64,000 nt of DNA from Tridacna crocea (taxonomy: Eukaryota > Mollusca > Bivalvia > Cardiida > Cardiidae), in assembly GCA_943736015.1 (NCBI GenBank), contig OX031069.1, positions 19,349,235 through 19,413,234 on the forward strand, read 5' to 3'. Shown here one piece after another: positions 1-64,000 of this stretch. Under the pieces are notes generated by a model. That model was not told where the DNA came from, did not search any database, and was given only the letters and a program-made list of their open reading frames with translations. The number at the start of each line of letters is the position of its first letter. The first letter of the stretch is position 1. The position numbers and the translations under genes are program-made.

Positions 1-112
1 AAACGATAGAATCCAATCTATTTGTAGATCTACAACACAAAATTAATACAAAAATAACTTTCAACGTAAATTAGTGTCAACGATGTCAAATTTCATCCAT
101 TATAGAGGAAAC

Positions 113-201
113 GTTTAACCCCTTAGAAAAAAGAAGAGTTTTGATAACCCTGAAGAAGAAAGCTATTAAAACCATTGTGGAAAAAGGATAAAACGCTATC
201 C
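113..201 (+). mobile_element. HP-A left-half fragment
   Basis: TTTAACCCCTTAGAAAA, CCTGAAGAAGAAAGC and TTGTGGAAAAAGGATAAAA match the left half of HP-A. The right arm of the palindrome is missing. Confidence 0.5.
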
Positions 202-279
202 TAAAGATGAATTTTTAATTTTTATTTTGGTCTCATTTACATGTATTTTGTCGTATGCAAACACTCAATATGGGCAAGT

Positions 280-610
280 CTAGTATTCTATAGTCAGGTA
301 GGCTAAACTGTTAACAGGATGACATGACGTAATTTACATTTCTCGCCCTTGACGTAATATTGTACACAATGCGTCATTGATGTGCAATGCAGCGGGGGTA
401 CGCAACGGGAAATAATCAAGAAAAACTTTAATGGATTTTGATTTGAAAGTTCCTCCTCAGAAAGGTTTAAAACATGAAATCAGTAGACTATTTGGTTTTT
501 TTTTGACGGTGAAAGATCGAAATCTATTTCATCTCGTGAATATCATCGATAATATTTTCACTTGTGGCTGCGCCACTCGCGAAAATATTTTCGCGCGGTA
601 AAGGCTTTAC
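280..610 (+). mobile_element. Family C hairpin element, partial
   Basis: It shares TTACATTTCTCGCCCTTGACG, the TACGCAACGGGAAATAATC stretch and GGTGAAAGATCGAAATCTAT with the copies at 5120-5480 and 24139-24588. The right half of its hairpin is cut short. Confidence 0.6.
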
Positions 611-1561
611 AACATAATCGCTCCATTGTCAGAGATCCATCTTTGATGTCGATTACTGATTTATAATAACCCTGTATTTTATATTTTGTAAAATCTATAC
701 AAGTAAAACAGTCCTCTGTACGCTTTTGAGGTTTTCAAAGATCATAACCATACTGCATTCAACGTGCAGACAGTTTGTTTAAAATGTATTGTTCTATTCG
801 TTTTTATATGTGAGCCATGCTTTGTGAAAAGGGGGCTTAACTCTTTACCAAACGACAAAATTTTAGACTGCTTCAAATTGAAAGCATTTGCAGACGACAA
901 AATAAAGGTAGGCCTAGGGAGACCGGGGCTAAATGATACACGGGGCAATCTGTTACAGAAGATATATCTCAATGATAACGCGTTTGATCACGCCAAAACT
1001 GCTATCACGTAAAAGCGCAATCTTTTTTACTTACTTTGTGTAACATACCGAGGAAGAATTATATAACCGTAACAAACTAGAATAAAAAAACACAAAATCC
1101 CGCATGTAAGTAAATTTTGACTTATATTTGAAAAACTCGCCTAGTATAGTAACCCGTTAGGATATTTTGGATATCTTAACATGTAACTGTACAGAAATGA
1201 TTTGTAGTTCATTCGATGTAAAGGTTTTATTCATTAAATCCACGTGTAGGATTTTGGGCTTACACAAAGTCCAAAAAGGCGTTTGGGGCAAAATGTTACA
1301 AAGAGATGGGGCATATTGTTACACTGTAACAGTTTACCCCATCAATTATTTCATGTTGTGCATTGTTTTAGCTCGGCCGTGTGTAGAGAAACACCAAGAT
1401 ATTGTTGTAGCTCCCTGCCCCCGTTGTCGTCGTCAACATCGTTGTCGTTCCGCAAAACCCTGAGAGCTCTACTGTGTAATATCTCTAATATTCATGAAGA
1501 TATTTACTCGAAAATCCGAAAATATGTTTACTACCAAAGTCAAACACATTTTGTTAAAAGT

Positions 1562-1722
1562 ATAGGACCGGAAGTTCATTTTTTAGGTCATTTGCGATTG
1601 CAGAGTGACGTTGGTCACTTGATAGCTCTCAAGTGATAACAATCAGATGACTTGAGAGCTCTTAGGTGACCAAACGTCGCTATACAAGCGCAAATGACTG
1701 TACAAAACGAACTTCCGATCCT
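1562..1722. mobile_element. 160-bp palindromic MITE
   Basis: Inverted ends AGGACCGGAAGTTCATTTT and AAAACGAACTTCCGATCCT. The arms continue through CATTTGCG and GGTCACTTGATAGCTC to a ~14-nt loop near 1640. It is nested in the element at 915-2664. Confidence 0.65.
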
Positions 1723-2149
1723 TCACTGTGATGTTACAGGTAACACTAGTGAAATTTTTGTATGATTTATACCCCTTTTCAAATCGTAATATAAAGCACC
1801 TGCATCCGAGCATTGCAAATGCATGTGAATCGCTTGTTTAGATTTAGACCAATTACAGGTGTAAAGAAGTAATTGATTGTGCAATAGAATTTCATTACTG
1901 TTTGAAAAAAATAAAAATATTCTCCTTTTCCAAAAAACTTTTAACAAGTATTTAGCCTAGGTCAAATCTATTAGGCTAGATCACTGACCTTGTTAGTAAT
2001 ACTACATAATAATTTAAATTTATCATTATTTTCATTTCAGGATGGTTCGTAAGGTCACTCTTGTTCAGTGCCTTATAATCCTCTTTTTGAGGATTGATGA
2101 TAGCGTCTGCGACAGGATTCATTCCTCTCCCACCGCTGACCATTGTTTC

Positions 2150-2315
2150 GACGATGATCATGTGGGAAAGCAGTCAGTGGCTTGGAAAGAAAATTGTGAG
2201 AAGCACGTGTAAAAGAAACTCCAGGACGCATGGATAGGTGCACTGACCACCGCGATATAGCTGAAATGATGTTGAAAACAGCGTTAAACGCCATCCAATC
2301 AATTAGACCTGACAA
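2150..2315 (+). mobile_element. 5'-truncated SINE, family S
   Basis: Body and tail only: CAGTGGCTTGGAAAGAAAAT, GATAGGTGCACTGACC and GCGTTAAACGCC. It lies inside the larger inverted-repeat element at 915-2664. Confidence 0.55.
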
Positions 2316-3372
2316 AAGCAGCAAATAATTATTTCGGTTTGTCTCCGAGAGATGTACATCTAGTAGCTTATGAATGTGCAAGTGCCTTTAAGATCAAGAT
2401 ACCATTGAAACAGTTCATGTAACATTTTGCCCCACTCCTTGTAACACATTGCCCCAAGCGTGGGGCAAACTGTTACAGAAAATTCTGATGGAAAAAATCA
2501 ATTTTCTGAGAAACCTTTTCAAAATTTGTTCGAATATAAATGTTCATATTTTGCCTCTGTTGATAAGGTTCGTTTCAAAATAAAAAATGTTTGGATATAC
2601 AGATATTTGAATTTTTTATCCAAGAAAAACGAAAAAATGTAACATATAGCCCCGGTCTCCCCTAATGCAAAAATTGATATTTGTTTCCAGCAAGGTAGAA
2701 AACTTTGTGGGAAAAGGAGAAAATGCTGGTTACCTGCATTTTCTCCTTTTCCCAGAATGTTTTCAAAAGGCTTCCATCTCAGGGTCGTAAAAACCAGGGA
2801 TTGTTTGGGAACGGGTTAATACATTGGCACAAAATATCGATCTAGTCTGATCGAAGTCTACGTATAAGTGTCGATGGTGACATAAGATGAGATTCCAATT
2901 TAACAGTACAATGTCAAAGATTTTCCATTTGGACCAAACAAGATTCGGATCGTTCGAAGATTTTACGGAAACTGTACGATATGGCACCTTTCTGCCTCCG
3001 CCAAATGGCTATATTGTGTTTTCTGTACCGGCGAATGAGTAAGAAAGGTTTATTAATCCGACGAAATCGATATTGATCTGGCTTATATATTAGATTAAGG
3101 AAATCTATTAATAAAATAAAGTGAAAAATTTCAGTCGAGTGGAAGAGATTATGAAACTGACACGGATCGTGGGGTCTGAAACATTCCACGTTTGTTCAGG
3201 AGTGTACGATACGCACACCTGGCTTTGCTTATTATATTTTATTTATTTGTTCATTTATAGTGGTGGAGTATCCATTAAAAAGGGGACTGTTAAAAGGTTT
3301 GTTAAATTACATGTATTTGTATACATTATTCTGTCATTATTTCTATTTGATCAATGCTATATTAAAATTGGG

Positions 3373-3833
3373 CTAAACCCCTTTACTACACAATGACGAC
3401 TTTTAACGATCCCGAGGAAGAAACCTTTTGAAAACATTGAGGGAAAAGGAGAAAATGCTGGTACCCAGCATTTTCTCCTTTTCCCACAAAGTTTTCTACC
3501 CTATCAAAGAAAAGATTGTTGTGTCATCGATATAGCCACTATAGAAATTTTGTCTGCAAATGCTTTCAATTTGGATAGGTCTAAAATTTTGTCGTGTTGT
3601 AAGGGGTTAACCCTTTACCAAACAATCCCCGGTTTTTACGACCCTGAGATAGAAACCTTTAGAAAACATTGTGGGAAAAGGAGAAAATGCTTGTAATCAG
3701 CATTTTCTCCTTTTCCCATAACATTTTCTATCCTGCTAGAAACAAATTTCAATTTTTGAGTCACGTTTATTTTGTTGTCTGCCAATGCTTTCAATTTGGA
3801 CCAGTCTGACATTTTTTCGTTTGGTAAAGGGTT
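3373..3833 (+). mobile_element. Two HP-A elements head to tail sharing one TTAA
   Basis: The first copy is 3373-3610 and the second 3607-3833. The TTAA at 3607-3610 is the right end of one and the left end of the other. Both palindromes are near intact (3443-3491 and 3671-3720). Confidence 0.85.
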
Positions 3834-3849
3834 GATGCATCTCCATTCT

Positions 3850-4190
3850 TCGTTATACCAAAGTATACCATAATCAATAAACCCATTCCGTGTAACAAAC
3901 GACTAAATCATGAGGTAGTATGGACTTGGGATGCAAAACATTGACCAATGGCAAAAAGATATCGACACAGGTCAGCCTACACAAGGTCTGTACCTTCTGT
4001 AGATGCATCAAGCCTCCTTTTCACAGATTACGTCTCATTATACTTAAATGAGCTGTAGATCGTTTTCCGTCATTGTGTCCGCGTCGATTCTGCTGAGCGC
4101 AGGTTTATGATCAACATCAAATCAGACTGCCCAGAAGATGCAGTCTGATCTTGGAACTGTACTGCCCGACTCGGTAAAGGGTTAAAACAC
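3850..4190. repeat. Worn repeats: family L piece and family D palindrome piece
   Basis: 3920-4030 has the GACTTGGGATGC..TTGACCAATGGCAAAAAG motif found again near 24060. 4100-4186 has ATCAGACTGCCCAG..GATGCAGTCTGATCTTGG, the family D palindrome, ending GGTAAAGGGTTAA. There is no coding signal. Confidence 0.45.
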
Positions 4191-4248
4191 ACACACACAT
4201 CGCAATACATGTACTTGTATTTTTGTAATTAATTTTGACTGGAAATAC

Positions 4249-4778
4249 GACGGGAGTTCAATAAGTAATGCCCATGGCCCACTTCCAGTTTTCTGATCTA
4301 GCTGAAATTTTGCATGTGCAATGATTTAGGCTATATCTATATGGGTTATGTGGCAAATTACAGCCCTGAATTATTTGTGGGGTCTGATTTACAGGTGTTT
4401 GAAATGAGTCAGGTGTCTGACTGACATCCGATAGAAAAATTAGTAAAAATTACTTCTTGTAACCCAATGGTCATTTAAATTCTAGCACAGACTTCCGGTC
4501 ATGTTTGAATTCACGATGCCAGCGTTTTACAAGGTCATATGATGGGGCATTATCACAATAAGTAACTTTAATTTCATCAAAAGTCTCCTGTGGTGCGCGA
4601 CACTCAACAGGCTCCTATTTCACAACTGACTCAGTTCAAACACCAGTAACCATAATTAGTTCAGAGCTGTAATTTGCCACATAACTCATAGCGATATAAA
4701 TCATAACACAGGTAAAATTTCAGCTTGATCAGACAACTGGAAGTGAGTCAGGCGCATTACTTATTGAACTCCCCTCGA
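4249..4778 (-). mobile_element. Internally deleted mariner with long inverted repeats
   Basis: The ends are GGGAGTTCAATAAGTAATGC and its complement. The similarity extends about 165 bp inward on both sides. On the minus strand, 4600-4484 encodes PSYDLVKRWHREFKHDRKSV, matching the HTH region of mariner transposases (APSY.TVKRW..EFK..R.SV). The catalytic domain is absent, so it cannot move on its own. Confidence 0.75.
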
Positions 4779-4839
4779 ATATCGGTCTAGCCCTGTTTTT
4801 TGAAAAAAGGGGGTTTCATGCACGATCAAAAAAGAATCT

Positions 4840-4990
4840 CCTGAGATTAGTCTGACTGACCTGTGTCAATACTTTTTGCTGTTGGTAAATTTTCTTTGTG
4901 TCTAGGGACCATTCTACTTCGAGATCAAGCCATTTGTTAGACAAAATAATCCATCATGATGCATCCAACATGATCTGATGACAAGTCTGT
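4840..4990 (+). repeat. Family L repeat copy
   Basis: ACTGACCTGTGTCAATACTT, TTTTGCTGTTGG and GGGACCATTCTACTTC recur at 16390-16560, 24000-24120 and 37510-37620. The nature is unknown; the region has no ORF of note. Confidence 0.45.
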
Positions 4991-5119
4991 CACTGAGCAT
5001 CTAACCTTTTTTCCCTGAAGAGTTGAAAAAAAAAAGTTTTTGTCACATAAGTACTATTGTTTTCATTGTAAGACAGCGCTACGACTTTTCTTGTCTTTCA
5101 CACGATTGAGACAACTAAA

Positions 5120-5480
5120 TGGCGGATATTTGTTTCTTTTTTTTTTCGGTTAAAGATCAAAATTTATTTCATCGAGGGAACATCATCAGTAATATTTTCA
5201 CGAGTGGTGCAGCGATGACGTTCACTGGATGGTATAAATTTCGATCTTTAACCGAAAAAAAAAAAAGTATTTTATTTATTTTATGCTTTTAGCCCTTTTT
5301 TGGGGAACTTTATCAAAATCCAGTTCAGTTCTTTTCAGTTATTCCCCGTGGCGTACCTCTCCGCATAGCAACGTATTACAAAATTTTACGCAAAGCGCAA
5401 GAAATATTAGGTAAATGACGTCATATTTCCATCTGGTTTTGAGTCACGCGGATTTTACCTAGGTAACTGGAATATAAAAA
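5120..5480 (-). mobile_element. Family C hairpin element
   Basis: Hairpin arms at about 5140-5180 and 5230-5265 end in runs of T and A. The adjacent conserved block (TATGCGGAGAGGTACGCC, ATATGACGTCAT on the minus strand) matches 24139-24588. It includes a TGACGTCA-like site. Confidence 0.65.
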
Positions 5481-5755
5481 TCAGTATAATCACTAGTCGT
5501 AACCATGAAATATTGAAAAATATTTCACCGATATTTCTCGATAACCTGTCGGAAAGCATTTAATATCAAATAGCGCCGTATTTAGGCAATCAACACTGTT
5601 ATCATACGTATCGTTTTTCAGACACTTACCCAGATGTCTTTGCAAAATTAACTGCCAAAATTGGTGTTCGTTACGTGTACAAGGCTGTGAATTTTGTTAT
5701 CTGCATATTCAAAACAGAATCATTATACATGTATGTAAGTTTCTTTGGTATCAGG

Positions 5756-6632
5756 AATTTTCCCCCTGGACATCTGCCCCCGGACTTTTGCCCCCGTAGG
5801 ACACCTGCCAACTGGACATCTGCCCCCGGGCATTTGCCCCCTTAGGACATCTGCCCCCTTAGGACATCTGCCCCCTAAGGACATCTGCCCCCTGGACATC
5901 TGCCACCCGGACATTCGCCCCCGTAGGACATCTGCCCCCGTAGGACATTTGCCCCCCGGACATTTGCCCCCTGGACATCTGCCCCCCGGACATTCAACTC
6001 TTAGGACATCCCCTTCCGGACATTTGCCCTGGTAGGACATCTACCTCTGGATATTTGCCCCCGTAGGACAACTGCCTCCTGGGAAACGATAAGCCTCTTC
6101 TAAATAATGTTGAAGAACTAATAATATCATGAATTTTGCTTTATTTTTCTTAAAATGCAAAAAAAGATTTTTTTATCGGGGTTTACAGCAGGCGTGCCAG
6201 ATAAGTAACTGACTCTATAGTTATCATACCGGAAGTTTGATATTAAAATTGAAATCAATTAATCAGCCCAAGATGTTCAACAAAATAGCACTTAACGATA
6301 CAACAGCTTCTTCATAGTACCGGTCAAAATTACTATGTACAATATACGTATATATCTCAAAGTTCTTTTTTTGAGATAGTCCCTTAAAGGAGCTAGACGT
6401 CCAAGTTGTAAACAAACTGAGGGGGCAGATGTCCAGGGGGCAGATATCCTAAGGTGGCAGATATCCGGGGGGCAGATGTCTGGGGGCACATGTCCTAGGG
6501 GGAGGGGGCACACGTCCTAAGGGCGCAGATGTCTGGGGGCAGATGTCCGGGGGTCAAACGTCCAGGTGGCAGGTGTCCTAAGGGGGCAAAAGTCCGGGGG
6601 CAAAAGTCCGGGGGAGGGCAAATGTCCTAGAC
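5756..6632. mobile_element. Foldback-like structure with inverted minisatellite arms
   Basis: 5756-6090 is an array of about 18-20-bp units such as GGACATCTGCCCCCTTA. 6417-6632 is the same unit in inverted orientation (GGGGGCAGATGTCC). A non-repetitive ~330-bp AT-rich spacer separates them. Open frames across the array are a by-product of the repeat. Confidence 0.6.
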
Positions 6633-6635
6633 CCT

Positions 6636-6785
6636 ACATATGTAAGGAAATTTATACGAAACCTGTTCACTTCCTCAATGACAGGTACATTAAGGACGAT
6701 AAATAGTTCCAAAGAAACTTATTGTCCTTAATGTACCTGTCATTGAGGAAGTGAACAGGTTTCATATAAATTTCCTTACATATGT
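6636..6785. mobile_element. Near-perfect 150-bp hairpin MITE
   Basis: Arms 6636-6702 and 6719-6785, 67 bp each with about two mismatches, loop 16 nt. The termini are ACATATGTAAGG and its complement. It lies directly beside the inverted minisatellite. Confidence 0.75.
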
Positions 6786-6789
6786 ATAA

Positions 6790-7500
6790 AGTAGGGCTCT
6801 CCTTTAACACGCCACAGACTTTTAACGCTTAATTCGTATACAGTTATGTGATACAAAGAATTTCGTCTGTTTACTTCTACAACCTTGTAACTCCAGCTTG
6901 TAACAAGCTGTAGTTACGAGGTTTTCGATGTAAATCGACTATTTAACATTCTTTGGTCTAGTGTTAAAATTCTATCAAACACTCGTAAACAAAAATCAGT
7001 TTTAAGTCCGCCAAAGGGTCTTTTAATAACTTTTTCCCAGACTCGATTGGTAAAATTCATCTCAAATTCCAACTCAAGTCAGATCCTATATAGGAATCTC
7101 AAAAGCCATCAAAATAAGGATGGTTTTTAGCACCTCACCAGTTAAAGGTCGGGATATGAAATTATATACTAGTATAATTATGTTGTTATAGAGATCGAGA
7201 TATATTTAGCTTTTAGCTTGCCTAGAGGATTTTTTTCCACCAGCACATCTGAAAAAACTTTGCACTGTGTAGTTTTTAAGAGTAAACTACACTGTTGGGG
7301 GGGGGGGGGGCAGAGAAAATGGTGGTTACCAGTCATTAAGGTATGGAACTGTCCGATATAGAATTACAAGTAAACTGCAGAAGGTTTTAGTATCACCGTA
7401 AACGTGTCAAAGGTTATCAAAGACTTTAACGTTATGTATTTGTCTCATATTCAGAAAACTGAGGAAGCACAGAATCATTTGAAGAGACGACATAAACATA
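6790..7500. other. Upstream region of the death-domain gene
   Basis: AT-rich unique-looking DNA with a palindromic stretch AACTCCAGCTTGTAACAAGC near 6889 and a run of about 13 G at 7297-7310. A possible 5'UTR acceptor TATTCAG|AAAACTG lies at 7454. No certain promoter element is seen. Confidence 0.3.
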
Positions 7501-7521
7501 GCTTACACCCACGATACGGCA

Positions 7522-10500
7522 ATGCCTCCCGCGACTGGTCTACAGTTTTACCGGAAGCGCCAAACGATTGACCATCTCACTCTCGAAAGACCTCAGTCTC
7601 TCCAGACTTTTCGGGAGTGCGTCAATAATGCTTTGGTTGTCATAGAAACACGAATAGAACTGCTGCAACAGTCTTACTATGGTCCAAATATAGATATAGA
7701 ATACGAGATCAAAAGATGGTTGAATCCTTTATCGATAGTATTAAAGTACTGCCGAATAAGTTTCTTCCTGTGCAAGACCCAACTTGACGACATGGTGATA
7801 GCTTACAAAAGAGCAGAAGGTGATCCAACTTTAGTTGTCGATTTCGACAAAGGTATTGTGAAATCTGTGTTGGATATAATCGATAGAGTGTTACAGTACC
7901 TGAAAACAGGTTTCGCAGACATTATAAAAGACATGAAACAATTAGCTGATTATATGTGGAAATACTGCCTGAGTTTCTCAAGCGCAGAAGGCGACATTTA
8001 TCTAGATACTGCAGTCAATTACGAAAGACAAAGAAAAGAATTTTCTCAAGCAATAAACTTCAATATAGACGATATAAAGAACATGGCCGAACAGTTCGAA
8101 ACCAAAGGAATGAGAGTTCAGGATTTGGGATTCGTCGCCAGGGATCTTGCTGAACGCTGCAAAGCTACCCATGTACCTTTCCTAGTCATTATTCCACAAG
8201 CATTTGAAAATCTTAAACACGCTATTGCAGGTACTAGAAAATGGCTGGAAGCCGATGAAGCCTATGCTGAGTTTATCAAGTTTGACGTAAACGATCTAGA
8301 GGTGAAGAAGGAAGCCCAAGAGAAAAAAGTTAGAGATCTTCAGATTAAGTGTTCAAATAGCGAGCATAGGCTTAAAACAGCAAAGAGACTCCATGGTGAC
8401 CTTTTAGTAGAGGTCAAAGGGTTTGCTGGTAGAGAGTCACTGTTAAGCGTTGAAAAAGCCAACCTTATAGCCCAAAATAAAGATGTTCTTGTTGACCTGG
8501 ATATTAAACAGTTTAGACGTGATGAAATGAAGCACAGACTGGACGAGTTAAGTGACTTTGATAAAGAACGGTACACGGTTTTGAGTAAAGAGATTGCGGA
8601 GCTAGGTGATAGAAGACCGATCATTGACAAGAAGCTTGACGATATCAACAAAAAGCTGGATCTCATCTCTGAAAGACGGAACTCTATGAACAGGAAAGAA
8701 AGCGAAATTTCAGAAGCTAAAGGTAAATTTTATGCAGAGACTTATTACCCTATATCATCGAATTTAAATTACTTTCACAAAAACGAATTTCCTTTACGCT
8801 AACTGCACTTGATAGGTTATTAGACAGGACTCTATGAATAGAAAACAAAATATTTCTGAAGCAAAAGGTGAAGTTGAAACAGTGACTATTTAACTCATTT
8901 CCAAACAACAAAATTTTGTCCAAATCGAAAGCATTTGCAGGCTACAAAATAAAAGTGACTGAAAATTTGAAATTTGTTTTGTGAAGGGTAGAAAACATTG
9001 TGGGAAAAGGAGAAAATGCTGGTTACCAGCATTTTCTCCTTTTCCCACAATGTTTTTTAAAGGCTTCTTTCTCAGGGTCGTCAAAAGTAGGGATTGTGTG
9101 GGAACGGGTTAAACTATATTACCCCGATTTGGAAGTCTTATCACAGAATGAATTTCTTGTACTATTACTGCACGTGCAGAGTTATTTTCCACATTTAGCC
9201 CTTTATCACACAGTCTTGAGTTTTAGGATCAGGGGAAAACAGGCTTTTGGAAACCTTGTGGGGAAAAAAAGAGAAAATGCTGGATACCAGCATTTTCTAT
9301 TTTTCCTACAAGGTTTTCCACGCTTTCGGAGACAATCACCATCATTAAAGCTACAACGAATTTGATATCTGCAAATACATTGAGTTTTCAAGATTTTGGG
9401 CAACAGATACTTTACAAATGCTTTCAATGCGGGTTGGTCTTAATCTTTGTCCGGCTATATAAGTGAAGTGAAACTTTCAAGCCGATAGTAAAACCATAAC
9501 TTTGTTGCCTCAAAGAACTATTGGGCGGAGAAGATATCCTTACCGGACAGTGTAGACCTAGGATCACAATGCACGTTATAAGCAGTCTGATCTTGGATCT
9601 ACACTGTTCGCAAAACTTTCTTGAGTCACACTCAGCCGCCAAATGATTAAATTTTATCGCCCAATAAACTTTTCCATTTACAGTCGAAGTCAAACAGATG
9701 AAGAAAGAGTTCCGTAAATGTGAGGTGGAGTTAGAACGTCTCGAGGTGAATTTAAACAGACTGAAGGAGATCTATAGATACAAAACCACGCCGGAGATAC
9801 TGAAAAAAATATTTCATGGAATGCCTCTCACAGCAAGACATGTCGTCAATAAGGGAAAACGTCCCATAATGGGTAATGCTTAGATTGCTTTCGTTGTCTG
9901 CGCATGTCATATTCTTCGAAGATTCGACTGTCTTATATGACGCATCACTAGCCCCAAAAGCGGGCTGACTGTAATATTACGCGCTATAAAGTAGCAGTGT
10001 AGAAAATAGCTTTTGTCAATACGCTTGAGGAATAATAAGACCAGCTTTAGCTCCAGATTTCTCTAGACTGCTGATCATAGCTGAGTGAATTGCACGAGGT
10101 AGCGTTTTATTGAGTCAACGTTTATTTTAGTTTGAAATTCAAAGTAACGGTAGTCGCGTAGGAAAGTGGTTCGGCTCTGTGCCCAGGATGCCCAAAGTAG
10201 ATAGATGAGTATTTATAGAATGCCATCTAGCGGGAGATAATGAGATTGCTTTAGTCTAGCATACAATAAATGTGAGCAATACACTTAAAAAAATGCATCT
10301 GGAAAAAGTATCGACCAACGTCAGCCTTAACTCATTACCAAACGACAGTGTTTTTGGCTTGTCCAAATTGAAAGCATTTGCAGGCGACAAAATAAAAGTG
10401 ACTGAAAATTTGAAGCCTTTGGAAAACATTGTGGCAAAAGGTGAAATTGCTCGTGACGAGCATTCTCACCTTTTGCCACCATGTTTTCTACACTATCAAA

Positions 10501-13500
10501 AGGTGTCATATACACATAAGAAATGGCTTCATTCTTGATGTTATTTAGGGTCAATTAGAGATACCATAGAATCAGAAATGCCTTATGGGGTAAAGGGTTA
10601 AATGCATCACGAAGATGCATTAAAATCCCTTTTGTCAGAGTACGACTCATGTAGTTCCGGTCACAGACTAACACTATAGTTAGGGCGGTATGATGGAAAT
10701 TCCTTTGTATATTGACCTTTTTTTTTTACTTAAAAAAACAAACAAACAAACAAACAAAACAGGACCGAGTGAAAAATGATTCGGTTAAGCAAAAGTTTGA
10801 AAGTAAAGAAGATCGGATTCTGTGTTTCTTGTTCTTTCAATAGTATTTATTTGAAGTTTGAAATTAGGTCGTATGCAGTCACAAAATGGATAGATCTAAC
10901 AATAACTTTGGAACATATCCTCGGGAGCCTCGGTCAGTTTTCTGCATTTCAAAATCTTCACTTTAACCCTTTCCCACACAATAACGACTTCTGACGACCC
11001 TAGGAAAGAAGCCTTTTGAAAACATGGTGGGAAAAGGAGAAAATGCTGGTAACCAACATTTTCTCCATTTCCCACAATGTTTTCTGCCCTATCAATAAAC
11101 AGTTGCAACATTTGAGCCACATTGAAATTGTCATCTGCAAATGCTTTCAATTCGGACAGGACTAAAATTTTGTCGTCTGGTAAAGGGTTAACTCAATTAC
11201 CGAAATTAAGTGTCAAGATGCGGACACTGTAGATTCGAGATCTTAATTTACGCAGTCCGCAAAAGCTATTTAGCTGTTTGGGTCGCCACTAGAATTGACG
11301 AAGTCAATATGTATTTCAGATAAGCTAGAACGAGCATGTAAAATAACCGCCACCCACATAGAAAACGAATGGGGTAAACTGTACCGTGGACTACCTTTTT
11401 ACCCCTTCCGTGGCGAGCAGACGATTGTAAATGACGTGGACGAAATTGGAAAGGAATACATGAGGCATATTCCAGAGGAGATGTGCAGGTAACGAAAGCT
11501 TCTTTTAGTCTGCAGTTTTGCACTGTATGGTATTTAAATCTCCGTTTTCACTATCATTCCAATCATTTCACGGCGAAGCCCAGCCAGGTAGCTAACTGGT
11601 TAGCGTATCTGACGGCATACTTAGAGGTTGCTAGTTCGATACCCAGTTAAGGTAACTTTCTTTCCGGCGACTTTTCGCCTGTTACCTCTGATTCATGTGA
11701 GAAAAGTATTCAGTGACTTGAAAAGATGTGTCAGTGCTGGTGTGAGAAAGCCCGGAAACATATGCAAAGGTGCAATGTCCGTTGTGACGGTTTAAACAAG
11801 AGGGCCACGATGGCCCTGGATCGCTCACCTGAATTTTTGAAAGGGACATAGCCTATTTTTTTTTTTTTTGAGGTATTGAAACATTGGAAACAAAATTATT
11901 ATTTTGCCAAGCAATTTTCAAAAGGTCACCTGTAAAAGTAATTTCAAAATCTGACCATCAGTTTCAGAAAAGAAGAATGTTTAAGAATTTCTTCATTTCT
12001 GCATAGTGCAAGTAGCCCCCATTCACTAGAGCCATGTTTCTTGATGGATCACAATTTGGTGAACAATTTTTGAAAAGGGTCACCAAAGGAACACCTCTGT
12101 GAAATTATTTCAAAATGTGGCCAGCGGTTTCAGAGAAAAAGAATTTTCAATAATCTCTTCAGGTCTCTATAGCGCGAGTAGCCCCCTTTTACCAGAGACA
12201 TGTTTCTTGACAGATCAAAATTTCGCGAACAATTTTTGAAAAGGGTCACCCAAGGAACATTGCTGTAAAATATTATAAAATTTGACCAGCAGTTTCAGAG
12301 AAGAAGAATTTTCAAGAATTTCTTCATTTCCATAGAGTGCGAGTAGCCCCCATTCGCCAGAGCCATGTTTCTTAACGGATCAAAATTTCATGAACAGTTT
12401 TTTGAAAAGGGTCATCCAAGGAACATCTCTGTGAAATTATTTTAAAATCTGATCAGCCATTTCAGAGAAGAAGAATTTCAAGAATTTCTTCAATTCTGTA
12501 TAGTGCAAGTAGCCCCCATTCACCAGAGCCATGTTTCTTGACATATCAAAATTTCGCGAACAAATTTTTAAAAGGGTCACCCAAAGAACGTCCCTGAGAA
12601 ATCATTTCAAAATCTGACATGTTGTTCCAGAGAAGAAGAATTTTTAAGAATTTCTTCATTTCTGTACAGTGCAAGTAGCCCCCATTCACCAGAGCCATGT
12701 TTCTTGACGGATCAAAATTTTGCGAACTTTTTTTGAAAAGGGTCACCCAAGGAACATCCCTGTAAAATCATTTTAAAATCTGACCAGCGGTTTCAGGGAA
12801 GAAGATTTTTAAAGAATTTCTTGGAAAATTCCATTTGGTTGCCATGGCAATCAGAGTTTTTGACGAAATCAAATTCTGTGAGCAATTTTTAAAGAGGACC
12901 TCCCAAGGAACAATCCAGCCAAGTTTGGTCCAAATTGGCCCAGCGATTTAGGAGTTGATGTTTAAAGAATTGTTGATGACGCACGACGGACGACGCACGA
13001 CGGACGACGGACACCGGGTGATCCTAAAAGCTCCCCTTTAGCTCTGGTGAGCTAAAAATAATGCCTAAATAAAACACATGATTTGAAATTTACCGGGATG
13101 AGGGTTGCACGTTTATCTTAACAACACAGCCAGAGATTCTTCTTGGAACTGTTGAAAATCATTGGATCGGAAATCACTACCTTCATGCAAACTTTCTTCA
13201 ACAAAATTACGTATTTTCATGATTTTCCATGATGTTGATCTGATTTGACAACAAACGTTCTGGTTCATCATCTTTTCCGGTGTCATAAAAACAGTTTAAA
13301 GTTTCTGATTTCGTCTGTCCAGCGGTATTTTTCCCACATGATAAGCACATTTCATGTGCGATTTCAAAGTAGATCTACATTCGTCCGTAGGTAAAGATCG
13401 ATCATTTTATTACAATCAGTGCACAACGCTTCGATTTATATGTTGTCCGATGCAAATGGTTTCAGCCATGACTTGTATCGGTCCAGTTATATCTACACGG

Positions 13501-14683
13501 TCTTTTGTTGTTCATTTATTCAAGAGAAAACTCCGTTAACCTGTTTAGCAGACGACAGAAACGTAAACAGGAAACGGTGTTTTAGTAGACCTAGTGTAAC
13601 CGTAAAAGTAGTTACGCCGTGACAGAAATCAATACGGACTAGTCGTACCAAGACTTTTCGTTCCAAGTGACACAGCTTTCCAAGACGTTCCTGTAATAAA
13701 GGCAAAAAGCTTTATTTTTAAAAGCTTTTGTATCATTTTTTTTAAATTTTACGTCGTCTTAGATGAATTCCATGATGGTTTTCACTTTTTCTATGATTTG
13801 GACAAAGTTTCCTGATTTTTCCATGATAAAACCATTATTATCAAAATTCCAGAACTGTGCAAACTTTTCCAGAACAGTGAAAAATCTGTTCTCATCGAGA
13901 ACAATTTCTATATTTTGTCTTCCATCGTCTTGGAAAGCTGTGTCACTTGGAACAGGGACTTCTTTATAATTATATAACTGAAGCCTACTCAGAAAAAGCG
14001 TTGTTCGAAGCAGGGGTAAATAAATTCAAGTAACACAAGATCAATAAACTTGTATCCCTTGTATCTCCTTAAATCGTTGCAAAGATCGCTAACAGGCTCC
14101 CAGTTCAGCAAATACAATTATATGTATGTAATACATGTACTAATTCATTGCCGACATAGTGTTTAATACCAAACAAACAAGAGCAATGCATACAGGTGCC
14201 ATTGCTTGGCTGGAGTTGCTTGATTTTAAGTGAGAATTTCAAGGTGAAAAGGGGGCATAACTGTGTCAAATTTTGACGGTCACTGCCCTTGTTTTATAAG
14301 ATTCCTCTTTTTATCCTTGACAACTTGCCCCTGTCTTAACTAAATATCTTCAATCATAACAGAGACATTATATTTTGCTAAAGTTTTTTCATTACGACAG
14401 CGACGATGCAGACGACAGAGCTACAGCTATACCTTGACAATTTCTTAGAAAACAGCTGAATAAACACTTGTTTACTTTTGAATATAGGCAAAGCCTTTGG
14501 CGATGGAGACGAATGCACACGAGAGCAAGTGTAGACGACCTGAAAAAGGCACTACTTTCGATCAAGCGTAAGGATATAGTGGATCTAATTGAAGATGAAT
14601 TACTACGCCGAGCAAATAAACCTTCCATACCCTCTCCAGCCTTCAGAACTATCCGATTCCCCAAAATTATGTCACCATCTTGA
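7522..14683 (+). CDS. Coiled-coil protein with C-terminal death-like domain (4 exons)
   Basis: Assembled as join(7522..8722, 9684..9872, 11320..11488, 14488..14683). All junctions are AG/GT with matching phases (1, 1, 2), giving 584 residues. The start is the first ATG after an in-frame TGA at 7480. Residues 1-265 are mostly helical and not recognised. About 265-440 are charged and heptad-like, so a coiled coil is likely. Residues about 466-558 resemble a death domain: an IENEW helix, GLPF, then ASVDDLKKAL and RKDIVDLIEDEL as in the last two helices of that fold. The family knowledge is that such domains mediate homotypic assembly in apoptosis or innate immune signalling; the coiled coil could oligomerise it. 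The specific partner is unknown. Introns hold HP-A copies, a SINE and a ~165-bp module array. A frame-broken copy of the exon-1 end lies at 8823-8895. Gene structure is well supported; the domain name is by motif only. Confidence 0.8.
8823..8895 (+). pseudogene. Partial duplicate of the exon-1 end of the death-domain gene
   Basis: GGACTCTATGAATAGAAAAC.. through GAAGCAAAAGGTGAAG repeats the exon 1 end and donor at 8679-8750 with several changes. It lies in intron 1, about 100 bp after the true donor. Confidence 0.6.
8890..9112 (-). mobile_element. HP-A element
   Basis: TTAA at both ends, palindrome 8998-9052 with a perfect CATTGTGGG/CCCACAATG closing stem. It lies in intron 1 of the death-domain gene. 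Confidence 0.85.
9196..9660. mobile_element. Degenerate HP-A followed by a family D palindrome
   Basis: 9196-9447 keeps the HP-A palindrome (GAGAAAATGCTGGATACCAG) with drifted ends. 9535-9620 has the D core, GTGTAGACCTAGGATC..GCAGTCTGATCTTGGATC. Exon 2 of the death-domain gene begins at 9684. Confidence 0.55.
10327..10601 (+). mobile_element. HP-A/HP-B chimera
   Basis: 10327-10411 is the HP-A end (ACCAAACGACAGTG, GAAAGCATTTGCAGGCGAC). From AGCCTTTGGAAAACATTG onward the rest is HP-B, with palindrome GTGGCAAAAGGTGAAATTGC and the TCATATACACATAAGAAATG right half. TTAA lies at both ends. Confidence 0.8.
10963..11275 (+). mobile_element. HP-A element abutting a degenerate TTAA element
   Basis: HP-A at 10963-11191. 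Its right TTAA also opens a D-like fragment (GCGGACACTGTAGATTCGAG). The palindrome has paired drift at one position (AACCAACATTTT). Confidence 0.7.
11579..11804 (+). mobile_element. SINE, family S
   Basis: tRNA-like head with A box TAGCTAACTGGTTAGCG and B box GCTAGTTCGATACCC, then the AACTTTCTTTCCGGCGAC body shared with 17112-17375. The 3' tail is worn. A ~165-bp module array follows directly. Confidence 0.7.
11803..13058 (+). mobile_element. ~165-bp module array with hairpin ends
   Basis: It begins with AGAGGGCCACGATGGCCCTG (a small hairpin) and GATCGCTCACCTG, and ends CTCTGGTGAGCTAAAA. Inside are five to six units with period 165-166 bp; CCATGTTTCTTGA recurs near 12031, 12197, 12362, 12527 and 12693. 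A short GACGGACGACG repeat precedes the 3' end. The layout resembles bivalve non-autonomous elements with ~160-bp internal modules (pearl type, possibly Helitron-related). It lies in intron 3 of the death-domain gene. Confidence 0.7.
13060..14480. other. Rest of intron 3 of the death-domain gene
   Basis: Mostly unique AT-rich sequence. TCCAAGTGACACAGCTTTCC at 13658 recurs inverted at about 13934 (GGAAAGCTGTGTCACTTGGA), so a ~300-bp stretch is bounded by a 20-bp inverted repeat. No gene is seen. Confidence 0.4.
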
Positions 14684-14828
14684 ATCTAAGAGACTCTAAA
14701 CACTAACTTGGCATAATGGATTAATGTGACTATGGTCCCAAGATTCTCAGAACAACTTAAATCCATGTAGCATTAATATCCATCCTGGACTACTGTAATA
14801 GGTGGTCATTATGGCCATTGCTCTCCTT

Positions 14829-15056
14829 TTAACCCATTACCACACGAGAAAATTTTGGACTGGTCCAAATTGAAAGCATTTGCAGACAATAAAATAAAGA
14901 TGACTGAAAAATAGAAATTTGGGAATTCTGGGAAGGGTAGAAAACAGTGGGAAAAGGAGAAAATGCTGGTTACCAGCATTTTCGCCTTTTCCCACAGTGT
15001 TTTTAAAAGCATCTTTCTCAGGCGTCAAAAGTAGGGATTCTGTGGTAACGGGTTAA
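14829..15056 (-). mobile_element. HP-A element
   Basis: TTAA ends, right end GGTAACGGGTTAA, palindrome about 14951-15000 with one changed base in the right arm (TTTCGCC). It lies just 3' of the death-domain gene. Confidence 0.85.
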
Positions 15057-15292
15057 CAGATACTAAGGATTTGACAGAAGATTTGAAAGCTTACCTCATA
15101 CAATGCCAGTGTGGAAGAATCTACCACAAATGAAGCAAAAAGCCTTTTTATCTAAAACTTAAAAGCTGGACGTTACTGCCTGGGTTCCATATGAATATAT
15201 AAATTTAATCCCAAGTTGTAACAGGGACCTTATATTTGTTTCCTACAAGGGTTGTATGATAAGTACATAGACTCTTGCTGTAAAATGGTCTC

Positions 15293-15520
15293 TTAACCCT
15301 TTCCCAAACGACAAACTTTTGGACTAGACCAAATTGAAAGCATTTGCAGACGACAATTCAACTCTTGCTGAAAAGATGATTTCTGTCTATGATAGGATAG
15401 AAAACATTGTGGGAAAAGGAAAAATGCTGGTTACCAGCATTTTCTCCTTTTCCCACAATGTTTTCAAAAGGCTACTATTCCAGACCCGTAAAAACCAGGG
15501 ATTGTTTGGGAAAGGGTTAA
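15293..15520 (-). mobile_element. HP-A element
   Basis: TTAACCCTTTCCCAAACGAC to GGGAAAGGGTTAA, palindrome about 15406-15460, one A missing from the left arm. Confidence 0.85.
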
Positions 15521-16247
15521 AATGAAAATTAAATTTTCAAAATTTCACGCCCTACGTTTTTGTTTAAAGATTTTAGAACATCACTTTTTATTATTTTTTT
15601 ACAATCAACAGCTGTTGAAGACTAGTTTTGTGTATCTCTACAGTACGGCAAATTTCTAGATTAGCCATGAATTAAATAATTTGCAGAGGATGAAAAATGT
15701 TGCTAAGTTGAGAAAATTTGTTTTTTGAAGGGGTGAGAACTATTTGCACTTATCTACAGATCACAGGAGCAAATAGAAAACTTTAGTATTCAGTAAACTC
15801 AAGTCTTCTTCAATCAGGTGATCTTTTGGCAATTTAGTGAGAAGATTAAGATCATAGATGGCAGAATCTTTGTTTCTTGAGATGCCAAAAGCTCCATTCC
15901 AACATTAACCATACCATTGGTTGAGATTTTGTATCAGATGACTAGCAATTTTAAAATCCATACATACTCATACATTAGATTTGAAAAGACCCAATACATC
16001 TTTTACCCTTTACCAAACAATCTCAAGCTTTAATGACCCTCGTGGGGGCTTTTGAAAACATTGTGGGAAAAGGAGAGCATGCTGGTAATCATTTCTATTG
16101 TCCACAATTACTGCTTTCAATTCAGTTGAGTCTATCATTTTGTTTCTGGGTAGAAAGTTACAGAGTGGAACAACAAAGAACGATGTCAGTAGTTGACAAA
16201 AGCGACAGATTTTTAATTTGCCTTTCTTTGATCTAATTTGTTCAAGT
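15521..16247. other. Downstream region of GTF3C4
   Basis: AT-rich. An HP-A remnant at 16003-16145 has lost its right palindrome arm. A short minus-strand open stretch near 15900-15770 has no supporting splice signal. It probably includes the 3'UTR of GTF3C4. Confidence 0.4.
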
Positions 16248-19200
16248 TCAAAACATGTCACAATCACAGAAAACACAAACTTCCACAGCTGGTAACCAGG
16301 GTAATTCTGAAATATGATATTAAAACTGGTTTTATTTTTTACAAATGAACTGTGTTTATTCATTACCACTTTTTCATATTGTATGAACTTTGCCCTTGCT
16401 ACTGATCCATGTCAGCCTCTACAGTCTGCACAGGCTGACATAGGTAAAAAAGTTTTGCAATTTGTAAATTTTCTGCATGTCAATGGACCATTCTATTCCC
16501 TGATTCAGTTAGTTGCGAGACAAAATTGAAGTTTATTAAGGATCCATAATTATGCACTGACTTGCTACGTTTAATGGACCATGGAGATGCTTTAACCCTT
16601 TACCCCATAAGGCATTTATATGGTATCTCTAACTGATCCTAAATAACAGCAAGGATGAAGCCCTTTCTTATGTGTATATGACACCTTTTGATAGTGTAGA
16701 AAACATTGAGGCAAAAGGTGAAATTGCTCGTCACCAGCAATTTCACCTTTTGCCACAATGTTTTCCAAAGGTTCCTACAAGCAATCCGTAGAAATGAGTA
16801 TCTATGGAGTAAAGGGTTAATCCCTACAAGCACCACTTACATCTTTAAATAAATATGTCAGTTATATTAACACAATCATGGTTGAATTATTTAAGGGTTT
16901 TCATAAGTATTAGGTTGGTAACCTATAGTGTCTTGACCTTGGAGGCTCTTACAGTACGCACTAACAACAACAGCAGGATATGGTATAAAACACTTAATCA
17001 AGCAGTACTGATTTTAGCAACCCTCTGGGAACAAGCTTCTGATAATTATGGTGGAAAAAAGAGTGTTTACTTAAAAGAGTCATTAAAATATGGTATGGTT
17101 TCATAGGAGGGAGCCCGCCCGGGTGGCTCAGTGGTAAGCGTGTTGGACTCATGACCTGGTGGTTGTGAGCTCGATACCCGGTTGAGGCGAACTTTCTTTC
17201 TGGCGTATTTTCGCCTCTTACCTCTGCTGAAACATTTGAGAAAAGTAGTCGATGGCTTTGGAAAGAAAGTTGTGTAAGTACCGGAGTGAGAAAAACATGT
17301 GTGTCACTGACTGCCATGATATGACCTTAGCTGTTAAAGTGGTGTTAAACGCCAATACAACCAACCAACCATCATTAGAGGGAAATGGGACGAGGGAAGA
17401 GGGAGATGGAAATTAGGTCCATTTTACGAGAATGCTTTCAACACTGTCTTGTGTAACTTTGTTCTAGGTGATGATTTCTAAATCATTTGTAAACTGGTCC
17501 TATCTTTTTATGACCTTAAATAAGATAGCTTTTGCAGTCATTGTCGGAAAAGGAAAAAATGCTAATAACTAGCATTTTCTCCTTTTCCCACAATGTTTTC
17601 TATCCTTCCACAGACAAATCTTAATCTCCACTTATATCATTTTGTCATCTGCAAATGTTTCCTGTTTCAGTGAATCTAAAATTCTGCTGTTAGGTACAAA
17701 TTAATACAAAATTACCTTGTAAATCTGACAGAGATAGAGAGATAGCCTGACATCCTGCACATCTTCTATAGTCCATCTTTGTACAGGGTTTAAGTGTATA
17801 ACAGCACATACCTAGAAAATGACCAAGACACTGCTTTAAATCATTACCAAACGACAAAATTTTGGACTGGTCCAAATCGAAAGCATTTGCAGACGACAAA
17901 ATAAAAGTGACTGAAAATTTAAATTTTGTTTTGTGAAGGTAAGAAAACATTGTGGGAAAAGGAGAAAATGTTACCAGCATTTTCTCCTTTTTCCACAATG
18001 ATTTCTGAAAGCATCTTTCTCAGGGTTGTCAACAGTATTTCCTTCCCATCCGCTTAACCCTTAGGCTGCCAGTGCAACTCAATGACCTTTTACGGAGAGT
18101 GTAGATCAAGATCAGAGTGCACAGAATACGCAGTCTGATCTTCAATTGATACTGACCCATATGATCATATTTTTCCCCTAAACAAAAGCTATGAAAACAG
18201 GAAAATTTGGCTTTTTACTGTCAGTTTAAAAGTTTCATTTCACTTATCTAGTATGATAAGGGTTAACATTTTTAGCCCTTTACCAAACAATCCCAACTTT
18301 TAACAACCCTGGGAAAGAAGCCTCTTGAAAACATTGTGGGAAAGGAGAAAATGCTGGCAACCAGCACTTTCTCCTTTTCCCACAATGTATTCTACTTTTC
18401 CAAAGTCAAAATTCAATTTTGATTCACATTAACATCTGCAAGTGCTTCCAATTTAGACAAGTCCAAAATTTGGTCTTAACCCATTACCACACAATCCCTA
18501 CTTTTGACGCCCCTGAGAAAGAAGCCTTTAGAAAACATTGTGGGAAAAGGAGAAAATGCTGGTAACCAGCATTTTCTCCTTTTCCCACAATATTTTCTAC
18601 CCTCTCCAAATCAAATTTCAATTTTTGATTCACATTTATTTTGTCGTCTGTAAATGCTTTAAATTTGCACCAGTCGAAAATTTTCTCGTGTGGTAAAGAG
18701 TTAAGGAGTTAAACCCTCAAACAATTCTATTATCAGAGCCACCTGTTACCTGTCATTCATGAATGTTTTCAACTTGAAAAAAGCCTGGAGTTTCATAGTC
18801 TGCTTAACTTTTTACCAAACAACCCAATGTTGGACTTGACTACATCCAAAGCATACGCAGACGACAAATTAACTGATGCTCAAATGAAGATTTTTGTATG
18901 GTAGAAAAGTTGAAGAAGGTAGTTACCAGCATTTTCTCCTTTTCCTACGATGTTTTCAATAGCTTTCAAATTTCCAACTTTTAACTCACAATCCCGATCT
19001 TTAATATTCTAAAAGAGAAAGCTTTTGAAAACATTGTGGGAAAAGGAGAAAGTGCTGGTAACAAGCATTTTCTCCTTTACCAACAATGTTTCCTGTCTTT
19101 CTCAAAAGGAATTTTTATTTTTGAGTCTTCTTAAATATATGGCCTGTAATGCTTTGAATTTGTATTAGTCATTTAGTAAAGACATCTGCCTTAAAATTTG

Positions 19201-22200
19201 TTTCAGGAGGTACTGAATTATATCATCTTCGCAAGCCAAGGCTGACAATTCACTATGCTACTCTACCCATAGCGGATCGAGCTTGATTTTTACATTCCCC
19301 TGATAAGCTTTTTCATTGGATGCAGCCAGCTCTAGCTGCAAAGAATGAAATCGCTCGTAGCATTGCATCTTTGATAAGAATAGAATAAGGTCGCGACCAT
19401 TCGAATAGAAGGTAAACATGGAAACCCACGTGGATGTCTGCTTATCGCTTCATGTTGAATTTATATTCGTAAGCAGTTTGTAAAACGATACTTCATTGGC
19501 TTTTAGAAATATGATATAAAGGGGGGTAATAACCAGTATCCAATAAAGGGCGCTTCGCAGGAATCTCAAAATTGGGCTCAATCAGCCAAGATAAGATCCA
19601 CATAGTGATCGTAACCTTGGCTCGCGAAGATGGAGTTATGTAGACAAAAATCAAAAGTAAAAGACAAATCATTTACATGTATAACAGTCATTCCTGAAAT
19701 CTGCATAAATACCAGTATACATACCAAATCTGTGTCCATTTTCACACTGCCATGAAAACTGTTTTAATACCATACTTAAAGCAGTTAAGGATATCAATTG
19801 TATAAAAATTCTTAAGTTTTTTTTTTCAACTTAGATCAAATCTGATTTCATTGTATACTGAATTACTTGTATTTAACACATTTTAACAGTACATTAATAG
19901 ATACTCATTTCTGCACATTGTTTGTAGGAGCCTTTGGAAAACATTGTGGCAAAAGGTGAAATTGCTCGTGATGAGCAATTTCACCTTTTGCCACAATGTT
20001 TTCTGTACTATCAAAATGTGTCGTATACACATAAGAAACGGCTTCATCCTTACTGCTATATAGGGTCAATTAGAGATACAATAAAAATGCCTTACGGGGT
20101 AAAGGGTTAAAGTACAAACAGATTAGGAAAAAGATTTTTTGAAGCTCTAACCTTAGTTTGTAGCCTGGAAATGTTTTTGAACTTGAGCAGGTCTAAAATT
20201 TTGTTGTTTGGTAAAGCATTAACAAAGAAATCTTCTCCAAAAAAACACAAGTACATGGACAACCCAACCCACATGTAATAGAACAAAGATATAACTTGGT
20301 AACAAACACATAAACAAACTCACTCATACATGCATTTATTCACTCATTACGCGGAAAACTAAAAAAAATATTAACTGACTAGAAACATTTTGATAATATG
20401 CACAACTTCTCTCCCAAGGGAAGGTTTTTATAAAATTTTGAAATCAGAGCCAGTAGTTTCTAACAGTTGGTGTAGGAACTACTGTCTGTCCCTCCGTAAA
20501 CAATTACTAAAAAATCTTCTTCTCTGAAACCGCTGATCAGATTTCAATGAAACTTCACAGAAATGATCCTTAGGTAATACACTTTCAGATCACTTCAAAG
20601 ATTTGAATTCCATGAAGATGCACAGACAAGGCTGTGACTTTATACTAGGATGAAATTCCCAAAATTTGTTCAGGGAGACTCCCCTCACTCCAATGATTTA
20701 CATATCCGGTCAGATCTCATACACTTTGGCAATAGTAAGCAAAATACAGCCCTTTGATCTGATTATAAAGAAAACACAAACAAACAAATACAAAGGATAT
20801 TACAGGAACAAATAGGGCAATCGACTAGTTTTGGTTCAACATCTCTCTTAAAAGTGTCCTGTATCAAGGACCGAAGTTGATTTGCATATTCCAGATCTGT
20901 GGTACTGATGTTGTTCTTAATAAAGTGTACAAATTGCGTGAATAGATCCAACTCTGACAAAAAAGAAAAACAACTTTTGATTAAAATTTTTAAACAAGTA
21001 AACATTGAAAACTGTTTTTTTTTTTTTCTTTCCTAAGAAATCAGCTTCAATGGTGGAAAAATATTCTATCATGAGCATTGTGACATTCAGCACCAAGGAA
21101 ATTTACCCTTAAGTCTGCTTCATATGGCCTGCAACATGGACCAAAGGAGCATGTGGACATTTGCGTAGAGTGTTGTCTCGGATCAGCCTGCACAATCCAC
21201 ACAGGCTAGTCCGAAACAACACTTCCTGATTTTAGGCAATTTTCTTTTTTGTGCAAATCTACCGTAGGTAAAAATCTAATGATGTTGTTAACTCTTTACC
21301 ACATAATGACGACTTTACACGCCCCTGATGAAGAAGCCTTTAGAAAACATTGTGGGAAAAGGAGAAAATGCTGGTAACCAGCATTTTCTCCTTTTCCCAC
21401 AAGGTTTTCTACCCCATCAAAGCAAAATTGCACCACATGAGCCGCTGTGAAATTGTCGTCAGCGAATGCTTTCAATTTGGATAGGTCTAAAACTTTGCTG
21501 TGTAGTAAAGGGTTAAGTGCCATCTCCGATTAACCTGCATGTACTGACATAACAACAATATATTTTTGCCTTGTACAAATTGAAAGCATGTGCAGAAAAA
21601 AATTTCATTGTGGCTCAAATACAGCATGTTTTGGGAAAAGGAGAATATGCTAGTTACTAGCATTTTCTCCTATTCTCACAATGTATTCAAAAGGCATTTT
21701 TCTCAGGGTCGTTGAAGGTTGGGATTGTGTGGTAAAGTTTAAAGGCATACATTATATTTCACATATATTATACTTCATGTGTCTATTTTCAGAAATGTTA
21801 TGGGTAAAGAAATTTCGTAATTTAAGCTAGGGGGAATTATTTCCCTGTCACATTGAATATTTTCCTCCTGCCGACAATCTGGAACTACTTTTTTATTTCA
21901 ATGCAATGGCTAGTTTTAAAAGTGGCATTCATTGACAAAATAATCAGAGTAAATATAATATATAATTTATTTCATCAGCTTGTGGTCAATATGGGGAAAT
22001 ATTTGCCTCAAAATGGAAAGGTCCGCGAAAATAAGTCGTGCCTTATGGCAGGCACTCATTATTTTCACAAACCCTTCCCTTTTTTGGCAAATATTTCCCC
22101 ATATTAACCCTTTACCCCATAAGGCATTTCTATGGTATCTCTAACTGACCCTAAATAACAGCAAGGATGAAGCAGTTTCTTATGTGTATATGACACCTTT

Positions 22201-25200
22201 TGATAGCATAGAAAACACTGTTACAAAAGGTGAAATTGCTCGTTACGAGCAATTTCACCTTTTGTCACAATGCTTTCCAAAGGTTCTTATAAGCAATACG
22301 TAAAAATGAGTATCTATGGAGTAAAGGGTTAAGCACAAGCTGATGAAATAAACTCTATTTGCAATATTTTCCAGGGTACTAAAACACCTGATTGTTTGGT
22401 AAAGAGCAATACTTATTTTGTCTGATAATGCTATCAAACTACTGCTGGTGCCCAAAATTTACCTGAATCACTGTAGCTTCCCTTCTCTCTTATACACATA
22501 ACACACTGTTCAATGTACATCCCTATAAGTTTGTAAGAGACTTTTAAGAATTGTTCACTGAGATCCGTACACTGATCTTCATAACTGTATTCTTCACTTC
22601 CCATTTGAAGCTATCAAAATTCAAAAATCAAGATCCATTTGAATAAGGGTACTAAAAAAGATTTAAAAATAGTTGTCCAGCATAGTAGCTTTCAGGACTT
22701 AACTTTTTACCACACAATTCCAACTTTTAATGATGCTGGAAAAAAAAAAGCCTTTTGAAAACAGTGTGGGACAAGAAGAAAATGCTGGTAACCAGCATTT
22801 TCTCCTTTTCTCACAATGTTTTCTACCCTATCATATAGAAAAATCATCTTTTTAGGTACTGTTAATTTGTCATCTGCAAAATGCTTTCACTTTCGTCTGG
22901 TCTAAAATTTTCTGTTTGTGAAAGGGTTAAATTGTTGTCTACAAATGCTTTCAATTTGGACAAGTCTACATTTTGTCATGTTGTACAGAGTTATAAAAGA
23001 AAAATTACACCATTTGAGCACCAATGAAATTGTCATCTACATAATGCTTTCAATTTGGACATGGCTAAAATTTTGAAGTATGGTAAATGGTTTACCTCTT
23101 TACCACATGACAAAATTTTACACTAGCTGAAACTGAAAGCATTTGCAGATGATAAACTTAATTAGGCTCTAACTGTCTAATTTGTCTTTGTTAGGATAAA
23201 AAAAATTGTGGGAAATGGAGAAAATGCTGGTTACCAGCATTTTCTCCTTTTCCCACCATGTTTTCAAATGCCTTCTTTTTCAGGGTCGTTAAAACTTGGC
23301 ATTGTGTGGTGAAGGGTTCATGCAGTAGGCTGCTGGTTCAAAAACCCAGCCAATTTCACTCTCACTGCTGAAAATCATTTTGATATATGTGTGACAGCAG
23401 CCAGTGGCTTACTAGGAATATTGTGTGAAGTATTGGTAAAAGCAACTTCAAAATGGCATGATAGGTACTCTGGTGTGGTGTTTAATAACATACAAACAAA
23501 GAGGGAAAAAAACAACACAACAAACAAATCAAGTACTAAAAACACTCCATCAAATTTTTCTATTTTTCTCCAACTCTTTACCTTTTAGAAGTAGTTTTAA
23601 CTCTTTAGCACAAAACAAAATCACAGATCAGTCCAAACTGAAAGCTTTTGCAGACAACAATGTAAGTATGGCTCAAAAGTTGAACTTTGTCTTGGGAAGA
23701 ATAGAAAATATTATGGGAAAAGGAGAAAATGCTGGTTACCAGCATTTTCTCCTTTTCCCACAATGTTTTCAAATGTCTTCTTCCTTAGGTGCGTTAAAAG
23801 TAGGGATTGTGTGGTAAAGAGTTAAAGCAAAGATACTTGAGCTATGTACATTCCTCTTATTTGATTTTAGTTCTGTGTCTTTAATCTGCATCTTTACAAT
23901 CTTCAAATACACATAGGAGTGATGATCTGGCAAAAGGAGGCTTAAGGTGTCTATGTGATGCTTTATACCAAGCCAGACACATCATAATGCTAGACCCCTA
24001 ATATAACATTGCTTTACAATGCTGAATCATGGAGTAGAATGGTCCTTAGGCATTCAGAAAATTGACCAATAGCAAAAAGTCTGTGCTGGCTGACACGGAT
24101 CAATGCTTTTTGCAGATGCATTAACCCATTACCACACATTATTTCATGCTTTCCGGTGGGATATCAAGAAATAGCAGTGAAAACATTTTTCGATCTTACA
24201 CTGGTACCACCAGTGAAAATACCGACTGTCATGTTCTTGTTGCCTAGGTAAATTGCGCGTGCCTAACAACCAGATGGGAAATATGACGTCATATACCTTA
24301 CATTTCTCGCGCTTGACGTAACGTTGCTATGCGGGAGAGGTACGCCACAGGGAATAAGGGAAAAGAACTGTACTGAATTTTGATAAAGCTCCTACCAGAA
24401 AGGGTTAAAAGCATAAAATAAATAGAATATTTGTTTTTTTCGGTGAAAGATCGAAATTTATTTCATCTCGTGAACACCATCGGTAATATTTTCACTCGTG
24501 GCTGCACCACTCGTGAAAATATTACCGATGGTGTCCACTCGATGAAATAAATTTCGATCTTACAGCGAAAAACACAAATATCCTCTATATCCCTACTTTT
24601 GACGACCCTGAGAAATAAGCCTTTTGAAAACATTGCGGGAAAAGGAGAAAATGCAGGTTAATCTCAGTCTATTCTTTTTGCTATTGGTCATATTTCATTA
24701 ATCAGTTGCTTGCTGAACAAAATGGATTTCTTGGACCTATATTCCGCTCTTTACCACACAATCCTAACTCTTAATGATGCTGAAAAAGAAGGCTTTTGAA
24801 ATCATTGTGGGAAAAGGAGAAAATGCTGGTAACCAGCATTTTCTCCTTTACCCACTGTTAAACCTTTATTGTTTGTCTAACGCTTATTTTTACTCAAAAA
24901 TATATCACTAACACTGACTGGATTTCCTCCACATGTAAAACAAAACACACCAGATTTTACCTCTCTACTGGAGAGTAACATTGTCAATAAAGTTAAAAGA
25001 GTTATCTTTCTTTCTATATCAACATTAATTACAATGTTTTTTTTTTGGCTACCCCTGGGTAAGAATTAAAACAAATAAAAAATGAAGAATAACTGAATGA
25101 AACATCTAAGAGTAACCATCATAGGATTAGACTATCCTCAGGTCACGGGGATTATTCTGCCCCTTAAAACTATCTCAAGGAATTGCAAAATCACACAAAC

Positions 25201-28200
25201 TCTTCTGGCATTTTCCCTTTCTGTAAAACATTCAAAAGTTCAAGACTAGATGCACCTCTCTTCGTCAATGAATTAGCAAGCTGAATTTTCCCTGGGCACC
25301 ATTTTATTTCAGTCCTATTGTTTTGTCTCATCTCATTAATAGCTGCAATGTCAATTCGGAGCCTTTTGTCATCGACTAGCTTCGTTGTACCAAGTGCTTC
25401 AATTACACTTTTGTTATCGATAAATGCTGTAATCGGCAAACAGTCACCAGCAACAAAACCAATATCTTGAATCAGTTCCCTGTAATAGATTGCTGATTCT
25501 AGTCCTTCACTTAAGCTTAAAGCTTCTGCTGCTATGGTCGAACGCACAACCCTTTTTATTTTATTTGATTGCCAAAATACAGGACAACAATTTCCAAGCC
25601 TGTCTTTGATCCAAATTATATGCGCACCAGTACTGCCTTGTCCATTATTAATGTTCCCAAGTGCAGCATCACAAAACAAGAAAATTTCCCAGTCTTTGTT
25701 TGGGCTACCTTGTAACCGTGGGAATAAATGAACTGACCACATATCCTTTAATTTACCAACAGCCTTAATGGCATGTAATAAATCACTGACAGACGCCTTT
25801 GTTAACTTTGTACTCAAATCAACAAGTTCAAAAGCCATATCTGGTCTCGAACCTTGCACTACCCAGTTTAACTGGCCCACTAACTTTCTGTACACTGTTT
25901 GCTCATTTTCATGTAGCACCTTAAGTTTTTCTGAGGCACGAACAGGGTGTAATTTTGGACGAATCAATTTGTCAATATAAGATGTATGATCAAAAATTAT
26001 TCCCTTCTCATCTTCTCTGATATGAAAACCTATGTATGTGAGCTTTCCTTCTTCTACTTTTCCCGCTTTAAAACGACTTTTTAATCTATCAAATAAAGTT
26101 TCAAAGTCTATGTTTCCTGCATGAAGAAAATCATCAACATGACAACATATGATGCCTTGCAGAGTCTCATCTGAAACTAGGGTAAACACAGCTGGATCTA
26201 GTTTGGATTGTCTGAATCCAAGTTTCAAAAGTTCATCCTTTACACTTATATAAAACTGACGAGCACCATCCTTTAACCCGTAAAGTCCATGCTTTAACTT
26301 CCAAATGTAGCCATCAGGCGTGTTACTTTCAACAGGTGGTTCAACATACACCTCCCGTTCAAGTTGATTTCCCTGCAGAAAAGCAGATTTTATGTCTGTA
26401 GTTTTTATTTTCCAGTTTTTACTTGATGCTACCGCAAGACATACTCTCATAGACCCTTTACCTACTGTGGGACTATCTTTTGGAATGAATGATTTCTCCT
26501 CAAATCCTCTTGCAACTAAACGTGCCCTGATATTGCCTTCTTTATTTGTTATAACCCAACGTGTTGAAATGGAATTTTGTCCTTCATCTTTCACCTCTTC
26601 ATAGGTATTGAACTGTAAGAGTTTCTGTAATTCTGATTGTTTTGCTTGATAGGTATCATTTTCAACCTCCCTACTATCTAATACAACACTGTTGACATTC
26701 TGTATCTTTCTCCATTCAATACTACCCAAATCAACACTTTTCTGATCCCTTGTTATTTCATCTTCTATATTGTACCACATTTTGTATTTACCACTTGCTT
26801 TTCCTGCCCGTCCAATTATTGTGGCTTTTGTCCATTCTAAGGAATTTGGCAATTTATACTCTATTTCATCATGTAATAGAACATTGGATCTATTTTCATT
26901 TTGATTAACTTCAGATTTGGTTGAAATAGTCTCTGACAAGACATGAGAGTTGTCGTAATCATTTGAGGCAGAATTACTACAATTTGAACTTTTATTTTGT
27001 TCCATCTGAATTCTCTTTTCACTTCTATTTTGTACATCTTCATCAACTGTATCATCATGTCTCACTTTGCAAAGTCTGTTTGGAGATACTCTGACGAAAA
27101 TGCCTCCATGTCTTACAAACACCACCTTTCCATCTTGAAATACAACTTTACCAGGCCCCAGCCAACGGTCTCTACCATCTCTTTTGTAAAATACATTATC
27201 ACCATTTTCAAAAACCTGTTCTGCTGCACGAACCTTTGAACGAAGAGCACGGCGAAGTCGCTCATCTGCTTCAGTCTGGATGTATGCTTTCCTAGTTTCA
27301 TGTAGGGCATTTAAATGTTTGAAAAATGTTTCACTGGTCGTCACACCTTCAAGAGCTGGTATTTCTGCCTGCATCATACTTGGTAAATTTGGGTTTCTTC
27401 CAAAAACAAGCTGATTACTACTATAACCATTCCACATCTGGAGGGAGTTTCTTGCCATATTTGCCCATGAAAGTAGAGTATCTAAGTCCACTGTTGTATT
27501 TTCTGCTTCAAGTTTTACTAACATACTGTCGGTCACTGAATGTACTCTTTCACAAAGCCCATTCTGAAAAGGACTATATCCTGCTGTGGTATGTACTTTG
27601 ACATTCAGAATGGATGCTACCTCACGCATTTCATCTGAGCTAAACTCGCCTCCATTATCAGTCATGATTGCCCCCATAATTCCAAATACACCAATCCAGT
27701 TTTTCATCATTGCCTGAATGACATTTTTTGGTTCTTTTCTATTTATGAAGACTGACAATGTGTATCTGGACCACATACCAATCATATGTAATATCCAGCG
27801 ACCCTTATATTGCTTCAGATCCATTGCAACTTTCTCGTTAAATTCTTTTGCAGATGGCAGGGCAACAACTGGCTTTGGTTGCGTTTTAGCGTATGTTTTA
27901 CACAGAACACATGCAGACTCAATCTGTGTCAAATCCTCACCATAACTTTCTTTCCAGGCTCCAGCATCCTTCAATAGTGCGACCAACTTCCTTTTAGGAG
28001 GATGGGCAAACTGACGGTGAAGTTTCAACAGAGCTGATTTTTGTTTTTCATTATCCTGCTCCCCCATATTTACTATGTTTATATTTTCTACTGGCAGTGT
28101 CTCAGTTTTATCTATTGGGATACAGTAGTGACCAGAAGATGTAAGATTAAGGTTCACGTCTTTTCCGAAAATCTCAGCTGTATCATTTTCTAAGTCCATC

Positions 28201-31200
28201 TTAATACTAGCTTTTTTCATTGCTGATCTTGACAACAACAGTGGAATGTCAGAATCCACAACATCTGTTTTAACTTTCACGTGTTTTCCAGCAATGTACA
28301 TGGGTAGGTCATATTCTCCATTTGATCTCAGTCGAGTACCACCACCAAATTTGAACACTTTACTACCCTCATTCTTCACTACTGCCCGATGATCGTCTTC
28401 TGATAATGAGTCAAGATATGTATCCAACCATACTTTTCCACAAACTGTACTTGTACATGCACTATCAAGCACAGCACAGTTTCGGGCATCTGCACCTAAT
28501 CTTAATACTTCATCTTTGTGATAGCCAGTGAACAGAACAGCATGTTCTTCAGTTTCTGTACTATTCACCTTGGCCATATTTTCCCAACTGTCTGGACATT
28601 TGGCTACCAGATGTCTAAAAGAACCACAAGATCTACAGGTTAGCACTTTACCATCTGGCCCCATAGGATTTAAGTTCTTTACGCCTCTCTGGGATGACTG
28701 AAAACCTCCCCCTCTACTACTACCTCGTCCACGCCAACCTCCACGACGACCATAATAACTGTTGTCCCTTTTCACATACCCTGCGGCCAACAATGCTTCT
28801 TCATTTTCTGCCAAAAATGCTGGTTCCAGTTTGATACTGGGAGTACTATTTGTAGCTCTCGCCCCATCACCCATAAATTTTCTCAGGGATTGTTTAGCTT
28901 CCTCATATAATGTTTCTCTTTGCTCATAATTCATTCCAGTCAGTACCAGCAACTTTTCTTCCTTTGTAATATTAGACTTTCTCAATAGCTTGAATGCAAG
29001 AATTTCTGATGAAAGAGTCATTCCTTTCTTTTCAATTTTTCTGTACTTACTGTCAAATTCTGCAATAAAGTCACTGATTGATTGACCTTCATTTCTAGTG
29101 AGATCCTCAAATTCTTCAAATTTTTCAAGACTGTCTGCTAAATCATCCTTTGCTAAGTGCTTATCCAAAAAAGTTACAAGAGTATTGAAGCCAGTGTCTC
29201 TCTTTAAGTCATCAATACTAATTTGATCAAATACTTTTTCACGAATTCTCTGTTCGTCATCCTCAGGAAGTGTTAAAGCAATAGCAATACCTCTCTTAGC
29301 CTTGTCTATCTCTGTAATTTCATTCCAAGCTATTAACTCTTGCTTGTACAGTTCGTAAGACTTTCCCTTATGAAAAGATGGGGGGTTGATTTTGGTCGCC
29401 ATTTCTCCCTTTTCAAAACAAATAAACTGCTAAGCTGTGAACAACTACACTCTTTGTACGCTCCTATTATTGGCTTATCTGCTGCCCCTCGCTCTGCTAC
29501 CACTGTTAAACCTTTATTGTTTGTCTAACGCTTATTTTTACTCAAAAATATATCACTAACACTGACTGGATTTCCTCCACATGTAAAACAAAACACACCA
29601 GATTTTACCTCTCTACTGGAGAGTAACATTGTCAATAAAGTTAAAAGAGTTATCTTTCTTTCTATATCAACACCCACAATGTTTTCTACTCTTTCTCAAC
29701 CAAATCGCAATTATTCAGTAACATTTATTTTTTATTTCAATTTGGACCCATCTATAATTTTGTCATTTGGAAAAAAGTTAAATGATGAGTGTTTCTCATA
29801 ATGTATCGAATAAATAAGTATTAAACAACAAGAGGGCCCAGATGGCCCTGGATCGCTCACTTGAATTTTTGAGAGGACCATAGCCAATTTTTTCAAAATC
29901 TAAACAGCCATTTCAGAGAAGAAGAATTTTTAAGAATTTCCTCATGTCTGTATAGCGTAAATAGCCCACAGCCATCAGAGCCATGTTTCTTGATGGATCA
30001 AAATATTTCGCGCAATTTTTGAAAAGGGTCAACTATAGAACATTTCTGTGAAATTATTTCAGAATCTGATCAGCCCTTTCAGAGAAGAATTCTAAAAAAT
30101 TCCTTTATGGCCATATAGTGCAAGTAGCCCCCATTCACCAGAGCCATGTTTATTGACGAATCAATCTTTCATGAACACCTTTTGCAAAGGGTCACCCAAA
30201 GAACATTTCTGTGAAATTATTTCAAAATCTGACCAGCGGTTTGAGAGAAGAAGAGTTTTTAAGAATTTCTTCATTTCCCTATAGTGCAAGTAGCCCCCAT
30301 TCACCAGAGCCATGGTTCTTGACAGATCAATATTTCGCGAACACTTTTTGAAAAGGGTCGTCTGAGGAACATTTCTGTGGAATGATTTCAAATCTGACCA
30401 GCAGTTTCAGAGAAGCAGAATTTTTAAGAATTTCTTCATTTCCCTATAGTGCAAGTAGCCCCCATTCAGGAGAGCCATGGTTCTTGAAGGATCAAAATTT
30501 CGCAAAAACTTTTTGAAAAGGGTCATCCAAGGAACATTTCTGTGAAATTATTTCAAAATCTGACCAGTGGTTTGAGAGAAGAAGAGATTTTAAGAATTTC
30601 TTCATTTCCCTATAGTGCTAGTAGCCCCCATTCACCAGAGCCATGGTTCTTGACGGATCAAAATTTCGCTAACAATTTTTGAAAAGGGTCATCCAAGGAA
30701 CATCTCTGTGAAATTATTTTAAATTCTGACCAGCGGTTTCAGAGATGAAGAATTTTTAAGAATTTCTTCATTTCCCTTTAGTGCAAGTCGCCCCCATTCA
30801 CCAGAGCCATGATTCTTGATGGATCAAAATTTCGGGAACAAATTTTTGAAAGGGGTCATCCAAGGAACATCTTTGTGAAATTATTTCAAAATCTGACCAG
30901 CGGTTTCAGAGAAGAAGAATTTTTAAGAATTTCTTCATTTCTGTATAGTGCAAGAAGCCCCCATTCACCAGAGCTATGTTTCTTGACTGATCAAAATTTC
31001 GCGAAAATTTTTTGAAAAGGGTCACCCATGAAACATCTCTGTGACATTATTTTAAAATCTGACCAGCGGTTTCAGAGGAGAAGATTTTCCAAAGAATTTC
31101 CTAGAAAATTCCATTTGGTTCCCATGGCAACCTCAGTTTTTGATGGAATCAAATTCTGTGAACAAGTTTTAAAAAGGACCTCCCAAGGAACATTTCGGCC

Positions 31201-34200
31201 AAGTTTGGTCCAAATTGGCCCAGTGGTTTAGGAGGAGTTGATGTTTAACCGTTTGAAACATTTTTTTTTTATTTTTTTTTTTCTTAATGTATCACAGAGA
31301 TGCATTAATCCCCCTTATTCCACAGACCTGCTCTGACCTATTTGAACAGCCCATAATTGGAATTTATCACATACATGTAAATCGGAATATTTGCCACATC
31401 AGACAAGGTGACTGTAATTGCAGAAAAATGAGTAATCTGAAAATAGAATCTGAATGTTACCTTTGTCAATGACTTGTTTTTAATCTGTGAGATCTTGGTG
31501 AGAATCGAAAACCTGAAACAAAGTAATATGCTCAATGATGTTTGGCTTAACCCTTTACCATGCAATCTTGATTTTTAACACCATTGTGAAAGAAGCCTTT
31601 TGAAAACATTGTGGGAAAAGGAGAAAATGCTGGTAACCAGCAATTTATCCATTTCCCACAATGTTTTCCATGCTGCTGGAAACAAATTTCAATTTTTGAG
31701 TTAAGTTTATTTTGTTGTCTGCAAGTGCTTTCAGTGTAGACCAGTCCAAAATTTTGTCGTTTTGGTAAAGGGTTAACTTTTTATAAAAAAGTAAAATTTT
31801 AGATTTCTCCAAAATTACAGCATTTGCAAACAATATTTAAAATCTGAAATGAATGAATTAGCTCTTTAATCCACTCAACACAAAAGACCATGGTGGTGTT
31901 CGTGGTCGTGAGGTAGAGCGTCGGCCTCATAACCTAAAGATTCTGAGTTTAATACCTGGGAGCGGGTGTCAACTTTGGAATTTTTCATTAGCCGATACAT
32001 TTGGCGCGAGTACTGTTGTAGTTCCCAGGAAGCAGAATCGAGAGAGATTAGTATAAGTTGTAAGAACTTGTTTCTCAATCGATGTAAAATAAATATGTTT
32101 AAACTAAAAGATAAAACTATGGGAAGTTTCAGTACATTGATGTTTTCTGTGTGCCAGATGTGTCTTATTAGAGTGACACTGTCACAAAGTATTAACTCTC
32201 TTTCCCAAACAATCCCTTGTTTTTACGGGTCTGGAATAGTAGCCTTTTGAAAACATTGTGGGAAATGGAGAAAATGCTGGTAACCAGCATTTTCTCCTTT
32301 TCCCACAATGTTTTCTACCCTATCATAGATAGAAATCTTTTCAGCAAGAGTTGAATTGTTGTCTGCAAATGCTTTTAATTTGGTCTAGTCCAAAAGTTTG
32401 TCGCTTGGGAAAGTATTAACTCTCTTTACCAAACAACACATTTTTGGTCAGGAGCAAATTCAAAACATCTGCAGATAACAAACCTTATTAATATGATGAC
32501 TTCCAACTTTCATATGGTGGAAAATATTGTAGGAAAAGGAGAAAATGCTGGTTACCAGCATTTTCTCCTTTTCCAAAAATATTTTCCATTGGTTTCTTTC
32601 TCAGGGTCGTAAAAAGTCGGGATTATGTATTAAAGATTTAATCTGCTGTTCACAGTACATCAGAGATCAATCTAATGACATTTGCCAAATACACCTGGCA
32701 CAGCCAAGGTTTTAGACATTAATGACCAATACTGTTTCGAGATTTATCTCAAAACCCAGATTATCACTTTCATCTAGGGACAGCTCATAGTAGCTTGTAA
32801 AGACAAAGTAACATATATAAATGCTGCCGAACGACAAACTTTTAGCCTTGTCCAAACTGAAAGCATTTGCAGACGACAAAATAAATCTGACTTGAAAATT
32901 GAAATGTATCTTGAGGAGGGTATAAAACATTGTGTAAAAAGGAGAAAATATGGGTTATCAGCATTTTCTCCTATTCAAAAAACGTTTTCTCGGGGTCATT
33001 AAAAGTCAGGATTGTGTGGTAACGAGTTAACTCTTTACATTGGTCTGAATTTAAAGCATTTGCAGATGACAAATTTAACCCTTTACAGATAACAAATCAA
33101 ATGTCTAAATGATTGTTTTTATCAATGAAAGAATAGAAAACATTGTGGGAAAAGGAGAAAATGCTGGTTACCAGCATTTTCTCCTTTTCCCACAATGTTT
33201 TCAAAAGGCTTCTTCCTCTGGGTCGTAAAAACAAGGGATTATTTCATAAATGGGTTAATATTACTCAAATGACTGAACTTTTCTTTGAAAGTATGAAACA
33301 TTTCGAGAAAAGGAGAAACTCCTGCTTACCAGCATTTTCTTCTTTTCCCCTAATGTTTTCAACAGCTATCTTCTTCAGAGCTTTTAAAAAACATGGGAGT
33401 GTGTGATGAAGAATTAACTCTTTACCAAACAACAAAATTTTAGACTGGTCCAAATTGAAAGCATTTGCAGACAACAAAAATAAATGTGACAGGAAGGGTC
33501 GTTAAAGGTCGGGATTGTGTGGTAAAGGGTGAAATTGTTCTGTACCTGTTTAGGTGTAACTCTCTTCTAGAGGTATTTTCACTACTATCATTGCCCGAAT
33601 ACTGGTTAGAAACTAGAAATTGTCTGTAACATTCGATACAGTCTGTAACATCTTTTAATGGCCCTGTAGACGACACATTGACATCAAAGTATTACCCTTA
33701 GCCCTTTACCAAACAATCTGGATTTTATGACCCAGAAGAAGAAGCCTTCTGAAAACATTGTGGAAAAAGGAGAAAATGCTGGCACCCATTATTTTTTCCT
33801 TTTCCTTCAATGTTTTCAATTCTTTCCAAACCAAACTTCAATGTTTCAGTCACAGCAATTTTGTTGTCTGCAAATGCTTTAATTTGAACCAACATATAAT
33901 TTTGTCATATGTTAAAGAGATAAAAACCATGCCATAGTCAATTCCAAATCTAAGGAACAAACCAGTAATTTGATTGGCTGAAAAAAACAATCTCATTCAA
34001 TCAGAACAAGGTTTTCTACTCTTCCAAATGTTTTCTACCCTTCCCAAAACAAATTTTTGAGTGACTTTTATTTTGTCGTCTGCAAATGCATTCAGTTTGG
34101 ACAAGTCTATAGTCTTAATGTCTGATCAAGAAAAGTCATCTCTGAGACACAAAAGCAACCGTTTGATTAGCTGAGAAAAAATACCTCATATCAGAAGAAA

Positions 34201-37200
34201 AATCTTAAAATTATGAATAAGAATGATATCTAGAACAGTTTTTCATACATGCCCAGGTATATCCCTCTGTTTGATGTATTGGCAGGAACTTAATCCATTA
34301 CCACACAATTCCTACTTTTAACGCCCCTGAGAAAGAGGCCTTTAGAAAACATTGTGGGAAAAGGAGACAATGCTGGTAACCAGCATTTTCTCCTTTTCCC
34401 ACAATGTTTTCTACCCTTCACAAAACAAATTTCAAATTTTTAGTCACTTTTATTTTGTCGTCTGCAAATGCTTTCGATTTTGACAATCCTAAAATATTGT
34501 CGTTTGGTAATGAGTTAAAATCTAGCAGTTGTTTTGTTTACCTGTGTGTGCAAACAAAGCAGCTGTTGCCCTATTTCTGAAGAAAAACAATGTTTAACTC
34601 GTTACCACACAAGAAAATTTTAGACTGGTCCAAATTGAAAGCATTTGCAGACAACAAAATAAAGGTGACTGAACAATAGAAATTTGTTCTCGGAGGGTTA
34701 GAAAACACTGTGGGAAAAGGAGAAAATGCTGTTTACCAGAGGAAGGCACCATTTGAAAACAATGTCTGAAAAACAGAAAATGCTGGCTTTCAATTATTTT
34801 TCTCCTTTTCCAATAATGTTTTCTATCTTAAGACAGACAGATCCTACCATCTGATCAGCATTTAACTTTGATGATTTCCTTGCAGTAAGACAAACTAATC
34901 ATTTAATGTTTATGATTAAAACAAATGTATTGTAAATACATATTTCTACCTCAATGATACAGGCTAATGAATACCAACATACATGTATTTTAATCTCAAT
35001 GACAAAAAGCATTCCTTCTTACCTTGATGATTCAGTAATATATTATGAACTTTCTCTTCCATAACATGGTTTAATTTTTGAAAGAAGATTTTGGTCAGTC
35101 TTTTGTTTGGAACATTTCCACGATCATATCCGGGGAGAGGTCTTGAGGAAAGAAACAAAAAGGTGTCTGCATTACCATATATCAAACTCATGATTTTGAT
35201 TCAGAAATTTGACAAAATTTGACTTTTGACAGAAACATATTTTGTTTTGAATAGAAAACATCTATCAGTGACAGACAGATTTTACGGATGTAGATCTAAC
35301 TTCACCAGACTTGTAAGACACTGTTTAACCCATTACCACACAATCCCTACTTTTGACGACCAGGAAAAAAAAGCCTACAGAAAACATTGTTGGAAAAGGA
35401 GAAAATGCTGGTAACCAGCATTTTCTCCTTTTCCCACAATGTTTTCTACCCTTCACAAAACAAATTTCAAATTTTCAGTCACTTTCATTTGGTCATCTGC
35501 AAATGCTTTTGAAATTGGACAAGCCTAAAATATTGTCGTTTTGTAATGAGTTAAGACTTCACTCTATTTGGCAAATTTAACACTTTACCAAGCAACCAAA
35601 TTTTAAAGTGGTCTAAATTGAAAGCTATTGATAAGAGTAATAAATTGTGCAAGTTTTACAAAAATCTGACCACAAATGCAGACTTTATTACATAAACAAG
35701 AAATAAAAATTTTCAACTTAAAATGGCTGCTTCTCCAAATTGTTTGTTGATTTTTTTTTCCAAAATCACTAGTGCTGAAGCTATTGGTACAAATAACAAG
35801 CTGTGCAAGTTTCACAAAAATATGACCACAGAAGCAGACCTTATCGCGTTAACAAGCAAACAAATTTTAATTGGCTACTTTTCCCATACTGTTCGTTGGA
35901 TTTTTCTCAAAATCATTAGGGTTGAAGGTATTGATGACATAAACAAACTGTGTGAGTTTCAAGGAAATCCGGCCACAAATGCAGGCTTTATCGCGTTAAC
36001 AAGAAAAAGACTAAAAGATAGATGGAAACAGACATACAACGTAAACCATGCAATGACACAAGCTCTGCCAGCTTTCAGCCTGTAGAGCTAAAAAAAATAA
36101 TTATCAGGTGTATAAAATAAAGATATGCCTGGGATTTGCCTTCAAATAAAACCAGAAACTTTGATTGTAATGTCTATGGCTAGGCTCAATAGAATGAAAT
36201 GTACTTTCTGTCCGTCGTAATCTTTGCAACATAGCAATCATCAGGGACAACATTTGGCATAAAGGTACAAGAATGATTATAATTTCATAAAATAAAGATA
36301 AAATTGGTTACAAAACTGGATGGAAACAATTCAAGATACATCTTTAAATAATACAATTCCCATATGAAAATAAAGCCCAAATAAGTCTTTCAACTCCTAA
36401 CATTCAGTTTATTAATCAAAGATTTCCAAAAATTAAACATGAATAAAACAACAAACAAAATTTTAAAAAAAAGTAAATAGAATATAATAAAGGTTTCCCC
36501 TAACCTCTGAACATAACATAGGAATATTCTATTTGGTGACACTGTCACACCATTATATCGCATCAATGGTTCATTTGTCTGCGATTCATTGAACATGGAA
36601 ACTTCAATCTGTAAATCTGTATAAAGAAAACATGGTCACTTCATTAACAAGATTTCTGTAAGGGGCACACACAAAAGCCAACTGTGCCTCAGTACATCTA
36701 CTTTTTACCAACCAGGCCAGAAGAAAGCTTTTGAAAACATTGCAGAAAACCTTGCAGGAAAAGGAGAAAATGCTAGTAACTAGCATTTTCTCCTTTTCCT
36801 ACGAGGGTTTCTGCCTGTTCAGAGGTAAATTCCATCCCGTGAATGCTCATCCTCAACACCTTTTCATAGAAACAAAATTTTCTCATCAGCATCAAGAATT
36901 AAAAACTTCAAAACAACATCTCAGAGAAAAAATCGATACATCTATCTACAGTACTGTATTTGGTGAAGAAAAATCAATCCAGACCACAGTTAAATTTTGA
37001 TATATGATCTGTTAAAAGATACAAACTGAAATAAGCAGTCTGATCTGAGATCTGCAACTGATTAAATATACCTACTTGTCTAGACATATTTCTTTTACAT
37101 TGATTGAGAAACAAGTTCCTGCAACTTATACTAATCACTCTTGATTTTGCTTCCCAGAAACTACACAAGTGCCTATGTTGCATTTGTGGGTCAACAAACA

Positions 37201-40200
37201 GTCCTTACCTTTCCTTAACTCTTGACCATACAATCCCAATTTTTGACGAACCTGAAGAAGAAAGCTTTTGAAACATTGTGGGGAAAAGAAAGAAAATGCT
37301 GGTAATGCAGCATTTTCTCCTTTTCCCACAATGTTTTCTACCCACCCCAGAATATCTAAAGTCTAAAATATTCCTAATCTGTTAAGAAGTCTAAATCACT
37401 AGCCAACCATATACCCTAACCATTTACCAAATAATCTTTACTACCATAGTCTCTGAGGGAGAAGGCCTCACAAAACATTGTGGGAAAAGGAGAAAACCAC
37501 CAATGCTCTGTGAAAAGGCAGCTTCTTGCTATTGCTTAATTTTTTGTATGTCCAGGTACCAGTCTACTTCCTGATTATGCTATCATGGATCCATGAGTAT
37601 GTAATGGCTAGCCTGGTATCAGGTATCATGCATAACTGTGATGCACTGAGCCCTTACCACACAATTCCGACTTTTAACAACCCTGCAAAAGAAGCCTTTT
37701 GAAAACATTATTGGAAAAGGAGAAAATGCTGGTGACCAGCATTTTCTCCTTTTTCCACAATGTTTTCTTCCCTCCCTAAAACAAATTTCAATTCTTTAGT
37801 CACCCCTGAAATAGAAGCCTTTTGAAAACATTGTGGGAAAAGGAGAAAATGCTGGTAACCAGCATTTTCTCCTTTTTCCCACAATGTTTTCTTCCCTTCC
37901 TAAAACAAATTTCAATTCTTTAGTCACGTTCATTTTGTCGTCTGCAAATGCTTTCAGTTTGGACCAGTCTAAAATTTTGTCATTTGGTAAAGAGTTAAGT
38001 TATGTTTTGTCAGAGTATGGCTTATATATTAAATACATACCTCCTGACTGAACTGTTGCCTTAACCACTTCCAAGATGCCATCTACAGATGATACAACGA
38101 AACTCTGGTCATCTAATTTGGTCATACCTGAGGATAAATGAATTAAAACAGAAATAATATTTAGATTTATCATTGTGTACAGACCCAATACCTTTAGAAG
38201 TATGACTTCTTTTTTTTTTTTTCAAAGAGAAAAAGTAGCCAAATGTTAACTATGCTGTGTATAAAACTTTTGTTTTCCAAATTAGATATATCAATATGGG
38301 AAATTTACCATATACTAGTATATTATCTGAATTTACTCTGTAACTTTCTTTCTAACATTAATCCAAGTATCCTTGGCACAATATAGACTGGGGGTTACCC
38401 TGCTGTCAGTATGCTTTGATCCAGGTCAACATTTTTTGCCCATGCCCTTCGAGAGTTGATTTTTATCTTTCCTATCCCACATCCCCTCTTTTTTCACAAT
38501 GTTGTCTTACCACATGTATCTAGTATGCATTTCATAGCATTTTAATATAAACAAGCAAACAAACAAAAGGACATAAGGAAACAAAAACACTTAAAACTGT
38601 TTACTGTTATCGTGTGACACACATCAATGATGTCAGATTTGTTGTTTTATATCTTTAAATTCTGTAAACAACCTGAAGAAGTTTTGAACTGAAATGTCCA
38701 TAAAGATCGATCTATGCATTTATAAGTACATGTATTCTTTTAGATTCTTTTTGTTCATTCATAAAATACAGGTAAATTTCTCAATCATACTACAAGAAAG
38801 TATAGCAATCATTAGTCTGATGATTGACTAAAATGTGGTTGGTCAAAGTTCCAGTCTCTGACTAAACAATAAATACTAAGACAAGAATCAATGCTGCCCA
38901 TATTGCGACCTTTATCAAACAACACTTACAAAACAGGTCTGCCATAAGAAGGATTAAAGTCTTTTGCATGAGTATAAGAGTTAAGCCTTTACCACACAAT
39001 CACAATGTTAAGCAATCCTGAGGAAGGAGTCTTTTGAAAACATTGTGAGAAAAGGAGAAAATGCTGGTTACCAGCATTTTCTCCTTTTCCCACAATGTCT
39101 TTTATCCTATTAAAGGTAAATTTCATGAAATGAGTCACATTTAACTCTTTCCCAAACAATCCCTGGTTTTTACGGGTCAGGAATAGAAGCCTTTTGAGAA
39201 CATTGTGGGAAAAGGAGAAAATGCTAGTAACCAGCATTTTCTCCTTTTCCCACAATGTTTTCTACCCTATCATACAGAAAAATCATCTTTTTAGGTAGTG
39301 TTAATTTGTCATCTGCAAAATGCTTTCACTTTGGTCTGGTCCAAAATTTTCCGTTAAATTGTTGTCTACAAATGCTTTCAATTTGGACAAGTCTACATTT
39401 TGTCATGTTGTACAGAGTTACAGGAATTGATTCTATCACCTCTTTAGCAGATGACATAAATTTCAGTATTTTCCAAAGAAATCAAATGCGACTCAAATGC
39501 TAATGTTTTTCCATTTTGGGATATCCAGTGCTTTATCCATTGTCCACAATGATTTGAAAAGCCTCTTTCTTCAGGTTTGCTGAAATGTAGGATCATTTGG
39601 TAAAGCATTGAATGACTGACACCACAAACCACCTACCTGTGGCATACATTTGTCTCACACCACTAATAAAGTTTGTTGACAACACACTGACATTCCTGTC
39701 GTCATCAAGTCTTATTTGATACCCATAAATATACTGTTCTTTGTTGACGATCAGAATCTCCTCATCTTTCTGTTTAGCATAGACAATAATTACAAATCAG
39801 AATTGATTGGTCTCTCAAAATGTTTTCAAGTACTTTTAGAAAATACCAAGAATCAGTATAAAAAATTGGTACTGTATTTTAACAACCCTAGGACACTGAG
39901 CTTTTCAAAACTTTGTGAGAAAAGGAGCCAATGCTGGTAGCCAGCATTTCCTCCCCCTCTCACAATGTCTTTATTCCTTAGCAAGCCAAATTTCGGTCTA
40001 TAGCTGGTTTTAAGTTGAACTTGAACAAGTCTAAAACCTTGTTCTTAGGAAAAGGATTAACCATTTACCACATTGTGGACTTTTAAGAACAGTATGAAAG
40101 AAGGCCTTTGAAAACATTGTGGGCTCGGTGAAAATGCCGGTAAGCAGGATTTTCTCTGTTTCTCACATTTCTTTTCTGCACTTTCAAAGAGAAATCTTTG

Positions 40201-43200
40201 AGTCATGTCAAATTAGTTGTCTGAAAATGCTCTCAGTTTGGACCTGTCTAAAATTTTGTGGTTTGCTAAAGAGTTAAAGCATGTTTTTTTTTTTTTTTAA
40301 AAATAAGGTTCCGGTATTCAGGAGTATCAGAGGAATATTACAATTTGTTGGTCAGACCTGTTGTGTAATACTTAACTCACTGAACACCTATAACAACAGT
40401 ATTTGTTGCACAAAGCATCCTATCAGATTTTTGCCATAGACTATTCACTTTGTGTAAAATTCTGGCCAAAGACAGTTTTGTATAGCATATTCCAGTTTAT
40501 TGTTCCTAAATGATGATATTCTTTTTGTTTATTTGGCATTATAGTGCTCTTTACCAAAAGACAAAATTTTAGACTTGTCCAAATTGAAAACATTTGCAAA
40601 CGACAAAATAAATTTTCAGCATTTTCTCCTTTTTTCACTATGTTTTCCAACCTTTCAGAGAAACAAAGCAAATATTGAGCTTCATTTGATGTTGTGTGTG
40701 CATGTGCATTCAATATGGACCAGTCTATGCTATTGCTATGTGGTAAAGAGTAAACTCATTACCAAACAACAAAATTTTAGGCTTGTCCAAATCAAAAGCA
40801 TTTGCAGACGACAAAATAAAAGTGACTGAAAACTTGAAATTGTTTTGTGAAGGGTAGAAAACATTGTGGGAAAAGGAGAAAATGCTGGTTACCAGCATTT
40901 TCTCTTTTTCCCAAAATGTTTTCTAAATGCTTCATTCTCATTGGCATCAAAAGTAGGGATTGTGTGGTAATGGTTTAAAGACAACAGAAATTCTTAGCAA
41001 TATCCAAAGGTGTAGCCTGTAAACTTTTTCACCTAGGACAAGCCTAAAATTATGTCATCTTGTAGAGAAGTAACGACCTAACTCCTAACAAAACAACTCC
41101 GAGTATTAACAAACCTGAACAAATAGGCTTTGGAAACACTCTGTATAAAAGAGAAAATACTAGTCACCAGCATTTCCTCCTTTTCCTTCAATGTTTTCTA
41201 CCCAGTAAAAGACAGAAACCATCATTTGAACAACATCTAATTTGTTGTCTGCAAAAAATTTTCATCTGGTCAAGTCCGATTTTTATTTACATGGTAAAAA
41301 GTTACATAGTGAAAAAAAAAAATCTACCACATATGTACAAGTACCTTTTGTGAGCCACCGAAACACATACAAGACACCTTCATCTGATTGCCTGAGGTAT
41401 CTAATGTTGTCCACTTAACTGTCCCAAACTCTTTATTGACAATACCCACCGTCAGGTTGCCATGGTAATGGGATACTGCTAACAAACCTTGAACAAAGAT
41501 TGAAGTTACATAGATCTACCTATCTCTAAAATAATACTTATTGTAAGTAAAGCAATCAATACATTCTAGTGTATGAACTATTCTATTTATCTATTAATTC
41601 TTTATTAAACAACAAAATTTTAGACTTGTCCAAATTGAAAACATTTGCAGATGACAAAATAAATGCGACTCAAACATTGAAACTTGACTTAAGAAGGTTA
41701 GTAAACATTGTAGGAAAAGGAGAAAATGCTGTTTACCTGCATTTTCTCCTATTCCCACAATGTTTTCAGAAGGCTTCTTCATTTGGTCTGTAAAAACCAG
41801 GGATTGTCTGGAAAAGGGTAATAATCATATGTGAAAAGGCAACAGTGTCTTCTCCTGATGAAAAAAGACAGCCATGGTTTGCTCATCAAATCCATCATGC
41901 CATCATCTGCAAAGCAGAACATGTCCATGATAAAACAATCTATGAAAATCTGTAAAACTCCCTTGTCTGCTGACATAGGAAAGCTGTGTGACTGTTTACC
42001 AAACAACAAAATTTTAAACTGGTTTAAATTGCAACATTTACATTTTCGACTGAATAAACATGACTCAAAAATTTGAATTTGGTTTTGGAAGGCTAGAAAA
42101 CATTGTTTTCAGGGGCTTTCTTAGATGTGGTTGTTAAATGTCCCAACTGGGTGATGAAGGGTTAGGGATTTTTTGTTAACCCTTTGTCAAACAATCCCTG
42201 GCTTTAACAACCCTGAGGAAGAAGCCTTTTGAAAACATTGTGGGAAAAGGAGAAAATACTAGTGATCATCATTTTTCCTTTTCCCACAATGATTTCAATT
42301 TTTGAGGCACATTTATTTTGTTGTCTGCAAATGCTTTCGATTTGGACAAGTCCACAATTTTGTGGTTTGGTAAAGAGTTAAGTGTTGGTAGCTATTTTGT
42401 TCAGCTAAGAAGAAAAGTTTGAGAACTTTTCATAAAGCACTCATCACAGACATAATATGAATTTCAGTTTAACCCTTTAGGTGCTGGAACCAACTTAACT
42501 TGTTTTGTGGATAGTGTAGATCAAGATCAGACTGCACAGAATGTGTAGTCTGATCTTGGATCTACACTGTCCACTAGTCTTTTACATATTCTGGCCAAAA
42601 AAACTTGGTGCAGCAATATTTCAGATGTTTTTCCTATTTAAAAATATCTCTTGTATTAATTTCGCACTTTAAGGGTTAAGTTTATGTCAGCGGTCCATGT
42701 CACTTTGCTGATCCATGACTTCAAGGATTCATGCTGCATTCACTATACAAATCTGATCTTTTGATACCTCTGCTGTTGAAAGTTTTAAAAAACATTTTGG
42801 TAAAAGGAGTAATCACTTGAAACAAATAGCTAGTCCATTCCAAACAAAGCTTTTCATGCTATTGCAAGAATAATGTCCCTTAAACTGTTTGTTTATCCTT
42901 TAACTCACTACCAAATGACAATATTTTAGACTTGTCCAAATCGAAAGCATTTGCAGATGACAAAATAAAAGTGACTGAAAATTTGAAATTTGTTTTATGA
43001 AGGGTAGAAAACATTGTGGGAAAAGGAGAAAATGCTGGTTACCACCATTTTCTCCTTTTCCCACAATGTTTTCTACAGGCTTCTTTCTCAAAAATAGGGA
43101 TTGTGTGGTAATGGGTTAATGTGGAAGAGTATAATGGTAATGGGCCCTAACAGAAACCTGACATTTACTTGTCCACATGAAAAGTAGAGTGGCAAGTTTA

Positions 43201-46200
43201 TATCTGAACAGACACACTGTAATCTATTCTAGAAGACAAAGAGTACCTGACTTTTCACTCCAAGCCATACAGATAACTTTGTTACTATGGTCTCTGTTTG
43301 TAGATAAAACAACACAATCAGATCTGTAAATATTTAAAAGAAACAGAAACTCAAATCATTAACCATTTTCTAATTTCTTCAGTTCCAACATCATACAGGT
43401 CTACTGTGCATACTATAAAATAGACCAATCACTCTATGACAGGAATTTACAATTCCCTGACAGAAAATATGACACTAACTACTTTTAAATTTCCTTAACC
43501 CTTTACTCCATAGATACTCATTTCTATGCCTTGCTTGTAGGAGCCTTTGGAAAACATTGTGGCAAAAGGTGAAATTGCTTGTGACGAGCAATTTCACCTT
43601 TTGTCACAATGTTTTCTATGCTATCAAAAGGTGTCACATACATATAAGAAACGGCTTCATCCTTGCTGTTATTTAGGGTCAATTAGATAGTTTATACATA
43701 TTGATTTTACATTGACTGAGAAACAAGTTCTGGACAACTTATATTAATCTCTCTCGATTCTGCTTCCAGGGAACTACACCAGTACTCGCGCCCAATGTGT
43801 GGCCCAATGAAACATCCTAAAGTTGACACCCCCACCCGGGTGCGAACTCGGGACCTTACGGTTACGAGGCCGACGCTCTACCTCACAACCACGGACACCA
43901 CATTCAATTAGAGATGCCATAGAAATGCCTCATGGGGGAAGGGGTTAAAATCTCCATTTCCTAAGTTGCTGATCATTTGGGCAGTGGGAGATATAATTTT
44001 TCAAGTCATTCAGCTCATCTTTCAAAATGGGACAAAATTAGCAACATTGATTCAAGTAGCAACTTATTATAAATACAGACATTTCATGGTACAAGACCAT
44101 TTCTACATTTACATTTTGGACAAATGTACCTTTATATTCTAAATCTTGATGGCTACATTTCGATTGGCACACAACAAAGCCAGCTGATGGCTATCCTTGT
44201 ATCTAAATACAGGTGGAAGTTAGTGTAATAACATCAGACTAATAAGAAAGTGTAACTACTTTGCTAGAAATTTATAACAAAATCAAAATTTGAATTTCCA
44301 AGAAATAATGTATTTTGAAACTATCAACAACAGAGCAAAAAAAAACATATATATGTATTTTTGCACTGTAATCTTTTGAATATTCATCACTTCAAAGGCC
44401 TAAAATGATACTTTTATGAGATAATGAGTGATTGAGATCCCTAAAAAACAAAATGAAAGGAAAAATTCCAAGCTTTACGTGGTCAAACAGGGTGTCTTTA
44501 TTTTCCAAAACACCACATCTCCTGAGACAGATCCAGCTGCAAGAAGGAAGTAGCCATGTCCATCAGTTTTGTCTGTAAACTTCAATGGACACCAGCAGAT
44601 AGCTGTGAATGATAGTAATTATCAAATGTAATTAATTCTACATTAGCCCTTAACTAAGCTAAGACATGGTTTTGTTACTGCTTATATTCTATGTTGAACT
44701 TTTACCAAGATGAAAATTTTAGACTGGTCCAATTCGAACGAATTTACATATGACAAATTAAATGATGCTCAAATGATGGGGCTTGAGGTTCAAAGAATAG
44801 AAAACATTGCGGCTAAAGGAAAAAGAGGCTGGTCCCCAGCATTTTCTCCTTTTCCTACCATGTTTTCAGATGGCTTCTTACTTCGAGTCTTAAAAACCAG
44901 GTATTGTTTGGTAACAGGTTAAGTGTAGGACATTTTCTGAAAAAATAGAGAAAATGCTGGTTCCTTTTCCAACAAAGTTTTCAATAGACTTCTTCGTCAG
45001 AGTTGTTAAAACACAGGATTATTTGTTTAAACACTTTGGAAAGAATACAGGTGACCTATTACCATACTCTTTACCACATGACAAAATATCAGACTGGTTC
45101 AAGTTAAAAGTTTTTGGAGATAACATACGAAATGTGACTCAAAAATAGAAACTGGCTCAGGAAAGGGTAGAAAATATTGTAGTAAAAGGAGAAAATGCTA
45201 GTTACCAGGATGTTCTCCTTTTCTTACAATGTTTTCAAAAAGCCTTTTCTTTAAGTCTGTTGAAACTTGATATCGTGTGGTAAAGTGTTAAAAAAAAAAT
45301 TCTAACCAGTTATTGCTTGACCATGGCACCATTTCCGGTATTCATGGAATTTTGCTGGGGTTTTGTAGTCTACACTTGGTTGAGTGGCTTCCCACCTGAT
45401 TAAAGTAAGGTCAGCTATCTGTAAATAATTGTATTTAATGAATATTTCACATAGTTAGGTACAACAGTAAATTCTCTTGGATGAGAATATTGCATAACCA
45501 GTCTATATTTTTAAGGAATCCACACCCAAGTCTCAAATATATGCTGATTCTGAAGTATTTAAATCAAATTAGATTAAATATTGTGCCCCAGCAAGTTCAA
45601 TGACCTCTGTATTTAACACTTATTTCTTTACCACACGTTTCAGACTTTTAACAACCCTGAGAAAGAAGCCTATAGAAAACCTTGTTGGAAAAAGAGAAAA
45701 TGCTGGTAACCAGCACTCTCCCCCTTTCCCATAATATTTTAAACCCTATCGAAGTTACAAAAAAAATATCATCATATCAGATTTAGTTTGTTGTCTGCAA
45801 AATTTATGCTTTGAATTTGGTTCGGTCCAAAAATGTGTTGTTTGTTAGAGAGTTATATTAACTTTAAAAAAAATATCTTGGCTATTTCATGAGTAAAATA
45901 GGGCTTTTAGGGTTCTAGATAAATACTGCTAGGTAAGCCTTTACCAAGTAAAAAAAAAAAAACTAGTCAGAATTAAAAGTATTTGCAACCAATAATTTAT
46001 TGATATTCAGTTGTTGAAATTTGTTTTGGAATGGGTACAAAGATTGTGGGAAAAGGAGAAAATGGTTACCAGCATTTTCTCCTTTTCCAATAATGTTTCG
46101 AGAAGTTTTATTTTTCCAGATTATTAAAACTCAGGACTGTGTTGTAGAGTTAATAGTGACAACATATATCAGAAGTCTGCTCTTCCATGCAAATATCTAT

Positions 46201-49200
46201 ACTCAGGACTCTAGCCTCATTGTGAAAAATTCACGTTTTTGACTCTAGCTTTGTTCTAAACAATCTAGTACTCAACAGATTCCAATATGAAAAGATGCCT
46301 TGAACTCATGTGGTACTATCAAAACCATTTCCCTGGCTATATAATGGATATTTTGTATGCATTAAACAAGTTTAGGTACACCACTGAATTCAGTTTTGTA
46401 ATATTTACTGCAAAACCAGGATAAACTGGAATTTTCGACTTGGCTATCATTTCACCCAAATGTTAAACTGGTTTGGTATTGTACAATATCATTGCTTTTT
46501 CTTCTCCCTTCACCATACAAGTTCTAATAACACTAAGGCAAGAGCCTTTTGAAAATATTATGGGACACCAAAAAAACCCCAGCATTTTTCAGCTTTTCTC
46601 AATAAGTTTCCAACCATTTGCATGCAAATCCAATCATTTAGCCAACTTTCATATATTCTCTACAAATACTATCATTTTGGATATGTCTAAATTTCTATCA
46701 TTTAATAAAGGAGAATTCATACACTTAAGATAATGAAAGCTAAAAAATCAATCATTGAACTGTTATAATAATTATACATGTGAATGATAATGTATTTTTT
46801 TGTGTAAACTTAACAGTGGAAAACTTTTCAATACATTGTTGGGGAAAAAGAGATAGTGCTTGCTCAGTAGAAAAAATTTATTGATCTAAGATGCTTCAAT
46901 TTAGTTTGGGTGGTAAAAAGGTAAAAAAACTTTACTTTGTTCCATTTGAATTCTGTTTGCCCCTGAGTATACACAATCAACCTGCAGTCTCTTGACAAGG
47001 TTGCTAAAATACTTCTGAAATAAAAAAGTGAAAATTAAAATACTTCATAAACTCTTCACCAAACCACAAAATTTTAGGCTTGTCCAAATCGAAAGCATTT
47101 GCAGACAACAAAATAAAAGTGACTGAAAATTTGAAATTTGTTTTGTGAAGGGTAGAAAGCATTGTGGGAAAAGGAGAAAATGCTTGTTACCAACATTTTC
47201 TCCTTTTCCAACTATGTTTTCTAAAGGCTTCTTTCTAAGAGTCATCAAAAGTACAGTTTGTGTGGTAATGGGTTAACCCTTTAAAACACAATCCTGAGCT
47301 AGGAAGAAGCATTTTGAAAACACTATGAGAAAAGAAGAAAATGATGGAAACCACCATGTGCAATGGAAGACGATGAAATAAAATGTAACAAAAAAATATG
47401 GAATATCACGCTGTAGTAGCTTTTGTGATGCTTGAATTTGATCTTTGTATCTTATAGTAAGTAGCCTAGGCAGCTATGTCCTGTATTTGCTTCTCATTGT
47501 TAAAGAAAATTATGACACAAAAAATTCCTATGCAGCTGAAACAAATGCAAGCCCCAAGAAAATCACTATAACCCTTTCCCAAACAAGCCCTTTTTTTACG
47601 TGTCTGCAGTACAAGTCTTTAGAAAAGACTGTGGGAAAAGGAGAAATTGCTCTTAACGAGCAATTTCTCCTTTTCCCACAGTATTTTCTACCCATTTGGA
47701 GAACTTTCTGCCATTTTTATCAAATTTGAAATTGTCGTCTGCAATCTCTGAGTTTGGAAGAGTTTGCGCAGGCTAATCCTAAACAGCAATTTACGACTAC
47801 ATTAGATTTTGTGCTACAGTAGATTTGCACAAAACAGAAAATTACATAAAAATGGAAATTGTCAAATCGGTTTAGCCTGTGCAGACTACATAGACTGATT
47901 GGAGATGAAACTGTAACTCTTTACCACACGACAAAATTTTAGACTGGTTCAAATGGAAAGCATTTGCAGACAACAAAATAAAGGTGACTGAAAAACTGAA
48001 GTTTGTTTTGGGAAGTGTAAAAAACACTGGGAAAAGGAGAAAATGCTGGTTACCAGCATTTTCTCCTTTCCCCCCAGTGTTTTCAAAAGGCTTTTTTCTC
48101 AGGGGCGTCAAAAGTAGGGATTGTGTCGTAATGAGTTAAGCAAATGTCCGAATGCTCCTTTTTGCATGTTGCATGCCATTTGTACATTTGTACACTACCT
48201 TCCTTTCTCATCAGCTCCAAGAGGTGACCATGCTGCAGCACAAAATGCAGTGACAGGTAGAGGATCTTGTGGGTACTTAAAGGGATTCATTATCTTGTCT
48301 GTGGATAGACTGAATATGTCATCTGAAAAATACACAGTTAAATCAATTGAACTTATATTACATGCATTTACATGTATAAAACTTTACATAAAACTTTAAC
48401 CCTTTACTCCATAGATACTCATTTCTACGCATTGCTTGTAGAAGCCTTTGGAAAACATTGTGGCAAAAGGTGAAATTGCTCGTGACGAGCAATTTCACCT
48501 TTTGTCACAATGTTTTCTATGCTATCAAAAGGTGTCATATACACGTAAGAAATGGCTTCATCCTTGTTGTTATTTAGGGTCAATTAGAGATACCATAAAA
48601 ATGCCTGATGGGGTAAAGGGTTAATATGGAGTGTATCAAAGCCATTGCTTTTTTTTTTCAAAAATACTCTTGTACTATCAAGAAAAAAGTTTTAGCTTTT
48701 TACCAAATGACAAATTTTTAGACTGGTCCAAATTGAAAGCACTTGCAGATGACAAAATATTGAAATTTGTTTCCAGAAGGGTAGAAAACACTGTAGGAAA
48801 GGGAGAAAATGCAGGTTACCAGCATTTTCTCCTTTTCCCATATTGTTTGCAGAAGGCTTCTATCTCAGGGTCGTAAAAACCTGAACTTGTTTGTTAAAGG
48901 GTTAAACAAAGAAAGCCTTTTTCAATCTGTTTTTCCATCTGACTGTTTCAGTTGTTTTGGTCCAGCCACAAAACCTGAATGTTTGTGTTTGAATAGAATT
49001 TGCACAGGTCTGACCTTTGTTGACAAAGTGTTTGATAACATGCTGAGAAACGGAGAGGGTGATAAAAACTAGCAATCTCCCACAATGTTTTCTACCCTTT
49101 AAAAGACACAAAATTTGAACCATATTTTGAATTTTGTCTCCTACATTTGCTACGTTTTCTTTTTTCTCATTTTTTTTCTAGTATAGATCTGAGATCAGAT

Positions 49201-52200
49201 TGTTTTTGAAGCTGATTTCTACTCTCTGCAAAAGCAATTTGGCTCCCTAGGGCTAATACATGATATATAGGATCTGACAGAAGTTGGTGTTGGAGATTAT
49301 CAAGTGAGTCTAGAAAATTATGTTAGAACATTGTTAGTCCTTTACCACACAATTTTTTACTTTAACCCATTACCACACAACCCCTACTTTTGATGCCTCT
49401 GAGAAAGAAGGCTTTAGAAAACAATGTGAGAAAAGGAGAAAATGCTGGTAACCAGCATTTTCTCCTTTTCCCACAATGTTTTCTACTCTTCACAAAACAA
49501 ATTTCAAATTTTCAGTCACTTTTATTTTGTCATCTGCAAATGCTTTCAATTTGGACAAACCTAAAATTGTGTTGTTTGGTAACAAGTTAAACGAAAAGGC
49601 TTTTGAAAATGTGGTGGAAACAGGAAAAAATGCTGGTAACCAGCAATTCTAGATTTTCTCCTTTTCCCACCCTGTTTTTCACCCTATCATGGGGCAAAAA
49701 CCATTATATGACACACATGTAATTTGTATTCTGCAAATAGTTTCAATTTCAACAAGTCTACAATTTTTTTGTCAGGTAAGGAGTAAACTCTTAACCATGC
49801 AACAAAATTTTATACTGGTCCATATTGAAGACATTTGCAGATAACAAACGTAATTTAGAAATTGAAATTTGTATCCAGATTGTTAGAAAACATTTGGGAA
49901 AAGAAGAAAATGGTAGTTACCAGCATTTTCTCCTTTACCTACAATATTTTTAAAAGGCTTTTTCCTCAGGGTTGTTAAAACTTGGGATAGTGTGGAAGAG
50001 AATTAAGCAAGCCTCTGGCTACCTTAACCCTTTACCCCATAAGGCATTTCTATGGTATCTCTAATTGACCCTAAATAACAGCAAGGATGAAGCTGTTTCT
50101 TATGTGTTTATGACACCTTTTGATAACATAGAAAACATTGTGGCAAAATCTGAAATTGCTCGTCACGACTCACGAGCAATTTCACCTTTTGCCACAATGT
50201 TTTCCAAAGACTCCTACAAGCAATGCGTAGAAATGAGTATCTTTGGAGTAAAGGGTTAATAAATTCATATATTGACAAGTACAATCATATTTTATTTCAA
50301 AAGCTAACAGATTTCTCTTTCATAATGACATTTTTGTTAACAAGTTTAATAAAATGCTATATCCAAAGTCAAAGATTGAGAATCTTTTAACCAAATATCA
50401 TTTTTTTTTATGAATTATCTGTCATGACATTTAAAACCAAACTGGAAAATGTGGTAAGTGCTATGAATAAAACCAGAATTACATCTCTGAAATAAGTATA
50501 AAATGATTTTAACTCTTTACCAGACAACAAAATGTCAGGCTGGTCCAACTTTAAAGGATTTGTAGACAATAAAATCAATATGACTCAATATGGAAATTTG
50601 CTTTGGGAAGGGCAGAAAACATTGTCAGAAAAGGAGAAAATGCTGATTAACAGCATTTTCTCCTTTTCTCAAAATGTTTTCAAAAGCCTTCTCATACAAG
50701 GTTGTTAAAACTATGGATTGTGCAAGAATGGGTTAATTATGGCACAATACCTATCTCAAATTCAGGTAAGATAAGAAAATCTATATTTGTTAAATTACAT
50801 AAAAAATAATGCGACAGATGAAAGTAAAGTTTGTCATGACTTACCCCTGGACAAAGTTGAAGTTAGATTTATATGCTGCTTTGGACTATAACGAGGAATA
50901 TCTAAAATATCTTTCTCTACTGGAATGAATGACTGCCTCATCTTAATTCTGATCTCGGTATTGGATGGTTCTTGATTCAAGCACTGCAAAAAAACGTGAC
51001 CTCCTTAACACGTTGCTGTATAACACAAGCTTGTTTTATTGAAAACTTTTAAAAGATACTTAACTCTGTACCATTCAATCACAACTTTAAACACCCTAGT
51101 ATAAGAAGCCTTTTGAAAACATTGAGGGAAAAGGAGAAAATGCTGATAATCATCATTTTCTCCTTTTCCCACGATTTTTTTTTTTTCAATCCAAAACAAA
51201 AATCATTATTTCAGTTTCATGTATTTCATTTGTCGTATGCAAATCCTTTCAATTTGGACCAGTTTAATTTTTCGTTGTCTGGTGTTACATGTAGTTGCTT
51301 AATAATGGTGGCTACCGAATACAAATTGTAGTTATTATATAGGTTTGAATGTAATGTGAAACTCCAAAAACTATGTTTTACTTTCTGCAGGCAACATGTA
51401 GTATACTGGTCTATCCCATAGATAGACATAAAGGCATACTGTAGTCGGTTACAGGTATTTGCCATTTTGGTGATATATAGTGTGAGCGTATCCACATGCG
51501 GTTCAGTAGCCCAGTTGGTTAGAGTGCAGGAACAGTTTCCTGAGGCCCTGGGTTTAAATCCTGGTTGAGCCACGATATTTTTTTCACCACCTATTACATT
51601 TGGCACCCAACGCGGGGCATCCATTATTAGTAGTATTTGAGGGATTCATGGATGAACCTTCATGTGGCAGGGAAGTATGTAGTATACTGGTCTATCCCAC
51701 AGATAGATGTAAAGGTATACTGTAGTCGAGTAAAGGTATTTGGTGATATATCTTGCGGCCGTATCGACATGTGGTTCGGTAGCTCAGTTCGTTAGAGTGC
51801 AGGAATGATCCTGAGGCCCTGGATTCTAATCCTGTTCAAGTTGCGATATTTTTTCATCACCTGTTACACTGTTGAAAACTCTTTACCACACAATCCAGAC
51901 TTTTAATGACCCTGAGAAAGAAAACTTTTGAAAACATTGTGGAACGGAGAAAATGCTGGAAATCAGCATTTTTCTCCTTTTCCCACAATGTTTTCTACCT
52001 TTGATTGATGTAAGTTCTGCTTACCCATCATGTCAACATGTAAAACCCACAAAAGTATGGAGCGCCAAGGAAAAAATAAGAGTTAAGAAAGTTAAAAAAT
52101 CCATTACTTAAGAATTGAATGGAATAACAGAAAGTAAAAGTTCAAAAGTGGGCCATTTGGAACCAATTACCGTGGGCCTTTATGGTAAAGTGGGCCGTTT

Positions 52201-53019
52201 TGTTAAAGTGGGTCATTTTGGATGGTAACGGGCCTTTTCATCCCTGGGCTTGTTTGTCAGGGCTCATTCCTCCAGGCTTGTTCGTCCCAACTGATTTCTC
52301 GTTGATCCGGGCTTGTTCTTCTCAACTTATGAATCTGCCAACCACAGGTTCTTCACTGATTATGAATTTGGAAAGCTTTTAACTGCACATTACCCCCTTC
52401 CATTTCTTCTCAACCAAAAATCATATAATTGTTTAAAAATGATCCACATCACTTTCATAGAAGAAACCAAAGTAAAAGAAAAAATACCAATGGTGTATAT
52501 CCCATCCTTACGTCTAGAGAAGAAAACTGAAGTAAATGAAAAATGTCAATGAAGTCATCCCCATCCTGGCATTTAGGAAAGAAATAATAAATTATATATA
52601 GATACATGTACACATAGATTTTCAATAATAAAGTTTCTGTTCTGTTTAAAACATGACTTAGAGAGAGGCTAAAACAAACAAAAGCATAAAAGTTTTATTC
52701 CAAGTACTTTTATGTGTAAAATAACAATTCATTTTAGAGGGCACATAGCGATTATGTTCCAATAAGATCGAAAATGTGGTGTGGGACGAACAAGCCCGGA
52801 CGAACGAGGCCAGGGATGAACTGAATTTGGGACGAACAAGCCTGGAACCGTTTTGGACTAGGCGTTTTGAGAATTGGGCATTTTTGACCCTCTAAAGAAA
52901 ATAACCTATACCAGAACTTTAATGAAGCTGTCGGTACACAATGCTAGCCTGAAGTCTTTAGACCATTCTAAAGCAGAATTGCAGGAAACGGTTTCGGGAA
53001 ATTCATAAATCGACGCCAT
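16248..53019 (-). CDS. GTF3C4: TFIIIC90 / GTF3C4-like subunit of RNA polymerase III factor TFIIIC (about 19 exons)
   Basis: Exons in transcript order: 53019-52912, 50983-50845, 48322-48199, 47014-46936, 45418-45307, 44602-44479, 43323-43247, 41487-41345, 39769-39637, 38127-38041, 36616-36505, 35141-35023, 33663-33546, 31512-31461, 22610-22463, 20953-20804, 19758-19725, 17811-17716, 16306-16248. Phases agree at all junctions except exon 16 to 17, where a small exon or other donor is missing. The N-terminal part has propeller signatures (LEWSKDFRLALCTDSFIKVL, AAAWSPLGADEKGR then SILATLSRDCRLIVY, GDVVFWKI). The C-terminal part has a split zinc-binding domain: CPIC (exon 16), CENGHRFG (17), RRCAGC (18), CVFCDCDMF-stop (19). 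About 670 residues, shorter than the human protein of roughly 820. TFIIIC binds the A and B boxes of tRNA genes and recruits TFIIIB and Pol III. Introns are filled with mobile elements, the largest a 4.8-kb copia. The order and phasing make the call strong. Confidence 0.85.
16390..16560 (+). repeat. Family L repeat copy
   Basis: GATCCATGTCAGCCTCTACA, GTCTGCACAGGCTGACATAG and GGACCATTCTATTCCCTGAT are shared with other family L copies. It contains a short inverted pair (TGTCAGCC..GGCTGACA). Confidence 0.45.
16592..16820 (-). mobile_element. HP-B element
   Basis: TTAACCCTTTACCCCATAAG to GGAGTAAAGGGTTAA, palindrome GAGGCAAAAGGTGAAATTGC with CACCTTTTGCCAC. Confidence 0.88.
17112..17375 (+). mobile_element. 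tRNA-derived SINE, family S (full-length)
   Basis: The head carries the A box GGTGGCTCAGTGGTAAGCG and the B box GAGCTCGATACCC. The body follows (AACTTTCTTTCTGGCG, CTTTGGAAAGAAAGTTG) with the tail GTGTTAAACGCC ending in a CAAC repeat. It lies just 5' of GTF3C4 exon 19 in sense of the + strand. Confidence 0.75.
17470..17703 (+). mobile_element. Degenerate HP-A element
   Basis: The palindrome is still clear (AAAATGCTAATAACTAGCATTTT), and the ATTTTGTCATCTGCAAATG right half is present. The termini are unrecognisable. It lies between GTF3C4 exons 19 and 18. Confidence 0.6.
17833..18266. mobile_element. HP-A (-) followed by a family D element sharing TTAA
   Basis: HP-A 17833-18057 has lost the loop bases (AAAATGTTACCAGC). 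Family D 18054-18266 carries GTGTAGATCAAGATCAGAGT..CGCAGTCTGATCTTC and ends AAGGGTTAA. Confidence 0.7.
18271..18704 (+). mobile_element. Two HP-A elements head to tail
   Basis: Copies 18271-18479 and 18476-18704 share the TTAA at 18476. The second palindrome is perfect (about 18540-18590). A second short TTAA-containing remnant follows at 18701. Confidence 0.82.
18806..19190. mobile_element. Two degenerate HP-A elements in opposite orientation
   Basis: 18806-18970 (-) has lost the left palindrome arm. 18980-19190 (+) keeps the palindrome as AAAGTGCTGGTAACAAGCATTTT. Confidence 0.6.
19227..19634. mobile_element. Inverted-repeat element of about 410 bp
   Basis: The ends are CATCTTCGCAAGCCAAGG and CCTTGGCTCGCGAAGATG, one or two mismatches in 18. 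A second inverted block near each end is ATTCACTATG / CATAGTGATC. The family is unknown. Confidence 0.6.
19894..20222 (+). mobile_element. HP-B element plus an HP-A fragment
   Basis: HP-B 19894-20110 has lost the CCCTTTACTCCA at its left end but keeps TTAA. The palindrome is perfect with loop GTGATGAG. 20107-20222 is an HP-A right-half piece ending GGTAAAGCATTAA. Confidence 0.75.
20390..20640 (-). repeat. Diverged ~165-bp module fragment
   Basis: CTTCTCTGAAACCGCTGATC..TTCACAGAAATGATCC is the reverse complement of the module in 11803-13058. Confidence 0.5.
21120..21260 (+). repeat. Family E repeat copy
   Basis: GCATGTGGACATTTGCGTAG, GTTGTCTCGGATCAGCC and TGCACAATCCACACAGGC are shared with 62400-62520 and, less clearly, 47750-47905. 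Confidence 0.5.
21288..21741. mobile_element. HP-A element (+) and a neighbouring diverged HP-A (-)
   Basis: 21288-21516 is intact with TTAA ends. 21530-21741 is diverged (loop CTAGTTACTAG) and ends GTGGTAAAGTTTAAA. Confidence 0.75.
21989..22332. mobile_element. 116-bp inverted-repeat element joined to an HP-B element
   Basis: 21989-22104 has perfect 20-bp ends, AATATGGGGAAATATTTGCC and its complement. HP-B 22104-22332 (-) starts in the TTAA formed at its edge. The HP-B stem has paired and unpaired changes (CTGTTACAAAAGG opposite CCTTTTGTCACAA). Confidence 0.75.
22699..23092 (+). mobile_element. HP-A element with two extra right-half copies
   Basis: Complete HP-A 22699-22930. 22927-22994 and 22995-23092 then repeat the ATGCTTTCAATTTGGACA right half. 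The same compound of one full copy plus an extra right half occurs at 39141-39420. Confidence 0.75.
23090..23320 (-). mobile_element. HP-A element
   Basis: The palindrome at about 23208-23262 has the left arm with an A to T change (GGGAAATGGAG). The ends are TTTACCTCTTTACC and GTGAAGGGTTC. Confidence 0.7.
23312..23500 (+). mobile_element. Decayed SINE, family S
   Basis: A remnant B box (GCTGGTTCAAAAACCC), then CAGCCAGTGGCTTACTAGGA and TGGTGTTTAATAACATAC match the family S body and tail at low identity. Confidence 0.45.
23597..23825 (-). mobile_element. HP-A element
   Basis: TTAACTCTTTAGC to GGTAAAGAGTTAA with a palindrome at about 23713-23765. Confidence 0.83.
24121..24657 (+). mobile_element. 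HP-A element split by a family C element
   Basis: The left end is 24121-24138 (TTAACCCATTACCACACA). The body resumes at 24589 (ATCCCTACTTTTGACGACCC) and breaks off inside the palindrome at 24657. Confidence 0.75.
24139..24588 (+). mobile_element. Family C hairpin element inserted in HP-A
   Basis: A conserved left block (ATATGACGTCATATACC, GCGGGAGAGGTACGCCAC) precedes a long hairpin, 24441-24567. Its arms of about 60 bp pair almost perfectly (CGGTGAAAGATCGAAATTTA with TAAATTTCGATCTTACAGCG). The junctions with HP-A are clean and show no target duplication. Confidence 0.7.
24856..25024 (-). repeat. 3' LTR of the copia element
   Basis: 169 bp, identical to the other LTR. The expected polypurine tract next to it is weak: the nearest purine-rich stretch on the minus strand is a run of ten A (25037-25046), about 12 bases away. 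Confidence 0.93.
25191..29402 (-). CDS. Copia gag-pol polyprotein
   Basis: 1,403 residues in one frame. Gag spans about 1-250 with a GRRGGWRGRG basic patch near 218-227. The zinc knuckle CRSCGSFRHLVAKC is at 256-269. Protease DSACTS starts at D313, where many copia proteases have DSGA. Integrase has an HH-CC site (H462, H467, C498, C501) and a D528-D582-E618 triad with 53 and 35 residues between. Reverse transcriptase has TDIKSAFLQG (D1003) and HVDD at 1088-1091 in place of YVDD. RNase H has D1245, E1293 and D1329, but the ADxLTK motif reads ANSLTK (N1377). The length and gag-PR-IN-RT-RH order are normal for copia. It makes the nucleocapsid and the enzymes for reverse transcription and integration. 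The first ATG lies 101 bp from the 5' LTR. Confidence 0.95.
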   Translation of the reverse strand: MATKINPPSFHKGKSYELYKQELIAWNEITEIDKAKRGIAIALTLPEDDEQRIREKVFDQISIDDLKRDTGFNTLVTFLDKHLAKDDLADSLEKFEEFEDLTRNEGQSISDFIAEFDSKYRKIEKKGMTLSSEILAFKLLRKSNITKEEKLLVLTGMNYEQRETLYEEAKQSLRKFMGDGARATNSTPSIKLEPAFLAENEEALLAAGYVKRDNSYYGRRGGWRGRGSSRGGGFQSSQRGVKNLNPMGPDGKVLTCRSCGSFRHLVAKCPDSWENMAKVNSTETEEHAVLFTGYHKDEVLRLGADARNCAVLDSACTSTVCGKVWLDTYLDSLSEDDHRAVVKNEGSKVFKFGGGTRLRSNGEYDLPMYIAGKHVKVKTDVVDSDIPLLLSRSAMKKASIKMDLENDTAEIFGKDVNLNLTSSGHYCIPIDKTETLPVENINIVNMGEQDNEKQKSALLKLHRQFAHPPKRKLVALLKDAGAWKESYGEDLTQIESACVLCKTYAKTQPKPVVALPSAKEFNEKVAMDLKQYKGRWILHMIGMWSRYTLSVFINRKEPKNVIQAMMKNWIGVFGIMGAIMTDNGGEFSSDEMREVASILNVKVHTTAGYSPFQNGLCERVHSVTDSMLVKLEAENTTVDLDTLLSWANMARNSLQMWNGYSSNQLVFGRNPNLPSMMQAEIPALEGVTTSETFFKHLNALHETRKAYIQTEADERLRRALRSKVRAAEQVFENGDNVFYKRDGRDRWLGPGKVVFQDGKVVFVRHGGIFVRVSPNRLCKVRHDDTVDEDVQNRSEKRIQMEQNKSSNCSNSASNDYDNSHVLSETISTKSEVNQNENRSNVLLHDEIEYKLPNSLEWTKATIIGRAGKASGKYKMWYNIEDEITRDQKSVDLGSIEWRKIQNVNSVVLDSREVENDTYQAKQSELQKLLQFNTYEEVKDEGQNSISTRWVITNKEGNIRARLVARGFEEKSFIPKDSPTVGKGSMRVCLAVASSKNWKIKTTDIKSAFLQGNQLEREVYVEPPVESNTPDGYIWKLKHGLYGLKDGARQFYISVKDELLKLGFRQSKLDPAVFTLVSDETLQGIICCHVDDFLHAGNIDFETLFDRLKSRFKAGKVEEGKLTYIGFHIREDEKGIIFDHTSYIDKLIRPKLHPVRASEKLKVLHENEQTVYRKLVGQLNWVVQGSRPDMAFELVDLSTKLTKASVSDLLHAIKAVGKLKDMWSVHLFPRLQGSPNKDWEIFLFCDAALGNINNGQGSTGAHIIWIKDRLGNCCPVFWQSNKIKRVVRSTIAAEALSLSEGLESAIYYRELIQDIGFVAGDCLPITAFIDNKSVIEALGTTKLVDDKRLRIDIAAINEMRQNNRTEIKWCPGKIQLANSLTKRGASSLELLNVLQKGKMPEEFV
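29492..29502 (-). promoter_or_regulatory. Copia primer-binding site matching initiator tRNA-Met
   Basis: The minus strand reads TGGTAGCAGAG one base after the 5' LTR. This is the complement of the CUCUGCUACCA 3' end of animal initiator tRNA-Met, the usual primer of copia elements. Confidence 0.8.
29504..29672 (-). repeat. 5' LTR of the copia element
   Basis: 169 bp, reading TGTTGATATAG..GTTTAACA on the minus strand. It matches the other LTR at every base I compared. It should carry the promoter for the gag-pol transcript. An AATAAAG is present near its end on the minus strand. Confidence 0.93.
29828..31256 (+). mobile_element. ~165-bp module array, 3' end lost
   Basis: It starts AAGAGGGCCCAGATGGCCCT like the array at 11803. 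Seven units follow; the AGAGCCATG core recurs near 29981, 30145, 30307, 30473, 30639, 30805 and 30971. It breaks off in a T-rich stretch near 31260, without the GGTGAGCTAAAA end. Confidence 0.7.
31547..31850 (+). mobile_element. HP-A element plus an HP-A half
   Basis: Full copy 31547-31776. 31773-31850 is a left-half (-) piece sharing the TTAA. It lies next to GTF3C4 exon 14, whose boundary is only 35 bp away. Confidence 0.75.
31886..32100 (+). mobile_element. tRNA-derived SINE, family H
   Basis: It begins with a tRNA-like head (GTGAGGTAGAGCGTCGGCCT, then GAGTTTAATACC as B box). The body contains GTTCCCAGGAAGCAGAATCG and the tail TTGTTTCTCAATCGATGTAA. The closest relative is the copy at 43688-43903. 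Confidence 0.75.
32192..32641. mobile_element. Two HP-A elements in opposite orientation sharing TTAA
   Basis: 32192-32419 (+) and 32416-32641 (-). The first has a perfect loop (GCTGGTAACCAGC). Confidence 0.82.
32822..33533 (-). mobile_element. Chain of four HP-A elements
   Basis: Copies 32822-33030, 33027-33257, 33254-33417 and 33414-33533 share TTAA sites. The last has lost its entire palindrome. They lie between GTF3C4 exons 14 and 13. Confidence 0.78.
33699..34120 (+). mobile_element. HP-A element and a right-half fragment
   Basis: 33699-33923 has a damaged loop (GGCACCCATTATTTT). 34011-34120 is a second right-half piece with TTTTGTCGTCTGCAAATGC. Confidence 0.65.
34290..34518 (+). mobile_element. 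HP-A element
   Basis: TTAATCCATTACCACAC to GGTAATGAGTTAA; palindrome with GGAGACAATGCTGGTAACCAG, a single unpaired C. Confidence 0.82.
34593..34860. mobile_element. HP-A junction product
   Basis: A (-) half, 34593-34740, stops at the loop and joins a diverged (+) piece starting AGGAAGGCACCATTTG. The join is at the palindrome centre. Confidence 0.6.
35325..35554 (+). mobile_element. HP-A element
   Basis: TTAACCCATTACCACACAAT to GTAATGAGTTAA, palindrome about 35391-35440, one mismatch at the base of the stem. Confidence 0.84.
35580..36100 (+). repeat. Diverged tandem modules of about 150 bp
   Basis: TGTGCAAGTTTTACAAAAAT at 35646 recurs as TGTGCAAGTTTCACAAAAAT at 35803 and TGTGTGAGTTTCAAGGAAAT at 35950. 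The unit differs in sequence from the 165-bp arrays but has a similar layout. Confidence 0.55.
36700..36840 (+). mobile_element. HP-A fragment
   Basis: Palindrome with loop GCTAGTAACTAGC, preceded by a short duplication (CATTGCAGAAAACCTTGCAG). Confidence 0.6.
37045..37190 (-). mobile_element. Truncated SINE, family H
   Basis: Only the body and tail remain on the minus strand (TTGTTTCTCAATCAATGTAA, AAGCAAAATCAAGAGTGATT). The tRNA head is lost, a 5' truncation typical of retrotransposition. Confidence 0.65.
37214..37500 (+). mobile_element. Two truncated HP-A elements
   Basis: 37214-37350 ends soon after its palindrome. 37415-37500 is a left half that stops at GGAGAAAA. Confidence 0.6.
37510..37625 (+). 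repeat. Family L fragment
   Basis: TTGCTATTGCTTAATTTTTTG and CAGGTACCAGTCTACTTCCT resemble the copies at 16390 and 4840. Confidence 0.35.
37648..37997 (+). mobile_element. HP-A element with internally duplicated palindrome
   Basis: The block from CCTGCAAAAGAAGCC to CAATTCTTTAGTCA (about 37682-37804) is repeated at about 37805-37926, so one element carries two complete hairpins between a single pair of ends. Confidence 0.8.
38981..39420 (+). mobile_element. Two HP-A elements plus extra right half
   Basis: 38981-39144 lacks its right half. 39141-39355 is a full copy, followed directly by the AAATTGTTGTCTACAAATGC extra right half to 39420. The compound matches 22820-22995. Confidence 0.75.
39860..40276 (+). 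mobile_element. Two diverged HP-A elements sharing TTAA
   Basis: 39860-40060 and 40057-40276. The second palindrome is broken (GTGGGCTCGGTGAAAATGCC). Confidence 0.6.
40546..40978. mobile_element. Rearranged HP-A and a complete HP-A (-)
   Basis: 40546-40754 joins a (-) left half directly to a right palindrome arm and a (+) right half. 40751-40978 is complete with palindrome about 40866-40920. Confidence 0.7.
41078..41306 (+). mobile_element. Diverged HP-A element
   Basis: Loop ACTAGTCACCAGC; the arms have drifted (TGTATAAAAGAG opposite CTCCTTTTCCTTCA). It lies just 3' of GTF3C4 exon 8. Confidence 0.55.
41596..42167 (-). mobile_element. HP-A element and a palindrome-less HP-A
   Basis: 41596-41823 keeps its palindrome with a paired change (TGTTTACCTGCA). 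41993-42167 has lost it. Confidence 0.65.
42176..42381 (+). mobile_element. HP-A element
   Basis: TTAACCCTTTGTCAAAC to GGTAAAGAGTTAA; short deletion after the right arm. Confidence 0.75.
42469..42679 (+). mobile_element. Family D TTAA element
   Basis: TTAACCCTTTAGGTGCTG to CACTTTAAGGGTTAA. The central palindrome is AGTGTAGATCAAGATCAGAC opposite GTCTGATCTTGGATCTACAC. The termini are HP-like but the interior differs, so it is a separate family with the same end type. Confidence 0.75.
42899..43119 (-). mobile_element. HP-A element
   Basis: TTAACTCACTACC to GGTAATGGGTTAA, one loop change (GGTTACCACCATTTT). Confidence 0.83.
43495..43948 (+). mobile_element. HP-B element carrying a nested SINE
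   Basis: TTAACCCTTTACTCCATAG to GGAAGGGGTTAA. The palindrome at about 43557-43607 is intact. The right half is split at 43688-43903 by the SINE. Confidence 0.85.
43688..43903 (-). mobile_element. tRNA-derived SINE, family H, inserted in an HP-B element
   Basis: 216 bp on the minus strand, with intact A box and a good B box (GAGTTCGCACCC). It is flanked by a 9-bp target duplication TCAATTAGA (43679-43687 and 43904-43912). It is the best-preserved copy here. Confidence 0.85.
44697..45291 (-). mobile_element. Three HP-A copies, one truncated
   Basis: 44697-44921 has loop GGTCCCCAGC. 44918-45045 has only part of a palindrome. 45064-45291 has loop GCTAGTTACCAGG. They lie just 5' of GTF3C4 exon 5 on the genomic map. 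Confidence 0.62.
45618..46152. mobile_element. Two diverged HP-A elements
   Basis: 45618-45857 (+) and 45934-46152 (-). The second lacks the GCT of the left arm (AAAATGGTTACCAGC). Confidence 0.58.
46503..46712 (+). mobile_element. Strongly diverged HP-A element
   Basis: CTTCACCATACAAG, GAGCCTTTTGAAAATATTAT and a remnant right arm; the palindrome is lost. Confidence 0.45.
47045..47360. mobile_element. HP-A (-) plus a truncated HP-A (+)
   Basis: 47045-47276 has a fairly intact palindrome. 47273-47360 is a left part ending in the loop and shares the TTAA. Confidence 0.72.
47568..47760 (+). mobile_element. HP-AB hybrid-core element
   Basis: Ends and flanks are HP-A-like. The palindrome has the HP-A outer stem (GTGGGAAAAGGAGAAA) but the HP-B inner part and loop (TTGCTCTTAACGAGCAA), perfectly paired. 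Confidence 0.8.
47750..47910. repeat. Family E repeat copy
   Basis: GTTTGCGCAGGCTAATCC and its inverted counterpart GGTTTAGCCTGTGCAGAC bound a ~125-bp stretch. Confidence 0.5.
47912..48139 (-). mobile_element. HP-A element
   Basis: It ends GTAATGAGTTAA; the stem base is AACACTGGG with matching CCCCAGTGTT, a paired deletion and substitution relative to other copies. Confidence 0.82.
48396..48624 (+). mobile_element. HP-B element
   Basis: TTAACCCTTTACTCCATAG to GGTAAAGGGTTAA; palindrome with loop TCGTGACGA. Confidence 0.88.
48693..48905 (-). mobile_element. HP-A element
   Basis: GACTGGTCCAAATTGAAAGC left half; palindrome loop GCAGGTTACCAGC; ends TTAAAGGGTTAA. Confidence 0.75.
49362..50006. 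mobile_element. Chain of three HP-A elements
   Basis: 49362-49590 (+), 49587-49787 (+, left end missing) and 49785-50006 (-). A stray left end (AGTCCTTTACCACAC) sits just before at 49335. Confidence 0.72.
50024..50259 (-). mobile_element. HP-B element with enlarged loop
   Basis: The core reads GCTCGTCACGACTCACGAGC, with a second short complement inserted in the loop. Confidence 0.82.
50509..50736 (-). mobile_element. HP-A element
   Basis: TTAACTCTTTACCAGAC; loop GCTGATTAACAGC; ends GAATGGGTTAA. Confidence 0.78.
51059..51285 (+). mobile_element. HP-A element
   Basis: Loop GCTGATAATCATC; a run of T has expanded next to the right arm. Confidence 0.68.
51500..51572 (+). repeat. tRNA-like segment in left repeat of the TRIM-like element
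   Basis: A 73-nt segment with an A box (TAGCCCAGTTGGTTAGAGTGC), a B box (GGTTTAAATCC) and a near-complete acceptor pairing (GGTTCAG with TTGAGCC). The anticodon loop is malformed, so it is not called a tRNA gene. It may act as a Pol III promoter. Confidence 0.6.
51773..51843 (+). repeat. tRNA-like segment in right repeat of the TRIM-like element
   Basis: Counterpart of the segment in the left repeat. The A box GTAGCTCAGTTCGTTAGAG and B box GATTCTAATCC are kept, but the acceptor stem is more decayed. Confidence 0.5.
51872..52002 (+). mobile_element. HP-A left part
   Basis: Left end and palindrome only (GGAACGGAGAAAATGC opposite CATTTTTCTCC). It directly follows the TRIM-like element. Confidence 0.62.
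52225..52850. repeat. Second inverted-minisatellite structure
   Basis: 52245-52320 holds units like GGGCTTGTTCGTCCC. 52780-52845 holds the complement GGGACGAACAAGCC. The ~460-bp spacer is AT-rich and non-coding. It lies in GTF3C4 intron 1. Confidence 0.5.
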
Positions 53020-53194
53020 TTTGCCTTGTCAACCATGGGAAAGCCGTAAGAGAAATTTTGATTGGTCCACAACAAATATTAGCCATGCGTCTAGCAACAA
53101 TGACTACTTTTTGACCAATCAAAAAACCCTTTACATAATCAAATTTGCTCTCTGTTAAAAGCACATGTATTTGTTTACAAACAGACTGAAAAGA
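53020..53194. promoter_or_regulatory. Probable bidirectional promoter between GTF3C4 and METTL18
   Basis: Only 175 bp separate the two divergent start codons. The interval holds inverted CCAAT boxes, GATTGGTC at 53060 and GACCAATC at 53113, an 8-bp exact inverted pair about 45 bp apart. No TATA box is evident. The GTF3C4 start codon sits in AAAATGGCG on the minus strand, which resembles a YY1 site. Sharing of the promoter is inferred. Confidence 0.6.
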
Positions 53195-56100
53195 ATGTCT
53201 TTCACATTCAACTTCGGTGACCAAAATAAAAGTAGGCTTAAATGCACAAGAAGTGGTAAAACTCCGACCCTATTATGGAAATCCGCATTGCACTCTTTCA
53301 CTGTGTAAAATTTCAGATACTGTATTTTCAAGAACATTTTCCTACTTGTTGGTAGAAGAACAGTAATGCTATGCTTCAACATATTTATGCAAATTATTGC
53401 TAAGGAATAACTGTAAAGGCTCAGATAGCAGATGACAGGTTCTTTTTTGGTTCGTAAGCTAAGGCCGGGAAATTCTGAGGGAGTCTCATCACTGTCATGT
53501 AAAAGCAAAAAGCTATAGAGCCCCCAGTTAGTTGTGCTATTGAAACTAGGACCACTAGTACAGATAACCATCCCCAAATGAGTTTTAGGTTTTGACTAGT
53601 CCCATCTAAGTACAGAGATTTTTCAGACAAGAATTGTGTTATAAAGTGTGCACAGATGGGTATCTTCACAGATTTTGTGCTCACTTTAAACTCATATTTT
53701 CACAGAAAATACCAGTTGCTTGTGTATTCAATAATCCTTTCTTTTAAATACAACCAAACGACAAAATCACAGGTTTGTCCAGATGAAAAGCATTTGCAGA
53801 AGACAAAAATGTCTGAAAATTTGAAATTTGTTTCTTGAAGGATAGAAAAGATGGTGGGAAAAAGGAGAAAATGCTGGTTACCAACCAGCATTTTAAGGCT
53901 TTTATCTGAGGGTCTTCAAGAATAAGGATTGTGTTGTTACGGGTTAACCTTAATGTAACTTGGGCTGGCTGGATTCATTTTATCAGTAATCAATCAGAAA
54001 AGTAAGAATTCAAAGTGGCCTTAGTTAACTCTTAACCACACGAGAAAATTTTAGACTGGTCCAAATTGAAAGCATTTGCAGGTGACAAAATGAATGTGAT
54101 TCAAGAAATAAAATTTGTCTTAGTAAGGGAAGAAAACACTGTCGGAAAAGGAGAAAATGCTGGTTTCCAGCATTTTCTCTTTTTCCCACGATGTTTTCAA
54201 AAGGCTTTTCTCACAGGGGTGTTAAAAGTCGATATTGTGTGATAAAGAGTTAAAAGCACGGTGCTGCTGGGTAAAGAGATAAAGTTTGTACTTTCATGAT
54301 TACTTGCAGGGTCTGATACAGAAAGGGATGAAAAAGAACAGGTCTCTGACAATGTGATAGATGAAAATGCCATGCATTGTGAAGAAATTACTCCATCAGA
54401 TACAAAACTGGTAATGAGACCGAGTGTTCTTAAAAGGATTTTTTTATTCTATTATAAGGATTTAACCCTTTACTCCATAGATACTCATTTCTATGCATTG
54501 CTTGTTGGAGTCTTTGGAAAACATTGTGACAAAAGGTGAAATGGCTCATGACGAGCAATTTCACCTTTTGCCACAATGTTTTCTACACTATCAAAAGGTG
54601 TCATATACACATAAAAAATGGCTTCATCCTTGCTGCTGCTTAGGGTCAATTAGAGATGACATAGAAATGTGGGATGGGGTAAAGGGTTAAGTCTTTCCCA
54701 CACAACAAAATTTCAGAGTCCTGCAAATTAAAAGTATTAGACAATAAATTTTGATGATGCTGAAATGATAAATTCTTGTCCTTGAAATGGTAGAAAACAT
54801 GGTGGTAAAAGGAGAAAATGCTGGTTACCAGCATTTTCTTCATTTCCCATGATGTTTTCAAAAGGCTTCTTCCTCAGGGTTTTCTAATACTGGGGGTTGT
54901 TTAGTCAATGGTTAAATGTCCGCCACAAACTAGCATGTAATTGTGTCGTGTTAGGTGTAAATGTTTCAAGTAACTCTTTACAGAACAATAATATAATAGA
55001 CTTAGTCTCAATAATGAGACGTTCTGGTGATCTTTTTGCATATCAGAGGCGACCAGTCAAAAAGTAACATCGCCTTTGGGGACAGTTATATGTACTAATA
55101 ATAGACTGCGGTAGTTAAAATTCAAAGCATGTGCTAGAGATTATAATATGTTACTTGTGATAATTACTGCCTTTGAAAGGGTAGAAAAATGAAGAAAATA
55201 TAGGAAAGACCTGCTACCAGCATTTTCTCCTTTTTCCACCCTTCACCAGTCTTGTTTCTAAGAGGCTATAAAACAAACTATTTAAAATTGACCCATTACA
55301 CCACAATCCTTTCTAGTCTAAAATTTTGTTGTTTTGTGAAGAGTTAAAGCATGTCATAGTGAACTAGTGGCAATTGCCTTTGATTTGAAGGAAATATCTT
55401 CCGTTATAACAGAGGAAACCTAGAAAACAGGGAAGGTAATTATCAAAATATTTTGACACAGTTATACCCCCTTTTAGCTTTCAGTCTTAACCCTTTACCA
55501 AATGACAACATTTTAGACTGGTCCAAGTTGGAGGCACTTGCAGATGACAAAACAAACATACATGTATCTCTAAAATTAAAATTTGTTTCCAGCAGGGTAG
55601 AAAACAATGTTGGAAAAGGAGAAAATGCTGATTACCAGCATTTTCTCCTTATCCCATAATGTTTTCAAAAGGCTTATAATTATGTTAGGGTCGTAAAAAC
55701 TAGGAATTGTTCAGTAAAGGGTAAAAAAGTTTTGATATCTAATGATACCTTTATAGTTTACTGAAGATGTTTACATCAAACTTAGTCTAGTTGTTATCTA
55801 ACAAAAGGGAAACTCATACAACAGAGGCATGTAACAGTCAAACCATTTTTGATTGCAGTTGGAATATCTAATTAGCAACACAAGAGCCATTTCATACAGA
55901 CTGACAGATGGTGGAAATGTAAAATGCTTAGACAGCCAACAGGTTGAAGGAATTATAGAGAAAAATCAATCTACAGAGTCCTCTGGGACATGCCAGGCAA
56001 AAAGATCTAACTCGGATTTAATTCCAAATGTTTATGAAGGTATGACTTTTATCACATCACAGGAATTTGACATTCAATAACCAAAATAAATGATAACATA

Positions 56101-59100
56101 TGAAAAAAATCTCCCCTATATATATAATATAAACACAAGGAATGCAATGTCTCGATTGCTTGCGCTAGCACCCAACAGCCTTTCCCAACCAAAATCACCC
56201 ACGAAACACATATTGATCATAATCTCCTTTAGCCTAGCGATAGACAACAAATTAAAGTACCTGCGACATCCGGCGATACCTCAGTAGACACCTTTCAACC
56301 AGAGATATCCGTCATGTTTTACAACTTTATAAGAAAATTTTGACTTGTCTGGGACACCATTCGCTGACATCACGTGATTCCCGTGAACAGTCCAAAACGG
56401 CTTAAGCTTTACCAAACAATTCCTTGTTTTTACAACCCTGGTGGAGAAGACTCTTGAAAACATCATGGGAAATGGAGAAATTGCTCATAACGAGCAATTT
56501 CTCCTTTTCCACAATGTTTTCTACCCAATCAAGGGACTGCAATGCATAAGGAAAAGTTTTTGAATTGGCGTCTGTGGATGCTTTCAATTTGGAAGAGTCT
56601 AAAATTTGTAATTTGGTAAATGGTTAACTTGAAGTCAAGATTTTAGACTACACAAAGTGAAAACATGCAGTTGAAATAACGTCATTAAAACGATTGAATT
56701 TGAAGACATTGACATTTCACAGGATTGTTTCATAAGGTTTTAACTCTTTACCACACAATCCCGACTTTTAACGACCCTGAGAAAGAAGCCTTTTGAAAAC
56801 ATAGTGGGAAAAAAGAGAAAATGCTGGTTACCAGCATTGTCTCTTTTTCCCACAATGTTTTCTACCGTGCCCAACACAAATTTCAATTTTTGAGCCACCT
56901 TTATTTTGTCGTCTCAAGTGCTTTCAGTTTGGACAAGTCTACAGTTTTGTCGTTTGGTAAAGAGTTAACCCAGTACCACACAATCCCTACTTTTGACGCC
57001 CTTGAGAAAGAAGCCTTTTGAAAACACTATGGGAAAAGGAGAAAATGCTGGTAACCAGCATTTCCTCCTTTTCCCACAGTGTTTTCTACCCTTCCCAAAA
57101 CAAATTTCCATTTTTCAGTCGCATTTATTTTGTCGTCTGCAAATGCTTTCAATTTGGACCAGTATAAAATTTTCTCGTGTGGTAAAGAGTTAAATAGCTC
57201 TCTATTTCTTCACAGGTGGGTTGAAGGTATGGGAGTGCTCTGTTGATTTGCTAGAGTATCTAGATTCTCAAAAGGTGGAATTTTATGGGAAAAGTGTTCT
57301 TGAGGTAATGAATACAGCATGTTTTTGTAACATTATTGATTTTTTGTTCATATGAATACAAAAGGCTCAAAGCTAAGAAAGTCGCAGCCGAATCTGTGAC
57401 ATGCTCGTGGAAAAAAATCCCAAGCCATTACCCCAACCTAACCCAACCTGACAAATTGTGGCTAAATCTTCCTTCAAGGCATAGCTTTTTATTGAATAGA
57501 TTTAGGAATTTAGCAATTCAAAGTGTACATAAGTTTTTGACAAAACACATTTTTGACATAATGTTGTGCATTTTTTCAGCCATTATCCAACTGTTACTGT
57601 TGGTTGGTGTTCAACATTTTCCTTTTCATCCCTCTAGAGGCTGATTTCTTTGTACCCATCTTTAGCTTGCCTGCATAATCATGCAATCCCAAAGTTTACC
57701 AACCCTAAGGAAATAGACTTTTTATCCTTACTACACCTATAAATCCTGTCATATAACATACTTGCAGATATAAGGCCATTTAAATCTTTACCAAAGGACA
57801 AAACAGTAGATTTGTCAAAATGGTAAGCACTTGCAGACAACAAAATAAATGTGGCTCAAAAATTGAACATTGTTTTGGGAGGGGTAGAAAACTTTGTGGA
57901 AAAAGGAGAAAATGCTGGATCTGTAAGCAGAATAGGCTCAGTAAAATCATGATTGACATTAATGGCCTAAATTTGTAGCCTTTTATAAAAAAAAATGTGA
58001 CATATGTGATGAATTGTTGAGAAAAATCCTTTGTCTATTTCAGTTAGGTTCAGGTGCTGGTTTACCTGGAATTCTGGCCATGATCCAAGGTGCTGAAAAA
58101 GTCCATTTTCAGGATTATGTAAGTGTGCAAATTATTCCTTTCAATGACAGTTCCATGTTCAACCCTGAACCATACAGCATCGAATTGTAATAGCCCAAAG
58201 GAAAACGACTTTTGATAATATTGTAGGAAAAGGAGAAAATGCTGGCAGCCAGCATTTTTTTCCATTTCCCACAATGTTTTCTTTCTACCCTTTTAAAGAC
58301 ATAATCTGTGCAACATTTCATTTGTTGTCGGCAAATGAAGTCAGTCTGAAATTTTGTCTTTTGCTAAAGAAATATATGACATTTTGGAAGGAAGCTTCGA
58401 CAGTTCTTGGGGGAAAAGGAGAAAATTCTCCATTTAGTGAAGGGTATACAGGTTTGTATTCAAACTGTCCAGGGGCCTTTCTTTTTTAAATGAAAACTTC
58501 CCCAAAATCTAGAAGTAGTTAAGTCTTTGCTGATATAGCAGACATAAGTGAAACAAGAGTCAATATTTTGTGAATTGTCAGCAGCCGAGAATGTAGATTT
58601 GTATTGGAGTTTAAAGCCATTCTATCAGCTGAGGTCATATCATGCCGATCAGTGATGCACTCATGTGTTTGCTGGCTTTCTCACACTAGCACTGACATGA
58701 TTTTCTTTCCAAGCCACTGACTACTTTTCTCACATGCATTAGAGATGAGAGGCAAAAAATTGCCGGAAAGAAAGTTGGCCACAAAAGGGTATCTAACCTG
58801 CAAACCCCAGATCACTAGTCAGATACGCTAATCACTGAGCTCCCCAACTGGGGCTTAGAATGCAGAATCTGCTAAGCAGGAGTTGTGGTACTTGTAGCTA
58901 AGAATGGAATATCTGTCAGTAGAATCTGCAATTGCTGAGAGTGATCAATCTGTGAGTAGACTTTCACTAGCTAAGAGTGCAGGATATTTTGGTAGAATAA
59001 ATTACTACATGTAACTGAAAATGTGGAATGAATTATGATGTGATTGGTATTTGTGGCTGAGATTGTAGAATCATTTAGTTAACCCTTTACCAGACAATCC

Positions 59101-62100
59101 TAACTTTTAACACCAGTGTGAAAGAAACCTTTTGAAAACATTTCTCCCTTTTCCAACAATGTTTTCTTCCCTTCTTAAAACAAATTTACATTCTTTAACA
59201 TTCATTTTGCCATCTGCAAATGTGTTCATTTTGGACCAGTCTAAAACTTTTGTCGTTTGGTAAAGAGGTAATTAAATATGTAGAATTTGTAACAGCCTAG
59301 AGAAAAGAAATATATTATTAGCATTTGTAACAGCATAGGATGTAGAATTGTTGAGTAGAAGTTAGAATAAATAGAATGTGTTATAGCACATTTTCTTTGT
59401 AGTCTGATCATGATCTTCACTGGTCACAAAGGCAACTATGGTTGTGAGAGGGCCTTCAATGATTAAACTTCATCTGCTCTGTGATATTCTTTTCAGAATC
59501 GAGAAGTCATTGAAAGTTATACTTTACCAAATGTACACATAAACAAGGCAGAAACACTCAAATGCCAATGTAGATACTTTTCTGGAGACTGGAGTCATTT
59601 CAAAAACAAACTTAAATCTGAGAATATCAAGTAAGTAAAACTTTAGATATTAAGTCATTTACATGATATGTCAGTGGGCAACATCCAGGGCCTAACCCTG
59701 TATCACCCTATCCTAAATTTTAACAATTCTGAAAAAGAAGCCTTTTGAGAAGATTATGGGAAAAGGACGAAATGCTGGTAACCAGGTTTTTCAGCTTACT
59801 TAACTCTTAAAAGCACAGTCCCGACTTTAACCTTTTACAAAACAACAACATTTTAGACTGGTCCAAATTGAAGGCACTTGCAGGCAACAAAATAAAAGAA
59901 ACTCAAAAATTGAAATTTGTTTTCAGCAGGGTAGAAAACATTGTGGGAAAAGGAGAAAATGCTGGTTACCAGCATTTTCTCCTTTTCCTACAATGTTTTC
60001 AAGAGGCGTCTATCTCAGGGTCGTAAAAACTAGGGATTGTTTGGTAAAGGGTTAAACGACCCTGAAAAAGAAGTCTGTTGAAAACATTGTGGAAAAAGGA
60101 GAAAATGCTGGTAACCAGCATTTTCTCCTTTTCCTACAATGCTTTCTACCCTTCCGAAACTAAATTTCAATTTTTCAGCCACACTGAAATTGTCGTGTGC
60201 AAATGCTTTCAATTTGGACAAGTCTGCAAATTTTTATGTTTGGTAAAGAGTTACGCATGAAGTGCTAAAGTTGAGCTTTTTTGATCATGCTGTGTCAGTT
60301 GGACATCATTAAGCGGTCAACATTTACTATGTGTGCAGTCTGGGGGCCACATTTTCAATCAGTTACTCATGAAACTTGGTCAGAATATTTATCTTAATAA
60401 TATCTTTGATAGGTTTTTAAAAAATTGACTCATGTGCAGTCAAAAAGCAGACCATTTGGTGAAATCAGAGTAAAAAGCTTGTTTGCACTCTAGAAGCCGC
60501 CTTTTCAGCCTGATGCTTATGAAACTTGGTCAGAATGTTTGTCTTGATAATATCTTGAACATGTGTGAAAGTGGATTATGTCAGATTAAAAAGCCAGGCT
60601 AAATTCTAGACGTTGGTTCATGTCTTGTCAAAAATAGGTCACTGGGCTAAATCTGAAAAAAAAAAAAATTGTGTGCTGTCTAGAGGCCACATTTTTAGCA
60701 TGATACTTATGAAACTTGGTTAGAATGTTTGTCTGGATCATATCTTAAGACCAGGATTTCCTTTGCTATGTTAACAATTGATGACATTTACTCAGGTGAG
60801 GGCTGTAGGGTAATTGGCGGTTTTGTCTTCTTTTCACTTAATGAAGACAAATTCCATCATTTTAGCCACTTTCAAATTATTGTCTTTAAATACTTGCAGT
60901 TATGACAGTTCAAGATTTTGGTGTGTGTTAACAAGTCAAAATATGGCACTTACTGGTTAATAGGTTCCCATGTCTGCCTATTTTTATCAAAGAATCAATA
61001 GCAGTTATTGGGACAAGGTTCATTCCTACTTTTAATGAACATTGTTTTGGTGATGTTTATGACTAAAAGCAGCTAGTGCTGGGAAAATTTGTTGTGCAGG
61101 TACTGGTAAGATTAATGTTAATGAAAGTATAGATAGGTGCACTGGCTGCTGCAATATAATTGAAACAGATTTTAAAAAAAAAGGATGATTAGCTTAACAT
61201 TTTTTAGACTTTTCCAAAGCAAAAGTATTGCAACAATTTTTAAAAGATTATGTTTCCCACCCTATCTGAGAACTTCAGCTCATTTGCACTAATTTCAAGT
61301 TTACTGTCTGTAGACGTTTTTAAATTAGAACAGGTGTACATTTGTCATTTAGTATATGGTTATGCACATACAGAAATCTCTCATCACCGTATTACTACTT
61401 ATTTTTTCAGATATGACATAATACTTACAGCAGAAACCATTTACAAAAGGGAAAATTACAAGAAATTGTCAGAGATCTTCAGACACTGTTTGCTGAAAGA
61501 TGGTATTGTGTATCCTTGTGTACAGAGACTTGCCTTTCTTATCTTCAGATTGCAGATTGGAACTCTGGCTAGTTTTGTTTGTAAAAAGTTTCAGCTCGCT
61601 ATCAGACGACAAAATTTGACACTGGTCCATATTGAAAGCATTAGCATACAAAACAATTTAAGTGATTCAAAAATTCAAATTTGTTTCTTACTTTTAGGAA
61701 GCGTAGTAAACACTGTGGGAAAAGGAGAAAATGCTGGTTACCAGCACTTTCTCCTATTCCCACAATGTTTTCAGATAGCTTCTTTCTAAGAGTCTTGAAG
61801 ACCTGTGATTGTTTGGAAAAGAGCTTACCCTTTAGCACAGAGCAAGATATTAGACCTATCCAGATTTAAAGCATATGCAGACAACAATGCCATAAGGGCT
61901 CAATTTTTCTTTGATGAGGTAGAAAACTTTATGGGAAAAGCAGAAAATGCTGGTAATCAGCATTTTCTCTTTTTCCCCAAATGTTTTCAGAAGGCTTCTT
62001 TCTCAGAGGCATCAAGACCTGCGATTGTTTGGTAAAGATTTAAAGATTGTATAGATCATAGTCAAACTGTATAAAATATATATCATAATATAGCAGATAC

Positions 62101-63853
62101 GGAATCTGGTATGGTGCAAGAACTTCTCTACGTAAAACAGTCTAGAAGCTGCAATATTGTGGTCATTTTTTTTTTTTACTTTACATCAGGATTAAAGTCC
62201 TCATTTGTATATTGTATTTCCATAACATTTGATGTGCACTTGTTTTAGCTTGGCTGTTTTTGAAGATAACATTCAGTATTGTCATATTGCTATGGTCTTT
62301 GTCTGCCTTGTTGTCGTTGTGCAAAAAACCTTATGCATTACAATTATGCCCTGCAACACACGAAAAGGGGAATTCGAACATTTACCTATAGTGATCTGAG
62401 ATCAGCTTGCACAGTCTGCACAGGCTGATCTCAGATGACTCTTTGAGTTGACTGTGCAGGCTGATCTGAGACAACACTATACACAAATGTCTGAAGGCCC
62501 CTTTTTGCAGGTTGCAGGCCTTATCATGTCTCTGTTAATAGCAAAGATGCATGACAACACCTTTATTAGCTAAATCTGATGGTTCAAGCCACATTAATCA
62601 TTTTACCCATTACCACACAATCCCTACTTTTGACGACCCTGAGAAAGAAGCCTTTAGAAAACATTGTGGGAAAAGGGGAAAATGCTGGTAACCGGCATTT
62701 TCTCCTTTTCCCACAGGGTTTTCTACCCTTCACAAAACATATTTCAAATTTTCAGTCACTTTTATTTTTTCATCTGCAAATGCTTTCGATTTTGACAAAC
62801 CTAAAATTTTGTCTGCAAATGCTTTCAGTCTGGATGACTCCAAATTTTTGTTGTTTGATTAAATATTGATTCCAACCTTTTGATAATGATAACAGCTGTA
62901 ATGATCCACATTATTTGAAATTTTGTCATAATTTATGGACATTAACCATCAGATTTGAACATTTTGGGATTCTTTAACCCTTTACCACACAATCCCTACT
63001 TTTAATGACCCTGAGAAAGAAGCCTTTAGAAAACATTGTGGAAAAAGGAGAAAATGATGGTAACCAGCATTTTCTCCTTTTCCCACAAAGTTATTTTACT
63101 CTGCTGGAAACAAATTTCAATTTTTGAGTTACATTTATTTTGTTGTCTGCAAATGCTTTTAATTTGGACTGGACTGAAATATTGTTGCTTGGTAATGGGT
63201 TAAACCTTTTCCGAAGACAATGTTTAAACTCTTCCAAAACTGAGAGCATCCACAGATGACAAATTCAGTATTGGTACAAATAAGCTCTAGGTCTCTGATA
63301 GGGCAGAAAAAATTGTTGAAAAAGGAGAAAATGCTGGTGTCCAACAATTTCTCCTTTGCCCACATTGTTTTCAAAAGCCTTATTTCCCAGGATTTTGAAA
63401 ACCAGGGGTTGTTTGGTAAAGGGTCAACAGGGGGAAAATAATTATGTTCCACTCTTTGTTCTGATGACAAACCCTTTACTCAATAGATACTCATTTCTAC
63501 ACTTTGCTTTTAGGAGCCTTTGGAAAACATTGTGGCAAAAGGTGAAATTGCTCATGACGAGCAATTTCACCTTTTGTCACAATGTTTTCTATGCTATCAA
63601 AATGTTTCATATACGCATAAGAAACAGCTTCATCCTTGCTGCTATTTAGGGTCAATGAGAGATACCAATAAAAATGCCCCATGGGGTAAAGGGTTAAATC
63701 ATCATAATATGATTTTTTTCCTTAATGGTTTTAACAGATATCTTGCAGCAAAATCAAATTATTTTGGAGTGGGTGGGGGTGTGTTTGATTTCATAGACTT
63801 TATAAAGAAGGAAACTTTATTCTGTGCAGATATTTGCTATGATATACAAGAAG
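53195..63853 (+). CDS. METTL18: METTL18-type protein-histidine N-methyltransferase (8 exons, 3' end missing)
   Basis: Assembled as 53195..53231, 54310..54410, 55859..56039, 57216..57304, 58044..58118, 59497..59630, 61411..61509, 63738..63853. Phases match throughout, giving 277 residues plus one base into the next codon. The short first exon MSFTFNFGDQNK resembles the family's N-terminus. Diagnostic blocks follow: SDLIPNVYEGGLKVWEC, the SAM-binding LGSGAGLPG (about residues 137-145), VHFQDYN, YDIILTAETIY, and YLAAKSNYFGVGGG near 240-253. In human and yeast the family methylates a histidine of ribosomal protein L3 (uL3), acting on ribosome assembly and translation. Exon 7 needs the donor at 61510 (GTATCC) to keep the frame; the nearer GT at 61503 would break it. 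The reading ends at a good donor (GTAAGT). An AG at 63995-63996 could open the last exon but only four bases remain. An HP-A copy ends about 23 bp before the exon 4 acceptor. Confidence 0.88.
53743..54253 (-). mobile_element. Two HP-A elements in METTL18 intron 1
   Basis: 53743-53947 has lost most of one palindrome arm. 54025-54253 is complete (loop GCTGGTTTCCAGC). Confidence 0.72.
54462..54915. mobile_element. HP-B (+) and HP-A (-) sharing one TTAA
   Basis: HP-B 54462-54690 and HP-A 54687-54915. This is a mixed-family chain. The first lies about 50 bp after METTL18 exon 2. Confidence 0.82.
54970..55350 (-). mobile_element. Degenerate HP-A with an internal insertion
   Basis: AACTCTTTACAGAACAATAA at the left and CTACCAGCATTTTCTCCTTT at the right, with about 110 bp of unrelated sequence containing TCTCAATAATGAGA in between. 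Confidence 0.45.
55487..55724 (-). mobile_element. HP-A element
   Basis: TTAACCCTTTACCAAATGAC to GTAAAGGGTAA; palindrome with loop GCTGATTACCAGC. Confidence 0.8.
56402..56627 (+). mobile_element. HP-AB hybrid-core element, second copy
   Basis: The outer stem GGGAAATGGAGAAA is HP-A-like and the inner core TTGCTCATAACGAGCAA is HP-B-like. Complete with TTAA ends. Confidence 0.78.
56740..57193 (+). mobile_element. Two HP-A elements head to tail
   Basis: 56740-56967 and 56964-57193. The second has a paired change at the stem base (CACTATGGG, CCCACAGTG). It ends about 23 bp before METTL18 exon 4. Confidence 0.83.
57781..57920 (-). mobile_element. HP-A half
   Basis: Left half (-) up to the loop only (GGAGAAAATGCTGGA). 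Confidence 0.6.
58190..58370 (+). mobile_element. Truncated HP-A element
   Basis: Palindrome with loop GCTGGCAGCCAGC; both termini worn. It begins about 70 bp after METTL18 exon 5. Confidence 0.58.
58650..58855 (-). mobile_element. SINE, family S, reverse orientation
   Basis: The minus strand reads a decayed tRNA head, then CTTTCTTTCCGGCAATTTT and CTTGGAAAGAAAATC of the family S body. It lies in METTL18 intron 5. Confidence 0.65.
59078..59271 (+). mobile_element. HP-A element lacking the left palindrome arm
   Basis: CTTTTGAAAACATTTCTCCC joins the left flank directly to the right arm, so about 40 bp are deleted. Confidence 0.7.
59692..60253. mobile_element. Three HP-A copies after METTL18 exon 6
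   Basis: 59692-59805 is a damaged fragment. 59827-60055 (-) is complete. 60052-60253 (+) lacks its first ~25 bp and shares the TTAA. Confidence 0.76.
60300..60780 (+). repeat. Diverged tandem modules (GAAACTTGGTCAGAAT type)
   Basis: ATGAAACTTGGTCAGAAT recurs at about 60370 and 60519, and ATGAAACTTGGTTAGAAT at about 60710, with matching flanks (TAGAGGCCACATTTT, AATATCTT). Spacing is 149 and 191 bp. Confidence 0.6.
61035..61170 (+). mobile_element. Decayed SINE 3' end, family S
   Basis: GATAGGTGCACTGGCTGCTG and the flanking bases match the tail of the copy at 2150-2315. No head is visible. Confidence 0.4.
61590..62041 (-). mobile_element. Two HP-A elements after METTL18 exon 7
   Basis: 61590-61828 and 61824-62041, near each other's ends. 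The second has loop GCTGGTAATCAGC. Confidence 0.68.
62395..62530 (+). repeat. Family E repeat copy
   Basis: GATCTGAGATCAGCTTGCAC, TGCACAGGCTGATCTCAGAT and a second TGTGCAGGCTGATCTGAGAC make a duplicated palindromic core. Confidence 0.5.
62602..62860 (+). mobile_element. HP-A element with a repeated right segment
   Basis: The TCTGCAAATGCTTTC right segment occurs twice (about 62772 and 62813). The palindrome carries an unpaired-looking change on both sides of the loop (GGTAACCGGC). Confidence 0.7.
62974..63428. mobile_element. HP-A (+) and HP-A (-) sharing TTAA
   Basis: 62974-63203 and 63200-63428. The second has loop GTGTCCAAC and ends GTAAAGGGTCAA. Confidence 0.75.
63470..63696 (+). mobile_element. 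HP-B element
   Basis: ACCCTTTACTCAATAGATAC to GGTAAAGGGTTAA; palindrome intact. It ends about 40 bp before METTL18 exon 8. Confidence 0.85.
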
Positions 63854-64000
63854 GTAAGTTTATTCTGAGCTCTTAGTGAGCTTGTAGCAATATAGGGTGT
63901 GTATCCATGCCTTAGAATAACAATGTGGTAGGTGGAAAACTATTGTCTTGAGAAAGCTGGAACAACAATTGAACTCAACGGCTTACCTGTCCACAGAAAA

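Follow-up and report, generated by a model that had tools for sequence, protein, structure and literature searches.

The HP-A and HP-B elements of Tridacna crocea (families A and B) have a central palindrome in which a change on one arm of an individual insertion is sometimes matched on the other arm, as the counts below establish statistically, and which is near-invariant in the lineages that amplify, the recognisable lineage-level changes being paired. We consider it fairly probable that two layers act jointly, arm matching in resident copies and constraint on the palindrome in the amplifying lineages of these piggyBac-like MITEs. The matching probably results from template switching during replication between the adjacent inverted arms, or from mismatch repair in an extruded hairpin, and the conservation suggests that a foldable palindrome probably helps amplification. 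Families A, B and a third family, C, together with the A sub-lineages that have C-G at site 26 or site 10, would then be arm-matched variants that turned into sources in several steps.

Structure, abundance and transposase class of the elements

The window, the whole 64,000-nucleotide stretch that was analysed, is part of contig C14 of an assembly of 1.049 Gb in 31 contigs. Both families are ~229-bp MITEs flanked by TTAA, typically starting with TTAACCCTTTACC and ending with GGTAAAGGGTTAA. The initial annotation had placed a near-perfect palindrome of ~50 bp at their centre; the position is right, but the palindrome is longer, 67 bp, with 33 pairs around a single unpaired base. With up to 3 mismatches allowed, the HP-A arm has 140 matches in the window and the HP-B arm 68 (shuffle means 0.00 and 0.03, respectively), the two lists overlapping because the queries differ at exactly 3 positions. 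The elements are spread over the window, as had been proposed, and arms are also present upstream of position 3373, for example at 2707-2755. There are 106 matches to CCCTTTACC with no more than 1 mismatch, against 10.5 expected. TTAA-flanked elements are visible in most of 15 stretches that were read, some of which contain no more than a partial element. TTAA is present at both ends, with its columns conserved at 0.81 to 0.92 in 181 copies, and the elements start with CCC and end with GGG, as established from the ends read in the window and from the CCCTTTACC search. In subfamilies of A, column 223, the third base of the right GGG-side, is often A.

Family A elements are located on the forward strand at 3607..3835 (from the TTAACCCTTTACC end to the GGTAAAGGGTT end, with the palindrome around 3671-3719), 10963..11191 (left end CCCTTTCCC), 21288..21516, 31547..31776 (with several one-sided changes on the right arm) and 62974..63203. 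The 67-bp palindrome of the third of these occupies 21343..21409, with arms at 21352-21371 and 21381-21400. Family B elements are present on the reverse strand at 16592..16820 and 22104..22332, and on the forward strand at 48396..48624, 54462..54690 and 63468..63697, the last with the left end CAAACCC, not TTAACCC. In a 67-bp family B palindrome at 19937..20003 both 20-base arms (19946-19965 and 19975-19994) are exact. A mosaic element, on the forward strand at 10326..10602, has TTAA at both ends and consists of an A right-hand end, a B palindrome and a B right-hand end. The only Rfam match in the window is a tRNA, so that the palindrome corresponds to no known RNA family in that search, and ARAGORN returned nothing for the window.

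A profile search of 183,158 bases, made up of the window, 19 kb around hits on contig C1 and ten 10-kb loci, identified 206 A and 15 B copies or fragments, 221 in all, that cover 21.7% of this sequence. The ten loci, which were hand-chosen at round coordinates, have by themselves 84 hits and a mean cover of 14.6% (range 0 to 29.3%). By rough extrapolation from these ten samples, the elements would make up ~15%, roughly a seventh, of the 1.05-Gb genome, with something like 0.9 million copies or fragments. In the whole genome the exact A arm is present 207,655 + 207,015 times and the exact B arm 17,420 + 17,490 times, and there are 173,858 places with a perfect 35-bp A core when the centre base is left free.

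The TTAA and CCC...GGG ends fit a piggyBac rather than a Kolobok affiliation. MITEs of the piggyBac superfamily likewise have TTAA on both sides, CCC...GGG ends, no gene and a length of a few hundred bases, and intact piggyBac genes in the same genome also begin TTAACCCTTTA; what sets the present elements apart is a long palindrome at the centre that varies less than the flanks. Kolobok elements, of which one lineage is described as especially rich in bivalves, share the TTAA-specific target duplication, but their termini are given as 5'-RR and YY-3' (PMC9587614), and by this rule assignment to Kolobok was rejected, as the ends here read CCC...GGG.

Matches to piggyBac number 118 in the genome; 30 of them were fetched, and 26 of these have no stop within the match. 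Ends were resolved at 13 of these 30 loci and remained unresolved at 17. Seven of the 13 share their first 11 bases, TTAACCCTTTA, with the MITEs, and none shares more; comparison of full-length pairs on the same strand puts the identity within this group of seven at 98 to 99.9%. In 12 of the 13 there is no significant match to the palindrome. Neither these 30 loci, 13 of them with resolved ends, nor three further piggyBac regions (L129-L131), where A and B matches sit in separate MITE-like stretches, yielded an autonomous partner or a transposase gene with long termini like those of the MITEs. The piggyBac-type assignment made in the initial annotation fits the TTAA and the CCC...GGG termini. 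Cross-mobilisation of the MITEs by the piggyBac elements of the genome may occur. A palindrome adjoining the piggyBac genes at seven loci (L025-L029, L034, L037) was discounted, as it is one truncated A element carried in duplicated DNA. A diverged relative of the palindrome (65 bp, at 985-1049) lies inside a 3.66-kb element with ends TTAACCCTCTAGA at locus L038. It shares the outer GAAAACATTGTG with the MITE palindrome and has inner arms that differ from those of the MITEs yet pair with each other. There is no match between its flanks and the A or B halves, and it either belongs to that piggyBac or is a remnant nested in it.

Arm-matched changes and their recurrence

The palindrome is recognisable in 170 of the 206 A copies, which provide 5,417 cognate pairs. 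There are 117 double changes among these pairs, 75 of them complementary, compared with a prediction of 27.9 from non-cognate pairs matched for base type. Genome-wide pair counts, taken in otherwise perfect 35-mers, also reveal paired changes in excess of expectation, so that the lack of such an excess, which the initial annotation had named as a refutation, did not occur. At site 14 there are 8,219 and 8,143 one-sided changes and 2,870 doubles, with 385 expected by independence, and a direct non-cognate control (site 14 on the left, site 15 on the right) has 430 and 436 doubles. Site 12 has 3,686 and 3,748 one-sided changes and 432 doubles against 79 expected, and sites 15 and 10 have 1,150 and 281 doubles, respectively.

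Types of double change were scored at the places listed, which are the first on contigs C1 to C3 and not a random draw. Among these, 44/50 are complementary at site 14, 36/50 at site 12, 37/50 at site 15 and 44/50 at site 10, as against 47/100 in the non-cognate control; T-A and C-G together account for 18/50 at site 12, 11/50 at site 15, 1/50 at site 14 and 4/100 in the control. The paired types among the 50 places listed are 18 A-T, 11 T-A and 7 C-G at site 12, and 41 C-G, 2 G-C and 1 T-A at site 10. At site 14, A-T by far outnumbers the other paired types. Non-complementary doubles are also more frequent than simple independence predicts (about 121 at site 12), and copy age therefore accounts for part of the excess. 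Scaled by these non-complementary doubles, we estimate that roughly 1 to 5% of the one-sided changes at site 12 have since been matched, depending on the type.

The terminal repeats, ~200 bp apart, provide a control within the same elements. Outside two lineage-marker pairs they have no paired excess, with complementary doubles at 25/1,763 cognate and 107/6,445 non-cognate pairs. The two marker pairs have 36/285 complementary doubles versus 23/1,147 non-cognate, an excess that is a lineage effect.

Of the 50 places listed for site 14, 40 were read, all but one of them complementary; copies were also read at 20 of the 41 listed with C-G at site 10, and at 20 of the 36 listed as complementary at site 12 (11/11 T-A, 7/7 C-G and 2/18 A-T). 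The 39 complementary site-14 copies are nearest to 10 flank clusters, the 11 site-12 T-A copies to 9 of 12 and the 7 C-G copies to 6 of 12. Mean flank identity is 0.62 for site-12 T-A and 0.60 for C-G, compared with 0.63 in random A copies. Median flank divergence reaches 0.185 in the site-14 copies, 0.207 in those with T-A at site 12 and 0.213 in those with C-G there, as opposed to 0.116 in copies with unchanged cores (n=32) and 0.126 in those with one-sided cores (n=27). From the scattered flank clusters and the higher flank divergence it follows that the paired changes at sites 12 and 14 recur, and do so in older copies. At site 10, 17 of the 20 C-G copies are nearest to one flank cluster, consistent with mainly one founder and little beyond it. 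The possibility, raised initially, that all A/B differences trace to a single founder event does not hold in general: the paired changes at sites 12 and 14 have no common founder, but site 10 C-G mostly does.

One-sided changes climb steadily with age, from 2.1 to 8.7 per 33 pairs over the quartiles, which argues that matching is slow, and most one-sided changes remain one-sided. A small direct look at this is provided by the truncated A element in the DNA duplicated at seven places: a one-sided change common to all seven is unmatched in 7/7, and further private changes are likewise one-sided, which speaks against fast correction.

Constancy of the palindrome and the families

Constraint was evaluated in 181 near-full A copies found with the whole-element profile. 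Columns with an alternate base at a frequency of at least 0.18 number 0/67 in the palindrome, 29/134 in the flanks and 3/28 in the terminal regions, a palindrome-to-flank difference with a Fisher P of 3e-6. Twelve clusters of at least 5 copies each contain 167 of the 181 copies, with 14 outside; as they were built from profile-found copies, weak lineages are missed. The consensus base is identical at all 67 palindrome columns in 12/12 clusters. The plurality is weak at one column in one cluster and at two in another. Among one-sided classes of at least 6 copies, 0/59 are flank-related at P<0.01. Among paired classes of at least 3 copies, 1/12 is flank-related, that at site 26 (n=11; 0/500 shuffles), and the remaining 11 are compatible with recurrence. 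Within clusters, divergence is 0.098 in the palindrome and 0.168 outside it (164 copies); this was set aside as a proof of repair, as leftover subfamily structure or flank misalignment could cause it. As arm copying alone should not lower the substitution rate, a palindrome without diagnostic columns suggests that source elements probably need it intact for their amplification.

With pairs numbered outwards from the centre, the A and B consensus palindromes are distinguished by four of them (sites 3, 8, 13 and 20) and by the unpaired centre base. Each of the four is a complement swap between the families, G-C against C-G or A-T against T-A, which agrees with the observation that first drew attention to the elements, that differences on one arm are complemented on the other; the alignment also confirms that the A and B flanks are much less alike. 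Family C is B-like at the two inner sites (3 and 8) and A-like at the two outer ones (13 and 20), and mostly has C-G at site 26; it is represented on the forward strand at 47569..47763 by an element with this full set of states, C-G at 26 included. In the alignment the flanks of 3/4 C copies are alike and those of 4/4 are nearer to A than to B, and the family is recognised from these three copies with alike flanks together with the genome count of the core common to B and C. This core occurs 24,108 times genome-wide; among 52 places listed, all on contig C1, 32 are B and 20 are C, and none has a mismatch at site 13, although the pattern permitted one. The site 3 and site 8 classes that define C have no significant flank relation (P 0.10 and 0.41). 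There is also an A sub-lineage with a change at site 26 alone and, with such intermediates, the A/B difference was not made in one leap. That C has just the two A/B changes nearest the centre is at most suggestive of neighbouring differences having changed in one tract. Single-stranded DNA hairpins of A, B and C have predicted folding energies of -37.2 to -38.3 kcal/mol. Five of the 6 lineage-level changes are transversions.

Half-swapping through the palindrome, which would generate elements with two left or two right halves, was also considered. Both flanks were classified for 107 of 152 palindromes, with 45 unclassified on at least one side, and 105/107 are ordinary left-right combinations; the exceptions are one A-right/B-right mosaic and one weak A-right/A-right call. 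Linkage across the palindrome is not below that within the right flank at equal distance (mean r2 0.046 and 0.029, respectively) and, with nearly all halves left-right, half-swapping was rejected.

Competing explanations and significance

A purely mutational account, in which template switching keeps the arms alike and the hairpin is an unselected passenger, is in keeping with arm matching in copies that have unrelated flanks and are probably immobile now. Copying should not, however, lower the substitution rate, yet diagnostic columns are absent from the palindrome (0/67 versus 29/134 in the flank), and one-sided changes are absent at the lineage level in all 59 classes tested, so that we regard this account as rather unlikely. 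The converse, that pairing was selected in source elements before insertion with no copying between arms in resident copies, would account for the pairing of the recognised lineage-level changes, but is quite unlikely, as site-12 and site-14 pairs in old copies over many flank clusters would require many selected founders. Founder events, or gene conversion between elements, could instead have spread a few paired palindromes with no recurrent copying within an element. Site 10 C-G, nearly one lineage (17/20), the flank-related site 26 C-G and the unusually common A-T at site 14 are all consistent with this, but each of the three site-12 paired types would need donors, and the T-A and C-G flanks are no more alike than random (0.62 and 0.60 versus 0.63); as a general explanation we consider it very unlikely.

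The palindrome could also be conserved as the binding site of a protein such as a transposase dimer, its symmetry being kept because both half-sites are bound. The cysteine-rich domains of piggyBac and piggyBat are described as binding short end palindromes as a dimer (PMC11707139), but these, besides being short, lie close to the ends, and a tolerated half-site change would permit one-sided lineages, none of which was found among 59 classes; this role seems rather unlikely. It bears only on the constraint and is compatible with arm matching. The reading that we favour, matching in resident copies together with constraint in amplifying lineages, retains a version of both alternatives offered in the initial annotation, selection of the hairpin and copying of one arm from the other. 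The copying was proposed to occur during movement, but the old paired copies have unrelated flanks, which argues for matching in resident copies.

Arm matching of this kind resembles quasipalindrome correction, in which one arm of an inverted repeat serves as the template for rewriting the other, so that the arms become alike and compensatory changes appear with no selection acting (PMC8794818; PMC8604942, PMC7954356, PMC3820800, PMC7202029). Such homogenisation has been reported from bacteria, yeast and apes (PMC8604942, PMC7954356, PMC3820800, PMC7202029) and has been proposed as a keeper of RNA hairpins (PMC8794818). As there, matching changes are more frequent at cognate than at non-cognate positions, they recur at sites 12 and 14 rather than descend from one founder (site 10 being mostly one founder), and they involve arms that are close together, the repeats ~200 bp apart having no excess outside the two marker pairs. 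Here, in contrast, many dispersed copies of one palindrome are present in one genome, with the terminal repeats as a control in the same element, and the event itself is deduced from these copies. Among the titles and abstract openings of the open-licence papers searched, no report was found of a TTAA MITE whose central palindrome is conserved. The mutational mechanism is already known, and these MITEs offer a striking natural experiment.

Compensatory paired changes are usually taken as proof of a selected structure. As they recur here in scattered, old and probably dead copies, covariation alone can mislead, a point also argued for RNA genes (PMC8794818). The genome has 173,858 perfect cores and, at a given site, single-step variants by the thousand, so that arm copying would be measurable per base, mutation type and distance. 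No DNA transposon is known to depend for its spread on a self-correcting internal hairpin. We suggest, tentatively, that the hairpin could be a cis-acting amplification device that folds when single-stranded at the replication fork and aids transposition or donor restoration; only elements whose hairpin is intact would act as sources, and arm correction in resident copies would keep dormant elements competent. A palindrome that is more constant than the element's own ends points to an unrecognised cis requirement.

Paired changes and palindrome variants

At site 14 of the central palindrome, numbered from its centre, the A-T state is much commoner genome-wide than the other paired types, and the copies that carry it are distributed across many of the clusters into which family A copies were grouped by their flanks. 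Paired subfamily changes are also present in the terminal repeats, at columns 5/223 and 7/221 of the whole-element A profile and at the level of lineages; no excess of paired changes was found at the other terminal-repeat pairs. A fourth, diverged variant of the palindrome (L038:985-1049) lies inside a 3.66-kb piggyBac-like element (360-4020) and retains the outer 12 bases common to A and B; its inner arms differ, yet still pair, and neither A nor B flanks surround it.

A further palindromic repeat, GTCTCG...CAGCCTGCGCA...GCGCAGGCT...CGAGACG, is present at L040:2478 and L040:6587. Repeats resembling it are found in bivalve genomes.

A mosaic element in the window

The MITE at window positions 10326-10602 is complete, with TTAA at both ends, and is a mosaic in which the right-hand end of an A element precedes the palindrome and right-hand half of a B element, the junction being located near the shoulder of the B palindrome. 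Elsewhere in the window, positions 51500-51572 match a tRNA in Rfam (39.2 bits), a tRNA not called by ARAGORN.

piggyBac loci and genomic spread

Seven loci (L014-L019 and L023) contain closely similar ~2.77-kb piggyBac elements, with ends TTAACCCTTTATATAC and, as their high similarity and long open frames suggest, these elements are probably recent. At L025-L029, L034 and L037, a truncated A element adjoins a piggyBac gene; the DNA that holds both is repeated at seven or more sites, of which five are >99.5% identical where compared. The MITE family is unevenly distributed across the genome, as two of ten sampled 10-kb loci (L043 and L044) contain no copy.
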